Shown here: piece by piece, positions 1 through 64,000 of the stretch
How the letters are laid out: the number at the start of each line of letters is the position of its first letter
Position numbering within the stretch: position 1 is the stretch's first letter
NCBI GenBank assembly: GCA_018222835.1
Contig: JAAEZN010000002.1
Location: 1-64,000, forward strand
DNA: 64,000 nucleotides
Direction of reading: 5' to 3'
Source of the DNA: Algicola sp.
GTDB lineage: Bacteria; Bacteroidota; Bacteroidia; Flavobacteriales; Flavobacteriaceae
Made by a program: the position numbers and the translations under genes
The notes under the pieces: model-generated
Database searches by the model: none
Seen by the model: only the letters and a program-made list of their open reading frames with translations
Told to the model about the DNA's origin: nothing

Positions 1-987
1 CTAGTTTTTTACCCAGGCTGTATAAAAGTAGGGGGTGTAACACATGTAGAGGCTGTGGCCACCAAAGGTGGGATTATTAGAACGGCCGATACTTTTGAAG
101 GAATGTTGGCGAAAGGAGTGGGTACGGATTACGATTGGAGCACTTTTAAAGAGTATTTGGTGAATGGCAGGCTGCCCGATTATAGTGGTAAGCTGAACGA
201 GGAAGTATTGATCTCCAAATTAATGGCAAATAGGCTGCAACTTAAAACAGGGGACACTTTCTTTTCTTTTTTTCTTAGGGATGGAGACGCTTCCAAACCA
301 CCCAATAACAGGCGCTTTGAGATTGTAGGTATTTATGATAGTGGTTTTGAGGAGTTTGATGAAACTTATGTTTTTGTGGATATCCGCCATATTCAACGGA
401 TGAACAAATGGGAAGAAAATGAAATCGGAAACTTTGAAGTATTTATCGATGATTTCGACCAGCTTGAGAGCAAGAGCAATGAAATTTATGGAAAAACGGT
501 ATCTGTTTTGGATACTCAAAATATAAAGAACAAGTACTTCCGCATTTTTGAATGGATCGGTCTTTTTGATTTTAATATTGCTTTGATCATTGGTATAATG
601 ATTATAGTAGGGGGCATTAATATGATTACGGCTTTGTTGGTACTTATTTTGGAGCGTACACAAATGATCGGCATTTTAAAGGCCTTGGGGTCTGCCAATT
701 GGAGCATACGAAAGGTGTTCTTGTACAATGCGGCCTATTTGATTGCCATTGGTCTTTTTTGGGGCAACCTCATTGGATTGGGGGTTATTTTTCTTCAGGA
801 TAGGTATCGCATGTTCAAATTTCCAAATCCGCAGGAATATTATATTGAATACATTCCTGTGCACATGGACCTTACTACTATTCTTTTATTGAACATTGGG
901 GTAATGGTGCTTTGTTTGTTGATGCTTTTGATCCCATCCTACATCATAACCAAGATTACTCCTGTAAAAGCGATTCAGTTCGAGTAG
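1..987 (+). CDS. ABC transporter permease, LolC/LolE-FtsX type (5' partial)
   Basis: The frame is open from the first base, so the gene starts outside the window and about 328 C-terminal residues are seen. The first half is a soluble periplasmic MacB/LolE-like domain. The second half has three hydrophobic segments typical of the FtsX-like permease domain, with the cytoplasmic stretch LERTQMIGILKALGS between the first two, which is the usual family signature. It ends in TPVKAIQFE, also typical. By family this is the inner-membrane half of a Lol- or MacB-type ATPase system acting on lipoproteins or envelope substrates. No ATPase gene is visible next to it. An internal GTG at 55 could be mistaken for the start, but homologous sequence continues upstream of it. 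Confidence 0.85.
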   Translation, partial: LVFYPGCIKVGGVTHVEAVATKGGIIRTADTFEGMLAKGVGTDYDWSTFKEYLVNGRLPDYSGKLNEEVLISKLMANRLQLKTGDTFFSFFLRDGDASKPPNNRRFEIVGIYDSGFEEFDETYVFVDIRHIQRMNKWEENEIGNFEVFIDDFDQLESKSNEIYGKTVSVLDTQNIKNKYFRIFEWIGLFDFNIALIIGIMIIVGGINMITALLVLILERTQMIGILKALGSANWSIRKVFLYNAAYLIAIGLFWGNLIGLGVIFLQDRYRMFKFPNPQEYYIEYIPVHMDLTTILLLNIGVMVLCLLMLLIPSYIITKITPVKAIQFE

Positions 988-1050
988 AAGATATTTTTAC
1001 TATGGTGTTTATCAATCTAAATTGATAACTTGTGCAAAAAATAACCCGCC

Positions 1051-2349
1051 ATGACTTCTAAATTTTATTTAGCCTTGTTGGCATTGCTTTTAATGCTGCC
1101 ATTGTCTGCCCAAAAACTCTCCAGAACCGAAAAAAAGATTATTTCCACTATTGAGAAAAATAATGAAGAAGCCATCGATTTTTTGGAAAAGGTGGTCAAC
1201 ATCAATAGTGGTACCCTTAATTTGGATGGCGTAAAAGAGGTTGGGATGGTTTTTAAAGATGCCTTTAACGATATTGGTTTTGAAACCAAATGGATAGAGA
1301 TGCCCGAAGAAATGAACCGTTCCGGCCACTTATTTGCTGAGACTTCTGGAACAAAAGGGAAAAAATTATTGCTCATTGGACATTTGGATACTGTGTTTGA
1401 AGAAGATAGCCCGTTCCAAAAATTTACAATGGTGAACGATAGTATTGCCCATGCTCCGGGAGGAAATGATATGAAAGGCGGCAATGTGATTGTTCTATAT
1501 GCTCTACGGGCATTACAAGAACAAGGATTGCTAAACGATGCACAGATAATCGTAGCCTACACAGGTGATGAAGAAAGTACAGGTAAACCATTGTCCGTAA
1601 GCAGAAAGGATTTGATCGATGCAGCCAAGCGAAGTGATATTGCCTTGGGTTTTGAGACCTCCACAGGTTTTAATTATGCCACGGTGGCAAGAAGAGGGTC
1701 GTCCGGTTGGGCCGTAGAAGTTGAGGGTAAGCGAGCCCATTCTTCTGGAATTTTTAACGAAAGCAACGGAGCGGGTGCCATTTTCGAGATGTCCCGTATC
1801 CTTCACGAATTTTATACCGATGTCAAAGGCGAAGAGCTGTTGACGTTTAATCCAGGCGTATTGTTAGGCGGGACCTTTGTAAATTTTGATGAAATCACGA
1901 GCAAGGGAGATGCTTATGGAAAAACCAATGTAGTTGCCCAAAAAGCTATGGTCAAAGGCGGGCTTCGCTTTATATCCGAAGAACAAAAAGAACGTGCTCG
2001 GGCCAAAATGAGAGAGATTGTCGCCAATAATCTGCCGCAAACCTCAGCATCCATAACTTTTACGGATAGCTACCCGGCCATGCAGCCCACCGAAGGGAAC
2101 CTTGCTTTGTTGAAAACCTTGAACGAGGTAAGCTTGGATTTAAAACAAGGAGAAGTATTGGCCTACGATCCAGGAAAAAGAGGAGCTGCCGATGTCTCCT
2201 TTATAGCCGAATATGTGGATGGATTGGATGGGCTGGGAACCATGGGGTCCAATGCACATACCCCACAGGAAACTGTCAATCTAAATACCATCGAGGCATT
2301 GACCAAGCGTACGGCTATTTTAATCTACAGATTGATAAACACAAAATAA
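1051..2349 (+). CDS. M20 family metallopeptidase, secreted (glutamate carboxypeptidase-like)
   Basis: A 432-residue protein with an N-terminal signal peptide ending near LPLSAQ (residues 1-21). The dizinc site of M20 peptidases is complete: HLD (His111, Asp113), NDMKGG (Asp140), GDEES (catalytic Glu about 174) and a C-terminal SNAHTPQE histidine. Length and layout, with a dimerisation domain inserted in the middle, fit carboxypeptidase G2-like enzymes that remove C-terminal glutamate or similar residues from peptides. The signal peptide places it in the periplasm or outside the cell. It overlaps the next gene by one base (TAATG), which indicates translational coupling. The exact substrate cannot be read from sequence. 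Confidence 0.9.
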   Translation: MTSKFYLALLALLLMLPLSAQKLSRTEKKIISTIEKNNEEAIDFLEKVVNINSGTLNLDGVKEVGMVFKDAFNDIGFETKWIEMPEEMNRSGHLFAETSGTKGKKLLLIGHLDTVFEEDSPFQKFTMVNDSIAHAPGGNDMKGGNVIVLYALRALQEQGLLNDAQIIVAYTGDEESTGKPLSVSRKDLIDAAKRSDIALGFETSTGFNYATVARRGSSGWAVEVEGKRAHSSGIFNESNGAGAIFEMSRILHEFYTDVKGEELLTFNPGVLLGGTFVNFDEITSKGDAYGKTNVVAQKAMVKGGLRFISEEQKERARAKMREIVANNLPQTSASITFTDSYPAMQPTEGNLALLKTLNEVSLDLKQGEVLAYDPGKRGAADVSFIAEYVDGLDGLGTMGSNAHTPQETVNLNTIEALTKRTAILIYRLINTK

Positions 2350-3125
2350 TGGTTGCACTCAAAAATAGTAACTCAGAAGTTAAAATTGATGCCGGAGAAT
2401 TAGTGGGCTATAAAGTAAATGGCCATGAATTTATCCATCAAAAGGGAAGTCCGGGATGGAGCAGTTCGGATACCGAAATGTTCCCGGTCATTGGTCCGCT
2501 GAACAAAGCCGGTTTTAGGGTCGAAACTCCAAATGGCGCTGCTGTCCAAGATCAGCACGGTCATCTTCGTCAAATGAAATATGAATTAAAAAATTACACG
2601 GATACTACTGCGGTTTACGTAAAAAAATATAAAGCAGGAACCGAAGTTTACAATGCAAAGTTTCCGGAAAAATCCACAGAAGAAGCATTGACCTGGCCCT
2701 ATGATTTTCTATTTGAAAAATCCTTTGTATTGCATAAGGATTCGTTGGAAATTAATTTTAAGATAACTGGGGCAAAAGGAATGCCCTTTATGCTGGGATA
2801 TCATCCTACATTTAAATTGTATTCAGGTTCACCAACTATAGTGACGAAGAACAGGGAAATAACTTTAGACGATGTTTTGGCAGTTGGGAGTCGGGCACTG
2901 CAGGTAGCGGATTGTACCTCCATTACACTTAAAGATAAAAAAGAGATTACTATCGAGACCAAAGGTTTTGGGAATTTTATGTGTTGGACCGAAGTTCGGA
3001 ATATGGTCTGTATCGAACCGATTTCGTTCTACCCATACGCCGTGGAACAGTCCCAATTGCATAATGGATTCCAACAATTGGAAGATGAAACCGTATTTAA
3101 TGTACTGCTAAGACCAGAAGCGTAG
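2349..3125 (+). CDS. Aldose 1-epimerase family protein
   Basis: This 258-residue protein has no signal peptide and is similar throughout to galactose-mutarotase-fold proteins. Visible landmarks are PVIGPLNKAGFR near the N terminus, the histidine in LGYHPTFKLY (about residue 157) and the glutamate in CIEPISFYPY (about residue 219), which match the acid/base positions of the family. The ATG overlaps the stop of the M20 peptidase gene by one base, so the two are co-translated. Family members interconvert sugar anomers, but many Bacteroidota members of this length are uncharacterised. Its link to a peptidase is unexplained. Confidence 0.8.
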   Translation: MVALKNSNSEVKIDAGELVGYKVNGHEFIHQKGSPGWSSSDTEMFPVIGPLNKAGFRVETPNGAAVQDQHGHLRQMKYELKNYTDTTAVYVKKYKAGTEVYNAKFPEKSTEEALTWPYDFLFEKSFVLHKDSLEINFKITGAKGMPFMLGYHPTFKLYSGSPTIVTKNREITLDDVLAVGSRALQVADCTSITLKDKKEITIETKGFGNFMCWTEVRNMVCIEPISFYPYAVEQSQLHNGFQQLEDETVFNVLLRPEA

Positions 3126-3126
3126 C

Positions 3127-4602
3127 CTAACTGAATTTTTGTTGTAGTTCGTCCACTACCGATTCGGTTTTTAGGTTTTGCTGTTTCCTTAGCAATACCG
3201 TTGGAGGTGATTGTCTAACATCACAATCGCTGATAGGGCATCGTTCGCAGGTAACGCCAACATTGTAGGTTTTAATTTTTGGGTCATCTAAAAACTGTAC
3301 TTTCTTTTTAAGCTCGGAATTGATCAAAAGCCCAAGACTTACACTTCTATATTCGTCCTTTTTAAATGGGTCTGCCGTGGCACTCGAAAATACCAGATAG
3401 GATAGTCCATCATTTGGATAATGGGAAATTTGAACATCCATGAGGTGCTCGGTCGAAGTTTTGGCTATTTCTTGCAACACGCGAATTGCGACCCAGCGAC
3501 GACAATATTTTTCGTTGGCTTCATTGCCATGCGGTGAATGATGATGGGTAAGGTGCAATTCTTTGGTAATCTCGAACCGATTGCTACCTTCCTTATGGCC
3601 CAAGCGAAGAAAAAATAGGTTTTCCAGCAGGTAATCGTTGGGCAGGATGTTGGTCAATCTTTGGTAAAGCGATTCCGGGGATGCGTTAAAATTGTTTTTG
3701 ATGCCGGTTAGGAAAGTCTTGTCAAATTTAGATTTTGATAAAAAGGTCTCCACATTTTGTTTGATCAGATGTCTCGGAATAACCAAAGCTCCGGCAAAAT
3801 AGGAAGCATAAAAGTTATTGAGCACTTGGTCAAAATTGTTGAACTTGATCCAGGTAAAGGTGTACAGTCGCTCTTCTATATTTAAATAATTATACCCGAT
3901 TTCCTTGGCATAGATAAAAGTGCGCTGTGCCTCATCTATATGATCGGCTACCAAAAGAGTTTTTGTCTTGGGAATGAATATAGATCGAAGGTTGTCCAGT
4001 TCCGTATATCGGGTTAGTTCGTCACTATTTATAGTATAGCCATATTCCTCTACCAGTATTTCCTCCAGTTCTACAGATGTAGGTGACTTTTTTGAGTTAA
4101 CTTGATAGGCCTTGGTAAAACTCTCGACCGCTTCCTCCAATTCTGGAAAAAAATTATTGCTCGCTTCTTGGAAAGAACGTAAGGAGGCCAAATAAAAACT
4201 TTCCTTGCCAAAATTGTAGTGTTTGGCAATCTCAATAATGGTACTGATAAATGCGTTTACCTTGGTAGGGGCGTTGGCAACAATATCGATCAAATCACTT
4301 TCCTTGATTCCGAACAGCTCCAACGGAAGCTCTTTCAACACCTTGGATTTTAAGAGCTCCCCGACCGGAGCCAGGTTCTTGTCCAATTTCAAGGAGACCA
4401 TATTATCGTATGGAACCTCCAATTTTTCCGCTAGAAGGGCAATTTTATCCGTTTTGGGATATTTTTTCCCTTTTTCTATTTCGTTGAGGTAAGACTTTGA
4501 AAGTCCAGACAGCTTGGACAAACCAAACAAGGAAAGTTTCCTCTTGGTCCGTATTTGCTTGAGTTTGAGCCCAAAAATTAGCTTAATATATTCTTCTTCC
4601 AT
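3127..4602 (-). CDS. RamB/ScfR-type XRE regulator of the glyoxylate shunt (inferred)
   Basis: A 491-residue cytoplasmic regulator. Residues about 8-65 form an XRE helix-turn-helix (KLKQIRTKRKLSLFGLSKL). The middle corresponds to the IrrE/ImmA-like domain, but the expected HExxH is degenerate (AKEIGYNY), so zinc proteolysis is unlikely. The C terminus carries CERCPISDC (Cys452, Cys455, Cys460), typical of the DUF2083 tail of short-chain fatty-acid regulators such as RamB, MccR and PrpR, which respond to acyl-CoA or acetate status. It is divergent from aceB-aceA and shares a 127-bp intergenic region that holds palindromes; RamB of Corynebacterium controls the same genes. Direct control of aceBA is therefore a strong inference, not proven. 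Whether it represses or activates is unknown. Confidence 0.88.
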   Translation of the reverse strand: MEEEYIKLIFGLKLKQIRTKRKLSLFGLSKLSGLSKSYLNEIEKGKKYPKTDKIALLAEKLEVPYDNMVSLKLDKNLAPVGELLKSKVLKELPLELFGIKESDLIDIVANAPTKVNAFISTIIEIAKHYNFGKESFYLASLRSFQEASNNFFPELEEAVESFTKAYQVNSKKSPTSVELEEILVEEYGYTINSDELTRYTELDNLRSIFIPKTKTLLVADHIDEAQRTFIYAKEIGYNYLNIEERLYTFTWIKFNNFDQVLNNFYASYFAGALVIPRHLIKQNVETFLSKSKFDKTFLTGIKNNFNASPESLYQRLTNILPNDYLLENLFFLRLGHKEGSNRFEITKELHLTHHHSPHGNEANEKYCRRWVAIRVLQEIAKTSTEHLMDVQISHYPNDGLSYLVFSSATADPFKKDEYRSVSLGLLINSELKKKVQFLDDPKIKTYNVGVTCERCPISDCDVRQSPPTVLLRKQQNLKTESVVDELQQKFS

Positions 4603-4612
4603 TTTTCTCGAT

Positions 4613-4620
4613 CAAATATA
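4613..4620 (-). promoter_or_regulatory. Promoter -7 element of the RamB/ScfR-type regulator
   Basis: On the minus strand the sequence reads TATATTTG, a perfect match to the Bacteroidetes -7 consensus TAnnTTTG, 10 bp upstream of the start codon. No clear TTG lies at the usual spacing. A TTTGCGAA half-site (minus strand TTCGCAAA) at 4627-4634 lies just upstream of it. Confidence 0.5.
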
Positions 4621-4664
4621 GGAATTTTTGCGAATCTCATAAAAAAAGCGAAATATATAAAAAT

Positions 4665-4708
4665 AGCGAACGTTCGCTTGTATTTTTCAAACGTTTGCGT
4701 TAACCTTG
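4665..4708 (+). promoter_or_regulatory. aceB promoter with two operator palindromes
   Basis: The perfect 14-bp palindrome AGCGAACGTTCGCT (4665-4678) abuts a -33 TTG (4678-4680). The perfect 10-bp palindrome CAAACGTTTG (4688-4697) lies in the spacer. A near-consensus -7 element TAACCTTG (4701-4708) follows at 20 bp spacing. The palindromes share the core AACGTT and their centres are 21 bp apart, two helical turns. Related half-sites TTTGCGAA (4627-4634) and AGCGAA (4647-4652) continue towards the divergent regulator. Published RamB/PrpR sites contain TTTGCAAA-like cores, so these are the best candidates for binding by the neighbouring regulator. Confidence 0.6.
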
Positions 4709-4729
4709 TTAAACAAATTGAAATGTACT

Positions 4730-6328
4730 ATGGAACAAGCAGTTATGACCAACACCAAGTTGCAGTTTGCAAAAGAGGTGAAAAACTATTACCCAGAACT
4801 GTTGACAAATCGGGCTTTTGATTTTTTGATCGGATTGCATCAAAAGTTCAATAGATCCAGGTTGCAGTTGCTGGACGAACGAACTAAGCGGCAAGCACAA
4901 TTTGATGCTGGTGCTTTCCCGGATTTCCCCAAAGAAACAGAGCAGACAAGAACTGTAGATTGGAAAGTAAAGGGAATTCCAGAGGACTTACAGGATAGAA
5001 GGGTCGAGATTACCGGGCCGGTGGACCGGAAAATGGTGATCAACGCTTTGAACTCCGGAGCCAAAACTTTTATGGCCGATTTTGAGGACAGTAATGCGCC
5101 CACTTGGTATAATTGTATGCAGGGTCAGCAGAACTTGATAGACGCCAATAAACGGACCATTACTTATTATGACTCAAAAAAAGGTAAAAATTATGAGTTG
5201 AACGAGGAGGTTGCAGTTCTTTTGGTTAGACCACGTGGACTGCATTTAAACGAAAGGCATATTTTGATCAATGGGGAGGAGGCCTCGGGCAGTTTGGTGG
5301 ATTTCGGTCTATATGTGTTCCATAATACGGAGATATTGTGCAACAGGAAATCCGCCCCCTATTTCTACTTGCCCAAGTTGGAACATTACTTGGAGGCTAG
5401 ATGGTGGAACGAGGTAATGACATTTGCGGAAGAATACCTTAACGTACCTGTGGGGACCTTCAAGGCAACGGTTTTAATAGAGACGATTACAGCCAGTTTT
5501 CAATTGGATGAGATTATTTATGAGTTGAAGAATCATATTGTTGGTCTTAATTGTGGAAGATGGGATTATATTTTTTCCTACATAAAAAAATTTAAGAATC
5601 ACCCCGAATATATTTTACCGGACAGAGATCAAGTGACCATGACCGTACCTTTTATGGATGCCTATTCAAAACTGGTCATACAACGATGCCATAAAAGAGG
5701 TATTCACGCTATGGGCGGTATGGCAGCACAAATTCCCATCAATAATAATCCCATTGCCAATGAAAAGGCACTTGAAAAAGTACGATTGGACAAGGAAAGG
5801 GAGGTTAAAAATGGGCATGATGGTACATGGGTGGCACACCCTGGATTGGTGAAAATTGCCAAGGATGTTTTTGATACGCATATGCCAAATGCAAACCAAC
5901 TCGATGTGCTTAGGGAGGATGATAAGATAACAGCTGCCAATTTACTGGCTGTTCCCAATGGTACGGTGACCGAAAAAGGAGTCCGTAAAAATATTTCTGT
6001 AGGTATTCTGTATTTGGAGTCGTGGTTGCGGGGCAACGGATGCGTGGCCATTAATAACTTAATGGAAGATGCGGCAACCGCCGAAATCTCAAGAACACAA
6101 CTATGGCAGTGGCTAAAGTTTGGTGTAAGGCTGGAAGATGGTCGCAAATTGACCAAAGAACTTTATAAAAGCCTATTGGAAGAAGAAATTGCAAAGATCC
6201 AGCATTTGGTGGGCGAGGGCAATTTGCATAATACCAAATTTGATGAAGCCACCCAATTGTTCGACAAGCTGGTGAGGGCAAGCAAGTTTGAGGAATTCCT
6301 TACCACCAAAGCCTATCGAGAGATATAA
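4730..6328 (+). CDS. aceB: Malate synthase A
   Basis: Condenses glyoxylate with acetyl-CoA to malate, the second step of the glyoxylate shunt, in the cytoplasm. The protein is 532 residues from the ATG at 4730, the usual size of malate synthase A. The family signature KNHIVGLNCGRWDYIF is present, with RPRGLHLNERH and a VLIETITASFQLDEI segment around the active-site glutamate. An in-frame TTG at 4706 would add eight residues but lies inside the predicted -7 promoter element, so ATG 4730 is preferred. It is followed 84 bp later by aceA, probably in one transcript, and diverges from the RamB/ScfR-type regulator. The pair allows growth on acetate and fatty acids. Confidence 0.97.
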   Translation: MEQAVMTNTKLQFAKEVKNYYPELLTNRAFDFLIGLHQKFNRSRLQLLDERTKRQAQFDAGAFPDFPKETEQTRTVDWKVKGIPEDLQDRRVEITGPVDRKMVINALNSGAKTFMADFEDSNAPTWYNCMQGQQNLIDANKRTITYYDSKKGKNYELNEEVAVLLVRPRGLHLNERHILINGEEASGSLVDFGLYVFHNTEILCNRKSAPYFYLPKLEHYLEARWWNEVMTFAEEYLNVPVGTFKATVLIETITASFQLDEIIYELKNHIVGLNCGRWDYIFSYIKKFKNHPEYILPDRDQVTMTVPFMDAYSKLVIQRCHKRGIHAMGGMAAQIPINNNPIANEKALEKVRLDKEREVKNGHDGTWVAHPGLVKIAKDVFDTHMPNANQLDVLREDDKITAANLLAVPNGTVTEKGVRKNISVGILYLESWLRGNGCVAINNLMEDAATAEISRTQLWQWLKFGVRLEDGRKLTKELYKSLLEEEIAKIQHLVGEGNLHNTKFDEATQLFDKLVRASKFEEFLTTKAYREI

Positions 6329-6353
6329 TTTTTAAAAAGCGTATTAATCAAAA

Positions 6354-6386
6354 AATCCCAAGAATGCGCGAACATTACCTGGGATT
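6354..6386 (+). other. Small inverted repeat between aceB and aceA
   Basis: AATCCCA (6354-6360) pairs with TGGGATT (6380-6386) around a 19-nt loop. There is no T-run, so it is not a terminator. It may be an intercistronic processing or stability hairpin, or may mean nothing. Confidence 0.3.
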
Positions 6387-6412
6387 CAAGTCAAATTTCG
6401 AAATATAAAATT

Positions 6413-7693
6413 ATGGAAAAAAAGGAGAAAATTCAAGCATTGGTAACAGATTGGACCGTTAACCCTAGATGGAAAGGTGTGGAACGCCCCTATACCGCAG
6501 AAGAGGTAATAAAGCTTCGAGGGTCTTATGAGATAGATCATTCCATTGCGCGTTTGGGTGCCGAAAAGCTCTGGAAAAAACTGAATACCCAAGATTTTGT
6601 GGCCGGTCTGGGCGCATTGACGGGGAATCAGGCCATTCAAGAAGTCGAGGCCGGGCTGGATGCCATTTATTTAAGTGGCTGGCAAGTAGCGGCAGATGCA
6701 AATCTGGCCGGAGAAATGTATCCCGATCAATCACTTTACCCGGCCAATAGCGTGCCCATGGTAGTAAAACGAATCAATAATGCCCTTTTGCGCGCCGATC
6801 AAATTCAAACGGTAAACGAAATCGAGGCAAAAAAAGACTATTTAGTGCCGATCGTGGCAGATGCCGAAGCAGGTTTTGGAGGTAATCTAAATGCGTATGA
6901 ATTAATGAGATCCATGATAGAAAATGGAGCATCGGGTGTGCATTTTGAAGACCAGTTGAGTTCTGCCAAAAAATGTGGGCACTTGGGGGGAAAGGTTCTG
7001 GTACCGACCCAGGAAGCCATAAATAAGTTAATTGCAGCTCGACTGGCTGCCGATGTAATGGGTGTTCCGACCATAATTATTGCGCGTACCGATGCTGATG
7101 CGGCAAACCTATTGACTAGCGATATTGATGACAGAGATCATAAGTTTTTAACAGGTGAAAGATCTCCAGAAGGGTTCTTTTATGTGAAAAATGGTCTGGA
7201 ACAAGGTATTGACCGTGGATTGAGCTATGCTCCATTTGCCGATTTGATTTGGTTGGAAACTTCTAATCCAGATTTGGAACAGGCACGAAAATTTGCTGAG
7301 GCCATCCACAGTAAATATCCGGACAAAATGTTGGCCTATAATTGTTCGCCATCCTTTAATTGGGCGGCTAAATTATCCGTAAACGAAATGGAGAGCTTTA
7401 GAGAGGAACTCGCCGCTTTGGGCTACAAGTTCCAATTTATTACTCTTGCAGGGTTCCATGCCTTGAACACGAGTATGTTCGAACTTTCAAAATCGTACAA
7501 AGAAAGGGGTATGGCAGGATATTCAGAATTACAGGAGCGCGAGTTTGCTTTGCAAAAAGACGGTTTTAAAGCGGTAAAACATCAAGGTTTTGTGGGCACA
7601 TCCTATTTTGATATGGTGCAAAACGTGGTTACTGCAGGAAAAGCGAGCACCATGGCGATGAAAGATAGTACGGAAACAGCTCAATTTAAATAG
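6413..7693 (+). CDS. aceA: Isocitrate lyase
   Basis: Cleaves isocitrate to glyoxylate and succinate, the first step of the glyoxylate shunt. The protein has 426 residues, the size of the short bacterial class (E. coli AceA is similar). The catalytic signature KKCGHLGGK is intact, with the acid/base cysteine. The substrate and magnesium motifs [19 protein letters not shown] and NCSPSFNW are all visible. It lies downstream of aceB in the same orientation and ends before a strong intrinsic terminator, so aceB-aceA form a closed two-gene operon. Control is expected through the divergent RamB/ScfR-type gene. Confidence 0.97.
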
Positions 7694-7730
7694 CTTCTAT
7701 TTTAATCTATTATAGTTATTTGTGTTATGA

Positions 7731-7757
7731 AAATGCCCTCGTTTGGGGGCATTTTTT
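7731..7757 (+). terminator. Intrinsic terminator after aceA
   Basis: AAATGCCC (7731-7738) pairs with GGGCATTT (7747-7754) across a short loop and is followed by a T-run to 7757. The A-run on the 5' side means it can also terminate the convergent minus-strand gene that ends at 7756. Confidence 0.85.
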
Positions 7758-9186
7758 ATACAGTAACGTTGAAAACTTTGGTTGTAGAATGTTTCAAAAG
7801 ATATTGAGTAAGTATACTTTCCGTTTCCACGGTATGTTTTTGCGGAGTAATAAAAGCCGTTATATCCTCTAAAGAGGAAATTTCAATGTCCGTGTCAATA
7901 AACCCAAAACCTTTGTAAATACCATCAGCTATTAAGATTACACCACTTTCATTAGGCTCCCTTCCTTTTTCTTTAATTACTCTTACTTCGGAAGTGAGCA
8001 TTTTCATGTGCTCGATTGCTTTCTGCACTTTTCGGTTATAATCGGCAACGGATTCCTCACCCCTACAAATCCCTTCGCAAACAGTGATCTGATGATGGGA
8101 GCAGGCTGAGTTTGTCTGTTGTAAATGACAGTATTTTGGACACAGCGAAAAGCTTTTGCATATCTCCTCCAGATACGCTCTGCAATCCGTTTGGTTATGG
8201 AAAATCTTTAAGGGATTGGGCACTCCTTTTATGGTATTGTATGCCAGGTGCATTATACCATTTCGATCTTCGTACAAAAAAATGGCATACTGCCTTCCCG
8301 TTCTTTTTTGTGCTCGATTGTAGGCTGGGAACAATCTTTTGATTTCTGCAGATTCCATGAGTAGGGCAACCAATTCGCTCCCCGTCAATTTAAAATCAAT
8401 GTTCACGGTTTCGCTGCACATTTGGATTTCCTTTCGGCTTTTATCGTAAAAATGTCCCAATACCCTTTTCTTTAGGTTGATGGCCTTACCAACATAAATA
8501 ACCTCTCCTTTTTGGTTCATAAAATAATAGATGCCTGGTTTCTGGGGAATCTTATCAAAAACGGTTTTGGGCAAATGTGGCGGTAGGGTGGCTTCTTGGC
8601 TTCTGGCGTTCAAAAATTTTTTGAACACAGCTTCCGAACCCGGTTTGGCCAATAGTTGTTCAAAAAGAAGAACGGTAGCGTGTGCATCTCCTCGCGCACG
8701 ATGACGGTCCACCAATGGAATTTCTATGGCGGAGCATAGTTTGCCCAAACTGTAAGAATGGAGACCCGGAATCAACTTTCTGGATAATCTTACCGTACAG
8801 AGTTTCTTGCGGGTAAAGTCAATTCCAATTTGCCGAAACTCCTCTTTGATCACGCCGTAATCAAAATTAACGGAGTGAGCCACAAAAACACAGCCTTCTG
8901 TTATGTTCAGGATATTCTCGGAAATCTCTTGGAAAGTTGGGGCATTTTGTACCATTTGATCATCGATTCCCGTGAGCCCAGTAATAAAATAGGGGATGGG
9001 GCTTTGCGGGTTCACCAAAGAAGTGAATTCATCCACAACCTGATCGCCATCATATCTAAAAATGGATATTTCGGTAATCTTGTTGCCCTTGATCCCGTTC
9101 CCCGTGGTTTCTATGTCGATTATGGTGTACAAATTACTGGCTCCAAATAAAATAATTAAATTATGGATAAACTCATCAGCTTCCAA
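7756..9186 (-). CDS. DnaQ-type exonuclease fused to GIY-YIG nuclease (UvrC/Cho-like)
   Basis: A two-domain nuclease. The N-terminal part is a DEDDh exonuclease like DNA polymerase III epsilon: IDIETTG (Exo I), AHSVNFDYG (Exo II) and HRARGDAHA (Exo III). From about residue 220 a GIY-YIG domain follows (KPGIYYFMNQKGEVIYVGKA), as in the N-terminal half of UvrC and in Cho. The C-terminal part contains a short cysteine group (CPKYCHLQQTNSACSHH). DnaQ-UvrC fusions occur in Bacteroidota and Actinobacteria and are thought to act in DNA repair. No ATG is available: the open frame begins at TTG 9186, but homologous proteins usually begin at the residues before TIIDIETTG, so the TTG at 9130-9132 is a plausible start. 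Confidence 0.88.
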   Translation of the reverse strand: MEADEFIHNLIILFGASNLYTIIDIETTGNGIKGNKITEISIFRYDGDQVVDEFTSLVNPQSPIPYFITGLTGIDDQMVQNAPTFQEISENILNITEGCVFVAHSVNFDYGVIKEEFRQIGIDFTRKKLCTVRLSRKLIPGLHSYSLGKLCSAIEIPLVDRHRARGDAHATVLLFEQLLAKPGSEAVFKKFLNARSQEATLPPHLPKTVFDKIPQKPGIYYFMNQKGEVIYVGKAINLKKRVLGHFYDKSRKEIQMCSETVNIDFKLTGSELVALLMESAEIKRLFPAYNRAQKRTGRQYAIFLYEDRNGIMHLAYNTIKGVPNPLKIFHNQTDCRAYLEEICKSFSLCPKYCHLQQTNSACSHHQITVCEGICRGEESVADYNRKVQKAIEHMKMLTSEVRVIKEKGREPNESGVILIADGIYKGFGFIDTDIEISSLEDITAFITPQKHTVETESILTQYLLKHSTTKVFNVTV

Positions 9187-9203
9187 AAACTAGGTCTACC
9201 TAA

Positions 9204-10046
9204 CTAAAATTTTGCGCGGTATTGTGTTGGTGTACATTGTTTGAAAGCTTTAAATTTTCTGTTGAAATTGGTAATGTTATTGAATCCGCATTGATCAGCG
9301 ATCGTAGCAATGGATAGCTCTGGATTCTTTAGAATAAGCTTACAGGCATTCTCGATTCGTATTTCTATCAAAAATTGAAAAAATGTCTTGTTGGTTCGTT
9401 TTTTAAAATATCGGCAAAAAGCATTCTTGGTCATATTGGCCCTTTCTGCAATTTCATCCAAGGTAATGTTATCACAATATTTTTCCATGGCGTAATCATA
9501 AACTTTGCTCATCCGTTTACCTTCATCATCCGAAAAGGTCTTCCTATAGACAAAAGAGGATAACGGAACTGTTTTGGACTTGTTGATATGATGTATAATC
9601 AATAATAGAGAGGAGATCTGTTCCACTTTACTTTGTTTGGACAGTGAATCGAACAGGGGGATTATTTTCATTTTTCGCGATACTACCAACATTCCATACT
9701 CCGACTTATTGAAGAAGTTTTGAATAGATGATAAATCCGTCAGTTGAAAAAAGTTTTTGCCAAATGCGTCCTGGTTAAAAAATAGAGTGTGCATTAGGGA
9801 TTCTTCCTTAACTCGGGTATCACTTCGGAATACATGAGGGATATAACTGCCGATTACAAGTATGTCCCCTGTCTTATATTCGTTAATACTATCCCCGACA
9901 ATTAAAGTGCCGGCCCCTTTTTCCACATAACTGATTTGGATTTCTCCATGTTGGTGCAATTGGTCATAAAAAACCTGTTCCCGATCTATTTGGTAAACGA
10001 GAGCTTCATTTTTTGGTTTAGGGATTTTAAAGGGAAGAACCTTCAT
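9204..10046 (-). CDS. AraC family transcriptional regulator (probable regulator of hydroxyproline catabolism)
   Basis: A soluble 280-residue protein. The N-terminal half is a cupin-like sensor domain (QLHQHGEIQISYVEKGAGTL), and residues about 180-280 form two AraC helix-turn-helix motifs (ITLDEIAERANMTKNAFCRYF and IATIADQCGFNNITNFNRKF). It is divergent from the hydroxyproline operon and shares a 133-bp intergenic region with it, the standard arrangement for a substrate-responsive activator. A ligand such as hydroxyproline is inferred from this context only. Only 17 bp separate its end from the start of the exonuclease frame. Confidence 0.88.
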   Translation of the reverse strand: MKVLPFKIPKPKNEALVYQIDREQVFYDQLHQHGEIQISYVEKGAGTLIVGDSINEYKTGDILVIGSYIPHVFRSDTRVKEESLMHTLFFNQDAFGKNFFQLTDLSSIQNFFNKSEYGMLVVSRKMKIIPLFDSLSKQSKVEQISSLLLIIHHINKSKTVPLSSFVYRKTFSDDEGKRMSKVYDYAMEKYCDNITLDEIAERANMTKNAFCRYFKKRTNKTFFQFLIEIRIENACKLILKNPELSIATIADQCGFNNITNFNRKFKAFKQCTPTQYRAKF

Positions 10047-10097
10047 GAGTAAGCCTAAATTATTTTAAATAATCGAGTGATTGTAAATATAGGGTAA

Positions 10098-10128
10098 TAT
10101 AGTACCATAATGAGCTAATAATACTATA
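10098..10128. promoter_or_regulatory. Candidate operator between the AraC regulator and the hydroxyproline operon
   Basis: TATAGTA (10098-10104) and TACTATA (10122-10128) form a 7-bp inverted repeat with a 17-bp spacer, 24 bp centre to centre. It is placed centrally in the divergent intergenic region. No convincing TAnnTTTG element was found between it and the start at 10180. Binding by the AraC regulator is inferred. Confidence 0.4.
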
Positions 10129-10179
10129 AAAAATCCTTACGGACTCTTTGTAATTTTAAATCATATAATTTTAGAAACT

Positions 10180-11103
10180 ATGGTAAAATGGGAAGGCGTA
10201 ATGCCTGCAGTAACAACAAAGTTTACAAAAGATGATACATTGGATCTGGATATGTTCCAAAAAAACATCGAGGCACAAATAGAGGCTGGTGTCCACGGGA
10301 TTATTTTAGGGGGTACATTAGGTGAGGCAAGTACATTGGAGCAAGAGGAAAAGGAAATCCTGATCAGGAAATGTGTGGAACTAACGGAAGGAAAAATTCC
10401 TGTGATCATGAACGTGGCAGAGCAAAGTACCAAAGAAGCCATTGCGGCAGCTCAAAGAGCTGAACAAGCAGGTGCACAAGGATTAATGCTTTTGCCCCCT
10501 ATGAGGTACAAGTCAACGGACCGGGAAACCGTAGCCTACTTTAAAGCGGTGGCCAACAGTACTTCCCTGCCCATTATGTTGTACAATAATCCAGTGGATT
10601 ATAAAATAGAGGTAACTTTGGATATGATGGAGGAGTTGATCGAATGTAAGAACATAGAAGCTATAAAAGAATCTACCCGGGATATTACCAATGTTATCCG
10701 GATACAGAATAGATTTGGGAATAGAATAAAGGTGTTCACAGGAGTGGATACCCTTGGAATGGAAAGCTTGGTTATTGGAGCAGTAGGATGGGTTGCTGGA
10801 TTGGTTTGTGCTTTTCCGGCAGAAACCGTGGCCATTTACGAGTTAGTGAAAGCCAACCGAATTCAGGAAGCGCTCAAAATTTATAGATGGTTTATGCCAC
10901 TATTGGAGTTGGATATTAGCCCGCAACTGGTTCAAAACATAAAGCTGGCCGAGGTGGCCACAGGCATTGGTACAGAACATGTTCGGGCACCACGTTTGCC
11001 TTTGGAGGGAGTGGAAAGAGCAAGGGTGCTGAAAGTGATTGAAACAGGAATAAGAAACAGACCGGAACTTCCGGATTATAAAAATTTAAATAGCGCAGTA
11101 TGA
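10180..11103 (+). CDS. DapA-family 1-pyrroline-4-hydroxy-2-carboxylate deaminase (probable)
   Basis: A class I aldolase-fold protein of 307 residues in the dihydrodipicolinate synthase family. Visible are GTLGEASTL (phosphate-like loop), YNNP with Tyr135, and the Schiff-base lysine in IKEST (Lys163). The family includes lysine biosynthesis DapA and several catabolic lyases. Here the next two genes encode an alpha-ketoglutarate-semialdehyde-type dehydrogenase and a 4-hydroxyproline epimerase, so the reaction is most likely deamination of 1-pyrroline-4-hydroxy-2-carboxylate to alpha-ketoglutarate semialdehyde. The assignment rests on context; sequence alone allows other DapA-family lyases. Its stop overlaps the next start (ATGA). 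Confidence 0.82.
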   Translation: MVKWEGVMPAVTTKFTKDDTLDLDMFQKNIEAQIEAGVHGIILGGTLGEASTLEQEEKEILIRKCVELTEGKIPVIMNVAEQSTKEAIAAAQRAEQAGAQGLMLLPPMRYKSTDRETVAYFKAVANSTSLPIMLYNNPVDYKIEVTLDMMEELIECKNIEAIKESTRDITNVIRIQNRFGNRIKVFTGVDTLGMESLVIGAVGWVAGLVCAFPAETVAIYELVKANRIQEALKIYRWFMPLLELDISPQLVQNIKLAEVATGIGTEHVRAPRLPLEGVERARVLKVIETGIRNRPELPDYKNLNSAV

Positions 11104-12626
11104 TTACAGGTAAAAACTGTATTGCAGGACAATTTAAGGCAGATGGTAATATTGAATTTAGAACCGTAGATCCCAAAAAAAATGTTCAAAACCCTACGGT
11201 GCATTTGGAGGCTACTTCCAATGAAATAGATGAAGCCGTAGAAAAAGCATGGTCGGCCTTCAGGATATTCAGAAAGATACCCGGCAAGTTGCGTGCGGAG
11301 TTTCTTAATGCGATTGCAGACGAGATTTTAGCTTTGGACAAGGTTTTGGTGGATACGTATATGTTGGAGTCCGGTTTGCCGGAAGGGCGTGCCGTTGGTG
11401 AAAGGGGAAGAACCGTTTTTCAACTACGCTCTTTTGCCGAATTGATTGCGAACGATGACTGGCGCGAAAATACTTTTGATGCCGCCCAACCGGATAGGAA
11501 GCCCATGCCAAAGGATGATTTGCGAAAAACCATGATCCCTTTGGGACCAGTTGCCGTTTTTGGGGCCAGTAATTTTCCATTGGCCTATTCTACGGCCGGT
11601 GGGGATACGGCAAGTGCCTTGGCCGCTGGCTGCTCAGTTGTGGTAAAGGCACATCCCATGCATGCAGGTACCAATGAGCTTGTGGCTTCGGCCATTGTAA
11701 AGGCCATAGAAAAAACGGGAATGCCAGAGGGTGTTTTTTCCAGTATAAATGGAGGTGTGCAAGCCGGAGTAGATTTGGTTACGAACCCTAAAATAAAGGC
11801 CGTTGGGTTTACCGGAAGTATTGGTGGAGGTAGGGCACTTTTCGATTTGGGAACAAAACGTGAAGAACCCATACCGGTTTTCGCAGAAATGGGAAGCATC
11901 AACCCAGTGATTATGTCGGCAACAGCCATTTCTAGACGAGGGAGCGAACTGGCAAAGATCTATGCGGGTTCCATTACATTGGGCACAGGACAGTTTTGTA
12001 CAAATCCCGGACTTTTGTTGACCATTAAAAGTGATGATACCGAGCAATTTGTTCAAGAATTGGCAAAACAGACCATGGAGATTGCTCCACAAAGTATGTT
12101 GCACCCCAGTATAAAGAAAGGATATTTGAAAAAAGGAGATGTTGTGTTGTCGCAGGATGGGGTAGAAGTAGTGGCCAAATATGAAGGTGAACTAAATCCC
12201 AACGATGCGGCATCTATAATTGCCACCGTTTCTGGCGAAGCCTTTTTAAAGAACCCTAAAATGCACCAAGAAGTTTTTGGACCATTCAGTATGGTGGTCC
12301 AGTGTAAAAACGAAGCAGAGCTTATTCAAATTATCGATGGATTGGAAGGTCAGCTCACAGGTACTTTGATTGCTGAAAAAGATGATGATTTAAATCTTGT
12401 AGAGATAGTGGATTCCCTTCAAAATAGAGTAGGGAGAATAATATATAACGGAGTTCCAACAGGAGTGGAAGTGTGCCCGTCCATGCAACATGGAGGGCCA
12501 TATCCCGCATCTACCGACTCCAGATTTACCGCAGTGGGAACCCATTCCATAAAACGATGGGTAAGACCGATTAGCTATCAATCGTTTCCCATGGAATTGT
12601 TGCCGGATCATTTAAAAAATAGCTAG
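11100..12626 (+). CDS. Alpha-ketoglutarate semialdehyde dehydrogenase (ALDH family, NADP type)
   Basis: The 508-residue aldehyde dehydrogenase has catalytic Cys300 (GTGQFCTNPG) and the general base Glu263 in AEMGSINPV. The EMGSxNP form is characteristic of the hydroxyproline/sugar-acid class of ketoglutarate semialdehyde dehydrogenases rather than the common ELGG form. It oxidises alpha-ketoglutarate semialdehyde to 2-oxoglutarate, feeding the TCA cycle. Translation is coupled on both sides: four bases overlap with the upstream gene and one base with the downstream gene. Confidence 0.9.
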   Translation: MITGKNCIAGQFKADGNIEFRTVDPKKNVQNPTVHLEATSNEIDEAVEKAWSAFRIFRKIPGKLRAEFLNAIADEILALDKVLVDTYMLESGLPEGRAVGERGRTVFQLRSFAELIANDDWRENTFDAAQPDRKPMPKDDLRKTMIPLGPVAVFGASNFPLAYSTAGGDTASALAAGCSVVVKAHPMHAGTNELVASAIVKAIEKTGMPEGVFSSINGGVQAGVDLVTNPKIKAVGFTGSIGGGRALFDLGTKREEPIPVFAEMGSINPVIMSATAISRRGSELAKIYAGSITLGTGQFCTNPGLLLTIKSDDTEQFVQELAKQTMEIAPQSMLHPSIKKGYLKKGDVVLSQDGVEVVAKYEGELNPNDAASIIATVSGEAFLKNPKMHQEVFGPFSMVVQCKNEAELIQIIDGLEGQLTGTLIAEKDDDLNLVEIVDSLQNRVGRIIYNGVPTGVEVCPSMQHGGPYPASTDSRFTAVGTHSIKRWVRPISYQSFPMELLPDHLKNS

Positions 12627-13633
12627 TGGCGAGAAAAACATTTTTTTGTGTAGATGCCCATACCTGCGGAAACCCGGTAAGGGTGGTCGCTGGTGGAGCC
12701 CCAAATTTACAGGGTAAGAACATGAGCGAGAAGCGGCAACATTTTTTAAAAGACTTCGATTGGATTCGAAAGGGGTTAATGTTCGAACCCCGTGGACATG
12801 ATATGATGAGTGGCAGTATCTTGCTCGAACCACACTATCCTGCAAACGATTTTGCCATACTGTTTATTGAAACCTCCGGTTGTTTGCCCATGTGTGGCCA
12901 CGGCACCATCGGTACCATTACCGTAGCTATAGAGGAAGGGCTTATCGTGCCTAAAGTTCCGGGAAAAATACGAATGGAAGCACCGGCGGGTTTGGTGGAA
13001 ATTGAATATCAGCAAACTGGAAAAAAAGTGGATTGGGTTCGATTGGTCAATGTGAAATCCTATTTGGCCGAAGAAAACCTGACCGTAGAATGTCCTGAGC
13101 TGGGCGAGTTGATTTTTGATGTGGCCTACGGCGGAAATTATTATGCAATAGTAGATCCACAGAAAAACTTTGAAGGAGTGCACAATTTTACTGCAGGTCA
13201 AATTATACATTATTCCCAAGTAGTAAGAAAGCGCATCAATGAGAAATATCCGAATAAATTTATACATCCGGAAGATAGTACCATTAGGGATGTGAGCCAT
13301 ATGCTTTGGACCGGTGAGCCCATTGATCCAACATCTTCGGGAAGAAATGCTGTTTTTTACGGGGATAAAGCAATCGATCGCTCTCCATGCGGTACGGGGA
13401 CTTCGGCCCGTATGGCACAATTATATGCTAAGGGCAAGTTGAAGATTGGTGAGCCTTATATCCACGAAAGCTTTATTGGTAGTAAGTTTGTGGGTATAAC
13501 CAAAACGGAAACTACCTTGGCCGATAAAAAGGCCATTGTTCCCAGTATTCAAGGTTGGGCGCAGGTAACGGGGTACAATACTATAATTATTGATGATGAT
13601 GACCCCTACGCACATGGATTTCAAGTGATATAA
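12626..13633 (+). CDS. 4-hydroxyproline 2-epimerase (proline racemase family)
   Basis: A 335-residue cytoplasmic enzyme that interconverts trans-4-hydroxy-L-proline and cis-4-hydroxy-D-proline. Both catalytic cysteines of the racemase family are present: Cys90 in MCGHGTIG and Cys255 in SPCGTGTSA. This argues against the trans-3-hydroxyproline dehydratases of the same family, which replace the second cysteine by threonine. The start is GTG at 12626, overlapping the stop of the dehydrogenase (TAGTG), and the protein begins in the typical way (TFFCVDAHTCGNPVR). The next pathway enzyme, an FAD-dependent D-hydroxyproline oxidase, is not encoded anywhere in this window. Confidence 0.93.
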   Translation: MARKTFFCVDAHTCGNPVRVVAGGAPNLQGKNMSEKRQHFLKDFDWIRKGLMFEPRGHDMMSGSILLEPHYPANDFAILFIETSGCLPMCGHGTIGTITVAIEEGLIVPKVPGKIRMEAPAGLVEIEYQQTGKKVDWVRLVNVKSYLAEENLTVECPELGELIFDVAYGGNYYAIVDPQKNFEGVHNFTAGQIIHYSQVVRKRINEKYPNKFIHPEDSTIRDVSHMLWTGEPIDPTSSGRNAVFYGDKAIDRSPCGTGTSARMAQLYAKGKLKIGEPYIHESFIGSKFVGITKTETTLADKKAIVPSIQGWAQVTGYNTIIIDDDDPYAHGFQVI

Positions 13634-13645
13634 AAATCAATAGAT

Positions 13646-15364
13646 ATGGAAAATAAGTCAATGCAGTTTTTTTGGAATAGAACCATAGGAATGGTCGTAC
13701 TGATGCTTTCGGTTCAAGCTATGGCGCAGAATAGTAATCTGGCAGATAAAATTGATGAGTTTAGGGCAGATACCAGGGCATTGAACCATATCTATATCAT
13801 GAAAGAATCCGAAGAATATTATAAACGCTTCAACAAACTTTATGATAATTGGCAAGATCGATTGAACAAAATAGATTTCTCCGCTTTGAACCAACAAGAA
13901 AAAGTGGACTATATCCTTTTAAAAAATTCCGTGACCAAAGGAGACTATTTCCTTGATCAAGAGTACAAAGATTATTTAGAAGTGGCACATGTGGTGGATT
14001 TTACTGCGCCATTGTTGCCTTTTATTCAAGAGAGACGAAGAGGAAAAAGGCCGGATGCCAAGAATTTGGCAAAAATCATGCAGGATGCGACCAAAGTTTT
14101 GGATAATGCAATGCGGCCATCAAACAGTGAACCTTTTAAAGATTGGCAAACTGCGGATAAAGCATCATCCGTTGTAATTTCCTTTCAAAAAGGATTAAAA
14201 AATGCTTTTGATTTCTATTACAGTTACGATCCAGATTTTACATGGTGGGTGGATAGGCCCTATAAATCGTTGGATGATAGATTGACAATTTATGCGGAAC
14301 ACTTAAAAGAGAATTATTCTCAGAACAGTGTTAAGGACGATGGTAGTGGAATTGTTGGTAAACCTATTGGTAAGGAAGCATTGCAAGAAAGCTTGGAGAT
14401 GGAGTTTATTCCTTATACACCGGAGGAACTTATTAAAGTGGCCCAAACCCAATATGAATGGTGCAAGAAAGAAATGATCAAAGCCTCTAGGGAGTTGGGC
14501 TATGGAGATGATTGGAAAGCGGCGCTAGAGCATGTAAAAAACACCTATGTTCCCGAAGGAGAGCAACCAGAGGCCATTATGGAACTTTATAAGCAATCGG
14601 TCGATTTTATTGAGGAGCGCGATTTAATTACATTGCCCGAACTGGCCAAAGAAACATGGGGAATGGAAATGATGAGTCCAGAAAGGCAAAAGGTAAGCCC
14701 TTTCTTTTTGGGTGGAAGGGATATCATCATATCATACCCAACGCAGGAAATGGACCATGATTACAAAATGATGAGCATGCGTGGCAATAATCCCAATTTC
14801 TCGAGAGCTGTTGTCCATCACGAGTTGTTACCAGGGCATAACCTCCAGTATTTTATGACCAGTCGTCACAAACCTTATCGAAATGCATTTTACACTCCAT
14901 TTTGGACTGAAGGATGGGCCTTGTATTGGGAAATAATTCTGTGGAACAAAGGGTTTCCTCAAACACCCGAACAAAAAATGGGTATGTTGTTTTGGAGAAT
15001 TCACCGTTGCGCACGGATTATATTTTCACTCAAATTCCATATGGGAGAAATGACACCGCAGGAATGTATCGATATGTTGGTGGATGAGGTTGGTCACGAA
15101 TACGCGAATGCCGAAGGAGAAGTGCGTAGGTCCTTCACCACTAGTTACCCACCCTTGTATCAATTGGCCTACATGATGGGAGGTCTGCAATTTTATGCCC
15201 TTCGAAATGAAGTATTGGCAGAAGGTTGGTCGGAAAAAGAGTTCCACGACCGGGTCATGCACGAAGGCAGAATGCCCATCGAAATGTTGAGGAGCTTGTT
15301 ATTGGATTTGCCATTAAAGAAGAACCACAAGACCAATTGGAAATTTTCTACAGCATTTAACTAG
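13646..15364 (+). CDS. DUF885 family metallopeptidase, secreted
   Basis: The 572-residue protein has an N-terminal signal sequence (LMLSVQAMAQ, cleavage near residue 28). The zinc motif HELLPGHNLQ matches the HExxPGH form of DUF885 peptidases, and EGWALYWE downstream supplies the usual third ligand region. It starts 12 bp after the epimerase gene, so it appears to be the last gene of the hydroxyproline operon. An exported peptidase could release hydroxyproline-containing peptides or dipeptides for the pathway; that link is inferred from the operon. No terminator is visible after it. Confidence 0.88.
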   Translation: MENKSMQFFWNRTIGMVVLMLSVQAMAQNSNLADKIDEFRADTRALNHIYIMKESEEYYKRFNKLYDNWQDRLNKIDFSALNQQEKVDYILLKNSVTKGDYFLDQEYKDYLEVAHVVDFTAPLLPFIQERRRGKRPDAKNLAKIMQDATKVLDNAMRPSNSEPFKDWQTADKASSVVISFQKGLKNAFDFYYSYDPDFTWWVDRPYKSLDDRLTIYAEHLKENYSQNSVKDDGSGIVGKPIGKEALQESLEMEFIPYTPEELIKVAQTQYEWCKKEMIKASRELGYGDDWKAALEHVKNTYVPEGEQPEAIMELYKQSVDFIEERDLITLPELAKETWGMEMMSPERQKVSPFFLGGRDIIISYPTQEMDHDYKMMSMRGNNPNFSRAVVHHELLPGHNLQYFMTSRHKPYRNAFYTPFWTEGWALYWEIILWNKGFPQTPEQKMGMLFWRIHRCARIIFSLKFHMGEMTPQECIDMLVDEVGHEYANAEGEVRRSFTTSYPPLYQLAYMMGGLQFYALRNEVLAEGWSEKEFHDRVMHEGRMPIEMLRSLLLDLPLKKNHKTNWKFSTAFN

Positions 15365-15509
15365 TGTACATATTTGGTTTTTTTGGATAGATTTATCTTT
15401 TTCTGAATTGCAGTAAATATATCGGCAAGAGTTCTTTTATAATTGGTTTACAGCTTCTATTGGGATGGCGGTATTGACCAATATCATTTTTTTACAGTTT
15501 GTTGGGATT

Positions 15510-15517
15510 TATCTTTG
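15510..15517 (+). promoter_or_regulatory. Promoter -7 element of the universal stress operon
   Basis: TATCTTTG matches TAnnTTTG exactly, 17 bp upstream of the start codon at 15535. A clear -33 TTG at the expected spacing is not seen; a T-rich stretch is there instead. Confidence 0.55.
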
Positions 15518-15534
15518 AAAAAAGAGAGTAGCCC

Positions 15535-16380
15535 ATGAAAACCATATTGATTCCTACCGATTTTTCCAAAAATGCGCTGCATGCGTTAAAATATGCCCAA
15601 GAGCTTTACAAATGTGAGCGCACCTGTTTTTTTGTGCTTCATACTTATGCTGAAGAAGTGTATGGCGAATATAAGACAGCGGATAAAGACGGCATTGAAA
15701 AATTGAAAGAGGAGAAAAAGCAAATCATTGAAAAAAAACTGGATGATTTGATCAACTCTATAGAGGGACAGCCCCCAAATCCCCTGCATAATTTTGAAAC
15801 TGTAGCCTGTTTTGATAATCTGGTAGATGGTGTCAATGACTTTGTGGACGATATGAATATCGATTTAGTGATTATGGGGACCAAAGGGGAGACCAGTAAC
15901 CATAAAACAACGTTCGGAAGTTATACCATAGAAATATTCAAGTATGTAAAATGTCCGGTTTTGGCCGTACCGGAGAATTTTGAATATAAACAGCCTAAGG
16001 CCATATTGTTCCCTACCGACTATTTGCTTCCGTACAAACGAAGGGAACTCAAATTGTTGGGGGATCTGGCCGGTAAGTTCAAGTCAAAGGTTCACTGTCT
16101 GTATATCACCGATTTTGATGAACTCAGTCCTCGACAGGCAGATAACAAATTGTTTCTGGAAAAAACCCTTACTAAACCATATCTGTATTTTGAAACTGCC
16201 CCGATCAAGAACAAAACAGAGGTTATTTTGGAAAAAATAGCGGAGAAAGATGCCGGAATGTTGGTTATGATGAATTCGAGGCATTCTTTTTTTGAAGATA
16301 TGCTGTATAGATCGACCGTGGATTTACTCGGTTTGAAGATTAAAATACCATTTATGGTAATGCAGAATTTAAAAAGATGA
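15535..16380 (+). CDS. Universal stress protein (tandem UspA domains)
   Basis: This 281-residue cytoplasmic protein consists of two UspA-type alpha/beta domains. The first begins with ILIPTDFSKNALHALKYAQ and ends with the VIMGTKGETS nucleotide-loop region (residues about 1-145). The second begins with AILFPTDYLLPYKRRELKLL and is more divergent. Double-Usp proteins are common in Flavobacteriaceae and are linked to stress and starvation survival. Its stop codon overlaps the start of a second Usp gene by four bases (ATGA), so the two are co-translated and probably act together. Confidence 0.9.
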   Translation: MKTILIPTDFSKNALHALKYAQELYKCERTCFFVLHTYAEEVYGEYKTADKDGIEKLKEEKKQIIEKKLDDLINSIEGQPPNPLHNFETVACFDNLVDGVNDFVDDMNIDLVIMGTKGETSNHKTTFGSYTIEIFKYVKCPVLAVPENFEYKQPKAILFPTDYLLPYKRRELKLLGDLAGKFKSKVHCLYITDFDELSPRQADNKLFLEKTLTKPYLYFETAPIKNKTEVILEKIAEKDAGMLVMMNSRHSFFEDMLYRSTVDLLGLKIKIPFMVMQNLKR

Positions 16381-17246
16381 ACAAGATGAAAAAGAAACGA
16401 ATCATATTGCCAACGGATTTTTCCAAAAACTCATGGAATGCCATAGCCTATGCTTTAAAGGTATTCAAAGACGTTCCCTGCGATTTCTTTATTCTTAACT
16501 CTTATCAAGTTGGGGCATCTGGCTTGTCCACAAAAATGGCGGGGGCCAACGATACCCGTTTATACAATTTGATCAAGGAACAATCCGAACGTGAACTACA
16601 GCAAGAACTGAAAAAAATTCAGGAAATAGATACAAATCCCGATCATCAATTTATTATCCGATCAGTTGCCGGTTCACTTGTGAACGCCATAGGCAAAACG
16701 GTGTACAACGAAGAGATAGATTATGTTATTATGGGAACCAAGGGTTCATCTGGATTAAAAGAAGTCTTTATGGGGAGCAATACCTATAAAGTGATCAAAG
16801 AGATTAATTTCTGTCCCATAATTGCGGTTCCGGACGATTATCGACCGGACGGTAAAATAGATGCTATCCTACTGGCTACTGGGTATGAGCATCTTTTTGA
16901 AAATTATGAACTAAAACCTGTGTTGAGCTTGGCGAAACATTTTAATGCGAAGTTGTGGATTGCCCACGTTGGAAGTATGGATAACCTTACGCCCGAACAA
17001 AAGGCATCCAAATTAGCATTGGAAAAACGCTTAACCTCCGTTAATTATGAATTTTTCGAGATGGAAAAAGAAGAATCGGTCAACCGAACCATACAAAAGG
17101 TCGTTGATATGGATAGAACTTTGGATATGGTGGTGATGATCAATCAGGACCATACTTTTTTTGAACGGCTGACTCGTGAACCTGTGATTAAAAAAGTAAC
17201 CTTTAACACCACAGTACCATTTTTGGTCGTCCATTTATTTGAGTGA
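16377..17246 (+). CDS. Universal stress protein (tandem UspA domains)
   Basis: A 289-residue paralogue of the preceding gene with the same two-domain layout. The first domain opens with IILPTDFSKNSWNAIAYALK and contains YVIMGTKGSSGLKE, a canonical glycine-rich loop (G-x2-G-type) of ATP-binding UspA proteins. The second domain opens with DAILLATGYEHLFENYELK. An in-frame ATG two codons downstream (MKKKRIILP) is an alternative start. It is convergent with a thioredoxin gene only 13 bp away, without a visible terminator between them. Confidence 0.9.
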   Translation: MNKMKKKRIILPTDFSKNSWNAIAYALKVFKDVPCDFFILNSYQVGASGLSTKMAGANDTRLYNLIKEQSERELQQELKKIQEIDTNPDHQFIIRSVAGSLVNAIGKTVYNEEIDYVIMGTKGSSGLKEVFMGSNTYKVIKEINFCPIIAVPDDYRPDGKIDAILLATGYEHLFENYELKPVLSLAKHFNAKLWIAHVGSMDNLTPEQKASKLALEKRLTSVNYEFFEMEKEESVNRTIQKVVDMDRTLDMVVMINQDHTFFERLTREPVIKKVTFNTTVPFLVVHLFE

Positions 17247-17259
17247 TGGGCAAATAATC

Positions 17260-17559
17260 TTATAGGAACGACTTTGCGAGCTGCACCAGTTCAGTTTTTT
17301 GAAGCACTCCCGATTTCCTCCAAAGTTGTTCACCGTTTTTAAAGAAAATTAGGGTCGGTACCCCTCTCACTTGATAGGTGTTGGCTAGACTTTGATTTTT
17401 GTCCACATCAATTTTTACAATTTTTAATTCATCGCCCATTTCATCTTTTACCTGCTTTAAAATTGGCGCTAACATTTTACAAGGGCCACACCATTCCGCA
17501 GAGAAATCGATTAGTGTTAATTGTTCGCTATTGATCAAAGCTGCAAAACTTCCTTTCAT
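17260..17559 (-). CDS. Thioredoxin
   Basis: A 99-residue thioredoxin with the active site WCGPCKM (residues 22-28) and the cis-proline segment VRGVPTLIFFKNGE. It lacks a signal peptide and acts as a cytoplasmic disulfide reductase. The length is slightly below the usual 105 residues because the N-terminal strand is short. It stands alone on the minus strand, convergent with the stress-protein pair. In this group several thioredoxin paralogues are normal, so the symbol trxA is not assigned. Confidence 0.92.
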   Translation of the reverse strand: MKGSFAALINSEQLTLIDFSAEWCGPCKMLAPILKQVKDEMGDELKIVKIDVDKNQSLANTYQVRGVPTLIFFKNGEQLWRKSGVLQKTELVQLAKSFL

Positions 17560-17720
17560 TGTTTCTAAAAATTTAGTAGCGCAATTTATAAAAACCCAAC
17601 TTTTTATAAGTGACCTAGGTCACCTTGCCGTTATGGATTCAAGAAAACGGCTCTTATATAAGGGTCGATATCTTTTTCTATCTTTAAACACAGCACAACT
17701 GAAAAAATATTCAACCATTT

Positions 17721-18482
17721 ATGTATAAAAAAATATTTGGAAGCATTCTCGTACTGACGATTCTATCCTGCAAAACAGAGAAAAAAGAGCAAGACACCGA
17801 AACCTGGCGAACAAAAAAAGAGGCAGTTGAAAATGCTGTGCACAATCAGCTATTGGAAGTAGAGAAGGAGCAGGGATGGGAGTTATTATTTGATGGAGAA
17901 ACTTTGGATGGGTGGCATTTGTACAACGATCCAAATGCAGATCCCGTTTGGGAAGTAGTCGATGGCACATTGCATAGCAACACTAAGGATGAGTCTTTGA
18001 AAGCTGGTGACCTGATAACGGATAGATCCTATACCAATTATGAGCTTTTATTGGAATGGAAGGTTGTGGGGAATGGAAATAGCGGAGTTTTTATAAATGT
18101 TCTGGAACTGCCAGAGGTTCCCACTGCATGGCAGAGTGGTCCAGAGTATCAAATTTTGGGTGCCGACCACATGGATTACGATGTTCCAGTTAAACGCCCT
18201 GGTTGTCTTTATGCATTTTTACCACAACAAAATAAGGTAGAAGTAAAACAAGGAGACTGGAACAGGACCAGAATAAAACAAATCGATGGCAAAATTGAGT
18301 TTTATTTGAACGGTATCCTTACAGCAGAGGAAGACTTGGGTTCGGACGAGTGGAGAGAAAAGATAAAAGGCACCCATTTATCCAAATATCCAGAATTCGG
18401 AAAAAGAACCGAAGGTAAAATATCCTTGCAATATTGGTATTTTGAAGCGTGGTTCAGGAATATTAAGATTAGAGAACTGTAG
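17721..18482 (+). CDS. DUF1080 (3-keto-disaccharide hydrolase-like) lipoprotein
   Basis: A 253-residue lipoprotein with lipobox LTILSC (Cys17). After a charged linker the DUF1080 domain spans about residues 55-252, recognisable by WELLFDGETLDGWHLYND, the GNSGVFI strand and GPEYQILGAD. The fold is a concanavalin-like jelly roll; some family members cleave 3-keto-glycosides, others are uncharacterised. The gene stands alone. The usual 3-keto-sugar partners (GMC or Gfo/Idh oxidoreductases) are absent nearby, so the substrate is open. Confidence 0.85.
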   Translation: MYKKIFGSILVLTILSCKTEKKEQDTETWRTKKEAVENAVHNQLLEVEKEQGWELLFDGETLDGWHLYNDPNADPVWEVVDGTLHSNTKDESLKAGDLITDRSYTNYELLLEWKVVGNGNSGVFINVLELPEVPTAWQSGPEYQILGADHMDYDVPVKRPGCLYAFLPQQNKVEVKQGDWNRTRIKQIDGKIEFYLNGILTAEEDLGSDEWREKIKGTHLSKYPEFGKRTEGKISLQYWYFEAWFRNIKIREL

Positions 18483-18512
18483 CTATTAGGTACAAGATTG
18501 GTGTTTTGAACG

Positions 18513-18668
18513 TTAATGGCTTTTATTGACCAATTCTAGCGCACCCTCTAAAATTCCATCTTTCTCACCCAATAAGTGGTCTCTGATTATTATATCAGGG
18601 ATAACACCTTCTTCTTTGGTGCTACCGTTGACCCGTACCATTTTACGTTTGGAAAATTTGGCTATTCG
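18513..18668 (-). pseudogene. Relic of an S41 (C-terminal processing) peptidase, C-terminal tail only
   Basis: A 51-codon minus-strand frame bounded upstream by a stop (18669-18671) reads through GVIPDI and DHLLGEKDG to a stop at 18513. G-x-x-PDI followed by DHL and an acidic helix is the standard C terminus of S41 peptidases. The protease core with its serine and lysine is missing, and no homologous sequence is seen upstream before the next gene. An ATG at codon 10 could give 42 residues but no function is expected. It fills the otherwise empty gap between a DUF1080 gene and a DUF6340-like gene. Confidence 0.65.
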
Positions 18669-18700
18669 TTAAGGGTGTTCTCGAAAAAGAGTTGGAAAGA

Positions 18701-19705
18701 TCAGTATTCCAATCGCTGGCGATTCAATAAGACTTTAGCATAATCCCTAGCCATTTTATCACCGTAATCTTCGTAAGATTTTCTTGCCCACTGCAGGGCC
18801 ATATCGGTATTGCCCAAAACTTCGTGGGCTACGGCAATATTGTAAGCGGCCCTCCCTGCAGATTTACTGGAGCGATCGTTGGCAATATCGGTCCAAATAT
18901 CAATGGCATCTTTCCAATTAGCCACTTCGGTGCGTCTCCAACCGGCATCAAAGGCATTTTTGTCCCTTCCTTTTCCTTTTTTGTACATATCCCTTCGAAC
19001 TCTATAAAAACTTGGAAGAAATCTGCCGGCGTAATCCATTCCAGAGGAATATGCTACCTCGGACAGAGAGGAAAACGGAATGGTACTGCTCAAAATATCC
19101 ACTTCGGTATAGTGGTTTTGTTGAAACTGATCTATGATGGTATTGGAAACCGGGTCGTACAATCGCCAGTAACTTTTAATATTCACACGTGCTCGCCTTG
19201 GAATTCGCCCACTTGCTTTTCCGGTTTGTAGTACGGAAGATATTTGCTCCACGGCATTGTTTAGGACAAAGTCGGTGTTCGAATCAAAGTTTTCCAAAAC
19301 CAACAATACATCTGCATTGGCTTCGTCACAAATTTGACGTACTTGATCCCAGTCCAAAAGCTCTGGGGTTTCTCGGGTTCCCGTGCCTTCCAACCTTGTG
19401 GTTGATGGCATTATTACATTAAGGTGATTACTGTTTCGGAGTCCGTCAAAAATTCCTTTTAAGGCATCGTCCGAAGCCAATTTATCCGAACCTACCACTT
19501 CACCTGTGGCAATGGACTCCAATGTCTTGTTGGATTTGTCTTCCTCCTTGGTTAAAGAACGATTGACGATGGCAATATTATTGATGTCTTCAGGCAATAT
19601 CATTACAGGTTCTTGGGGGTAATTTAGGTTTACATAGCCAGAACTAGCACAAGACACCAAAGAAATAGCAATTATTGTAAGTAGAAAAAGGCTGAAATTT
19701 TTCAT
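18701..19705 (-). CDS. DUF6340-like lipoprotein with C-terminal TPR-like helices
   Basis: The 334-residue protein has a lipobox LVSC (Cys19). The N-terminal half has a Rossmann-like pattern ending in ANADVLLVLENFDS, followed by strands (VNIKSYWRLYDPVSNTIID). The C-terminal third (WKDAIDIWTDIAND, AAYNIAVAHEVLGNTDMALQWARKSY) resembles one to two tetratricopeptide repeats. Bacteroidota lipoproteins with this layout are classed as DUF6340 and have no known role. It is a single gene with a long upstream region. Confidence 0.75.
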   Translation of the reverse strand: MKNFSLFLLTIIAISLVSCASSGYVNLNYPQEPVMILPEDINNIAIVNRSLTKEEDKSNKTLESIATGEVVGSDKLASDDALKGIFDGLRNSNHLNVIMPSTTRLEGTGTRETPELLDWDQVRQICDEANADVLLVLENFDSNTDFVLNNAVEQISSVLQTGKASGRIPRRARVNIKSYWRLYDPVSNTIIDQFQQNHYTEVDILSSTIPFSSLSEVAYSSGMDYAGRFLPSFYRVRRDMYKKGKGRDKNAFDAGWRRTEVANWKDAIDIWTDIANDRSSKSAGRAAYNIAVAHEVLGNTDMALQWARKSYEDYGDKMARDYAKVLLNRQRLEY

Positions 19706-20082
19706 GATAGTAAGGTTTTGGTGATGAGTTAAAAAACAACAAGCATGCCAAAAAATGACAAATAGCCATTCACCAATTACATAAACGAGGGAAGAACCGT
19801 ATTATTTTCAGGGATGGTTTTAGATGGAATTTAAGTAGGATAACCATAATATATATCGAAGGATTTTGCTTATCCCTAATAATTTTGCTTAGTATTTGTT
19901 AAAGGTTTTCTACACTCCCTTTTTCTTATTGGTTAGATATATAGTTACAGATATTAATGTTTTTATGCAATCTAATGGAATAGGTTACATTAGTATAGAC
20001 GAACAATTTTTAGCAAAAAATTATAAATCAATCTATCTAAATTTGACTATAATAGCAGTTTGAACAACTATTTTTTGTCAAA
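19706..20082. other. Intergenic region, no gene
   Basis: This 377-bp AT-rich stretch lies between divergent genes. Two GTTACA motifs at 19945 and 19984 resemble the half-sites of the 90-bp elements found further on, but their spacing (39 bp) differs. An AT-only hairpin lies near 20010. Nothing else is supported. Confidence 0.4.
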
Positions 20083-21168
20083 ATGGAGATCCTACAACTA
20101 ATAGCCGCTTTTAATTTTTTGATGGCCACCGGTTTTATCTGGTACAATAAGGAGAAACTTGATCAGGCAATTTACGTGTTCTCGTTTTTTTTACTGGGAA
20201 AAGGAATTACACTGCTCAGTAACGGGATGATCGTAGGGGATGTGTTTCCAGAAAATATCGTTGTTTACGGCTCGGGCATACTGTTGAATTCCTTTCTTTT
20301 CTTTTACGCTCCTTTCCTTTATTTTTTTGCAATGAACATTACAAAAGGAGAAGTGTCCATTAAGGAACACAGAATTCATTTTGTCCCATTTATTATATTT
20401 TCGTTGCTGAGCATTGCCGTTGTGTTATACTTGTTCTTGGATTCTTCTGGGGCAGCATTTAAATTGATGGTTTACCTCAGGAACACTTTTGAGAGTTTAT
20501 ATTTTCTTCAAGTTATAGGCTATACATTGGCAGGGCTTTGGATTCTTAAAAAGTATCAGGCTACTTCCAAAAAAAGTAGGGAGATATCAAAATGGATAAA
20601 GGTTATATTGACTGTTTTTCTGTTGATATGGGTTTTATTCTTGATGAATTCAATAATGATCGAGTTCCCTTTTCTTTCCAGTTTGAGTCTGTTTTTGGGC
20701 ATGGTATTGTTGATGGCTCTGGCCAATATTACACTGTTTATGTTGTTTTCCAATCCCGAGTATTTTTATAATACCCTGGTGCCCAAAGTGGTAAAGAGTT
20801 ATTCCAGTGATGTTGTAACCAAAAAAAAGTATGACGATTTGTGCCGTATTGTGAAGGAAAAGGAGTTGTACAAGATCCCCGATTTAAAAATAGGGGATTT
20901 GTCCGATGCCATTCAGGAGTCGGCACGGAACACCTCGGCCATTATAAATACCTATTATGAGGGCAATTATTACGACTTTATAAATTCGTATCGTATCGAA
21001 GAAGCCAAAAACCTTTTGGAAAATATGGAGCAGGATGTTACCATTTTATCCATATTATACGAGGCGGGCTTTAATAGTAAATCAGTTTTCAATACCGTGT
21101 TTAAAAATATGGTGGGAGAAACCCCTTCTTCCTATAGGAAAACCCATTTAGCGGCCAAATATGGATAA
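20083..21168 (+). CDS. Membrane-embedded AraC family regulator (copy 1 of 3)
   Basis: A 361-residue protein: residues about 5-225 contain roughly seven hydrophobic segments, and residues about 265-355 form an AraC DNA-binding domain (NYYDFINSYRIEEAKNLLE, then ILSILYEAGFNSKSVFNTVF). The N terminus probably senses a membrane or periplasmic signal and the C terminus acts on DNA in the cytoplasm. Such 7TM-AraC proteins are common in Flavobacteriia but almost unstudied. It precedes the ECF sigma operon and is one of three of its kind within 20 kb. The start is the ATG at 20083. Confidence 0.88.
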   Translation: MEILQLIAAFNFLMATGFIWYNKEKLDQAIYVFSFFLLGKGITLLSNGMIVGDVFPENIVVYGSGILLNSFLFFYAPFLYFFAMNITKGEVSIKEHRIHFVPFIIFSLLSIAVVLYLFLDSSGAAFKLMVYLRNTFESLYFLQVIGYTLAGLWILKKYQATSKKSREISKWIKVILTVFLLIWVLFLMNSIMIEFPFLSSLSLFLGMVLLMALANITLFMLFSNPEYFYNTLVPKVVKSYSSDVVTKKKYDDLCRIVKEKELYKIPDLKIGDLSDAIQESARNTSAIINTYYEGNYYDFINSYRIEEAKNLLENMEQDVTILSILYEAGFNSKSVFNTVFKNMVGETPSSYRKTHLAAKYG

Positions 21169-21638
21169 AAACCTTTTGGTTCAACCTTGGCTTTGTTAGC
21201 CCATCTTTTCTTAATGGTCCATCATAGATTTATCTTAAGGGACACATCTCTAATTTCCCAGAGGCTCTGATCGCCATCCGATAAAGAATATTTTTCGAGG
21301 ATGCAAACTGGACATATTTCATGTTCCGCTTTACCTAAACCAGTTTTATGGATGTTTGTTTTCTGGAGCTTTTCAATACTTTGCTTGTTAAGCAAAGTTA
21401 AAATGTAGTTCTGATTATTGATTGCACGTATATCAGAACCCAATTAAGGTAATAACCTGTTTTCTTCACTTATGGTTCAGGCAGGACCTTTCATTTGCCC
21501 TAAAGCAGTTACGATAGCTGTAATTGATTTTTTTCCAAAGAATTAAAATAATAAGGGACAAATGCAACCCTTTTGATCTTTGGTTGTCACTGAGTGTGAT
21601 TTTGCCTGATATAGGAATATGAATTAACAGTACATGCA
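21169..21638. other. Intergenic region upstream of the ECF sigma operon
   Basis: This 470-bp stretch contains one phased GTTAA element (21386-21416). A 9-bp perfect hairpin (ACTTTGCTT 21378-21386, AAGCAAAGT 21390-21398) overlaps it. A near-consensus -7 element (GATCTTTG, about 21575-21582) precedes the sigma gene. A 73-codon minus-strand frame here starts with TTG directly after a stop and is not accepted as a gene. Confidence 0.45.
21386..21416 (+). promoter_or_regulatory. Phased GTTAA element, copy A (upstream of ECF sigma operon)
   Basis: Three half-sites begin with GTT at 21387, 21397 and 21408 (GTTAA, GTTAAA, GTTCTGATT), spaced 10 and 11 bp, on one face of the helix. The same arrangement occurs at 25572 and 34220. 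It lies 223 bp upstream of the sigma gene. Confidence 0.5.
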
Positions 21639-22178
21639 TTGGAAACCAATATTCGTTTCAAACACAAAGAACTTATTGAGGGCAGTAAATCCGGTAATCG
21701 TAAAGCTCAATACAAATTATATAACCTTTATGTGGGAGCCATGTTCAATATAGGAATGAGAATGTTGTATTCCAGGGAAGATGCCGAAGATGTTGTACAG
21801 GACAGTTTTGTGGATGCCTTCAGGAACCTTGGGAGCTTTAAATATGACAGTAGTTTCGGTTACTGGCTTAAACGGATAGTTATCAATAAAAGCATAAATC
21901 ATCTGAAAAAACAAAAGGTGGAGACAACACCTTTCGAAAATCATGAATTTCACTTGCACAGGGTTGAAGATTATCAAGAGAGTGTTATGGATATTGATAA
22001 AATCAGAAAAGGAATAAAACTGTTGCCCAAAGGATATAAACAAATCATTGTGCTATATCTGATCGAGGGATATACACATGATGAGATAGGCGAGATTTTA
22101 TCGATTTCCCCTTCAACATCAAAATCACAATATCACAGGGCCAAAAAGAAGCTTTTGGACATTTTAAAAGAACTGTAA
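21639..22178 (+). CDS. ECF-type RNA polymerase sigma factor
   Basis: A 179-residue sigma-70 family protein. Region 2 is visible as YKLYNLYVGAMFNIGMRML and EDAEDVVQDSFVDAFRNLG, and region 4 as LPKGYKQIIVLYLIEGYTHDEIGEIL with a helix-turn-helix (SPSTSKSQYHRAKKKL). The only start in frame is TTG 21639, which gives a normal N terminus. The stop overlaps the next gene by one base (TAATG). It probably directs transcription of its own envelope-related operon and is held by the membrane protein encoded next. Confidence 0.92.
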   Translation: METNIRFKHKELIEGSKSGNRKAQYKLYNLYVGAMFNIGMRMLYSREDAEDVVQDSFVDAFRNLGSFKYDSSFGYWLKRIVINKSINHLKKQKVETTPFENHEFHLHRVEDYQESVMDIDKIRKGIKLLPKGYKQIIVLYLIEGYTHDEIGEILSISPSTSKSQYHRAKKKLLDILKEL

Positions 22179-22732
22179 TGGACGGCTTTGAGAACTATGT
22201 AAGAAAGCATCGATCATTGTTCGATGATCATCGGCTCGACACAGAAAGAGTGTGGCTGGACATTGAAAGAAAGATATCTGACGAGGAGGTCGGCAGGGTT
22301 CCTTTTTGGAGAAACTCTAGCTATAAAATAGCGGCGAGCTTTTTGATCTTATTGGGGATTGGTGCTTTGATCGGAGGAATCTTGATAAATGGGTTCAAAG
22401 AAGAAGAGTTGTTTGTTGCCTCTCCCATTAATCAAGAATTGGCCGAAATAAATATACACTACACGGCCACCATTGACCATTATCGAAAACGCATTGAACA
22501 GTATCCGGATCTAACACAAGCCGACAAGGAAGATTTTCTGGAGTTTTTGAGCAAGTTGGATGTTGAATATGATGTGCTAGAGGCTGAGTTACATAAGAAC
22601 ATCAATAACGAACGGGTACTCCAGGCCCTTGTAGAAAATCAAAAAATACGAATTGAGCTCATTAATAACTTCTTAAATCAGATTAAGAGGTCCAATAAAG
22701 AAAAGGAGAATTATGAAAGCTATAGTCTATAA
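22178..22732 (+). CDS. Putative anti-sigma factor, single-pass membrane protein
   Basis: This 184-residue protein has a cytoplasmic N terminus of about 48 residues, one membrane helix (IAASFLILLGIGALIGGILI) and a helical, charged periplasmic C terminus (residues 75-184) likely to form a coiled coil. The position directly after an ECF sigma gene, with overlapping codons, is the classic anti-sigma arrangement. The zinc-binding HxxxCxxC motif of ZAS-type anti-sigma factors is absent, so the assignment rests on topology and context. It overlaps the next gene by 20 bp. Confidence 0.7.
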   Translation: MDGFENYVRKHRSLFDDHRLDTERVWLDIERKISDEEVGRVPFWRNSSYKIAASFLILLGIGALIGGILINGFKEEELFVASPINQELAEINIHYTATIDHYRKRIEQYPDLTQADKEDFLEFLSKLDVEYDVLEAELHKNINNERVLQALVENQKIRIELINNFLNQIKRSNKEKENYESYSL

Positions 22733-23798
22733 TCTATGGATAATGTCCATACTGTTTTTTGGTCATTTGGCCTATGCCCAGAAAGTGAACTCCAAACAGT
22801 GGGAAAAAGCCTTGGCGATACCAAAATCGCAACAACTTTTTTTGGAAAATCAATACGGGAGCATCTTCATTAAGGGATGGGAGAGAGATGAAACGGTAAT
22901 TAAAGTGAATATCTCAATCAATGATAAGAAAGAAAATAGGGGGCAATCCACCTTAGAACAGGTGAAAATAAGGGAGGAGCAGATGAAAAATGGGGTAAAA
23001 GTGATCACGCAAATTGAAGAAGTAAAAAAAGGCTTTTGGGACAAATACATCAGCTCGGGAAATAGAAACACCATGGATGTTGTCCATATGACCATAGATT
23101 ACGAGGTTAATGTCCCAAAAGACTTGGCAGTGAATGTTCGAAATAAGTTCGGAGACTTGACCATTGATGGGTGGAATGGAGAATTGACCGCTGTGGTAGA
23201 TCATGGCGATATATGGGTGAACAATTACCTTGATCAGGCTCAGTTTACCATGTCCTATGGTAATTTAAGCGCCAAGTCCCTTGGTATATGTGTTGTTCGT
23301 ATTGAGAACGGAAAAGTCGATATGGATAATGTGGAGGCCTTGGAACTGCATAGCGAGGGTACTACAATCTCCCTTGGACAAGTGTCTAATTTTATCCTGA
23401 ATTCAGACAAGGACGAAATCAAAGTAGATAAAGTCGGTTCCATTATAGCCGATCTTAAATATTCAAAAATGGATGTGCAAACTCTTTCCAATGCGATGGA
23501 GGCGTTAATGAAACTATGCGAGCTACGAGTTTTTAAGATAGACAATCCCAACGCACAGGTAAGGATTGCCCAAGAGTCATCCGACATTGACCTTAACGTG
23601 TTGGGAACTTCACTTACGTTCAACGCCGTATTGACCGAGGGTCTTTTGAGAATCCCCAAGACTTTTAAAAATATACAGAACAAAGTATTGGATGAAAAGA
23701 AAAGGATTCGGGAAATCCATGGGGTTTATGGTACTCCCCAAACCGGAAGCATATCAATGAAAGGCGATAAGGGCATTATCGTTCTTTCAGAGAACTAA
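22713..23798 (+). CDS. Secreted DUF4097-like adhesin-domain protein
   Basis: A 361-residue protein with signal peptide ending AYAQ (about residue 23). The body is made of short beta strands in a repeating pattern (LENQYGSIFIKGW, VRNKFGDLTIDGW, VDHGDIWVNN, MSYGNLSAKSL) as in the right-handed beta-helical DUF4097/DUF2807 proteins. These are often encoded with ECF sigma/anti-sigma pairs in Bacteroidota and are thought to be cell-envelope proteins. A strong 12-bp hairpin follows the gene and may reduce transcription of the rest of the operon. Confidence 0.8.
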   Translation: MKAIVYNLWIMSILFFGHLAYAQKVNSKQWEKALAIPKSQQLFLENQYGSIFIKGWERDETVIKVNISINDKKENRGQSTLEQVKIREEQMKNGVKVITQIEEVKKGFWDKYISSGNRNTMDVVHMTIDYEVNVPKDLAVNVRNKFGDLTIDGWNGELTAVVDHGDIWVNNYLDQAQFTMSYGNLSAKSLGICVVRIENGKVDMDNVEALELHSEGTTISLGQVSNFILNSDKDEIKVDKVGSIIADLKYSKMDVQTLSNAMEALMKLCELRVFKIDNPNAQVRIAQESSDIDLNVLGTSLTFNAVLTEGLLRIPKTFKNIQNKVLDEKKRIREIHGVYGTPQTGSISMKGDKGIIVLSEN

Positions 23799-23816
23799 AT
23801 CAATAAAATCAAGGTG

Positions 23817-23846
23817 CTGAGCAGAATCCTTATTGATTCTGCTCAG
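23817..23846 (+). terminator. 12-bp hairpin between operon genes (terminator or attenuator)
   Basis: CTGAGCAGAATC (23817-23828) pairs perfectly with GATTCTGCTCAG (23835-23846) over a 6-nt loop. The following sequence, TTATTAG, is only partly T-rich. It could terminate some transcripts or protect the upstream mRNA. Confidence 0.6.
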
Positions 23847-23876
23847 TTATTAGAATAGCTAATAAAAACGAATATT

Positions 23877-24533
23877 ATGATACATCAAAAAGCAATTTAC
23901 CTTACCATTCTTATGATGATGTGCCAAGGGCTCATCGCACAAAATGACGAAGACTACATCGAATTCAATGACCGATATAACGTGGTGCATGGAGTCTATT
24001 TGGGCCTTACTGCACACTACGGGGAAATTGACAATGAAAACTCCTATATGATGGGGTTGAAAGCTGCTTACGTTGCGGATAAAAAATTTGAGATCGGATT
24101 GATAGGAGTCGTCTTTTATTCCGAACAGGATGATTTTGGATTGGATACCAATGAATTTGATATCTATGGAGGTTATGGTGGAGTACATTTGGAACCTATT
24201 CTTTTTAGGCACTCCAAATTCAGTCTTTCGTTCCCCTTGTTATTGGGTGGCGGTACAGTGGGTTACAGTAGGGACGATTTTCCTAGGGGCGATAGCTCCA
24301 ATATGGATAATGATCGAAATTGGCCTGCCTTTTTCATTGTGGAACCGGGAATCAATGTACTGTTTAACTTTTCCAGATATCTCCAATTGGAGATTGGGGG
24401 AAGGTACCGCCTCTCCAGTAAATTTAATATGCTTCCGGTGACTCCTGTTGATCTGAATGGATATTCCTTCGGTATTGGTGTAAAAGTAGGAGTGTTCAAT
24501 CTGGGGCGTAACCGATATAAAAAACACCTTTAA
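23877..24533 (+). CDS. Outer-membrane beta-barrel protein
   Basis: A 218-residue protein with signal peptide ending GLIAQ (about residue 20). It has alternating amphipathic strands rich in glycine and aromatic residues (HGVYLGLTAHYGEI, FEIGLIGVVFY, FDIYGGYGGVHLEPI, YSFGIGVKVGVFNL) that fit a small 8-stranded outer-membrane barrel. The gene lies within the sigma/anti-sigma envelope block, so it may be a target or a sensor for this sigma factor. No specific family name is recognised. Confidence 0.75.
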   Translation: MIHQKAIYLTILMMMCQGLIAQNDEDYIEFNDRYNVVHGVYLGLTAHYGEIDNENSYMMGLKAAYVADKKFEIGLIGVVFYSEQDDFGLDTNEFDIYGGYGGVHLEPILFRHSKFSLSFPLLLGGGTVGYSRDDFPRGDSSNMDNDRNWPAFFIVEPGINVLFNFSRYLQLEIGGRYRLSSKFNMLPVTPVDLNGYSFGIGVKVGVFNLGRNRYKKHL

Positions 24534-24542
24534 TCTTTACCA

Positions 24543-24755
24543 ATGGTTAAAAATCAATCAAAAAAAATGGGTTGTTCATTCCAACAACCTATAGGAACCG
24601 AACACGTCTTTCAGCAAGACAACATTGTATATGTAAAAGAAAAACAAGTGTTATCCGGGACCCAGGTAGTTCAGGAACACTGGTTTCCAATCAATTTTTG
24701 CTGGAAATCCGATTTCGAATTAAAAGAAAACTTAAACAAACATTTTAAAATTTAA
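24543..24755 (+). CDS. Small hypothetical protein
   Basis: A 70-codon frame that starts 9 bp after the barrel gene and ends 5 bp before the next lipoprotein gene. The encoded protein is hydrophilic, with several aromatics and two cysteines, no signal peptide and no membrane segment. Its tight fit between two co-directional genes is the only support. No family is recognised, and it could equally be a non-coding spacer. Confidence 0.4.
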   Translation: MVKNQSKKMGCSFQQPIGTEHVFQQDNIVYVKEKQVLSGTQVVQEHWFPINFCWKSDFELKENLNKHFKI

Positions 24756-24760
24756 TCCAA

Positions 24761-25489
24761 ATGAGAAAGAGAATAATTTATGTATGGAGTTTAATGACGT
24801 TAGCCCTAGGGGTATGTTCATGTGATGATGAGACCTTGGAAGCCTCCGAGAAAGTATCGGAGAAAGCGTATTCATTTACAGATTTTAATGGTATCAGTGT
24901 AACAAGTGCATTCAAGGTCTATATCACTTTTTCGGAAGTAGAAGAAGAAAAGATAGTGGTCGAAGCCAGCGACAATTTACAGGATAAGGTTGTCGTGGAG
25001 CAACAAGATGGGCTTTTGAGCTTTGATCTGGAGAAAAACACGGGTATCAGGGGAGATATTGTTTTAAATGTTCATATAACCACCCAAAACCTTAATCTTT
25101 TGCATGTTTCGGGAATTTCGGAGGTAAGTTTTAAAAACAAGCTTGTGGCATCATCATTCGAAATGACTGTGTCCGATTCGGGCAATGTGAATGGAGAAAT
25201 GGATGTTGAGTCCATGAGGTTGAATCTTCGGGGAACATCGGATGTGAGTTTATATGGAAAAGTCGATACCTTAAAGGCATTCCTGAACACCAGCAGTGAC
25301 CTTAAAGATTACGACCTACAGGTGGAAAACCTTGAGATAGAGCTCCAGGGCGGGAGTCAAACTTTTTTAACGGTGAATGGATCGATAAGTGTTCGTGCAT
25401 CAGGAACAAGTAGATTAAATTATAAGGGGAACCCATCGATTGTACAGCAAAACTTGTCAGGTTTTGCCAAAGTAATCAAAAATGATTGA
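24761..25489 (+). CDS. DUF2807 (head GIN domain) lipoprotein
   Basis: A 242-residue lipoprotein, Cys21 in GVCSC followed by DDE, which resembles the acidic surface-export signal of Bacteroidota lipoproteins. The DUF2807 domain starts at about residue 40 (FTDFNGISVTSAFKVYITF) and continues as a beta-helix with recurrent VSGISEV, VSDSGNV and LRGTSDV turns. It closes the sigma-factor block. Proteins of this type are exposed on the cell envelope; the function is unknown. Confidence 0.85.
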   Translation: MRKRIIYVWSLMTLALGVCSCDDETLEASEKVSEKAYSFTDFNGISVTSAFKVYITFSEVEEEKIVVEASDNLQDKVVVEQQDGLLSFDLEKNTGIRGDIVLNVHITTQNLNLLHVSGISEVSFKNKLVASSFEMTVSDSGNVNGEMDVESMRLNLRGTSDVSLYGKVDTLKAFLNTSSDLKDYDLQVENLEIELQGGSQTFLTVNGSISVRASGTSRLNYKGNPSIVQQNLSGFAKVIKND

Positions 25490-25571
25490 TGCGCCCCGTT
25501 CCTTAGACTGATCATGTAATCGTTGAAAACGTTTCTACATAATATCGTTTTCGAAGATACACTTAAGAGGT

Positions 25572-25602
25572 TGTTAAACTCCGTTAAAATGGGGTTCTGA
25601 TT
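25572..25602 (+). promoter_or_regulatory. Phased GTTAA element, copy B (upstream of S41-like gene)
   Basis: GTT half-sites begin at 25573, 25583 and 25594 (GTTAA, GTTAAA, GTTCTGATT), with the same 10/11-bp spacing as copy A. Similarity to the copies A and C extends a few bases further downstream (CTGCATATACG). It lies about 105 bp upstream of the preferred start at 25709. Confidence 0.5.
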
Positions 25603-25708
25603 TCTGCATATACGCCTAATCGGACGATTTAGCATCCTTGAATCAATAGATTTACAACCAATAATTATAAAAATGATTCAATTTAAAAATGTATTGAATC
25701 GGACTGTC

Positions 25709-27247
25709 ATGAAGAAAAGAATATTGAATTTCGCACTTATATTGTTTATGATTCCGCTTGCCCTGTGCAGGGGACAACAACCCACTCAAATGGATAGGGG
25801 AGCTTGGCTAGAGGATCTGGAATTTTTAGAGCAAAGTGTTGCCAAGACCTTTCCGGATTTCGAATCCAACCCAAGATCGGAACTTTTTCTACAAGAGGTT
25901 TTGGCCATAAAGGAAAATTTGGACATTCTTACCCAAAAAGAGATTGTTTACGGGATTCAAAAAGCATTGGGAGTTCTTGGGGATGAAGGCTGCAATATAA
26001 TGCCTTTTCAAGAAGTCTTGGAGACCAATATCTTACCCGTATCCCTCTATCCTTTCCAGGATGGTTGGTATATCTGTGATGCAAAGGACAAGAGTTTGGT
26101 AGGCCAACAGGTATTGGGTATTGATGGAATGTTGATCGAGAACGTTTATGATCGGATGAAACCTTATTTAAATGCGGACAATGAACATTATCAAAAACGA
26201 TTATTTGCAGTTTATGGCCTTATACCAGATCTGTTAAGAGTAGCGGGGTTGGATGGGTCTGATTCAGAAGTATTGCTGCAATTGTCAGGAAATAAAGAGG
26301 TTTTGGTCAAAGCCGGTCAATTATCGGAATATAGCAACTTGGATAGAAACTTGCCCAATGATGGTTATTTTCAGTTAGATCAAAAGAATCACAAGAATGA
26401 GAATTATTGGTTTGAATATATGCCAGGCAGTGAATCGATTTATGTCCAATTCCAACAGATTTCCAATAATGACAAAGGTTCTTCCTTCAAGAAGTTTATT
26501 GGACTTATTGAAGATGAAATCGTAGAGGGAAAAGCGAAAAAAGTTATACTGGATTTGAGGTATGGAGGAGGAGGCAATGGGTTCAAGTTAAAGTCATTTA
26601 CAGATTTGTTGCGCGATTCGGAACAAATTAATCAAGATGGGAATTTGATTGTACTCACCAGTAAAGCCACCAAAGGAACCTTGTTGGAACTTGCTTCGAT
26701 TTTACAATTGAATACCAAATCTATCATAATTGGAGAATCTACAGGTGAAGGACCCAATACCGTTGGAGATGTCAAGCTGGTTCAAATGCCCAATTCTAAG
26801 ATTTATGTATCACTGACAAATATATTCTGGCCTACAAGCTGGGATATCGATACACGATCTGCGTTGGACCCTGATATAAATGTGCAATTTGCTTTTGAAG
26901 ATTATCTTAAAGGAGAAGACCCTTGGTTAGATGCTGCCATGGATTATACGGGCTCTCAGAAGTTATATGCAATGGACTTGGATTTAATGGAAACGCTGGT
27001 GGGCACCTATGAGGTTCAAGGAAGAAAAGTAAGTATAAGTATAGAAGAAGGTGATTTGGTGATGCATATGAGTAGAAGAATAAAGAGTTTTTTTGAATTT
27101 AAAACAAAGCTTTCCAAAGAAACGGACGGCGTATTAACAACGGCAATAAGAGGGGTAAAACTGCATTATCGCGGAAAAGAATATGGCGATGTTGAGCCAT
27201 TGTACCTTGATTGGATGGGAACAAAACTCAACATTGAACGCAACTAG
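25709..27247 (+). CDS. S41 peptidase-like protein, probable pseudoenzyme, secreted
   Basis: The protein has 512 residues from ATG 25709 (an earlier ATG at 25673 adds 12 residues before the signal peptide). The signal peptide is MKKRILNFALILFMIPLALC. The middle contains an S41 core: VILDLRYGGGGNG matches the LDLRxNxGG strand, and IIGESTGEGPNTVGDVKL matches the IGExTxG loop. Where active S41 enzymes carry the nucleophilic serine (TFSAA in the paralogue at 43066-44757) this protein reads KATKGTLLELA, so the serine seems to be lost. The C-terminal 90 residues resemble a small beta domain. A binding or regulatory role is more likely than proteolysis. Confidence 0.75.
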   Translation: MKKRILNFALILFMIPLALCRGQQPTQMDRGAWLEDLEFLEQSVAKTFPDFESNPRSELFLQEVLAIKENLDILTQKEIVYGIQKALGVLGDEGCNIMPFQEVLETNILPVSLYPFQDGWYICDAKDKSLVGQQVLGIDGMLIENVYDRMKPYLNADNEHYQKRLFAVYGLIPDLLRVAGLDGSDSEVLLQLSGNKEVLVKAGQLSEYSNLDRNLPNDGYFQLDQKNHKNENYWFEYMPGSESIYVQFQQISNNDKGSSFKKFIGLIEDEIVEGKAKKVILDLRYGGGGNGFKLKSFTDLLRDSEQINQDGNLIVLTSKATKGTLLELASILQLNTKSIIIGESTGEGPNTVGDVKLVQMPNSKIYVSLTNIFWPTSWDIDTRSALDPDINVQFAFEDYLKGEDPWLDAAMDYTGSQKLYAMDLDLMETLVGTYEVQGRKVSISIEEGDLVMHMSRRIKSFFEFKTKLSKETDGVLTTAIRGVKLHYRGKEYGDVEPLYLDWMGTKLNIERN

Positions 27248-27556
27248 AATATCATCAATCATCAAACAACGATCATTTAATGTACTTAGTATTATGCATG
27301 GGGATTTGTGACTAAAGCTGTAAGAGTGTTTATTTCTATTCATTAAGGATGGTGTACAATTGCTAGAGTTTACTATACTTTAAATAGGGGCTTTGGCGGC
27401 TGCCCTCTTGCACTTCGTTAAATGGGATTGGATATCTGCTTATCCTTTGGATAAAAAGATTTTTAGGCTCTACTCCATGCCTTGGTACTGCCTGTATTTT
27501 TGTTTGCTGAATGTTCGATTATTCATCAGGAGAATTATAATAAGAACATTGGTGCA
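27248..27556. other. Intergenic region
   Basis: This 309-bp stretch holds a possible degenerate fourth GTTAA element near 27416-27440 (CGTTAAATGGGATTGGATAT) and otherwise nothing that can be supported. A TTG-started extension of the following gene (27482) is possible but unlikely. Confidence 0.3.
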
Positions 27557-28642
27557 ATGAACGCATGGCAAATTTTAATACTTTTAATTTCTGTTCAGCT
27601 TTGGTTATTGGCAATTGGCCTCTTCTTTCTAAAAAAGCACGGCATCCTATATGGAAATAGAATCTTATCCTTTTTCTTACTTCTCATAGGATACTCAATT
27701 GTTTCAATGGCATTTTCATGGAACTTGTGCCCCTCCTTATTTTTTATCGATTATGATTTGTCGGCGATTGCCCTATATGGCCCTACCTTTTACTTTTATA
27801 TAAGATACCTAACAACATTTAAAAAAATAACCAGAGACGATCTAGGGCATTTTTTGCCATTTTTTTTTATCATGGTATTTTACATTGTCCAAGCAGTACA
27901 CCGATCCAGGGTATATTATGTAGATGTAACCGATGATATGATTTTTGGTGAGGGACTCAAAATTCTTTTGTCTATAATAATGTTGGGTTATGCCTATCTG
28001 GTCCACTTTAATATGGTAAAACAAACCTATTTCAGTATAGCTTCCATAAAATGGTTGTTCACATTGAATAAGGTATTTGTTCTTTTTGCTTCTGCCATTT
28101 TAATTGCCCAGCTATTGTTTTTTCTTATGCCGAAACAATCCATTATACAGATGTTTTTGTTGGCTTGCATGCTGCCATTATTGGTGCTTTGGACCTATTT
28201 TGGATTAACTAGGCCCTCATCGATGGACAAATGTGCATCAAAGCCCCTACATAATTTAGAAGCTTCCAAAACCTCTGGACTTTCCACAAGTTTTGCCAAT
28301 GAACTGCAAGTGGAGCTGATGGCCCTAATGGAAAATAATAAACCTTACTTAAATGCAGACCTTCAACTGGACGACATTGCACAAATGATGAACATATCCA
28401 GGCATCATGCCTCTCAGTTGATCAATGATTATTGCCACCAAAGTTTTTATGAGTTTGTGAACGGTTATAGGGTTGAGTATGCAAAACATTTATTGTTGGA
28501 TATGAACAAGGCACTTAGTATTGAGGATGTTGCTTTCCAATGTGGGTTTAATAATAGGGTGTCTTTTTATCGCAGTTTTAAAAAATGCGAAGGCGTTTCG
28601 CCAACCGAATTCCGAAGTGAGATTTTTGTAGATAAAAGTTAA
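27557..28642 (+). CDS. Membrane-embedded AraC family regulator (copy 2 of 3)
   Basis: A 361-residue protein from ATG 27557, with about seven hydrophobic segments in residues 1-215 and an AraC domain in residues 265-355 (DDIAQMMNISRHHASQLIND, then IEDVAFQCGFNNRVSFYRSF). It directly precedes the SusC/SusD operon and is the closest candidate for a regulator of it. An upstream TTG (27482) would add 25 residues without the character of a membrane segment, so it is not used. Ligand and targets are unknown. Confidence 0.87.
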   Translation: MNAWQILILLISVQLWLLAIGLFFLKKHGILYGNRILSFFLLLIGYSIVSMAFSWNLCPSLFFIDYDLSAIALYGPTFYFYIRYLTTFKKITRDDLGHFLPFFFIMVFYIVQAVHRSRVYYVDVTDDMIFGEGLKILLSIIMLGYAYLVHFNMVKQTYFSIASIKWLFTLNKVFVLFASAILIAQLLFFLMPKQSIIQMFLLACMLPLLVLWTYFGLTRPSSMDKCASKPLHNLEASKTSGLSTSFANELQVELMALMENNKPYLNADLQLDDIAQMMNISRHHASQLINDYCHQSFYEFVNGYRVEYAKHLLLDMNKALSIEDVAFQCGFNNRVSFYRSFKKCEGVSPTEFRSEIFVDKS

Positions 28643-28901
28643 AGCATGGCAATATCTATCACCAATCTTTGGGAGTTGTTGCTTTCTTATCATTTCCTAT
28701 ATACCAGACCCACAAAATAGTTGCCGACCATAATTTATTTAGTGGTTAGGACCAAGACATACTACTTTGACATCCCTAAAATGTACTTTATGGTTTAATG
28801 ATTCGGCTTATCGTATTAATAAGTTGGATATAATCGGTATTACCACAATGATTTTTATGTAAATCAGGCTGAGAGTGCCATAAATACTGGTGCTTTAAAC
28901 A

Positions 28902-28991
28902 GCATGTTACAATCTGTCAAATGCAGTGTTACATCTTATAAAGGTTTACCAAAGTCCTTTATCAATACCCTTTTTTTGACTCAACAATTGC
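28902..28991 (+). promoter_or_regulatory. 90-bp TGTTAC element, copy 1 (upstream of susC)
   Basis: ATGTTACAA, then 14 bp, then TGTTACATCTTATAA, then TTTACC, ending in CAATTGC. It aligns without gaps over 90 bp with a minus-strand copy upstream of the M61 gene (46636-46725), about three quarters identical, and with the spacing of a third copy near 42679. The two TGTTAC motifs are 22 bp apart, two helical turns, as expected for a dimeric or AraC-type activator. Confidence 0.6.
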
Positions 28992-28994
28992 AAA

Positions 28995-29118
28995 AAGGGC
29001 TGGGCGGGGAATAAGTCTTCAATCATTTACGAACAACAAATATAAAACCATTAAGCTTTGTTCTCATGAATTGATTTTTTGAATTAGCTATCTAAGATGA
29101 TGTCTCAGGCCCACCCTT
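28995..29118 (+). repeat. 124-bp stem-bounded element, copy 1 (leader of susC)
   Basis: The ends AAGGGCTGGGC (28995-29005) and GCCCACCCTT (29109-29118) pair over ten bases with one bulge. Inside is a conserved block (29058-29087) containing TTGTTCTCAT and ATTGATTTTTTGAATTAG. A second copy lies at 42765-42887. It may be the transcribed 5' leader of susC, or a small non-autonomous mobile element. Confidence 0.6.
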
Positions 29119-29162
29119 CTCAATTGAACTAATTCAAATTAATGTTAACAAAAACTAGATTT

Positions 29163-32100
29163 ATGAAATTCAAAATTCGATGCTATGTGGCCATCACGGT
29201 ATTTTTCTTATGCCTAGGGTTACGAGCACAGGAAAAAACAGTGTCAGGAGAAGTGACTGATGCTTCAAATCAGCCCCTGCCAGGGGTTTCTGTAGTTGTT
29301 GTAGGGACAACAACAGGAACACAAACAGATTTTGACGGTAACTACACTATCGCGGTAAGTTTGGGTGATGTGTTGCGTTTTAGTTATCTAGGGCAAAAGA
29401 CAGTCGAAATGACGGTGGGGGCTTCAAACACAATTAATGTGCAGATGGAAGAGGATGCCCAAGCACTCGAAGAAGTCATCGTTACCGCATATGGTACCAG
29501 TACCAAGGAAGCTTTTACTGGTTCCGCTAGTGTAGTAGGTGCCAAAGAACTTTCCATTAGAAACGTAACTTCTCCGGTAGCGGCCATCGAAGGTCGCGCG
29601 ACTGGGGTACAGTTTACCTCTGCACAAGGACCAGGAACTTCTCCGGGGATTGTAATCCGTGGTGTGGGAACCTTGAACGGTGATACCGATCCTTTGTACA
29701 TTGTGGACGGGGTGCAGTTCGAAGGTGAACTGAACACCATCAACCAGGAGGATATCGAATCATTCACTATCCTTAAAGATGCCGCCTCAACATCCCTGTA
29801 TGGTTCCCGTGCGGCAAACGGGGTGGTGATCATCACGACCAAAAGCGGTAAAAAAGGGGGGGTTCAGGTAAACGCCTCCATGCAATACGGATTAGTGAAC
29901 ACTTCCATTCCTTTTTATCCAGAACTTTCCCCTGGCCAGTATTATGAGACCATGTGGGAGGCTTTGAGAAATTCCAGTGCCGGAGGTGGCGATCCTGCTT
30001 TTGCTTCTGCGAACATATACAATGCCTTGGGCTATAACCCGTTCAATGTGCCCAATGATCAAATTGTCGGAACGGACGGACAATTGAATCCCAATGCCAG
30101 TGTGATATATAGTAGCCTTGATTGGTATGACTTTCTTGCTAGAACTGGCGTACGCCAAAACTATAACGTAAACGTTTCTGGGGGAGGTGACGATCATAAG
30201 GTATTCTTCTCCGCTTCCTATCTGGATGAGGAAAGTTATGTGGTCACTTCAGGTTTTGACCGATTGACCACACGATTGAATGCAGAGTTCGACGTGAACG
30301 ACAAGTTGACCATTGGGGGTAGTGCCAATTTGGCAATTACCGAAGCTATGGCACCAAGTTCAGCAGGTACCGGAAGTATTGTGAATCCATTTGGTTTTGC
30401 CAAAAATATTGGTTCTGTTTATCCGGTATATGTCAACGATCTTGAGGGTAACATTGTAAGGGATGTCAATGGAGGTCCCGTGTTTGATAGTGGTGAAGGC
30501 TTTCCAGAATATAACATCGGTTCCAGACCCATCAGCCAGGGACGTCATGCGCTCCAGGAGCTTTTGCTGAACGATATGCGGGATAGGGACAATACCTATG
30601 GTTTCCGTTTCTTTGCCGAGCAAGAGATCTTAGATGGGCTGAGCCTGCGGTTGAACTATGGTAGGGATATTAATGAAGGGTTGGCGAAACGGTATGAAAA
30701 TGCCGTAATCGGGGATGCACAGCCCGATGGTCGATATAGGGAAGTACGCAGCAGAAGACAGGTGGAGAACTTCAACCAGATCATTACATATGTGAAGAGC
30801 TTCGGTGATCACAATCTGGACATAACAGCGGGTCATGAAAGTTTTGACAGGACATTTTCATCCAATAATGGAATGTCCATTTTACAGGCCGCTAGTGGAA
30901 TCTATGAGTTCGATAATTTCTCCAGTATTGTTTCGCTTGGAGGATCCACCACGCGTAAAAGTATTGAAGGCTATTTCTCTAGGGTTAACTATAACTACAA
31001 GAACAAGTACTATATCAGCGGTTCTGTGCGACGTGATGGTTCCTCAGTATTCGACGCCGATACCCGTTGGGGTACGTTCTACTCAGTAGGTGGTTCTTGG
31101 AGAATTGACCAAGAAAACTTCTTGCAGGATTCCAATGTAATCAATCAATTAAAATTAAGGGCTTCTTATGGAGAGGTAGGTAACGATGATCTATTGGATT
31201 TCTTCCTTTCGCAGGCTAGATTTTCGATTACCGCCAATGCAGGGGATCCAGCTATCATTTACACCGATATAGGTAACCCCAACTTACAATGGGAAACTAT
31301 CGAAAACTTTGATGTAGCCTTGGAGTTCACCTTGTTCAATAACTTTTTGGACGGTTCCGTGGAGTACTATAAGAGAAATTCCTCTGAGCTTCTTTATAAT
31401 CTACCAATCGCACCAAGTAATGGTCTGAACGAAGTTCCCGTGAACGTAGGGGATATGTTCAACTCCGGTTGGGAAATAGCATTGACGGCCAATTTATTCA
31501 ATAAATCGGATTTTAGATGGAACGTAACCTTGCAGGCCTCGACCTTCAAGAACGAAATCACCAGCTTGCCTTCTCCATTTGTGGAAGATGAACAACGATG
31601 GGATGTGGGACGTTCAAGGTTTGATTTCTACTTATTGCGAACCGCTGGGGTTGATCCAGAAACGGGGGACCAGTTGTTCCTTCAGTATGAATTGGACGAC
31701 AACGGAAACAGTGTTCCCGTGTTGGATGCCAACGGTGACATCGCCACGACTAGCGACTGGCAGGATACGGAGCGTGCCTACACAGGTGACAGCTCCATCC
31801 CCGACCTATTGGGATCTATTGCCAACAGCATCAGCTATAAAGGATTCTCATTTGATTTCTTGATCAACTACGGTATCGGCGGTAGCGTGTTGGACAATGG
31901 ATACGCTGCCATGATGCACAGTGGAAACTATGGTCGCTCCTTGCACCCTGATATTTTGAGGGCATGGAGACAACCTGGTGACATCACCGATGTTCCAAGA
32001 ATGGAAAACGGTAACCCTAACTTGGTGAGAAGACAATCCGAACGTTTCCTGACGGATGCATCGTTCTGGGCACTGCGCAACGTGAACTTCGGCTACACCT

Positions 32101-32285
32101 TCGACAGCAAGATCGCCAACCAACTTGGTCTTGACCAATTGAGAGTTTCCCTTACCGGTGAAAACCTATACACCCAGAGCGAGCGAAAAGGACTCAACCC
32201 ACAGTTCAACCTAGCAGGTACAGGGGAAGGCAATGATTTTAATCCTGCACGAATTATTTCATTGGGATTGAACGTAACTTTTTAA
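29163..32285 (+). CDS. SusC/RagA-family TonB-linked outer-membrane receptor
   Basis: A 1040-residue outer-membrane transporter from ATG 29163 (an in-frame ATG at 29142 adds 7 residues before the signal peptide). After the signal peptide (ending LGLRAQ) comes a carboxypeptidase-like regulatory domain (VSGEVTDASNQPLPGVSVVV), a TonB-box-like LEEVIVTAYG, the plug with the SusC signature (LYIVDGVQF, KDAASTSLYGSRAANGVVIITT) and a barrel ending in LGLNVTF. With the SusD partner it imports oligomers across the outer membrane. Neighbouring genes are peptidases rather than glycosidases, so peptides are a likelier substrate than glycans. Confidence 0.95.
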   Translation: MKFKIRCYVAITVFFLCLGLRAQEKTVSGEVTDASNQPLPGVSVVVVGTTTGTQTDFDGNYTIAVSLGDVLRFSYLGQKTVEMTVGASNTINVQMEEDAQALEEVIVTAYGTSTKEAFTGSASVVGAKELSIRNVTSPVAAIEGRATGVQFTSAQGPGTSPGIVIRGVGTLNGDTDPLYIVDGVQFEGELNTINQEDIESFTILKDAASTSLYGSRAANGVVIITTKSGKKGGVQVNASMQYGLVNTSIPFYPELSPGQYYETMWEALRNSSAGGGDPAFASANIYNALGYNPFNVPNDQIVGTDGQLNPNASVIYSSLDWYDFLARTGVRQNYNVNVSGGGDDHKVFFSASYLDEESYVVTSGFDRLTTRLNAEFDVNDKLTIGGSANLAITEAMAPSSAGTGSIVNPFGFAKNIGSVYPVYVNDLEGNIVRDVNGGPVFDSGEGFPEYNIGSRPISQGRHALQELLLNDMRDRDNTYGFRFFAEQEILDGLSLRLNYGRDINEGLAKRYENAVIGDAQPDGRYREVRSRRQVENFNQIITYVKSFGDHNLDITAGHESFDRTFSSNNGMSILQAASGIYEFDNFSSIVSLGGSTTRKSIEGYFSRVNYNYKNKYYISGSVRRDGSSVFDADTRWGTFYSVGGSWRIDQENFLQDSNVINQLKLRASYGEVGNDDLLDFFLSQARFSITANAGDPAIIYTDIGNPNLQWETIENFDVALEFTLFNNFLDGSVEYYKRNSSELLYNLPIAPSNGLNEVPVNVGDMFNSGWEIALTANLFNKSDFRWNVTLQASTFKNEITSLPSPFVEDEQRWDVGRSRFDFYLLRTAGVDPETGDQLFLQYELDDNGNSVPVLDANGDIATTSDWQDTERAYTGDSSIPDLLGSIANSISYKGFSFDFLINYGIGGSVLDNGYAAMMHSGNYGRSLHPDILRAWRQPGDITDVPRMENGNPNLVRRQSERFLTDASFWALRNVNFGYTFDSKIANQLGLDQLRVSLTGENLYTQSERKGLNPQFNLAGTGEGNDFNPARIISLGLNVTF

Positions 32286-32294
32286 AAAATTCAA

Positions 32295-33962
32295 ATGATG
32301 TTAAGAAAAATAAATATACTGTTACTGGCCTTCCTAGGGATCGCCATAACTTCATGCGACGACGACTTTTTGGAAACAACGCCCACGGATGCCATTTCTG
32401 CCTCCGATGCGTTGGCCAATGAGGACAACATGCAGCTGATATTGAACGGGCTGCACCGTGGACTGTTCTCACAATCACAGGCCATATTCCCTGGGGGTGA
32501 TGATTCAAGGGCGAACAATCACTATTGGGTGCCACTGGGTGATAATCTTACAGGTGGGTTGATACATTCTGCCAATGCCAATAACTTGGGTTGGAGAACG
32601 GAGATGCAGTGGAACTCCCATACGGATCAGACCTCATTTACCTGCGAGTTGTTGTGGTACCACAGGTACAACATCATCTTGGGGGCCAACCTATTGATTA
32701 ACAGGGGTACCGACGGTACTTTGGTGGAGTCACCACAATTGAACGAAATTTTGGGACAGGCCTACACCTATCGGGCCTACGCCTATCTTTCTTTGGTGCA
32801 ACATTACGCTAAAGGCTACTTGATCGGTAATCCGGCCAGTGACCCAGGTGTACCATTGTTATTTTCTTCCGAGTCTCCCTTTACCAGTGAAGCAAGATCT
32901 ACTGTTCAGGAAATTTATAACCAGATTGAGTCCGATATTGCTACTGCAATAGAACATTTCGAGAACGGAACGGGAAGACCTAGTGGAGGTGCGGAGACCA
33001 AATCACAACTGAATATCGATGTTGCTTATGGTCTTTTGGCTCGTACGGCATTATCCAAGGGTGACTGGCAAACAGCTGCGGATGCTGCAGTAATGGCACG
33101 TCAAAACTATCCGATAATGGGCGAAGAGGATTGGAAGTCAGGTTTTAACTCCAATAATCTTTCCGAGGTAATTTGGGGAAGCAATGTAATCACAGCTGAG
33201 ACCACTTATTTTAGATCGTATTTTTACCTAACAACAAATACTTTCAACGGTGCCCAGATCAGAAATAATCCAAAAATAGCCGATAGAAGATTGGTAGATG
33301 CCATTCCGACTACGGACTATAGAAAAGATGTATTCTTGCCCGATGCCCCGAATACCAATAGTTCTGCGGCAAACAATCAGGGAGGACTTGATCCGAATAC
33401 TGGCTTGCCTAGGGATCCCAATTATGCCAATAATTTGGGAGAGTACAATGCCAGAAGAGCGGAAATCAATGCCATCTATGGTATTAACAATGCTTTTAAT
33501 CAACACCCGTACATGCACTTTAAGTTAAAGAATGCCAATCCAGGTTCTACAGACCCCGATGATGTGATTTATATGCGTTCTTCCGAAATGTATCTTATAG
33601 AGGCAGAGGCCAAGACTATGATGAACGATATTTCTGGTGCCCAAGACGCATTGAGACCATTGGGAGAGGAACGTGATAGTGCATATGACGTTACCGTTTA
33701 CAATACCCAAGAGGCTATGATGGAACACATCAAGTTCCAAAGAAGGCTGGAATTGTGGGGTGAAGGTTTCGGTTATACAGATCATATACGATGGGATGAA
33801 GGAATCGATCATGCGGCTGATGGAGGCTCTGGAGCTTCAGCTGTTTTATATCAAGAGGCATTTCAAGTGGAACGCCCATCGTTGAATGATGATTGGATTT
33901 TTAAAATTCCACAAGCCGAGTTGGATGCTAACCCCAACTTATCACCTGCAGATCAAAATTGA
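32295..33962 (+). CDS. SusD/RagB-family surface lipoprotein
   Basis: The 555-residue protein has a lipobox ITSC (Cys21) followed by DDDF, the acidic signal for surface exposure in Bacteroidota. The N terminus (FLETTPTDAISASDALANED) and C terminus (RRLELWGEGFGYTDHIRWDEG, WIFKIPQAELDANP) are typical of SusD, and the TPR-like helices around YTYRAYAYLSLVQHYAKGY form its scaffold. It starts 9 bp after susC and forms the lid and binding subunit of the importer. A perfect-palindrome terminator follows, so the transcript probably ends here. Confidence 0.95.
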   Translation: MMLRKINILLLAFLGIAITSCDDDFLETTPTDAISASDALANEDNMQLILNGLHRGLFSQSQAIFPGGDDSRANNHYWVPLGDNLTGGLIHSANANNLGWRTEMQWNSHTDQTSFTCELLWYHRYNIILGANLLINRGTDGTLVESPQLNEILGQAYTYRAYAYLSLVQHYAKGYLIGNPASDPGVPLLFSSESPFTSEARSTVQEIYNQIESDIATAIEHFENGTGRPSGGAETKSQLNIDVAYGLLARTALSKGDWQTAADAAVMARQNYPIMGEEDWKSGFNSNNLSEVIWGSNVITAETTYFRSYFYLTTNTFNGAQIRNNPKIADRRLVDAIPTTDYRKDVFLPDAPNTNSSAANNQGGLDPNTGLPRDPNYANNLGEYNARRAEINAIYGINNAFNQHPYMHFKLKNANPGSTDPDDVIYMRSSEMYLIEAEAKTMMNDISGAQDALRPLGEERDSAYDVTVYNTQEAMMEHIKFQRRLELWGEGFGYTDHIRWDEGIDHAADGGSGASAVLYQEAFQVERPSLNDDWIFKIPQAELDANPNLSPADQN

Positions 33963-34034
33963 TGATCCTTTATACAACATTGGTTTTATAGTTAGTGTTG
34001 TAAAAAACTGATTCGAGTGTTTAATTTGTTTAGA

Positions 34035-34064
34035 AGCCCTTCATCCTAGGATGAAGGGCTTTTT
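34035..34064 (+). terminator. Intrinsic terminator after susD
   Basis: A 26-bp perfect palindrome (34035-34060, arm AGCCCTTCATCCT) followed by TTTT. It separates the SusC/SusD transcript from the following DUF5916 gene. Confidence 0.85.
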
Positions 34065-34184
34065 ATATGGGTATTCAAACCCTGTGCCATATCAATTACT
34101 ATTGTTGGGTTTAAATATCGATCCTATTTGCTTATTTCCATAAGCTATGGAACTGGATTGTTTTGCGTTTCATGCCAGTGGAAC

Positions 34185-34210
34185 TAAAAATGGGAAACCG
34201 TTCCATTTTT
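34185..34210 (+). other. AT-rich hairpin
   Basis: AAAAATGG pairs with CCATTTTT around a short loop, with a T-run at its 3' side. It could be a second, weaker terminator or part of the promoter region of the DUF5916 gene. Confidence 0.35.
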
Positions 34211-34219
34211 AATGCTCAG

Positions 34220-34250
34220 TGTTAATTATCGTTAAATCAAGTTCTGATTT
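34220..34250 (+). promoter_or_regulatory. Phased GTTAA element, copy C (upstream of DUF5916 gene)
   Basis: GTT half-sites begin at 34221, 34231 and 34241 (GTTAATTATC, GTTAAATCAA, GTTCTGATTT), spaced 10 and 10 bp. It matches copies A and B and lies 125 bp upstream of the start at 34375. Confidence 0.5.
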
Positions 34251-34374
34251 CGGTATTTACGGAAATCAGGACGACTCCAGATGGATTTCGAGATAGGTTT
34301 GTTCAAAACAATGGACAGATAGTGGCTTCTATGAACAAGGTAGGGATTGGACAGCTAATCTATTAGGAGATAAT

Positions 34375-36585
34375 ATGTGCAAATTAAGAGTATATCAATG
34401 CTTCATTTGGTTCAACCTTTTGTGTTGCGTGCAATGGGTATATGCCTTTCAGCAGGATACCAGAGTGGCATTCCGATATCCTATTACAGAAAAACATACT
34501 ACCATCAAGGTAGATGGGATAGTCGATAAGGGAGAATGGGAAGACTATGTCCTCATCGATACCTTGTACAATCACGACCCCAGTGATCAAGGTTTGGCCG
34601 CTTTCAGAACAGAAATCAAATTGACTTTTGATGCGAATCAACTATATGTATTTGCCAAACTATATGACGATGGGGAAAGAGTGATTCAGTCGCTCCAAAG
34701 GGATTCGGACAATTCACAATGGGAGAGTGATTCTTTCACTGTAGTTATAGACCCCATCAACAAGAAGCAGGGCGGAATCTTGGTTGGTGTTAACGCCGGA
34801 GGTGCGAGAGTTGATGGGAGTCTTTTGGTGGAGCCGGGAAGAACGACGTATTCGGACACGTGGGACACCCAATGGAAATCGGCTACCAAGCAGTACGATA
34901 CCCATTGGGTTTTGGAAATTGCTATTCCATTTAATAGCCTACGTTATAATAACGACAACTTGGAATGGGGAATCAATTTTATTCGAGGACATAAAGCCCA
35001 AAATTTTTATTATACATGGACACCATTTCCCTTGAATTTTAATGGTGTTGATGTTAACTATATGGGTACACTGGTATGGCCGCAAGTCCCAGAGGCCAAT
35101 AATCCCATTGCGTTTCTCAAACCCTACCTTACGGCAAGTGCCATTAAGGATAACGACCTTGATCTTGGTGAAACAGTATCTATGGATGGTGGATTGGATA
35201 TCAAGGTGCCTATAACCAAATCCTTGAATGCCGATGTGGCCCTAAATCCAGATTTCTCCAATGCAGATGTTGATCAAGAGATTACCAATATTACCCGTTT
35301 TGATATTTCATTACCGGAACAGCGGGAATTTTTTCTTGAGAACGCAGATATATTTTCCAATTTCGGCAGCTATTCCATCTTTCCTTTCTTTTCAAGAAGG
35401 ATAGGCTTGGAAACTCCTATTTTGTATGGAGCCCGCATTACAGGAAACCTTTCCGGGAACCTTCGTGTTGGGGTGATGAACGTCCAGACCCAAAAGGATG
35501 TGGATATAAGTGCACAAAACTATACTGTGGCTGCTTTTAATCATAAAGTGATGAGCAGGTCCCAGCTGAGGGGGCTATTTGTAAACAGACAAGAGATAGG
35601 TGTTGATTCCATCAATGATTATGCAAGGAACTTTGGCGGGGAGTTTACCTTCATCTCAAAGAAAGGAAATTTAAACACTACCATAAAATATCACGGTTCC
35701 GTGACCGATTCAAAGGAAAAAGGTTCCTATTTCGGAATTAATGGCGGGTATTCCACCAGGCGTTTTAGGGCCGGGTGGACATTGGATGTTTTGGGCAAAG
35801 ATTATCGAGCCGATGTAGGTTTTACGCCACGTCTGTTTAATTACGATGCAGAGGCAGAATCGGTCGTAAGAAAGGGGTATATTTTTGTGAATCCCTTTGT
35901 GACCTACAAGTTTTTTTCAAAGGAGGAACAGAGTAAGCTTATTTTTCAAGGGTTCAGATTTTATCATAATATGTTTTTCAATCCAGATGGAAGTCTTAAT
36001 GAGCGGGATAACAATCTGGCCTATGATATCTTCTTTAAAAATACCTCTAGATTCACCCTAATGGGCACTAATAATGAGGTGAATTTGAACGTTCCGACCA
36101 ACTTTTTGGGAACAGAGTTCGATAATCTTCCCGTTGCCAATTATGGTTTTTGGAACGGTATTGTTAGCTATAGTTCCGATGTGAGGAGGAAATTTACCCA
36201 TACAACCTCCTTGACCTATGGTGAATTCTATAACGGTAATCGATTTTCTTCCAGTCTTTCAGGATCTATTCGATTTAGCTATTGGGCCAATATGGGGGTA
36301 ACCTACGATTACAATAATATATCCTTACCGGAAAATTATGGAAATCGCAATTTCCATTTGTTGCGCATTCGGGCCGCCATCAGTTTTACCAATAATCTAT
36401 TTTTCAACAATGTTGTACAGTATAATACCCAAAGCCAAAATTTCAGCGTGTTCTCCAAGTTACAATGGCGATATGCACCGCTTTCGGATGCTTTCCTCAT
36501 ATACAATCAAAACAATGACACCAACGGATTTGACCTAACAAACAGGTCGATCATTCTAAAATTGACATATCGTTTTGCTGTATAA
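34375..36585 (+). CDS. DUF5916 outer-membrane protein with N-terminal CBM9-like domain
   Basis: A 736-residue protein. Residues about 1-26 form a signal peptide (LLCCVQWVYAFQ). Residues about 30-230 form a CBM9-like jelly roll (IKVDGIVDKGEWEDY, WESDSFTVVIDP, LEIAIPFNSLRY, WGINFIRG). The rest, from NADVALNPDFSNADVDQ and SLPEQREFFLENADIF onward, is the DUF5916 barrel ending with an aromatic-rich C terminus. The family is widespread in Bacteroidota next to SusCD and peptidase genes; its role is not established. It is followed 15 bp later by a trypsin-like protease gene, indicating one transcript. Confidence 0.88.
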   Translation: MCKLRVYQCFIWFNLLCCVQWVYAFQQDTRVAFRYPITEKHTTIKVDGIVDKGEWEDYVLIDTLYNHDPSDQGLAAFRTEIKLTFDANQLYVFAKLYDDGERVIQSLQRDSDNSQWESDSFTVVIDPINKKQGGILVGVNAGGARVDGSLLVEPGRTTYSDTWDTQWKSATKQYDTHWVLEIAIPFNSLRYNNDNLEWGINFIRGHKAQNFYYTWTPFPLNFNGVDVNYMGTLVWPQVPEANNPIAFLKPYLTASAIKDNDLDLGETVSMDGGLDIKVPITKSLNADVALNPDFSNADVDQEITNITRFDISLPEQREFFLENADIFSNFGSYSIFPFFSRRIGLETPILYGARITGNLSGNLRVGVMNVQTQKDVDISAQNYTVAAFNHKVMSRSQLRGLFVNRQEIGVDSINDYARNFGGEFTFISKKGNLNTTIKYHGSVTDSKEKGSYFGINGGYSTRRFRAGWTLDVLGKDYRADVGFTPRLFNYDAEAESVVRKGYIFVNPFVTYKFFSKEEQSKLIFQGFRFYHNMFFNPDGSLNERDNNLAYDIFFKNTSRFTLMGTNNEVNLNVPTNFLGTEFDNLPVANYGFWNGIVSYSSDVRRKFTHTTSLTYGEFYNGNRFSSSLSGSIRFSYWANMGVTYDYNNISLPENYGNRNFHLLRIRAAISFTNNLFFNNVVQYNTQSQNFSVFSKLQWRYAPLSDAFLIYNQNNDTNGFDLTNRSIILKLTYRFAV

Positions 36586-36600
36586 TAAAACCCAATTCGA

Positions 36601-37323
36601 ATGAGAAGAACAATCGTATTGTTTTTACTATGCCTACTGGTGTCCAAATGGTCTGTGGCCCAACTTGATTCAGTATTGGTGTGTGATGTGAAATTTAAGA
36701 CATCAAAGTTTGACAATGGCCATGCCGGAAGTGGTTTTTTGGTAAAATACGATAAAAAGGTATATGCCTGTACCGCAAAGCATGTACTGTTTTTTGCCAA
36801 AACCGAAAATATGAAAACCATAAGCTTTGGAAACGATTTAAAGTCTTGGTCCTTTATTTCAAAGAAGAACCCCGATATTAAGTTGCTAGCCGGGAAACTT
36901 ATCAATGAGAATAAAGAGGAGCCGCTTGCCATGCCCCCCAACGGAGATTGGTTGGTCTTTGAGACCATGGGGGAAATTCCGGACGGACTCCATCTTTTTG
37001 ATTTGAGAACCAACTCATTGGAAATCGGGGAGCGTCTTTACTTCATGGGGTATCCGTATGGAAGCAACGTCCCGATAAAAGTGGAGGGAAGATTCAAAGG
37101 ATATACAGAAACCGGAAATTTAAGTTTAGATGTACCGAAAGGCACCTATAATGGCTGCAGCGGAGGGCCTGTTTTTGATCGGCAAGGCCTGCTGGTTGGC
37201 CTGGTCTCCATGGGTTATATTGACCAAACAACCGATTCCATGGTATTTGAGCCTGCATCGGTCGAATATTTTAAAAAAACAATAGTAAAAATAACAATCC
37301 ATGAAAATCAAACGGAATCATAG
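36601..37323 (+). CDS. Trypsin-like serine protease, secreted
   Basis: A 240-residue protein with signal peptide ending WSVAQ (residue 21). A chymotrypsin-fold catalytic triad is visible: His61 in TAKHV, Asp116 in GDWLVFE and Ser187 in NGCSGGPVF. No PDZ domain is present, unlike DegP-type proteases. It lies in the same transcript as the DUF5916 gene. It probably acts in the periplasm or at the surface and fits the peptidase theme of the region; the substrate is unknown. Confidence 0.82.
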   Translation: MRRTIVLFLLCLLVSKWSVAQLDSVLVCDVKFKTSKFDNGHAGSGFLVKYDKKVYACTAKHVLFFAKTENMKTISFGNDLKSWSFISKKNPDIKLLAGKLINENKEEPLAMPPNGDWLVFETMGEIPDGLHLFDLRTNSLEIGERLYFMGYPYGSNVPIKVEGRFKGYTETGNLSLDVPKGTYNGCSGGPVFDRQGLLVGLVSMGYIDQTTDSMVFEPASVEYFKKTIVKITIHENQTES

Positions 37324-37475
37324 CTTATGGAAGAGGACAAGTTTAATCTTGTTTACCGTATTGATCAACGGAAGTCTTTTTGAACAAAAAACGGAATATT
37401 ATATACACTTGTGTATAGGTGCATAAGGAATACCTGTAATATTTGAACAATCGACAATCCCATTAAAAGATATAT

Positions 37476-38630
37476 ATGAACATCAAGAAATCCACATTAT
37501 GGTGGTTGGCCATCCTATTGCCCATGGCGATTTGGACGCAGAATTCATCAGAAGTTCATCGGGAAGCATATTATGCCGATCTTCCCTTTTGGGAATCGCC
37601 TTATATCCCATTTAAGGGCGCATGCCCGATAACGGCCGAGGAAGCCGCTCAACGGATTCACCTAAAACTTGATTTTGATTCGGCCAATAGGATTGTCGCG
37701 GTACATGTTCGACTGGGTCAACATTATAAAGCATTTGAAGGTTTTTTTGGGAATCTTTATATAAATGCCCCTTTGACGAAAGTTTTATATAAAGATAATC
37801 TAGAACTGCACGAGTTCTATGATCGGTTTGGAAATCAAACCACAGTTCAAGGAAGTATTCACCAAAAGGTATATGAAAAAGAAGAACATGGGAGAAACAT
37901 CCGATTGTCGTTCTTGGACCCAAAGGGATTACCTACTTCAGATATGTTCGGAGTTCAAGAATATCTTTGGTCACATCAACAAGATGGAGGTATTATAGAA
38001 GAACGGTTGGATAAAGAAGGGAACATTGTTCCATTAAGGAGCGAATTTGAATTGGGCAGGACCAAAATGTATTTTGATGATCAAGGCTATTTTGGGTTAT
38101 TACAGAATGTAGATGAGCAAGGAAAAACCACAAATACCGAAAAAGGTATTGCACAATTTTTATATTACTACGACAAACAAGGCCGGTTTGTTAGATGGGA
38201 AGTCTATGATGAGAACGGACAGAGAACTATGGGCCCGTCACACACCTCTGGTGAACAGAATACATTTTACCAATATGATTTGGAAAACATTATCTTCTTT
38301 GATGCAGAGGGCAATCCAGCCACTCATTGGTCCGGTGCCCAGCAATGGCATTTTAAAGTAGATCAATTCGGAAACCGGGTTTTATTAGAGTTTCAAGACA
38401 CGAACGGTCAGCCTATGAATGCTAATAATAACTATGCAAAGCGCCTATGGGAGTGGTCCAAAGATGGGAGGTTCCTTTTATCGGAGGTTTATTTAGACCA
38501 GAATGGGAAACCTGTGGAACACAAGAGAACGGGTATTTATAAAATAACTTATATAAGGGATGATGAAGGCAGGATCGTTGATACCAGAGTTTTCAATAGA
38601 AATAATGAATTGATTCCGCAAGATGAGTAG
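37476..38630 (+). CDS. YD-like beta-repeat protein, secreted (paralogue 1)
   Basis: This 384-residue protein has a signal peptide ending MAIWTQ (about 22). The body is a run of about 40-residue units with the pattern FDxxGxxxLxxxxDxxGxxxxx (YFDDQGYFGLLQNVDEQGK, YYDKQGRFVRWEVYDENGQ, KVDQFGNRVLLEFQDTNGQ), similar to RHS/YD repeats that form beta spirals. The whole length matches the lipoprotein encoded at 39990, so the two are duplicates. A membrane AraC regulator lies between them. No known family name is given; a structural or binding role on the cell envelope is likely. Confidence 0.7.
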   Translation: MNIKKSTLWWLAILLPMAIWTQNSSEVHREAYYADLPFWESPYIPFKGACPITAEEAAQRIHLKLDFDSANRIVAVHVRLGQHYKAFEGFFGNLYINAPLTKVLYKDNLELHEFYDRFGNQTTVQGSIHQKVYEKEEHGRNIRLSFLDPKGLPTSDMFGVQEYLWSHQQDGGIIEERLDKEGNIVPLRSEFELGRTKMYFDDQGYFGLLQNVDEQGKTTNTEKGIAQFLYYYDKQGRFVRWEVYDENGQRTMGPSHTSGEQNTFYQYDLENIIFFDAEGNPATHWSGAQQWHFKVDQFGNRVLLEFQDTNGQPMNANNNYAKRLWEWSKDGRFLLSEVYLDQNGKPVEHKRTGIYKITYIRDDEGRIVDTRVFNRNNELIPQDE

Positions 38631-38773
38631 TCTTTATCGTGCACATTAAAATAACTGAAGAAATATAACCAACTATATTTAACTTTAAATGTCCCAAAAG
38701 GACGTGAGCTGTTTAAGAAAGCGTTGGGTTGTTGTTTTCAAATGGGATAAAGCTCTGTCAATTAGCTTGTATA

Positions 38774-39904
38774 ATGGACTTGATTACAATCTTAGGTATT
38801 GGTTTTGGTTTTCTGGCTCTTTTTCTGGCCTTTTTTTTCCTGCTTCATAAGCGGTTTCAAAATGATGGCTATCTATATCTTTATGGATGCCTCATGATTT
38901 TGGGTTTTGAGTTGATGTACAAAGTGTTGATCCATAGTAGAATAATTCTTGATGTGCCATTGTTCTACATTCCAGGGCGTCTCCATAACCTGCTGGTGTA
39001 TCCTTTGTTGTTACTATTTGTGTTTTCTATTACGAGGAGTTCCAATTTTAAAACCAAGGTTTGGCATCGGATTGTTTTATACGGTTTTGGGCTATATGCA
39101 CTATATGTAAGTATTGTGGCCTTGAAAATTCCATCCCATACCAAATTGGAAATGCTCCATCTTTTCTATCAGGATAAAAGGCCGGGACCATATGACTATT
39201 GGAAAAATCCCATAAGTCTGCTTAAATCCACTTTGGTTCCTTTGTTTTTTTTAAGTGTTGTTGGTATTGAGTTTTTTAGGTTCCGAAAGAAATCTGAGGA
39301 TATGCCATCTGTTCGGTTATTGAACCTTTTGTCCTTGATTATTATAATATATTTTCTATTCAATCAGTTTTCCAATCCCATATATAAAGGGGTTCATAAA
39401 ATATCGGGTTATTCAATGGTGGAGTGGCCGGTGGATATTGGTTTTCTATCCTTGTTGGTTTTGCTGTTCTCTATCTTGGCTCTGATGGTCAACACTGGGA
39501 GTACCTTATTTCCATCGGCCAAGTATGCTCGGAGCTCGTTGTCAACTTCTTCATATCAAGATATTGTAGAGCGGGCAAAACGTATGGTCGAGGATGGCAT
39601 GTTATATAAAAAAGAAAGCCTTACATTATCGGAACTATCCATCATGATGGGCACCAACCCGAAGTACCTTTCACAATCCATAAATGCCAAACTCCAATGC
39701 AGCTTTGTAGATTTTGTAAATGGCTATAGGGTAGAGGAGGCAAAACGATTGATGCTGGACCGAACAAATAGATCATTCACACTTGAAGCTATCGGTAGTC
39801 TCGCAGGTTTCAAATCTAAATCTGTTTTTTTTAGAGCATTTAAAAAGGCAACCGGGATGACACCGAATCAATTCCTTACTTCACAAACCGGTGTCAATTC
39901 TTGA
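38774..39904 (+). CDS. Membrane-embedded AraC family regulator (copy 3 of 3)
   Basis: A 376-residue protein from ATG 38774 (a TTG at 38729 would add 15 residues). Residues 1-240 contain about seven hydrophobic segments (LITILGIGFGFLALFLAFFF onward), and residues 285-370 form the AraC domain (LTLSELSIMMGTNPKYLSQSIN, LEAIGSLAGFKSKSVFFRAF). It lies between two paralogous repeat-protein genes and may control them. A short GC-rich stem followed by TTTT (39911-39927) may end its transcript. Confidence 0.87.
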   Translation: MDLITILGIGFGFLALFLAFFFLLHKRFQNDGYLYLYGCLMILGFELMYKVLIHSRIILDVPLFYIPGRLHNLLVYPLLLLFVFSITRSSNFKTKVWHRIVLYGFGLYALYVSIVALKIPSHTKLEMLHLFYQDKRPGPYDYWKNPISLLKSTLVPLFFLSVVGIEFFRFRKKSEDMPSVRLLNLLSLIIIIYFLFNQFSNPIYKGVHKISGYSMVEWPVDIGFLSLLVLLFSILALMVNTGSTLFPSAKYARSSLSTSSYQDIVERAKRMVEDGMLYKKESLTLSELSIMMGTNPKYLSQSINAKLQCSFVDFVNGYRVEEAKRLMLDRTNRSFTLEAIGSLAGFKSKSVFFRAFKKATGMTPNQFLTSQTGVNS

Positions 39905-39910
39905 ATTGGG

Positions 39911-39927
39911 CCCTGATTCAGGGTTTT
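39911..39927 (+). terminator. Weak intrinsic terminator
   Basis: CCCTG (39911-39915) pairs with CAGGG (39919-39923), followed by TTTT. The stem is only five base pairs, so termination is expected to be partial. Confidence 0.4.
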
Positions 39928-39989
39928 AGTAAAGGATAGCTGTTATTTTGTTTTGATTTTTGTGTGCTCAGAAACAAAAGTAGAGTCAC

Positions 39990-41243
39990 ATGAAAAGAAT
40001 TTTTTTATTGATAGGGGTGTCCTTGATGCTTTCTTGTACTACCAAGAAAACGACAGAAACATCCATGATTGCCCCGACTGTTTATTGCTATTCCACAGTA
40101 GCATTTGTTGAAACGCCATTGACCTATATAAAGGGAAGTATTCCGTTGACCAAGGAAGAAGCATTGGAACGCAACCATTATCGCTTTACCTACGATCAAT
40201 GGCATCGATTGGTCTCTGTTGCTTTCTATAATGGATTTACACCAAGAAACCCCAACCATACCGCCAATCTGTTCACCTTGGCACACCGTATGGAATTTAC
40301 TTATACGTCGAGTACAGAAAAAATTTCCTTCTACAACACTAAAGGACAACAGATCAATGTGCTGGGGGATTGTAAGGAATTTATTTATTCCTTGGACGAC
40401 AAGGGCTTTAGGAGTTCCTTGGAGTTTCTTAATGATGAGGGGCAAAAAGTGGAAAATGATTGGGGAATATTTAAATATCAATGGACCTATTTGGCAGATG
40501 GAAGCATAATTGAAGACCGGTTCAATAAAGTTGGAGAATCCGTTGCTATTCGACCAGGGTTCGAGTTTTACAGGTTGAGACTTAATTTTAACACCTTGGG
40601 GCATATTGCCCTGATGCAAAATATTGATCAGTATGGAAACCTAATAGAGAACAGCTCCGGAGCGTCGCAGGATAGGATTACGACCAACTCCCATGGAAAT
40701 TTTTTGCAATGGGAGGTTTTGGACAATAATTCGGCTTTGGAGAAGGGAAATGGGCCAAATGTAGCCATTGGTATCCAAAAGTTTAACGAATATGGTTATG
40801 AGGTGGCATTGGAGCATCGGGATGAAAACAACGCCCCCATATATAACAACTATGGAATTTGTAAGAGTGAGACCAAATTTGACAGCTTTGGCAACATGAT
40901 CGAAAGAAGGTTTTTTGATGAGGACAGCAAGCCATCCTGTCATAAGTTGGCAGGTTATCATAAACTGAAGATCCAGTGGGACCCGTCGGGCAATCGAAGG
41001 AATATGCTATCGTATTACGATGTGAACGGCACTCCAATTGAACACCAGGCACGAGGGTATCATAAAGTGAGCTATAGCTACAATAGGGATAATCTTCTTC
41101 AGCAAATCAGTTATTTGGACACAGAGGGGAGTCTCGTAAACCGTAAGGACAATGGTACGGCGTATATCAAATATGAGTATGATGAAAAGGGACAAAGGTC
41201 GGAAGCTTCTTTGTTTGATGTAGAGGGCAATCTAATACGTTAA
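39990..41243 (+). CDS. YD-like beta-repeat lipoprotein (paralogue 2)
   Basis: A 417-residue lipoprotein (MLSC, Cys16). It shares with the protein at 37476 the opening IKGSIPLTKEEALERNHY and a run of units such as DGSIIEDRFNKVGE, LIALMQNIDQYGN-like and GNFLQWEVLDN, and has about two extra repeats at its C terminus (YYDVNGTPIEHQARGYHK, YLDTEGSLVN). The lipid anchor replaces the plain signal peptide of the paralogue. It is followed 4 bp later by a serine hydrolase gene, so both are one transcript. No known function. Confidence 0.7.
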   Translation: MKRIFLLIGVSLMLSCTTKKTTETSMIAPTVYCYSTVAFVETPLTYIKGSIPLTKEEALERNHYRFTYDQWHRLVSVAFYNGFTPRNPNHTANLFTLAHRMEFTYTSSTEKISFYNTKGQQINVLGDCKEFIYSLDDKGFRSSLEFLNDEGQKVENDWGIFKYQWTYLADGSIIEDRFNKVGESVAIRPGFEFYRLRLNFNTLGHIALMQNIDQYGNLIENSSGASQDRITTNSHGNFLQWEVLDNNSALEKGNGPNVAIGIQKFNEYGYEVALEHRDENNAPIYNNYGICKSETKFDSFGNMIERRFFDEDSKPSCHKLAGYHKLKIQWDPSGNRRNMLSYYDVNGTPIEHQARGYHKVSYSYNRDNLLQQISYLDTEGSLVNRKDNGTAYIKYEYDEKGQRSEASLFDVEGNLIR

Positions 41244-41247
41244 AGAG

Positions 41248-42324
41248 ATGAAACAAGTACAATGGTTTTTTGTTATCGCCCTATTCTGCGGTCCTGTAAT
41301 GGGACAGGATATACTTAAAAAAGAACTGAATGACATTTTGGAAGCCTATGCGTCGAAGAATCAATTTAGCGGAACTGTATTGGTGTCCAAAAAAGGCAAA
41401 GTGCTGTATAAAAATGCTTTTGGTATGGCCGATTGGGAAAATAGGGTGCCCAATAATCTGGATACGAAGTATTTAATAGGCTCTGCAACTAAATCATTTA
41501 CGGCTATAGCTGTGATGAAAGCCAGAGAGGATGGATTATTGGAGTTGCATGAGCCACTTTCTACATATATTCCTGAATTGAACAGAGAGCTTGGCCGATT
41601 GACACTGCATTTTTTAATGAAGAACTCATCGGGATTGCCCGTACATCTTAATCGAATCACCGAGTTGGAATATCGGGATATTTCAAGCCAGGAGCTTATT
41701 TCATTATATAATTCCGTTCCACTCTCCTTTGCACCGGGAACCAGATACCAATATTCTAATCTAAATTATCAATTAGCTGCGCTTGTATTGGAAAGGGTTG
41801 CCCATACATCATATAAGGACTATTTGGGCATGAATATTTTTAAACCTATTGGGATGAACAGCACGGGCGTGGAAAGAACCGATTTAAAATCAATGGATAA
41901 AGCATTGGGTCACGATTTGTTAGCAGGCAGGTTTGTAAGGTCCGAAGAAAACTACATGGGCTATGCCAAAGGGGGAGGTGATATGTATTCAAATGTCGAG
42001 GATATTTTTAAATGGGATGCTGCATTATATTCAAACCAATTGTTGAACGAAAACAGCAAACAGCTTATGTTCGATGGATCTCCGGATAAATTTGGAGGCT
42101 ACGGATATGGTTTCAAGATAAAGGCATATGAGCGGGGCAAGGAAAGGGAAAGTCTTGGCAAACTTGTCCGCCATGGAGGTTCCATGTATGGATATATCTG
42201 TAATATTCATCGTTATTTGGACGATCAGGTCTTGATTGTGGTTTTGGGGAACATAAGGCCCTATCCAACTATGGAGATTACGGTTGCAATTGAAGATGTG
42301 TTGAGGTCAAAAGGATTTTTTTAG
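41248..42324 (+). CDS. Serine hydrolase, class C beta-lactamase family
   Basis: A 358-residue secreted protein (signal peptide ending CGPVMGQ). The class C/AmpC-like motifs are present: SATK with the nucleophile Ser79 and Lys82, YSN in YQYSNLNY (about residue 168) and HGG in RHGGSMYG in place of KTG. Such proteins are mostly peptidases or esterases (D-aminopeptidase, DD-peptidase-like), not resistance beta-lactamases. It belongs to the transcript of the upstream repeat lipoprotein and adds another peptidase-like enzyme to the locus. Confidence 0.85.
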   Translation: MKQVQWFFVIALFCGPVMGQDILKKELNDILEAYASKNQFSGTVLVSKKGKVLYKNAFGMADWENRVPNNLDTKYLIGSATKSFTAIAVMKAREDGLLELHEPLSTYIPELNRELGRLTLHFLMKNSSGLPVHLNRITELEYRDISSQELISLYNSVPLSFAPGTRYQYSNLNYQLAALVLERVAHTSYKDYLGMNIFKPIGMNSTGVERTDLKSMDKALGHDLLAGRFVRSEENYMGYAKGGGDMYSNVEDIFKWDAALYSNQLLNENSKQLMFDGSPDKFGGYGYGFKIKAYERGKERESLGKLVRHGGSMYGYICNIHRYLDDQVLIVVLGNIRPYPTMEITVAIEDVLRSKGFF

Positions 42325-42678
42325 AATTGTAGCGAGTCCTGTTGGACTTCTTGACAATGCTAAAAAGTGAAAAATAAAGACCATGGGCCTTATTCATATG
42401 TCTCCAGATTACAAGAATACTATCAGAAAAATCGGGAGTTATTATAAATAACCTACATATTTCTCATATGTAACTACGGTGCGTTGTGTTACAATCAACA
42501 ATATCTTGATTGTTAGCCTGAGCAATAGCAAGTCGTTTCCAGTTAATATTGATTCTTCTAAAATTTTGCCATTGCTTCTCATTTTGATTTATCACACCTT
42601 GTCATAGGCTATAATTTGGGTGTTCGCGGCCTTTATCACCGTTGCCCTAAAGGGTTTGGACAGTACAGTTCGGGGATT

Positions 42679-42728
42679 ATGTTACAAAAGATAAATTATA
42701 ATGTTACGTATTATAACTGTTTACCGTT
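42679..42728 (+). promoter_or_regulatory. TGTTAC element, copy 3 (orphan)
   Basis: ATGTTACAA, 14 bp, TGTTACGTATTATAA, then TTTACC, with the same spacing as copies 1 and 2. Beyond the TTTACC motif the similarity to the others weakens. There is no downstream gene on this strand. Confidence 0.5.
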
Positions 42729-42764
42729 CTAGAGCTTAAATATCATTCTTTTGTGTAATAACAT

Positions 42765-42887
42765 AAGGGATGGGCGGGGACATACATCCTCTTTCATTAA
42801 GAGACATTTATTTTATCCATTAATTTTTTGTTCTCATTGATTGATTTTTTGAATTAGGCTATGGATGATGTCATCTAGCCCACCCTT
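42765..42887 (+). repeat. 124-bp stem-bounded element, copy 2 (orphan)
   Basis: The ends AAGGGATGGGC (42765-42775) and GCCCACCCTT (42878-42887) pair as in copy 1, with the bulged base changed. The block 42828-42857 is nearly identical to the core of copy 1 (TTGTTCTCAT, GATTGATTTTTTGAATTAG). The length is 123 bp against 124. Confidence 0.6.
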
Positions 42888-43065
42888 TTAAAAGCCTAAT
42901 TACAAAAGAATAGATTCTATTTGTGTATAAAATACCGTTCAATGCGGATTTTGAGAATATTGGTTAATGAAAAGGTATTGAATAGTATATGTATTGGAGC
43001 CAAAAGTAATTGTAAGGGCAAAGTAGGTCAAAGACAGAGCTTTGTTAAAATTGCGTTATTACCTT

Positions 43066-44757
43066 TTAATTTTGAGCTTCCTTGTTTATCAAATCCACTA
43101 CAAACTCAAGACATGGGTCATGACCTTGTTTCCATTCCATTGATGTGGGCTTTATGAAAACTTCTGGAGCAATCCAATTGCGCTCGTCGTAGGGAACAGG
43201 ACTTTGCCAAAATGATTTCGAGGCATAGGCTTTCAACCCTGAATGGGGTAAGTTGATTTCATTGTCATCGCCAACATGGCTTGGTCTTCCTCCACTTGGT
43301 TCGCCAATGAACATTGTCTCCGTAAATTGATCTAACTGGGTAGATAATAATATGGCTGCAGAAAATGTCATGTTACCTATTATAGTAAATAGTTTGCCTG
43401 GTTGATTGACTTTCTCGCATTTTACGATACTGTTTAAAAAATCCTTGTTCAATTTTCCACTTCCCCCAAGATTAAACCTTAAATCCAGCACTAAAGCCTT
43501 GACGTCATTATTATTTATAAATCTTAAAATATCCTCCCCAAATTCCTTAAATGATTTCTCGGTCTCGTTACCTATCTCATTTATTTGGCAATACACAATT
43601 TTGGAGTCTGATAAATAGGTGAACCAGAATTTTCTGTCGAGATTAGACAAAAACAAAGGGGGGTCAACTGTTTTATTCATTGTTGCCCATCCCTCATTTG
43701 TTTTTCTGGTCAAGAAGGTATCCGGTGAAAAGGGTAGGTGGACCATGGAGATTGTTGTTTCGTTCCCGTTTTCATCAAGGTAACCAATAACAGACTTGTT
43801 TACATCCGAAGCAAATTCAAATGCCATTAAAATTTCAGAAAAAGTAGCATATAGAAGACTAGATCTTCTTTTCATTATTTTATTCTCAGCTATAGCTACC
43901 GAGGAAACTTTTTCTAGGATCTTTTCAATGGGTATGCTATTGATCGACATAATTTTTTTTCCTAACAAAACCCCATATCGTGGCAATGTTTGTTTAACAA
44001 AAACCCCATCACTGAACTCGTAAAGTTCAATAGGTATTTGATGGAAACGGTTTTTACCGGAATATGGAGGCATAATGTAGGAATGCCCAATACCAATTTG
44101 ATTCATTATTCCCATCAACTCCACAATTATTTCATAGTCATTTAATTCGGATATTTTGGGAGTCAATTTTTCGAAACTCCTGTCCCATTCCAATTTTGGA
44201 TAATAATCATGCAACCTGTAGTGCGTCAGTTCAACCTGATTTTTAAGAAATCGTATATCTTCACTCCAACCTTTTGTTCTTGTATTGGTTTTGGTGGTAT
44301 CTGGTATTACAAGTTTCTTAAATGGCTCTAAATTTCTAAGGTTATCCAAACCTTTATCGGATAGTAGTAACGTTTCCCTATTGTTCAATCCATGGGCGAT
44401 AGCTGACTGTAGATTAATTATTGCTTTAGCGGTTTCTCCCAATGATGAATAATTGATGGCGATGTTATAGTGAGAGTTGGCTAACTGATATCCACATTCA
44501 ATTGCCTTCTTCAATGATTGAATTGAGTTATTATAATTTTGACGATTCTTTTCAATTAATCCCAACCTATACCAGTAATGCCCATTGTAAGGATTTTTGT
44601 TGGTGATTTTTGCATATAGGTCAAAAGCTTTCTCCCAATTATTGTCATTATAAAATTGATCTGCTTGTAATAAAACGTTGGATGATTGGGCTTTGAGGTC
44701 AAAACTGGCCCATATGATCAGGGCAATTATTTTAACCCAATTGTGATAATTTTTCAT
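43066..44757 (-). CDS. TPR-S41 family peptidase, secreted
   Basis: A 563-residue protein with signal peptide ending DLKAQ (about 24). Residues about 27-155 hold three to four tetratricopeptide repeats (AFDLYAKITNKNPYNGHYWYRLGLI and similar). Residues about 175-555 form an S41 peptidase domain: VLDLRFNLGGSG, the nucleophile in NMTFSAAILLS and the loop IGEPSGGRPSHVGD. The serine is retained, unlike in the related protein at 25709. It is a single gene on the minus strand with a 25-bp palindrome about 120 bp upstream. Confidence 0.85.
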   Translation of the reverse strand: MKNYHNWVKIIALIIWASFDLKAQSSNVLLQADQFYNDNNWEKAFDLYAKITNKNPYNGHYWYRLGLIEKNRQNYNNSIQSLKKAIECGYQLANSHYNIAINYSSLGETAKAIINLQSAIAHGLNNRETLLLSDKGLDNLRNLEPFKKLVIPDTTKTNTRTKGWSEDIRFLKNQVELTHYRLHDYYPKLEWDRSFEKLTPKISELNDYEIIVELMGIMNQIGIGHSYIMPPYSGKNRFHQIPIELYEFSDGVFVKQTLPRYGVLLGKKIMSINSIPIEKILEKVSSVAIAENKIMKRRSSLLYATFSEILMAFEFASDVNKSVIGYLDENGNETTISMVHLPFSPDTFLTRKTNEGWATMNKTVDPPLFLSNLDRKFWFTYLSDSKIVYCQINEIGNETEKSFKEFGEDILRFINNNDVKALVLDLRFNLGGSGKLNKDFLNSIVKCEKVNQPGKLFTIIGNMTFSAAILLSTQLDQFTETMFIGEPSGGRPSHVGDDNEINLPHSGLKAYASKSFWQSPVPYDERNWIAPEVFIKPTSMEWKQGHDPCLEFVVDLINKEAQN

Positions 44758-44875
44758 TTTTTGAATAAAGTATTTTAGTTGTTCCCTGTGTGAAGCCGAA
44801 TATAGGGGTATAGGAACCCCATTAAGAATTGGTTACTTCCATTCTCATCTAGGGAGATACTATCTTATAACGAGA

Positions 44876-44900
44876 TTATAAATCGGATTCCGATTTATAA
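44876..44900. promoter_or_regulatory. 25-bp near-perfect palindrome upstream of the TPR-S41 gene
   Basis: Arms TTATAAATCGGA (44876-44887) and TCCGATTTATAA (44889-44900) around one central base. It lies 118 bp upstream of the start codon on the minus strand, with no T-run, so a dimeric operator is more likely than a terminator. Confidence 0.5.
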
Positions 44901-45017
44901 ATAAAAGGATGGTTTCTAGGATACATTACATGTAAACTATCGATAAGCGAATTAATGTTTATTTGTAACCTTTAACCATCCTCTTGGTGTTAATGGCCAA
45001 AAAATATGTGGGTGGGG

Positions 45018-46520
45018 TTACTTTCCTAAAAACCCATATAAAATATCCTGTTCCAACTTGTTCAAGTTATTTTTCTTTTTTATCAGCAGTTTCCCATGTT
45101 CGATAGAGGCATTTAATCCGGCGGGATGCAAGTATGCTTCAATAGGGAATTTTATAGCCCCTTGTATATAGGTATCAAAAAACGAAGTCTGATCTTCTCC
45201 GCTCAAATTGGACAATCGTTGACATACTTCATCCAAATCATAATGCTCGTTTGTACCACCATACTCTTCATATAATGCTTTCATTAACATATCCAAGCTT
45301 TTGGTATTTTTCGTTGCATTGCGGATAATGATATCCTGAGCTATCCCTACGAACATACCTCCACTATATACCAAGCCCCAATGGTCATGCTTGGCTTCAC
45401 CATCGGACATGGATAATGTGCCTACTCCTTCATCATCAACATAACGTTTATAAAAGAAATCGGATAGAACATTCAAATAACTCTCATCGTTTAAAATACC
45501 AATATGATATAGTGCCTTGACCGTGTAATAATTTGTAACCCCTTCCTTGAACCATTCCAAATCATCGGAGTTTGGGGAGAAAGATTTGCCGTTCCAAAGA
45601 TGAAAGAACTCGTGCGCAAAAATGAACCTGGAAATTAGTTTAGAAAAGTCATCTCCATCTTTCTGAACCAAAACACTGATGTTGTTCCCTAGTGCTTCAC
45701 CATCGGTGGCATCTGCGGCGTTAACCACCACCACAGATCTTAAAGTTCCTTTTAAATTGGGCGGGTTTGGATTGCCCCCCATAAGATCAACATAGTAATT
45801 TAAAACACCATTGGCGATTTGCTTATACTCCTCCTCTTGTTCTATGGTTTCTTTTGTTCCCAATGCAAAAATCAATTCGAAATCCTTTCTTTTAATTTTG
45901 ATTTCCTTGTGGGTACCCAAGAACATAACAGATTGTAAAAGATCATTTATACCTTCGACCTTCTGCATATCTGATTCTTTTCCATCTATTTCCCAAGGTG
46001 TTGTTGCTATCCAGTTTTTGGGAAGATCAAATTTTACCGATATATCATTTCTTTGCGTCCCATTGATCATAAATAAGGTTCTACCGGTGTAAAAAACTCC
46101 ATGTTCCGTAGAATACGCAACCCCATCAATTCCGCCGCTCCACTCATAATCCGAGTGAGTAAGGTGAACATTATAGGTTACAGTTATTGGTGTGGGAGCA
46201 TCTATATCAATTTTCCACTTAGGACCTTTTAACTGCTCAACGGCAAGTTTGTTGTTTTGGTCATCGTATGCTCTAATATTATGCAAAAAATGCCCCCAGC
46301 TGTTATCGAATGCTCGGGCACTGCCATCCATATACAGAATATTATCCTGTGGTATAAACTTCATGGTTACTTGCGCCACATTAGGGTTTTTTTCTGTAAT
46401 GGTAATCCAATAATTGATTTGGTTTTGATCAATATCCAGCTCATTTGCATTAGAGCCAATACTAGAAAGAGCTATAGGAAATAGCCACAACATTGGTTTT
46501 TTAAATAATTTGAATAACAT
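45018..46520 (-). CDS. M61 family aminopeptidase (glycyl aminopeptidase-like), secreted
   Basis: A 500-residue protein from the ATG at 46520; an earlier TTG-type start at 46574 would place 18 polar residues before the signal peptide. The signal peptide ends near GSNANE. The first half is the beta-rich M61 domain, and the second is the thermolysin-like catalytic domain with HEFFHLWNGKSF (zinc histidines) and the third ligand in WFKEGVTNYY. The C-terminal PDZ domain of many M61 enzymes is absent. The upstream region carries copy 2 of the TGTTAC element, which links it to the SusC/SusD operon. Confidence 0.85.
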   Translation of the reverse strand: MLFKLFKKPMLWLFPIALSSIGSNANELDIDQNQINYWITITEKNPNVAQVTMKFIPQDNILYMDGSARAFDNSWGHFLHNIRAYDDQNNKLAVEQLKGPKWKIDIDAPTPITVTYNVHLTHSDYEWSGGIDGVAYSTEHGVFYTGRTLFMINGTQRNDISVKFDLPKNWIATTPWEIDGKESDMQKVEGINDLLQSVMFLGTHKEIKIKRKDFELIFALGTKETIEQEEEYKQIANGVLNYYVDLMGGNPNPPNLKGTLRSVVVVNAADATDGEALGNNISVLVQKDGDDFSKLISRFIFAHEFFHLWNGKSFSPNSDDLEWFKEGVTNYYTVKALYHIGILNDESYLNVLSDFFYKRYVDDEGVGTLSMSDGEAKHDHWGLVYSGGMFVGIAQDIIIRNATKNTKSLDMLMKALYEEYGGTNEHYDLDEVCQRLSNLSGEDQTSFFDTYIQGAIKFPIEAYLHPAGLNASIEHGKLLIKKKNNLNKLEQDILYGFLGK

Positions 46521-46635
46521 ACTTCGTTTTTTTGATGATGATGAATAAACTCTTGTGCAGATCCTCTGTATCAAAGTGTATTGATGACATGGAGGGGGAT
46601 GCGCACCAGTTTTTTTGATGAAACTTGCTGGGTAA

Positions 46636-46725
46636 GCAATTGTGGGATCAAAATAAACCTATTGGTAAAGTACTTCGGTAAATATTTATAAGATGTAACG
46701 GAAAATTCGACATATTGTAACATGC
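46636..46725 (-). promoter_or_regulatory. 90-bp TGTTAC element, copy 2 (upstream of M61 peptidase)
   Basis: Read on the minus strand: GCATGTTACAAT, then CGTTACATCTTATAAA, TTTACC, and at the end CACAATTGC. It aligns without gaps with copy 1 over 90 bp. Its near end is 116 bp upstream of the chosen start codon. Confidence 0.6.
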
Positions 46726-46894
46726 AAAAGGTGATTAAGGAACTGCTAAGCTAAACTACTTGAGCAAACATAATACAAACACATTCTTAGCTACATTAAA
46801 ACTAGCACTTCTCGAACAGAGATAAGAGTGTAAAGAAGAAAATGCTTGTAGAATAGACGGTTTTTTGTTACTGCTATTTTGGACTAAGTAAAAC

Positions 46895-46927
46895 AAAAAA
46901 ACCTGTAAATCATTGATTTACAGGTTT
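46895..46927 (-). terminator. ssrA: Intrinsic terminator of tmRNA
   Basis: Arms AAACCTGTAAATC and GATTTACAGGTTT (13 bp) around a 3-nt loop, followed on the minus strand by a T-run. It starts about 15 nt after the mature 3' end of tmRNA. Confidence 0.85.
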
Positions 46928-46941
46928 GGTGTATTGTTTAG

Positions 46942-47338
46942 TGGAGCCGGAGGGATTCGAACCCTCGTCCAAACAAGCAATAACCATGCTTTCTACATGC
47001 TTAGTATCTGCTTAGTTTTCGATGTATGCCTGACCAGATACGGCCTAACATACACTTATCTTCTTTAGGTTTTAGAGGTGTCGCCAAAGCGAACGGACAC
47101 CCTTGTGTTGACTTTTTTGGTGCTCCTAAACGAATCGCCGTCAACAAGGGCTATTCAGGAACATCTCGCTTCCCTACCTAGTAGGGACGAGGCAAATCTT
47201 ACTATAATTCAGATTATGCGGCAAGAGCGTAATTATTTTCGCCAATTAAAAGTGTGAAATATGAGATTAACGAGCTGTATCCCAGCGCTCGGCATGCTTA
47301 CATCGCCATTGGTCTTGCTGTCAAAACCGGTCGGCCCC
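46942..47338 (-). ncRNA. ssrA: Transfer-messenger RNA (tmRNA)
   Basis: The 397-nt RNA rescues stalled ribosomes. The 5' end GGGGCCG pairs with the 3' CGGCTCC, including the G3-U70 wobble recognised by alanyl-tRNA synthetase. The T arm GGTTCGAATCC is intact at the 3' end. The tag frame (47214-47243 on the minus strand) reads GENNYALAA and stops, which with the charged alanine gives AGENNYALAA, the form known from Flavobacteria. Genomic sequence after the discriminator A is CTA, so CCA must be added after transcription. It is a one-piece tmRNA. It was first noticed as a tRNA-like 3' end. Confidence 0.96.
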
Positions 47339-47375
47339 ATAATGAGTTAGGCAAGCGTTGCTTACCGTAAACGAA

Positions 47376-47405
47376 TTATGCCCTGAGCGGAGTCGAAGGG
47401 CATAA
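47376..47405. repeat. Dispersed hairpin repeat (REP-like) next to tmRNA
   Basis: TTATGCCCT (47376-47384) pairs perfectly with AGGGCATAA (47397-47405) around a loop with GAGCGGAGTCGA. Hairpins with the core CTGAGCGGAGTCGAAGG are scattered through many Bacteroidota genomes. It lies just upstream of the tmRNA gene, in its promoter region. Confidence 0.6.
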
Positions 47406-47447
47406 ACATCTACTCACTTTTTTATCAAAGAACTTTTCCTGTACATA

Positions 47448-47510
47448 ACACAGTCGAAGTGTGGGCGTTCCCCGAAATTTGCTTGCAAATTTCGGGTCGG
47501 GCTATCGGCC
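47448..47510. repeat. Second dispersed structured repeat
   Basis: A short hairpin with the same AGTCGAA loop (ACAC 47448-47451, GTGT 47459-47462) is followed by GGGCGTTC, a 12-bp perfect stem (CCCGAAATTTGC 47471-47482, GCAAATTTCGGG 47485-47496) and TCGGGCTATCGGCC. Similar GGGCGTTCCC...GGGCTATC elements are frequent between Flavobacteriaceae genes. Their origin is not established. Confidence 0.5.
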
Positions 47511-47636
47511 GTACATGGTACTTGCCTCTATCCCTAACGCGGTCGGCAAAGGTAAATCATATCCATCAAACAATAAAAAGTTTGCTTACCCTACCTTTTA
47601 CCCTTATTTTGGTCAACAATTATACCAAAATATTTT

Positions 47637-48842
47637 ATGAAGTTCGGAATTATCAGGGAGCGTAAAAATCCGCCCGATCATAGGGTAGTACTATCGCCAG
47701 AGGAATGTCAAAATGTCCTATCCAAATTTCCAAAAGCCGAAATTTTAGTGGAATCATCCCCGATTCGGGTGTTTTCTGATCAGGAATATACCGATAAAGG
47801 ATTCTCAGTAGTCCAAAATTTGGAGGACTGCGAGGTCTTGTTAGGTGTAAAAGAGGTTCCTATCGAAGCTTTAATTCCCAACAAAAAATATTTTTTCTTT
47901 TCCCACACTATAAAAAAACAGCCCTACAATAGGGATTTGCTTCGGGCAATGCTGGATAAGAATATAGAACTCTATGACCATGAGGTGATTACCAATACAA
48001 AGGGAGCTAGATTGGTAGCTTTTGGCAGATATGCCGGTATTGTTGGTGCTTACAATGGTTTTAGGGCATATGGACTCAAATATGATCTTTACCAGTTGCC
48101 AAAGGCGGAAACACTTTTGGATCAACAGGCTTTGATCAGCGAACTAAAAAAAATACAATTGCCCAACATCAAAATATTGTTGACCGGAAAAGGCAGGGTA
48201 GGTAACGGCGCCAAGGAAATGTTGGATGCCATGGGCTTGGCACATGTCGCGCCAAACGATTATTTGTCCCAGACTTATAACAAACCGGTTTATTCCCAAA
48301 TAGATGTGTCCCACTACACAAAAAGAAAGGATGGTGCCAAAGGGAGCAAAGCAGATTTTTTTCAACACCCAGAACAATACGAATCCGATTTTTTTAGGTT
48401 TGCCAAAGTAACCGACTTTTTTATTGCCGGTCATTTTTATGGAGATGGCGCACCCTATCTATATACCCGAGAGGATGCCAAACAACTCGACTTTAAAATT
48501 AAGGTGGTGGCCGATATCAGTTGCGATATAGATGGCCCTGTTGCATCAACCATCCGACCATCAACTATAGCAGAACCCGTATATGGGTATGATCCAATGT
48601 CGGAAAAGGAAACCGATTTTAAAAATAAGGATGCCATAGCGGTCATGGCAGTGGACAACTTGCCTTGCGAGCTACCAAGGGATGCCAGTGTAGGGTTTGG
48701 GGAAGCATTTTCAAATTATGTGATACCGGCCTTTTTTAATAACGATTCCCAAGGAATACTCGATAGGGCACGTATGACCCAAAATGGTAAATTGACCGAT
48801 AGGTTTGCCTACTTACAGGATTACGTGGACGGTAAAGAATGA
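47637..48842 (+). CDS. NAD(P)-dependent saccharopine/alanine dehydrogenase-like enzyme
   Basis: A 401-residue cytoplasmic oxidoreductase of the AlaDH/PNT fold. The N-terminal domain begins MKFGIIRERKNPPDHRVVLSP with the conserved Arg-Arg-Val region, FFFSHTIKKQPYNR matches the Lys/His substrate motif of lysine-forming saccharopine dehydrogenase, and ILLTGKGRVGNGAKEML is the nucleotide loop (G-x-G-x2-G). ADISCDIDGPVASTIRPSTI is a further saccharopine dehydrogenase feature. It could oxidise saccharopine or a related opine; no other lysine-pathway gene lies near. It is a single gene preceded by dispersed repeats. Confidence 0.82.
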   Translation: MKFGIIRERKNPPDHRVVLSPEECQNVLSKFPKAEILVESSPIRVFSDQEYTDKGFSVVQNLEDCEVLLGVKEVPIEALIPNKKYFFFSHTIKKQPYNRDLLRAMLDKNIELYDHEVITNTKGARLVAFGRYAGIVGAYNGFRAYGLKYDLYQLPKAETLLDQQALISELKKIQLPNIKILLTGKGRVGNGAKEMLDAMGLAHVAPNDYLSQTYNKPVYSQIDVSHYTKRKDGAKGSKADFFQHPEQYESDFFRFAKVTDFFIAGHFYGDGAPYLYTREDAKQLDFKIKVVADISCDIDGPVASTIRPSTIAEPVYGYDPMSEKETDFKNKDAIAVMAVDNLPCELPRDASVGFGEAFSNYVIPAFFNNDSQGILDRARMTQNGKLTDRFAYLQDYVDGKE

Positions 48843-48901
48843 CACTTGCCCTAAAAACCAATGCTTTTTAGTTGGTAATATATTGTTTTTTAGTATCTTA
48901 T

Positions 48902-49195
48902 ATGTCCTTATTCTTAAAGCTAGTGAAATTTAACTGGGTATTTTCTGGAGATGACAATCCAGCAATGAAAAGGGCCTGTATCGATTTGGAGTACAGCCTT
49001 AGACCAAGGATTATGAGGTTTCTATTGTCCAGATTGGATGTGGATGCCGACTTTACCCAATTCTGTTTCAATGTGGATGTAGATAAAAATTGGGTTTCCA
49101 TATCGGATAAAACCCCCAAAGAGTATTTTTTGATTATATCACCAGGTTTCAACCAAGAAATCAATGGGTCTTCTTTTTCTTCTTCTGTGGCTTAA
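48902..49195 (+). CDS. Small conserved-type hypothetical protein
   Basis: The 97-residue protein from ATG 48902 (the open frame reaches back to 48872). It is soluble, with a helical N-terminal half (MSLFLKLVKFNWVF, MKRACIDLEYSLRPRIMRFLLSRL) and a beta-rich C-terminal half (FCFNVDVDKNWVSISDKTPKEYFLII). No family is recognised. Codon use and amphipathic pattern look like a real gene. It is in the same direction as its neighbours but separated by 59 and 141 bp. Confidence 0.6.
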   Translation: MSLFLKLVKFNWVFSGDDNPAMKRACIDLEYSLRPRIMRFLLSRLDVDADFTQFCFNVDVDKNWVSISDKTPKEYFLIISPGFNQEINGSSFSSSVA

Positions 49196-49336
49196 GTAAA
49201 TACTTTGCCTAGAGCATTTCACCCAAATTCATGGACAAATGAGTGCTTAATAGCATAATTAATAAATTTTTAAGGGTTAAAAATAGGTTTAAACGTAAAT
49301 TCCTTATTAGGTTTGTGGGCTTAAAATTACGGTACT

Positions 49337-49792
49337 TTGCACATAGATCTAATAATTGCAGCACTCTGGAGCCTTTCACCATTTGGTGAGGCCAAGGTGG
49401 GCATTCCATATGGAATGTACCAAGGAGTGAACGAATACCTTGTGTTCGTGGTGTGCTTTGGGGCCAACGTTTTGGTGTTTCCGTTAATGATGTTCTTTTT
49501 GGAGTACATCAATCGTCACTTGATCAAATGGCGTTTCTACAAAAAATCTGCCGTGTATATTGGGCAAAGAGCCAAAAAAGGGTCAGGGAAAAAGATTCAA
49601 CGATTTGGTTTTTTGGGCATTGTACTCTTTGTGATGATCCCACTTCCTGGAACCGGTGTTTATGCTGGTAGTATTGCAGCTTACCTGTTCAAAATGAAGA
49701 AAAGAGAAGCATTTGCGGCCAATACCATTGGTATCTTTTTTTCGTCGGTGATTATTTGGGTGGCTACCTTGATGTCCTTAAAAGGTGTTTAA
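49337..49792 (+). CDS. Small multidrug-export-like membrane protein (COG2426 type)
   Basis: The protein has about 151 residues with three to four membrane segments. The conserved features of the COG2426 family are present: SPFGEAKVGIPYG near the N terminus, and the loop RFGFLGIVLFVMIPLPGTGVYAGSIAAYLF. Proposed as a small multidrug export protein, but this is not well supported experimentally. The only start in frame is TTG 49337, because a stop lies at 49322-49324. This TTG falls inside a promoter-like TACTTTGC, so the true start is unclear. Confidence 0.75.
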   Translation: MHIDLIIAALWSLSPFGEAKVGIPYGMYQGVNEYLVFVVCFGANVLVFPLMMFFLEYINRHLIKWRFYKKSAVYIGQRAKKGSGKKIQRFGFLGIVLFVMIPLPGTGVYAGSIAAYLFKMKKREAFAANTIGIFFSSVIIWVATLMSLKGV

Positions 49793-49893
49793 GAAAGGTG
49801 ATTTGGTATTTTTCGGTTTTTCGTTCAGATTATCGTTCTATTTATTTACTTTGCTTTCAATCTCAAACATTTTTGTAACCTAACAATACTATT

Positions 49894-50766
49894 ATGGCTT
49901 CCGGTTTTTTTGCAGTTTTGGATGATATTTCCGCACTTATGGACGACGTTGCTTCCATGAGTAAGATTGCAACCAAAAAGACCGCAGGTATTTTGGGGGA
50001 CGATTTGGCCGTGAACGCCGAAAAGGCTACTGGGTTTTTGTCCAGCAGGGAAATTCCAGTTTTATGGGCCATTACCAAGGGATCCTTTCTCAATAAGTTG
50101 ATTATTTTGCCCATAGCTTTCTTGTTAAGTGCTTATCTGCCTACGGCAATAACGGTTATTCTTGTGTTGGGAGGGGTTTATTTGGCTTACGAAGGGGCAG
50201 AAAAAATATATGAGTACATCTTTCACAGGAACGAAAATGGACATGCAGAAGACCCTAACGATATTCCTGAAGAAGATTTTCCAGAATTGGAGAAGAAGAA
50301 AATCAAGCAGGCCATTGTTACGGATTTTATTCTTTCCATTGAGATAGTGATCATAGCATTGAGTACTGTGGTGAACGAAACCTTAACAATTCAAATTGCC
50401 ACGGTATCGGTAGTTGCATTATTGGCTACCGTAGGGGTTTATGGCATTGTGGCCTTAATTGTTCGTATGGACGATTACGGTTACCGACTTATCAACCTAA
50501 ATGATGAGACGGATAGTTTTTCCGATAAAGTTGGAATGGTTTTGATAAATGCCCTGCCAAAAATAATTAAAGCTCTCTCAATTGTAGGAACCTTGGCCTT
50601 GTTATTGGTTTCAGGTGGTATTTTTAGCCATAATATAGAATTCTTCCATCACTTGTTCCCGGGGTTGCCCTCTTTGATTAAAGACTTTATACTAGGGTTG
50701 GGAATCGGGTTTGTGGCAGTACTGTTGTTGCAGTTGATCAAGAAATTGTTCAAACGTAAGTCGTAA
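49894..50766 (+). CDS. DUF808 (YedI) family membrane protein
   Basis: A 290-residue inner-membrane protein. The N terminus FFAVLDDISALMDDVASMSKIATKKTAGILGDDLAVNA is the diagnostic DUF808 sequence, followed by about six membrane segments. E. coli YedI belongs here; its function is unknown. A promoter-like TACTTTGC lies 40 bp upstream (49847-49854). The next gene begins 14 bp after its stop. Confidence 0.9.
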   Translation: MASGFFAVLDDISALMDDVASMSKIATKKTAGILGDDLAVNAEKATGFLSSREIPVLWAITKGSFLNKLIILPIAFLLSAYLPTAITVILVLGGVYLAYEGAEKIYEYIFHRNENGHAEDPNDIPEEDFPELEKKKIKQAIVTDFILSIEIVIIALSTVVNETLTIQIATVSVVALLATVGVYGIVALIVRMDDYGYRLINLNDETDSFSDKVGMVLINALPKIIKALSIVGTLALLLVSGGIFSHNIEFFHHLFPGLPSLIKDFILGLGIGFVAVLLLQLIKKLFKRKS

Positions 50767-50780
50767 GCAAGTCTTTTTTT

Positions 50781-51149
50781 ATGAACCCGGCCGAAGATTA
50801 TATCATCAACCAAAAAGAACCTTTCAGAAGCATTTTATTGCACCTAAAAGCTGTAATCGAGTCTGTTGTTCCTGATGTAGATATGAAGTACAAATGGAGC
50901 ATTCCCTGTTTTTATGCAGGTAAACAGCCCATTTGCTATTTAAATGTGTCCCAAAAAAAGAAGTATGTGGACATTGCGTTTTGGAATTCGGCCCATCTGA
51001 CATTGCATTTGGATAAAATGGTCGTTGAAAACCGAAAGGTGGTTAAATCCCTTCGCTATTTTACTTTGGAAGAAATTGATCAAGATGTGTTGGTGGACGT
51101 ATTGCAGGAATGCTACTCCCTAAAGCACAAGGGATTCTACAAGCGATAA
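50781..51149 (+). CDS. DUF1801 family protein
   Basis: A 122-residue soluble protein matching the YdhG/DUF1801 family: KEPFRSILLHLKAVIESVVPDVDMKYKWSIPCF, then KKYVDIAFWNSAHL. Family members bind or interact with small ligands or frataxin-like partners; no role is established. It follows the DUF808 gene by 14 bp and is convergent with the PepSY gene. Confidence 0.85.
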   Translation: MNPAEDYIINQKEPFRSILLHLKAVIESVVPDVDMKYKWSIPCFYAGKQPICYLNVSQKKKYVDIAFWNSAHLTLHLDKMVVENRKVVKSLRYFTLEEIDQDVLVDVLQECYSLKHKGFYKR

Positions 51150-51164
51150 CCAGCTAATATTTGA

Positions 51165-52730
51165 TTACGAAACAACTGGTTTGGTCGCTTTGTTTTTCAG
51201 TTTAAAGAAAGCGATCCAGAGAGCTACTAGCCCCAAAATCAACCAAAGCAAATCCACCAACAGAATATGTTGGTAACCTTTTTGATAGGCAACCCACATC
51301 CAATTGCCCGATGCAATTCCGTTTGCAACCGGAACCAATAAGCCCAAAATTCCACCAGATATCAAAGTCCACTTGTTGGTAAAGGCAATATCCTTTTTAA
51401 GTATAAAGAACACGGTGGCCACCAACCATATCGGAAAATAGGTTTGGTAAAGAAAGCCCATGTTCACTGAAGGTGCAAACTTTACGATAATAAACTCCAA
51501 AGCGGTAACAGGCAACAGGGTAAGGCAGATGGCCATATACCAATTGGCTACTTGTTGGTTGAATTTTCGGCGTTTTTCCGGAATGTTTTTCTTGTTGCGG
51601 GCCACAAGCCAAATCATAATTCCAGAGAGGATCACAAAACAGGAAACCAGTCCCAGTATAAAGGAAATTACACGTAAACCATAGCCTGCGTAATCACCAA
51701 AGTGGAGACGGAACATCATGTTTTTTACACCATCCAAATAGGAGGTTTGGGCAATCGGTACTTTTTCCTGCGCAATGGAACCATCGGCAATTTTGTAAAT
51801 ACGGTAGCCCAGACCATTCAGTTTGGTATCGTAACCAAGGTATCCGCTTATGGCGGCGTGCATATTTTGATCGCCGTAGTTGAATATGTGAGTTTCGGTA
51901 ACCCTAAAATCTCCCCATTCTTTTTTCATTTCTTGAACAAATTGGTCCAAGTTTATGGTGTTCTCCAATTTTTGATTCTGGAACTCGTACACGGGATGGT
52001 TGTACTCCAAATCTTTGTACAATTGGTTTTGGTCACCATCATACAATCCCATCACCATGGGAAGCACCAAAATGCCTTTCAGTAAAAAGAAGGCTCCCGT
52101 TACGGCATACACAAACTGAAATGGAAACCCTATTACCCCAAGGACGGTATGGGCATCCGTCCACATGGTTTTTAGTTTGGCCCATGGCCTAAAAGTGTAA
52201 AAGTTGGAAACAATCTTGTTCCAATGTACCAAGAGCCCGGTAATGATGGCAAAAAGGAAAAAGAAGGCCACAAACCCAGCCAAAGTTCTTCCATAAGGGT
52301 GGGGGATTTGATCTAAAAAGTGGAGACGGTACAAGAATTCACCCAAATGGTAATTGCTTGCATAATCGGCTGTTTTGGTTTTGGATTCCGGGTCCAAATA
52401 GAAAAACACGGGTGCTTTGGCATCTTCTGAAGCCAAGGAATCCTTGGATGCTCCCAAATTGACGGAAATGCTTCTTTCGTTGTAGTAATGTCTCAATTCG
52501 ACATCCCGTCCAAACAAATTGTAATCTTTGGAGAGGTCGTTGAGGTGTCCGTCCACACTGCCAGGCAATGCATCTTCCTGACTAACGTAATGCCCATGTT
52601 GCCAATTGGCAATCTCATCCCTGAAAAAGGAGAATGATCCTGTAAAAAAAATAACGTAGAGCGCTACACTGATAACGATACCACTTACGGTATGTGTGTG
52701 GAACAATATGTTGTAGATACGGTTTCCCAT
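51165..52730 (-). CDS. PepSY-TM domain protein, probable siderophore/ferric reductase
   Basis: A 521-residue inner-membrane protein with four to five membrane helices. It opens with HTHTVSGIVISVALYVIFFTG, the first PepSY-TM helix with the conserved histidines, and has periplasmic PepSY segments. FHFGD-like sequence (LHFGDYAGYGLRVISFILG) and VLGVIGFPFQFVYAVTG match further helices with heme-ligand histidines. Family members reduce ferric siderophores in the periplasm. It is the last gene of the iron-uptake operon that begins with the TonB receptor at 56560. Confidence 0.88.
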   Translation of the reverse strand: MGNRIYNILFHTHTVSGIVISVALYVIFFTGSFSFFRDEIANWQHGHYVSQEDALPGSVDGHLNDLSKDYNLFGRDVELRHYYNERSISVNLGASKDSLASEDAKAPVFFYLDPESKTKTADYASNYHLGEFLYRLHFLDQIPHPYGRTLAGFVAFFFLFAIITGLLVHWNKIVSNFYTFRPWAKLKTMWTDAHTVLGVIGFPFQFVYAVTGAFFLLKGILVLPMVMGLYDGDQNQLYKDLEYNHPVYEFQNQKLENTINLDQFVQEMKKEWGDFRVTETHIFNYGDQNMHAAISGYLGYDTKLNGLGYRIYKIADGSIAQEKVPIAQTSYLDGVKNMMFRLHFGDYAGYGLRVISFILGLVSCFVILSGIMIWLVARNKKNIPEKRRKFNQQVANWYMAICLTLLPVTALEFIIVKFAPSVNMGFLYQTYFPIWLVATVFFILKKDIAFTNKWTLISGGILGLLVPVANGIASGNWMWVAYQKGYQHILLVDLLWLILGLVALWIAFFKLKNKATKPVVS

Positions 52731-52733
52731 GGT

Positions 52734-53033
52734 TTAAACAAGAGGGTTGGTTTGGTTTGCAAAATAGAATATGACAAAGAGTGCTAAACTGACCAGAATA
52801 TAAATGCCCAAGACTTTCCAGCCATTATTGCCCAGAAAGGCAATAACCATTAAAACGGCCCAAAGGATAAAGGCCGTAAAAGTACTGGTTATGATCACGG
52901 TAACATGATTGAACCAAGTGGCCAAAATCATATGGAATAAGACTGCTATCACAAGGCCACCTAAAATGGCAGCGGTAATTTTGGCAAATCGTTGTGATGG
53001 CGATAGGGTCAAATATTTTTTGTTGGCTGGCAT
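52734..53033 (-). CDS. Small membrane protein (DUF3649-like)
   Basis: A 99-residue protein with three hydrophobic helices (ITAAILGGLVIAVLFHMILA, FTAFILWAVLMVIAFLG, VLGIYILVSLALFVIFYF). Length, helix pattern and position between a DUF3325-like gene and a PepSY gene fit DUF3649, which occurs in siderophore operons of Proteobacteria. Only 3 bp separate it from each neighbour. Confidence 0.65.
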   Translation of the reverse strand: MPANKKYLTLSPSQRFAKITAAILGGLVIAVLFHMILATWFNHVTVIITSTFTAFILWAVLMVIAFLGNNGWKVLGIYILVSLALFVIFYFANQTNPLV

Positions 53034-53036
53034 AGG

Positions 53037-53369
53037 TTAGAACAATAGGGTTTCAAAAAGGATGGAGCACAAAAAAAGAACACCCAAAAAACGGTAGTTC
53101 AACAATCGTAAGGGAGCCAAGAGAATCACTAAACTGGCAACTGTCATCAACAAAATAAAAAAAGTGAACGTACCTGAACCAAGCCCCCAGTAAAAGCAGC
53201 TAAGCCCCAATGAAAAAACCATTAGGGCCAAACTGACATATTGTGAAGCTCTTTTATGTTCAGCAATGGAGTGCTCAAAACCAAGGCTGCCCATTGCAGA
53301 CATTTTTGTTGAGGTACTGTAGAGCAAGTAAAAAGCTATAAAAGTGAGTAACGAAATTCCTGTGGCCAT
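53037..53369 (-). CDS. Small membrane protein (DUF3325-like)
   Basis: A 110-residue protein from ATG 53369, two bases after the stop of the upstream gene. A TTG at 53405 would extend it but overlaps that gene by 34 bp. It has three to four helices with the segment SMGSLGFEHSIAEHKRASQYV between the first two, followed by GLGSGTFTFFILLMTVASLVIL, similar to DUF3325. This family accompanies PepSY reductases and TonB receptors in siderophore operons. Confidence 0.65.
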   Translation of the reverse strand: MATGISLLTFIAFYLLYSTSTKMSAMGSLGFEHSIAEHKRASQYVSLALMVFSLGLSCFYWGLGSGTFTFFILLMTVASLVILLAPLRLLNYRFLGVLFLCSILFETLLF

Positions 53370-53371
53370 GC

Positions 53372-54088
53372 TTATGGTTTTATGTAATAGGTGGCGCAAT
53401 GCCAAATAAATTCATAATCTTCTCCATTATAGGTGCCGGGAATTTCTTCCTTGGTCGTGGTCTCCACAATGTACTTGGTGTTCCAAGGCAAGGCAAAGGA
53501 AACCTCTCCATTATCGTCTGTGTACAAGGTTTTGGACCATAGGTCGGAAACATAGACTTTAAGTTCGTTTTTGGCAATGGACTCACCTTTGTACAATACT
53601 TGAAGCTTGATCCCCTCTCCGTCGCTCTCTAACTGCTTTATTACAATTCCATTGGGATTTACGGTTTTCGTGTCTCCATCGGTTCCCACCTGAACTTTTG
53701 CGGTGGAATGATAGTGCGTCTTGAAAATCCCAAAATCGTATTGGGTATAATCGATCACATCGATTTCATTATTGTTCAAAGCGATGGTATATACGCCTTT
53801 CTGAGATGGTGTAAAGCTTGCCAAATAATGGTCTTCTTTGGCTTCTGTACTCAATTGGGTCTTTGTGCCGTCGGGAGCTATTACCCAAAGGGTAAACTTG
53901 GAAACCAGAGGAAAAGCTTCGCCCTCTACTTTTTCAATTACACCATAGGTGTATTCTCCGTAATGTACACGGACTTCCTGTGTCCGGCCCAAGGCCCCTG
54001 TACCGTTGGTCTCAATCCACAGATAGTGAGCCGAGGCCGAAAGTACGGGCAAGGTAATGAGTAATAAAGTTGCAATGAATTTTTTCAT
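53372..54088 (-). CDS. DUF4198 periplasmic protein
   Basis: The 238-residue protein has a signal peptide ending VLSASAH (about 20). AHYLWIETNG directly after the cleavage site is the diagnostic start of DUF4198 proteins, where the new N-terminal histidine is thought to bind metal. Two beta-sandwich domains follow (YTIALNNNEIDVIDY; LQVLYKGESIAKNELKVYVSD). The family is associated with nickel, cobalt and iron uptake. It follows the TonB receptor by 9 bp in the iron operon. Confidence 0.82.
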   Translation of the reverse strand: MKKFIATLLLITLPVLSASAHYLWIETNGTGALGRTQEVRVHYGEYTYGVIEKVEGEAFPLVSKFTLWVIAPDGTKTQLSTEAKEDHYLASFTPSQKGVYTIALNNNEIDVIDYTQYDFGIFKTHYHSTAKVQVGTDGDTKTVNPNGIVIKQLESDGEGIKLQVLYKGESIAKNELKVYVSDLWSKTLYTDDNGEVSFALPWNTKYIVETTTKEEIPGTYNGEDYEFIWHCATYYIKP

Positions 54089-54097
54089 TTGGTTCTC

Positions 54098-56560
54098 TTA
54101 GAATTTATAAGTGAAATTGGCAGAAAGACTTCTCAAGTTCTGAGGGCTGATGGTTGACCAACCTCTGTAATAGTCCTTGTTGGCAATATTGTCCAACTTC
54201 AGCGTGATTCTGAAATCCTTGGCATCATAAAAGGCAGACGCATTAAGAATGGTGTATTTATCAATAGCAAAAGTACCGTTGGTTCTGTTGAAAATTTTGT
54301 TCTCACTGGCGTAGTTGCCGCCAAACCCAAGTCCAAAGTTTTCCAGTGTACCTTGTGTAAATCTGTAGCTTGCCCAAACATTGGCCAAGTTCATCGGGCC
54401 TGCACTCTCGGGCCTAAATCCAGTGAAACTTGCAGCTCCCTCAACCAATTGACTATCGTTATAGCTATAACCGGCAACAATGTTCAAACCATCAATTGGA
54501 GAGGCGGTAATGCTCGCTTCAAAACCTTTACTGGTCTGTTCGCCGTCTTGCGTATAGAAATAGTTGTTGGCATCAGTATCGATTCGTTGTGCCATATCGC
54601 TTACGGTAATGTCGTAGTAGCTCAAAGTGGCAGAAAGCTTGTCATTGAACAAGTTCAATTTGGTACCTACCTCGAATTGGTTGGCGTGTTCAGGATTCAA
54701 AGCTCTTACTGATGTATTTCCGTTGGATAGCTCAGTAACTGGAGCAACATTGCTAAATCCGTTCATGTAGTTTGCAAATACCGATACTTTGTTCAAGATA
54801 GGTTGATATACCAAACCAAATTTTGGTGAGAATGCGGTTTGATTGTATCCGTCGTTAGAGAAACGGTCCACACGCAAACTTGCCATTGCGGACAATTCTG
54901 GCAATAGGTTGATGACATTGGAGGCATAGGCGCTGAAAATCTCTTGCTCCGCCTCACTAAATTGTGCTCCTGGATTGGCCAAGGTGGAAATTCCGGCATC
55001 CGCTCCAGCTTGAGTCAAAACACCGGAGTCGTACAAGCCAGTGCCCATTGGAGTTCCATAGAATTCGTGTAGGGCAGGGGCTACCGCTTGGAACTCGGCT
55101 GGATTTGCGCCAACGTAGGCAAAGCCTTGGTTCCCATAACCCGTACTGTTGTTAATGGTTCTAGTTTTAAGGTAATCCAATCCAACCACCAATCGGTTGC
55201 GCATGTTCCCGACATTGAAATCCCCGATAAAGTTCTGTTGAATATCGGTCCCCAAAGTCTCGGAATTCTGGTTACTCGTATAGCGTGCCAAGATAATACC
55301 GTCTTCTATTGTAGTGCCCGATAGGCCTTCAACCGTTGAAGTTATCTCGTACAAGTAGGAATAGTAGCCATCGGATTTTGCGTTAGATCTGGAGATTACG
55401 GTCTGGGAAGTCCATGAATCACTTAAAATGTAATTCATCTGACCTTGTAAGCTGTAGGTTGGGGTGTCAATATACAAATCGTTACTGGAGTACGATCGTT
55501 TAAAATCGTAACCCAGTTCATCCAGATTGGTCACACGAAGTGGCGAACCACGATCTACGAACAACATGGTCTGGTTAGTGCTCCTTCCGTTATAAAACTC
55601 GGTGTTGATATTGAAAGAAAGTCTATCACTGGCCTGAAATGACAACGATGGTGCAAAGAAGAACGATTTCCTAAATCCAGCATCTTGGTAGCTGTTCTGT
55701 GTGTGGTACGAAGTGTTCACACGAAGTGCAATATTGTTCTGGTTGCCCAAAGTTGTATTCACATCGGCGCTTACTCGGTTCAACCCATAACTGCCAGAAG
55801 TGTATGAGATATTTCCGCCAAAACCATAATATGGCTTTTTGGTATTGATGTTGATCAAACCACCATAAGAGATCAAGCTACTGCCATATAAAGTGCCCGA
55901 AGGACCTTTGATCACTTCGATGGATTCAATATTGGCCGGATCCGGACTTCCATTGGTCAAGCCAGGCAATCCATTGATCATAGTAGGTTGGACTGCAAAA
56001 CCGCGAAGGGAGAAATAGCCTGCACCATCGTTGCCTCTACCTGTGGATTCCCAAAGCTTGTCGATTCCCGGTGCGTTTTTTAGGGCATCATCAAAATTGG
56101 TGACCACTTGGTCTTGCAATAATTCGGTTGAAATAGAATTGTACACCTGCGGATTTTCAATATCCTTTAAAGGCATTTTGGATACATAAACACTTGCCTT
56201 GCGCGAAAATTTGTTCACTTGGTTGCCCTCGACCACGACTTCATTCAGTTGTTCTTGTCGTTCTACCAATACAATGGTTTGTACGTTCGTGGTTTGATCG
56301 GCGTATATGGTCACAGTTTTGTTCTGTGTACCAAAACCAACCATCGAAAAAGTCAAAGTGTAGGAGCCGGGGGCAAGGTCGGATATCTCATAGTTGCCTG
56401 AATAATTTGTGTTTGTCCCTAAACTAGTGTTGGAAACGGCAATATTGACATTGGCCAAAGGATTGTTTCTTTGGTCTGTTACTTTTCCTGAGATGTTACC
56501 TGATTGAGCTTGTGCCAAGGAATAAAAAGCCAAGCTTAGTATGAGGAGTAGATGCTTCAT
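54098..56560 (-). CDS. TonB-dependent siderophore receptor
   Basis: An 820-residue outer-membrane receptor with signal peptide ending LAQAQ. A carboxypeptidase-like domain (ISGKVTDQRNNPLANVNIAVS, residues 22-105) precedes the TonB box and plug (LNEVVVEG, LRGFAVQPTMINGLPG, IEVIKGPSGTLYGSSLISYGGLININTKKP), which is the FhuA/FpvA-like siderophore receptor class. The barrel ends in LRSLSANFTYKF. It is the first gene of a five-gene operon. The promoter (TTG 56624-56626, TACATTTG 56596-56603 on the minus strand) is enclosed by two near-identical operators, so iron-dependent repression is expected. Confidence 0.93.
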   Translation of the reverse strand: MKHLLLILSLAFYSLAQAQSGNISGKVTDQRNNPLANVNIAVSNTSLGTNTNYSGNYEISDLAPGSYTLTFSMVGFGTQNKTVTIYADQTTNVQTIVLVERQEQLNEVVVEGNQVNKFSRKASVYVSKMPLKDIENPQVYNSISTELLQDQVVTNFDDALKNAPGIDKLWESTGRGNDGAGYFSLRGFAVQPTMINGLPGLTNGSPDPANIESIEVIKGPSGTLYGSSLISYGGLININTKKPYYGFGGNISYTSGSYGLNRVSADVNTTLGNQNNIALRVNTSYHTQNSYQDAGFRKSFFFAPSLSFQASDRLSFNINTEFYNGRSTNQTMLFVDRGSPLRVTNLDELGYDFKRSYSSNDLYIDTPTYSLQGQMNYILSDSWTSQTVISRSNAKSDGYYSYLYEITSTVEGLSGTTIEDGIILARYTSNQNSETLGTDIQQNFIGDFNVGNMRNRLVVGLDYLKTRTINNSTGYGNQGFAYVGANPAEFQAVAPALHEFYGTPMGTGLYDSGVLTQAGADAGISTLANPGAQFSEAEQEIFSAYASNVINLLPELSAMASLRVDRFSNDGYNQTAFSPKFGLVYQPILNKVSVFANYMNGFSNVAPVTELSNGNTSVRALNPEHANQFEVGTKLNLFNDKLSATLSYYDITVSDMAQRIDTDANNYFYTQDGEQTSKGFEASITASPIDGLNIVAGYSYNDSQLVEGAASFTGFRPESAGPMNLANVWASYRFTQGTLENFGLGFGGNYASENKIFNRTNGTFAIDKYTILNASAFYDAKDFRITLKLDNIANKDYYRGWSTISPQNLRSLSANFTYKF

Positions 56561-56565
56561 TTTTT

Positions 56566-56650
56566 ATTTGTAATTAGTCTAAATAAAATTCGATGCAAAT
56601 GTATGTTCCAGCACTTGATTGAACAAAAAATATTTAGACTAATTATAAAT
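56566..56650 (-). promoter_or_regulatory. Iron-uptake promoter enclosed by two inverted 19-bp operators
   Basis: Minus-strand promoter: -33 TTG (56624-56626), 20 bp spacer, -7 TACATTTG (56596-56603). ATTTAGACTAATTATAAAT lies at 56632-56650 just upstream, and its inverted copy at 56566-56584 between the predicted start site and the ATG. The copies differ at one position, and each is an imperfect palindrome with AT-rich ends. Fur- or DtxR-type regulators commonly use 19-bp sites of this kind. Confidence 0.7.
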
Positions 56651-56723
56651 AATAGCCTTGGGTAGAGATTATCTACTTGTTAAGCAGGGTATTGCGATAT
56701 AAAATTTAACAGTTTTAGGTTGC

Positions 56724-57542
56724 TTAAAGAGAATTGATTGTGTTTCTGATAGCGGTTAAATCTGTTAGCAGTTTCTCCAATAGATTTAAATCCAGCATAT
56801 TGGCGCCATCACTTTTAGCATTCGCGGGATCAAAATGGGTCTCCATAAAAAGACCATCTACACCTGCCGCGATCCCAGCACGTGCCATTGTTCCGATCAA
56901 AGCAGGCCTACCGCCCGTAACCCCTGATGATTGATTGGGCTGTTGAAGGGAATGGGTGACATCGAGTACCACTGGAGCATACTGCTTCATTGTGGGAACT
57001 CCGCGAAAATCAACAATCATATCCTGATACCCGAACATAGTTCCGCGATCGGTGATCCAAACTTGCTCATTACCGGAATCGGTTACCTTTTTTACAGCAT
57101 GCTGCATACTTTCAGGACTCATAAATTGCCCTTTCTTTAGATTGACGACTTTTCCAGTTTCGGCTGCAGCTACCACCAAGTCTGTCTGCCTTACCAAAAA
57201 AGCAGGTATTTGAAGTACATCCACATAAGCTGCAGCCATAGTGGCATCTGCTATTTCGTGTATGTCGGTAACGGTTGGAACTCCGAAGGAATCAGAAACT
57301 TTTTTTAAAATTTTCAGGGCCTTTTCATCACCAATCCCAGTAAAGGAATCGATACGGCTACGATTCGCTTTTTTAAAACTTCCTTTAAAAACATAAGGTA
57401 TTTTTAGTTTGTCGGTAATGGTTATAATTTTTTCTGCAATGCGCATTGCCATGTCCTCACCTTCAATAGCGCAGGGACCTGCCAACAAGAAAAAATTATC
57501 ACTGTCCGTATGCTTTATTAGAGGAATTTTGGTGATGTCCAT
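56724..57542 (-). CDS. kdsA: 3-deoxy-8-phosphooctulonate synthase (KDO-8-phosphate synthase)
   Basis: Condenses phosphoenolpyruvate with arabinose-5-phosphate to KDO-8-phosphate for lipopolysaccharide. The protein has 272 residues, with FLLAGPCAIE, FKGSFKKANRSR, GVPTVTDIHE, LKKGQFMSPE and ITDRGTMFGYQ typical of KdsA. The cysteine in GPCAIE marks the metal-dependent class (as in Aquifex), where E. coli KdsA has asparagine. It stands alone between the iron operon and the barrel gene cluster. Confidence 0.96.
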   Translation of the reverse strand: MDITKIPLIKHTDSDNFFLLAGPCAIEGEDMAMRIAEKIITITDKLKIPYVFKGSFKKANRSRIDSFTGIGDEKALKILKKVSDSFGVPTVTDIHEIADATMAAAYVDVLQIPAFLVRQTDLVVAAAETGKVVNLKKGQFMSPESMQHAVKKVTDSGNEQVWITDRGTMFGYQDMIVDFRGVPTMKQYAPVVLDVTHSLQQPNQSSGVTGGRPALIGTMARAGIAAGVDGLFMETHFDPANAKSDGANMLDLNLLEKLLTDLTAIRNTINSL

Positions 57543-57557
57543 TTCTTAAAGTTTGCA

Positions 57558-57565
57558 CAAATATA
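57558..57565 (-). promoter_or_regulatory. Promoter -7 element of kdsA
   Basis: The minus strand reads TATATTTG, an exact TAnnTTTG match, 15 bp upstream of the start codon. No convincing -33 TTG is seen. Confidence 0.5.
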
Positions 57566-57615
57566 GCATTAAACGATGGTATCCTTTTTAGATTTATAAA
57601 GATAAACCATCAACC

Positions 57616-58197
57616 ATGAAATATAAATATTTGTTGCTCGCTATCTGTTTATTACCTGTGCTATCCAATGCGCAATGGCAGGAGCGTGGCGGTATTTTTG
57701 ATTTGGCCCATTTGGAACGCCATCAGTTTAAGTTTAATTTATTGAGTCCGGGATTTACCTACGAGTTTGGGTTGTTTAAAAATCAAAGTGTCTCCACCAA
57801 TTTAGGATTGGCGTTGGCTACTTATGAGGAAGGATACGTGTTTGGTTTGGCCTCTAATAATCGTTATCGATACTATCATAATTTTGATAGGAGGGATAGG
57901 ATGGGGAAAAATACGTCGGGAAATTCGGGCAACTACATTGCTGCGGCCCAGGCCATCTTTTTTTCGCAATTGCGGATTGCAACGGATGTGGAGGGACCGG
58001 ACGATTTTAACCTAGGTTTTTATGGAATGGTGTACGGGATTCAGCGCACTTACGAAAAAGGGTTCAATTTTAATCTGGAGCTGGGAGCAGGATATTACAA
58101 AGGTGATGGTGTACTCAATGGTTATGGTCCGTTGTTCAACTTCACTTTTGGATGGGTAGCGACCAAAAGAAAGAAAAAAGACCCTTATTTTGATTAA
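57616..58197 (+). CDS. Outer-membrane-barrel-like protein, tandem paralogue 1
   Basis: A 193-residue protein with signal peptide ending LSNAQ (about 20). It shares with the next two genes a block YHNFDRRDRMGKNTSGNSGNY near the middle and YGIQRTYEKGFNFNLELGAGYY near the C terminus. The strands are amphipathic and aromatic-rich, as in 8-stranded barrels. The copies have diverged strongly outside these blocks. No family name is recognised. Confidence 0.72.
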   Translation: MKYKYLLLAICLLPVLSNAQWQERGGIFDLAHLERHQFKFNLLSPGFTYEFGLFKNQSVSTNLGLALATYEEGYVFGLASNNRYRYYHNFDRRDRMGKNTSGNSGNYIAAAQAIFFSQLRIATDVEGPDDFNLGFYGMVYGIQRTYEKGFNFNLELGAGYYKGDGVLNGYGPLFNFTFGWVATKRKKKDPYFD

Positions 58198-58262
58198 ATA
58201 ACACCATTACAACATACTATTTTAACAAAGTTGAGGTTATAATACTACCAAATTAACCTACA

Positions 58263-58820
58263 ATGCGTCGCTTCTTTATTTTGGCATTCCTGTTTTCAGG
58301 TGTTTTTATGTATGCTCAATATGGCAAAAATTGCGAGATTCGTCAATTTAAACTAAATGCATTTAACCCGGGTATTGAGTACGAAATGGCGGTGGGTGTC
58401 AACAGTACTTTGGATATTAGGGTAGCATTCCAAGCAGCTTTGGAACCAGCGAGTTCTAAACCCATAGAAGATTTTGATTTTTTTCCGGCCATAACGGTCC
58501 AAAACAGATATTATCACAACTTTAATGGAAGAGAACGTCGTAGAAGATCTATTTACGGAAACTCTGGAAACTATATTGCACCGAGTGTAGCCGTTTTTTC
58601 TCCCGGCGACCGTGTAGTGGAGGGGCAATTGGTGGATGGAATTCATGGCTATGGAGGATTGGTCTATGGCATTCAACGTAGTTACGACTCAGGGTTTAGT
58701 TTTTCCATAGATGCCGGTGCTGGTTATTATGTAGGGCCGTTCAAGGGAGCCATTCAGCCCGTAATCAACTTGAGTATTGGTTGGATTATTAGTGAAAAGC
58801 GTTGGTGTGTTGGCTTATAG
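58263..58820 (+). CDS. Outer-membrane-barrel-like protein, tandem paralogue 2
   Basis: A 185-residue paralogue with signal peptide ending FMYAQ. The shared blocks are YHNFNGRERRRRSIYGNSGN and YGIQRSYDSGFSFSIDAGAG. It begins 65 bp after the first copy, and each copy has its own short upstream gap, so they may be one transcript with internal starts. Function unknown. Confidence 0.72.
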   Translation: MRRFFILAFLFSGVFMYAQYGKNCEIRQFKLNAFNPGIEYEMAVGVNSTLDIRVAFQAALEPASSKPIEDFDFFPAITVQNRYYHNFNGRERRRRSIYGNSGNYIAPSVAVFSPGDRVVEGQLVDGIHGYGGLVYGIQRSYDSGFSFSIDAGAGYYVGPFKGAIQPVINLSIGWIISEKRWCVGL

Positions 58821-58876
58821 CCATTTTCTTCTGGTATAGTTATTGATGCCCAAAGGGGAATACAAACTAACCATTT

Positions 58877-59416
58877 ATGAAAACTATTTCCTCTTTACTT
58901 TTATGTTTTTTTATTGCAACTATTGGAATTGCCCAATCAGGAAAGAATGTTGAGAACCATCAACTTACCTTAAATATATTGTTGCCTGGTATCGTTTACG
59001 AGCAAGGGATTTCCGAAAATTCAACTATTGCGGCAGAGGCAACTATGGGTTTTGCATACAGGGAATCAGACTTTGTGGAAAGTGGGTTTGGGATATTTCC
59101 TATAGGAAGGCTCCAGTATAGACATTACTATAATTTTGATAGACGACTCGATAAAGGAAAACGTATTGCAGGCAATACAGGAAACTATATTGCTCCCACT
59201 ATCGCTATACAGGGCGGTAAGGCAATAATTGGGGATTTGGATTATGTTTCCGATTATTTTGGAGGGGTCGGCGCCGTTTATGGTCTTCAGCGGACGGGGC
59301 AGAAAGGTTTCCAATTTAGATTCGAGGTTGGACCTGGTTATTTCTTCGATGAATTTGAAAGTAATTTCGGGATTTTTCTTGCATTGAAGCTAGGTTGGGT
59401 GGTCAGTAAGAAATAA
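58877..59416 (+). CDS. Outer-membrane-barrel-like protein, tandem paralogue 3
   Basis: A 179-residue paralogue with signal peptide ending IGIAQ. The shared blocks are YYNFDRRLDKGKRIAGNTGN and YGLQRTGQKGFQFRFEVGPG, and the protein ends in LALKLGWVVSKK as the others end in GW(V/I). It lies 56 bp after copy 2 and 99 bp before typA. Confidence 0.72.
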   Translation: MKTISSLLLCFFIATIGIAQSGKNVENHQLTLNILLPGIVYEQGISENSTIAAEATMGFAYRESDFVESGFGIFPIGRLQYRHYYNFDRRLDKGKRIAGNTGNYIAPTIAIQGGKAIIGDLDYVSDYFGGVGAVYGLQRTGQKGFQFRFEVGPGYFFDEFESNFGIFLALKLGWVVSKK

Positions 59417-59488
59417 GATATTGGAACTCTCACTAAATCAATAAGATAAAAATAACATTAAGGTGTGCTAACAAGTAAAAAATAGCAG

Positions 59489-59496
59489 TATCTTTG
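59489..59496 (+). promoter_or_regulatory. Promoter -7 element of typA
   Basis: TATCTTTG, followed by C, is an exact TAnnTTTG match, 19 bp upstream of the start codon. It gives typA its own promoter behind the barrel genes. Confidence 0.6.
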
Positions 59497-59515
59497 CGGC
59501 CTTAAAATTTAGGTT

Positions 59516-61312
59516 ATGTCCAAAATCAAGAATATTGCGATTATTGCACACGTGGACCACGGCAAAACAACCTTGGTCGATAAAATAATGTTCCACTGCC
59601 AGTTGTTCCGTGAAAACGAGAACAAAGGCGACCTTATATTGGACAACAATGACCTTGAACGAGAACGTGGGATCACTATTGTTTCCAAAAACGTTTCCGT
59701 TGTTTACAAAGACACAAAAATCAATATTATAGATACTCCTGGTCACGCCGATTTCGGTGGAGAAGTAGAGCGTGTATTGAACATGGCCGATGGAGTTTTG
59801 TTATTGGTCGATGCTTTTGAAGGGCCAATGCCGCAAACGCGTTTTGTGCTCCAAAAAGCAATTGACCTTGGGCTAAAGCCTTGTGTGGTAATCAATAAAG
59901 TAGATAAAGAAAACTGTACCCCGGAAGAAGTTCACGAAAAAGTGTTCGATCTTATGTTCGAATTGGGTGCAGAAGAATGGCAGCTCGATTTTCCCACGGT
60001 TTATGGTTCTGCCAAGAACAACTGGATGGGAGAAGATTGGCAGAAACCTACCGAAAATATTGAACCCCTGTTGGATATGGTCATTGAGCATGTACCTGAA
60101 TTTAAGCCAGAGGAAGGTACCACTCAAATGTTGATCACATCCTTGGATTTCTCCTCTTTTACAGGACGAATTGCTATTGGTAGATTGCAAAGGGGAACCC
60201 TTCGCGAGGGACAACAAGTTTCTTTGGTAAAAAGAGATGGTTCCATAGTTAAAACAAGAATAAAAGAACTATATACTTTTGAAGGTCTTGGAAGACTAAG
60301 AGTGGAAGAAGTTGTTGCAGGGGATATATGTGCCATTATTGGTATGGAAGGTTTTGAAATAGGTGATACTGTTGCCGATATCGAAAGCCCTGAAAAACTA
60401 AAGACCATTGCAATCGATGAGCCGACAATGAGCATGCTTTTCACCATTAACGATAGCCCGTTTTTTGGTAAAGATGGAAAGTTTGTTACTTCAAGGCACA
60501 TTAAAGAGCGTTTGGAAAAAGAATTGGAAAAAAACTTGGCACTTCGTGTTCAAGAAACCGACAGTGCCGATAAATTCTTGGTTTTCGGACGTGGTGTATT
60601 GCACCTTTCCGTATTGATAGAAACCATGCGTAGGGAAGGTTATGAACTTCAAATTGGCCAGCCACAGGTAATCATCAAAGAAATTGATGGTGTAAAATGC
60701 GAGCCAGTAGAGCACTTGACCATCGATTTGCCGGAGGAGGTGTCAGGAAAAGCTGTGGAAATGGTATCCATCAGAAAAGGGGAGATGACCAGTATGGAAG
60801 CAAGAGGTTCCCGAATGGTTTGTGAATTTGTGATTCCATCCAGAGGTATAATCGGTCTTAGAAACCAATTGTTGACCGCAACGGCTGGAGAGGCTATTAT
60901 GGCACATAGATTTTTTGAATATCAACCATTGAAAGGAGATATTGCACAGCGATTGAACGGTTCTTTGGTTTCTATGGAAAACGGAACAGCGATTCCATAT
61001 TCCATCGATAAGCTTCAGGAGCGTGGAAAATTCTTTATCGACCCGGGAGAGGATATTTATGAAGGACAGGTAATCGGTGAAAATTCACGTGGAGATGACA
61101 TGACCATAAATGTGACCAAGACCAAGAAGTTATCGAATGTTAGGTCTGCCGGTGCCGATGATAAGGCAAAAATTGTTCCTGCCATTAAGTTTTCTTTGGA
61201 AGAAGCATTGGAATACATTCAAAAGGACGAATACGTGGAAGTTACTCCAAATCATTTAAGAATTCGAAAAATATATCTTAAGGAAGTAGATAGAAAAAGA
61301 AACAAACTATAA
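59516..61312 (+). CDS. typA: Ribosome-associated GTPase TypA/BipA
   Basis: A 598-residue translational GTPase. The G motifs are complete: [10 protein letters not shown] (G1), RERGITI (G2), [16 protein letters not shown] (G3) and NKVDKE (G4). An EF-G-like domain II, domains III and V, and the BipA-specific C-terminal domain ([27 protein letters not shown]) follow. It acts on ribosome assembly and stress adaptation, especially in the cold. The length matches the family (about 600). Confidence 0.97.
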
Positions 61313-61317
61313 AACTG

Positions 61318-61351
61318 AAAAAAGCCCCTTTTTAAAAAGGGGCTTTTTTTT
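61318..61351 (+). terminator. Intrinsic terminator after typA
   Basis: AAAAAAGCCCC pairs with GGGGCTTTTTT; the loop is AT-rich and the T-run continues to 61351. It starts 5 bp after the stop codon. Confidence 0.9.
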
Positions 61352-61406
61352 GAAAGGAATTTTTAGTGTACCGACTCAATAGCATTAAAACCTAAAGAAT
61401 AAAATC

Positions 61407-62303
61407 ATGAACAAAACCTTTTTGGTGATATTGTCCATTATCTTGATTGTTTCTTGCAAGGAGGAGACAAAAGAGAATTCCAAGTCCATAACAAAACAAA
61501 TTGGACAAAAAGAGGTGGAAAGTACCATTTCCATTCCGGAAAATTGGGTCGGAAAAAGGGTGGAAAGAGCTGAAGAGCGGCTAATGGCGTCAGAAGCAGG
61601 CAAGGTTGTCTGGGCTGCTATGAAAGCCCACGGAGGATTGGATACATGGTATAAAAATGGCTCGTTGGGAATGCGTTTCAAGTATGAGCCGTTGGATGGC
61701 AAAACCCCAAGAGACAGTTACGAAGTGGTAGATGTTTGGAGCAATAGGGTTGTGCACAATAGTGTTGATGACCCAGAGGCCAAATTCGGGTTTACTGGTA
61801 AGGAGGCTTGGATAAAGGCCGCAGATTCCACGGCATTTAATTACGATGTAAAATTTTGGGCACTTACACCACTGTATTTAATGGGGCATCCTTTTGTAGA
61901 GGATGGTGAGGGCGTAAATCTGGAATTGCTTTCGGATACTACTTACAAAGGCAAAAGGAACAAGGTTGTGAAAGTTACCTATGACCCGGGTACGGGAGAT
62001 GCGCCAGATGATTATTATATCCTTCATTTTGATGCAGATACTTACCTGCTCACCGCAACACGCTATATTGTTTCGTATCCCGAGTATTTTAAAGATGGTG
62101 GGCACAATCCTGAAAAATTTATGGAAGTCGGGGATTTGGTAAATGTTAATGGTGTATTGCTGCCAAGTGAACTAAAAACGCATTGGACGGTGAACGGAAA
62201 ACCGGGTGAATACATTACCAAAATTGAAATTTTGGATATGGAATTCAAGTCAGGACTGCCTTCAAACTTTTTTGATGCTCCAGAAGGCGCAAAAAAACTA
62301 TAG
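61407..62303 (+). CDS. Lipoprotein of the DUF6503 type (LolA-like fold)
   Basis: A 298-residue lipoprotein (IVSC, Cys17). After a charged linker the domain starts with AMKAHGGLDTWYKNGSLGMRF and continues in long beta strands (WALTPLYLMGHPFV, VVKVTYDPG, YYILHFDADTYLLTATRYIV), which fit the half-barrel of LolA/LolB-like DUF6503 proteins of Bacteroidota. It follows a strong terminator, so it has its own promoter, not identified. It is convergent with the ROK kinase gene. Confidence 0.75.
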   Translation: MNKTFLVILSIILIVSCKEETKENSKSITKQIGQKEVESTISIPENWVGKRVERAEERLMASEAGKVVWAAMKAHGGLDTWYKNGSLGMRFKYEPLDGKTPRDSYEVVDVWSNRVVHNSVDDPEAKFGFTGKEAWIKAADSTAFNYDVKFWALTPLYLMGHPFVEDGEGVNLELLSDTTYKGKRNKVVKVTYDPGTGDAPDDYYILHFDADTYLLTATRYIVSYPEYFKDGGHNPEKFMEVGDLVNVNGVLLPSELKTHWTVNGKPGEYITKIEILDMEFKSGLPSNFFDAPEGAKKL

Positions 62304-62321
62304 TAGTTACAGTTAAAAAGT

Positions 62322-63083
62322 TTATTGGTGCAAATGCCCGTGGTGCTGTTCCCTTAAACATGCCACGGCTGCGCCTATAATTCCGGCATGGTTCATAAGT
62401 TCAGCTTTTACCACTTTGGTCTCGATTTTGATATTATGGCTGAATTCTTCCCATTTTTTGGAAGTACCACCGCCAACAATGATAAGATCTGGGGAAATAA
62501 TCAGTTCTACGTATTTTAGAAACTTATTGAACCGCTTGCTCCATTTTTCATAGCTTAAACCTTCTCGTTCCTTGGCAGAAGCTGCGGCCCAAGATTCTAT
62601 TTTCTTGTATTTTTTATAAGGAATCTGCCCCAATTCAAAATTAGGGATCAATACCCCATTATAAAAAGCACCACTTCCCAGTCCGGTACCAATAGTGATC
62701 ATGATCACCAGTCCGTTTTTTCCTTTTCCGACACCATAATTCATAGATGCGTAACCTGCGGCATCCGCATCGTTGAGTACGGTAAACTCGTGATTGGTGT
62801 ATTCGGTAAAAAGTTCATCGATATTTACGCCTACCCAACTTTTGTGGAGATTTCCGGGAGACATACAGACCCCGTTTTTAACTATCGATGGAAAACCACA
62901 GCCAACAGGCCCTTTATAGTTAAAATGGTCAACAATTTTGGCCACTACTTTGGCCATGTCCTCTGGTTTTTTTGATTTTGGAGTTGGGATTCGGAAGCGT
63001 TCTGTCAACATTTCCCCAGTTTCGGCGTTCACTAGGGCACCTTTAATGCCCGATCCGCCTATATCAATACCAAGAATTTCCAT
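62322..63083 (-). CDS. ppgK: Polyphosphate glucokinase-like ROK family kinase
   Basis: The 253-residue ROK kinase has the phosphate loop LGIDIGGSGIKGALV, the catalytic LNDADAAGYA (Asp in NDAD) and MITIGTGLGSGAF. Short length, PGNLHKSW and absence of the zinc cysteines of other ROK proteins fit polyphosphate glucokinases, which phosphorylate glucose with polyphosphate or ATP. On the minus strand a TACTTTGC promoter-like motif lies about 25 bp upstream. The gene stands alone. Confidence 0.85.
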   Translation of the reverse strand: MEILGIDIGGSGIKGALVNAETGEMLTERFRIPTPKSKKPEDMAKVVAKIVDHFNYKGPVGCGFPSIVKNGVCMSPGNLHKSWVGVNIDELFTEYTNHEFTVLNDADAAGYASMNYGVGKGKNGLVIMITIGTGLGSGAFYNGVLIPNFELGQIPYKKYKKIESWAAASAKEREGLSYEKWSKRFNKFLKYVELIISPDLIIVGGGTSKKWEEFSHNIKIETKVVKAELMNHAGIIGAAVACLREQHHGHLHQ

Positions 63084-63178
63084 ATAGGAAGCGAAATTTG
63101 TTTAGGCAAAGTAACAAAAACTTTTGGTGATCAAGTAATTGTTTTAAAAATCAATGGTTTACAGCTTAGGGCGAATGG

Positions 63179-63862
63179 TTAAATTGCTTTTTGGATCACT
63201 TCAAAAACCTTGCTCCCATCACACTTTAGTGTTTTGTGCGGATATTTTAATATGAGGGCATAATCGTGAGTAGCCATTATAATGGTTCGTCCATTTTGAT
63301 TAATGTCCTGTAGTACCTTCATCACCTCCACACTGGTTTGCGGGTCAAGGTTTCCTGTAGGCTCATCCGCTAAAATAAGCTCAGGGTCGTTCAGTAGGGC
63401 CCTGGCAATGGCAATACGCTGTTGTTCGCCGCCAGAGAGCTCGTGGGGAAATTTGAATCCTTTGGTTTTCATGCCCACCTTGTTCAGAACCTCCTCTATC
63501 TTATCGTCCATTTTTTTGGGGTCTGTCCAACCAGTGGCTTTCAGTACAAACTTTAGGTTATTGTTTACGTTCCTATCGGGTAACAACTTAAAATCCTGAA
63601 AAACAATGCCCAACTTTCTTCGTAAAAAGGGGATGTCCTTTTCCTTCATCGTTTTCAAGTCAAAATCCACGACATTTCCATTTCCCTGTTTTAAAGGTAA
63701 ATCGGCATAGAGAGTTTTCATAAAACTACTTTTACCGCTTCCAGTTTTACCAATTACGTAAACAAACTCACCCTTTTTTACCTCAAGGTCAATATGGTTG
63801 AGTACTAGATTTTCGTTTTGGAAAACAGCTACGTCTTGTAATTTTACAATAGTCTCGGGCAT
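63179..63862 (-). CDS. ftsE: FtsE-type ABC transporter ATPase
   Basis: A 227-residue ATPase: Walker [11 protein letters not shown]-loop [12 protein letters not shown], signature LSGGEQQR, Walker [10 protein letters not shown] and ATHDY. FQDFKLL with DRNVxxN is the FtsE hallmark within the lipoprotein-export/MacB-like family. With FtsX it controls cell-wall hydrolases at division. FtsX is not adjacent, which is usual in Bacteroidota, so the symbol is probable rather than certain. A perfect -7 element TACTTTTG lies at 63884-63891 on the minus strand, 21 bp upstream of the start. Confidence 0.9.
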
Positions 63863-63883
63863 AATTTTACTTCAAAGGTTACA

Positions 63884-63891
63884 CAAAAGTA
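63884..63891 (-). promoter_or_regulatory. Promoter -7 element of ftsE
   Basis: The minus strand reads TACTTTTG, an exact TAnnTTTG match, 21 bp upstream of the start codon. The -33 region is not evident. Confidence 0.5.
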
Positions 63892-64000
63892 TCTGAAAAA
63901 ATGAAACACAGAATTAAAATGGACAACGAATCTCTAAATTTAAATTGATTTAGTAAAGGATTCCCTCTTCCAGATTCTGGTGTTTAGATTAAGGTCTTTA

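Follow-up and report, generated by a model that had tools for sequence, protein, structure and literature searches.

Within the stretch of Algicola sp. DNA analysed here (64,000 nucleotides; the window), the larger find beyond a likely operator is an RNA element of ~140 nt, which lies downstream of two of the three operator copies (Table 1). Comparison of homologs shows that its stem and its antisense stretch are conserved across Flavobacteriaceae, and that the predicted pairing of this antisense with a target, the start of another susC, is kept by compensatory change. We propose that the operator drives an antisense-bearing leader and a stand-alone RNA, which would repress this core susC; judged from sequence, the model as a whole is probable.

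Table 1. Features of the window discussed in the text
Feature	Position	Strand	Basis
AraC-type regulator directly upstream of susC, candidate binder	27557..28642	+	Domain search; motif link by co-occurrence
Putative operator/promoter copy before susC	28902..28991	+	Motif scan, own-genome comparison; promoter role and start site predicted
Predicted structured RNA leader, closing stem CAATTG to CAATTG	28985..29126	+	Model R1 E 3.4e-16 (own sequence part of R1); stem covariation in homologs
Antisense core of leader, complementary to 5'UTR and start codon of MRTKLNG susC on contig C94	29045..29089	+	Own-genome comparison, duplex computation
susC behind leader	29142..32285	+	Pfam; NCBIfam TIGR04056; alternative start ATG at 29163
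susD	32295..33962	+	Pfam
AraC-type regulator, candidate binder	38774..39904	+	Domain search; motif link by co-occurrence
Putative operator copy of stand-alone RNA ('orphan' of the first-pass annotation)	42680..42725	+	Motif scan
Predicted stand-alone RNA copy; hairpin then TTTT; no susC behind	42762..42894	+	R1 E 8.4e-11 (own sequence part of R1); fold z -2.83
Antisense core of stand-alone copy	42815..42857	+	Own-genome comparison, duplex computation
M61-family peptidase gene	45018..46574	-	Domain search
Putative operator/promoter copy before M61, without RNA module	46636..46725	-	Motif scan, own-genome comparison

The RNA element and its distribution

The susC copy and the 'orphan' copy share ~120 bp more downstream (75% identity, E 1.8e-12), an extension that was overlooked in the first-pass annotation and that the M61 copy lacks; the likeness between the susC and M61 copies stops just past CAATTGC. 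The third copy had been described as an empty orphan, a description not supported here, since it precedes a stand-alone element resembling an antisense RNA. Taken alone, the window leader folds modestly better than its shuffles (z -1.75). In homologs, both sides of the closing stem changed in 11 of 19 pairs, and 0 of 500 shuffles reach any of the covariation measures; the underlying alignment (A4) holds 26 family loci, the own locus included, and four further genus leaders, with L257 (G139), L272 (G229) and L248 (G019) left out. Searches of Rfam with the window stretch and 11 loci carrying the element gave no family at cut-off and only weak sub-threshold matches, such as Phe_leader on L075 (30.1 bits vs 55).

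The stem pattern was found in 54 of 60 same-genus genomes and its reversed form in 0, where the pattern was built from elements found with a query that itself matches the target. For stem extraction L052, L075, L098 and L133 were excluded and L113 failed; alignment A2 comprises 40 of the 46 leaders extracted, six near-duplicates being omitted. An antisense is present before a susC in all 30 genus loci examined. The genes downstream belong to the SusC/RagA family in 53 of 53 tested, the proteins being fragments cut by the locus ends. The element is about 120-148 nt long and mostly located before a susC; further stand-alone copies exist, and some bear terminator-like hairpins. Model R1 of the leader has matches in 66 of 235 sampled Flavobacteriaceae genera, some of these matches being targets. 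A class-wide family was considered and rejected: at E<=1e-4 with strict filters, R1 matched the own genome alone among 247 sampled class genomes, a search of limited sensitivity in which at least six non-matching genomes were of the same family.

The antisense core and its predicted target

The predicted target is the MRTKLNG susC, which adjoins rpsL in the genus and is called the core susC; it lies on contig C94, and the elements lie on C113 and C78. Among 31 receptor starts compared in its own genome (30 of the 52 Plug-domain matches, each represented by the best of all its early ATGs, plus the target), it ranks first as a target, and at least two others reach -33 to -38 kcal/mol. Across the genus, pairing with the target is stronger than pairing with the start of the downstream gene itself in all 48 cases (median -47.2 vs -18.2 kcal/mol), a comparison in which the own genome's target stood in where a genome's own was not fetched ('cons' rows), three 'own start' rows concern genes other than susC (L003, L052, L075), and L111, with a spurious core, was dropped beforehand. 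In several genus leaders (e.g. L005), complementarity to the start codon itself is lost.

Leader-target pairing is well supported by computation across genera. Summed over 27 genera, same-genome pairing reaches -1264.9 vs -1048.8 (sd 26.9) when permuted (0 of 20,000 permutations); for three genomes the target was swapped for another match after the N-termini had been viewed, which could favour the antisense reading (G145, top match without a start; G268, top match the leader's own susC; G083, top match beginning MKLKLTW), and G229 was without a target. Counted by position, 775 of 853 positions are paired, with a permutation mean of 748 (sd 4.6; 0 of 5,000), in 26 genomes (G139 missing) where gaps shift the fixed anchors, uncorrected, in at least G277, G136 and G145. 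These permutation tests, like the Fisher tests, ignore shared ancestry. Compensatory sites lie at +5, +12, +13 and before CTAATTC; a mismatch recurs at +7, and position +17 gave no significant covariation in the 26-genome alignment. The own target ranks 11th to 18th in 4 of the 27 genomes, and in the G207 leader own-start pairing almost equals target pairing.

The TGTTAC element and its candidate binders

The first-pass annotation had reported a 90-bp element recurring before susC and before the M61 gene. Its ungapped alignment was recovered (79% identity, E 3.5e-15 in the own genome), as were the third copy (42679-42728) with the same internal spacing and the half-site starts 22 bp apart in all three window copies; before susC, the TGTTAC pair spans 28905-28932, with TTTACC reaching 28950. 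All three copies read TGTTAC-N17-GTTAC-RTM-TTATAA-NNN-TTTACC with 0 mismatches, as expected of a pattern derived from those copies. Scanning 60 same-genus genomes at <=3 mismatches gave five matches, namely the three window copies and two in the relative G052 (0 and 2 mismatches), and 0 matches for a reversed control pattern. The proposed check, a motif built from the three copies and run against related genomes, thus returned matches specific to the window loci and G052. A mobile repeat was also considered and set aside: beyond the copies discussed, own-genome matches occur only at E 0.1 or weaker, and in relatives the copies sit in the same position with respect to genes.

From this distribution, a role of the TGTTAC element as shared operator/promoter is likely. 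This part of the earlier claim is supported, the motif being locus-specific and kept in G052; as a whole explanation it falls short, as a conserved structured RNA follows on from two of the three copies. In AraC-family operators the direct half-sites are separated by about two helical turns, and the TGTTAC and (T/C)GTTAC starts of the three copies have a comparable spacing. In G052 the motif is kept before the orthologous susC (95% identical), occurs at a second 'orphan' and is degenerate before M61 (80% identical). This relative keeps the AraC genes at 27557 (59-60%) and 38774 (78%), and the AraC gene at 20083 has no ortholog-level match there within the 20 kb fetched. In a second relative, G001, the same susCD (89%) carries the RNA leader, and the 40 kb around it lack a full motif, with only one stray one-mismatch TGTTAC pair away from susC; at E<=1e-15 they gave no match to M61, AraC 27557 or AraC 38774. 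Because of this co-occurrence with the motif in G052 vs G001, the comparison favours AraC 27557 or 38774 over 20083 as the candidate binder.

Proposed mechanism and alternatives

In the proposed mechanism, the TGTTAC element would drive the stand-alone RNA along with the susCD operon of the importer and the M61 gene, and the folded leader would be the first part of the susC transcript. Leader and stand-alone RNA would each carry ~45 nt of antisense that may pair with the translation start of the core susC mRNA and block ribosome entry, so that inducing one importer would lower another. We infer in this way the existence of the RNA, its start and its end, its action in trans, repression of the core SusC as the outcome, and the identity of the AraC binder.

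The same complementarity could work in the reverse direction, the core susC mRNA pairing with the leader, altering its fold and controlling the downstream importer, with the leader as sensor. The element does lie in the presumed 5'UTR of a susC in all 30 genus loci and in 23 of 27 loci from other genera, and covariation of the pairing is predicted equally. However, the stand-alone copies have no susC behind them, and the antisense covers exactly the target's translation start, the usual repression site; we regard this direction as unlikely. It is also conceivable that the fold acts in cis alone on its own susC, the likeness to the core susC being a by-product of a shared CTAATTCAAA-like stretch in susC 5'UTRs; indeed, the leader's own 5'UTR has a similar stretch able to pair with TTTGAATTAG. 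Pairing with the own start is nevertheless far weaker than with the target, and the CCATTAA..TTTG..CAT half is complementary to the target's coding start only and has compensatory changes that track the target, which leaves a cis-only leader highly improbable.

Two readings at the DNA level carry very little weight with us. That the window holds only a promoter/operator cassette or repeat, its RNA-like features being incidental, was the model of the first-pass annotation, in whose favour stand the conservation and specificity of the TGTTAC element; but most genus leaders keep the RNA module without TGTTAC, and the helix covaries. Bacteroides has invertible susC loci, and the core is in effect an inverted susC 5' end, which would fit a susC start that is invertible, or its inverted relic, through DNA inversion of the phase-variation type. 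Against this, the element keeps one orientation towards its downstream susC in all 30 genus loci and all 23 other-genus loci having such a gene (one assembly per species), the inverted frame is soon closed in the elements translated, and the complementarity persists across many genera.

Returning to repression by antisense, there is perhaps an even chance that it reflects family-wide riboregulation, in which inducible susC leaders and derived stand-alone RNAs silence one core SusC directly, through long antisense pairing and without Hfq or an RRM chaperone. Flavobacteria encode dozens of TonB-dependent importers, and to our knowledge it is largely unknown how they are ranked. If the model is true, silencing of one importer through induction of another would be a direct mechanism for importer hierarchy in marine polymer degraders and would allow an automatic exchange of outer-membrane importers. 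The element would then represent a new family of RNAs, one whose target is defined, extending antisense control of susC starts well beyond Bacteroides; our searches of open-licence literature gave no description of antisense susC leaders in Flavobacteriaceae.

The element resembles the FopS sRNAs of Bacteroides but is for the most part carried in a leader. The FopS study describes multicopy sRNAs of Bacteroides thetaiotaomicron that pair with susC mRNA translation starts, with translation repression shown; they are ~65-70 nt long with their own promoters (nine intergenic, four antisense, one 3'UTR-derived), have RbpB, an RRM protein, as binding partner and pair via a short 5' seed (PMC11697453). 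Set beside them by description, our element is likewise multicopy and predicted, from computed duplexes and covariation, to pair with a susC translation start. Unlike these independent sRNAs, it is about 130-140 nt long and mostly the leader of another susC, with its ~45-nt antisense inside a closing stem in place of a short 5' seed. Neither Hfq nor an RRM partner was found in the own genome, while control searches gave matches (for RRM_1, PF00076, in a Bacteroides control genome), a further difference from FopS/RbpB. Flavo-1, a structured RNA motif described as widespread in Flavobacteriaceae (PMC9723704), is absent among matches up to E 5 for the window stretch and up to E 1 for the 11 loci. 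Cis-antisense RNAs of Bacteroides PULs are described as antisense to the susC operon and encoded opposite their own PUL (PMC10994844); the likeness is antisense to susC, whereas here target and antisense are on different contigs. With the 5'UTR-derived regulatory RNAs of E. coli, (PMC7815308), the element shares, by description, the use of an mRNA leader as a source of regulatory RNA.

The TGTTAC element and its candidate regulators

The elements before susC and before the M61 gene are 79% identical over 90 bp without gaps (E 3.5e-15, own genome), and the third copy, called an orphan, has the same spacing as the other two, as the first-pass annotation had described. A pattern derived from the three window copies (TGTTAC-N17-GTTAC-RTM-TTATAA-N3-TTTACC, at most 3 mismatches) gave five matches in 60 genomes of the genus: beyond the own three sites, one match lies 5' of susC in the same-genus relative G052, and the other lies 5' of a second orphan there. 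The reversed pattern gave no match in the same 60 genomes. G052 is syntenic (susC 95%, susD 94%, AraC 27557 59-60%, AraC 38774 78% and M61 80% identical), and 5' of its M61 gene the element persists in degenerate form (TGTTAC, 17 bp, GTTAC, later TTTTACC). G001, another relative, carries the same susCD at 89% identity; within 40 kb around it, AraC 27557, AraC 38774 and M61 have no match at E<=1e-15 and the full motif is absent; the only TGTTAC pair, a stray one that deviates at one base, does not lie at susC.

The proposal of a shared operator thus stands as a reasonable one, as the motif appears specific to these loci in the 60-genome scan. Among the three AraC proteins suggested as binders, 27557 or 38774 are the better candidates. 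Immediately 5' of the M61 copy is a partial tmRNA gene, of which the 3' part is seen.

Coordinates of features in the window
Feature	Position	Strand	Remark
TGTTAC element before susC	28902-28991	+	
TGTTAC element, orphan	42679-42728		
TGTTAC element before M61 gene	46636-46725	-	
susC leader	28985-29126	+	CAATTG to CAATTG
Stand-alone copy	42762-42894	+	hairpin, then TTTT
BTnc201 (MasB) match	33982-34066	+	27.6 bits, cut-off 105
tmRNA, 3' part	46939-47000	-	Rfam tmRNA 54.2 bits, cut-off 47; match ends at end of searched stretch

A module antisense to another susC start

The susC and orphan copies share about 120 bp more downstream (75% identity), a second module that the M61 copy does not have. 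Its centre matches two further places in the own genome. On contig C78 the orientation is the same and another susC follows, whereas the match on contig C94 is inverted and falls on the start codon and 5'UTR of a gene starting MRTKLNGLLTLLLAF. That gene is incomplete at the contig end; its relative in genome G008 matches SusC/RagA and Plug models. Because of this inverted match, the module is, by complementarity, antisense to the region where translation of a different susC begins. The divergent neighbours of this target are rpsL and rpsG; rpsL is present at 15/18 genus target loci checked and at only 5/29 loci of other genera, several of which are short. Pairing with the MRTKLNG start reaches -47.8 (susC leader), -46.1 (stand-alone copy) and -44.0 kcal/mol (C78 leader). 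Among 30 other receptor starts, taken from 52 receptor matches in this genome, the strongest pairings are -33.6, -38.1 and -36.8 kcal/mol; secondary targets are possible.

The query matched in 59/60 genus genomes, and the 93 sorted loci comprise 41 targets, 51 antisense elements and one spurious hit. The 51 elements form a median duplex of -47.2 kcal/mol with the MRTKLNG target (z -5.1 to -13.7 versus shuffled targets). Where an open frame follows, as it does for 48 of them, pairing with their own downstream start is weaker in every case (median -18.2 kcal/mol). Since these elements were found by a query that itself resembles the target, the 5' stem arm was searched alone, giving 68 sites in 54/60 genomes and none for the reversed pattern in the 60. 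Of the 68, 30 loci were examined and all contain the antisense (z -6.8 to -12.3), including three that the first search had missed; the stem pattern came from earlier elements, so this search is only partly independent. The exact stem pattern occurs in named genomes of Flagellimonas, Allomuricauda, Muricauda and Croceivirga and a few unclassified bins (75 stretches). The targets are MRTKLNG-type in 37/41 cases; the other four (L097, L101, L102, L105) belong to a second susC family starting MRSK, whose start region also matches the antisense core and which is a possible second target. Across 37 genomes of the genus, target codons 2-10 have no synonymous changes, in contrast to many codons further on; codons 14-17 are likewise fixed, so this is weak support.

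Leader and target across the family

A leader covariance model (E<=1e-3) matched in 67/249 family genomes, or 66/235 genera, which is not a leader count because many partial matches are targets. Among 27 leader loci of other genera that were inspected, 23 precede an open frame of >100 aa within 150 nt and four do not. The genes behind these 23 and the 30 genus loci, as protein fragments, all match SusC/RagA (TIGR04056; 53/53). Targets in the other genera start with MRTK, MKTKFSG or similar, and the antisense changes along with them. Summed same-genome pairing over 27 genera is -1264.9 kcal/mol versus -1048.8 (sd 26.9) for permuted genomes, and 0/20,000 permutations were as good; the own target ranks first in 10/27. 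In a fixed alignment of 26 genera, 775/853 positions pair (permutation mean 748, sd 4.6; 0/5,000 reach 775), and sliding by 1-3 leaves 33-52% pairing. Compensatory changes are seen at target +5, where A goes with U and G with either C or U (the G-C association has Fisher p 0.002), and also at +12 (p 0.004), +13 (p 0.001) and the base before CTAATTC (p 0.0002), p-values that ignore shared ancestry. Against co-evolution count a recurring mismatch at +7, a non-significant +17 (p 0.096), the G207 leader, which pairs almost equally with its own start, and genomes G129, G259, G266 and G139, where the own target ranked 11th-18th.

Leader structure and proposed mechanism

Prediction of the closing stem used 40 sequences from the genus. 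Across 30 family-wide sequences 89.4% of cells pair, both sides have changed in 11/19 pairs, 0/500 shuffles match the alignment on even one of five measures, and pairing falls to 39-57% when the partners are slid, the structure having been taken from the same alignment. Single folds versus shuffles give z -1.75 for the window leader, -2.83 for its stand-alone copy and -4.0 to -5.1 for other leaders. The element has no Rfam family at cut-off. In L113 (genome G033), the most divergent genus leader, the stem pairs GTAGAGTGGTA with TACCACTCTAC, fully compensated. Besides the own stand-alone copy, L076, L098, L133, L052 and L075 have no susC behind them, and L052, L075 and L133 carry terminator-like hairpins. 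L052 (G057) and L075 (G052), from two species, stand directly before a 225-aa gene, with a gene of about 487 aa just upstream in both.

Similarity to the M61 copy stops just after CAATTGC, where the leader starts, and a TTTTG box, presumably a promoter sign, lies shortly 5' of this point in all three copies; the 90-bp element is thus best read as operator, promoter and first transcript bases, with a putative start site. Induction would then produce SusCD, M61 and two antisense sources together. Since the antisense would pair over the part of the core susC mRNA at which ribosomes enter, repression is the likely effect. Neither an RRM_1 protein nor Hfq was found in the own genome, and a chaperone-free long duplex is therefore plausible.

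Repression has been shown for the FopS RNAs of Bacteroides (PMC11697453), and the leader RNA would work like them; however, two FopS features, a partner protein with an RRM and a short RNA of independent origin, are missing here, and we do not class it as FopS. A cis-antisense RNA of a PUL was rejected, since target and antisense are on different contigs. Searches of a library of openly licensed papers listed no description of an antisense susC leader in Flavobacteriaceae.

Upstream of many other genus leaders another motif is found, GTACTT...AAGTACC, and a single RNA device may therefore be fed by several regulators. At L135, L158, L163 and other loci (MKVKK... susC type), GTACTT..CCC..GGG and CCGTTT.(A)AAGTACC replace TGTTAC, some 20-95 nt 5' of CAATTG. 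Between susD and the next gene of the window, a weak match to the Bacteroides sRNA BTnc201 (MasB) is probably due to chance.
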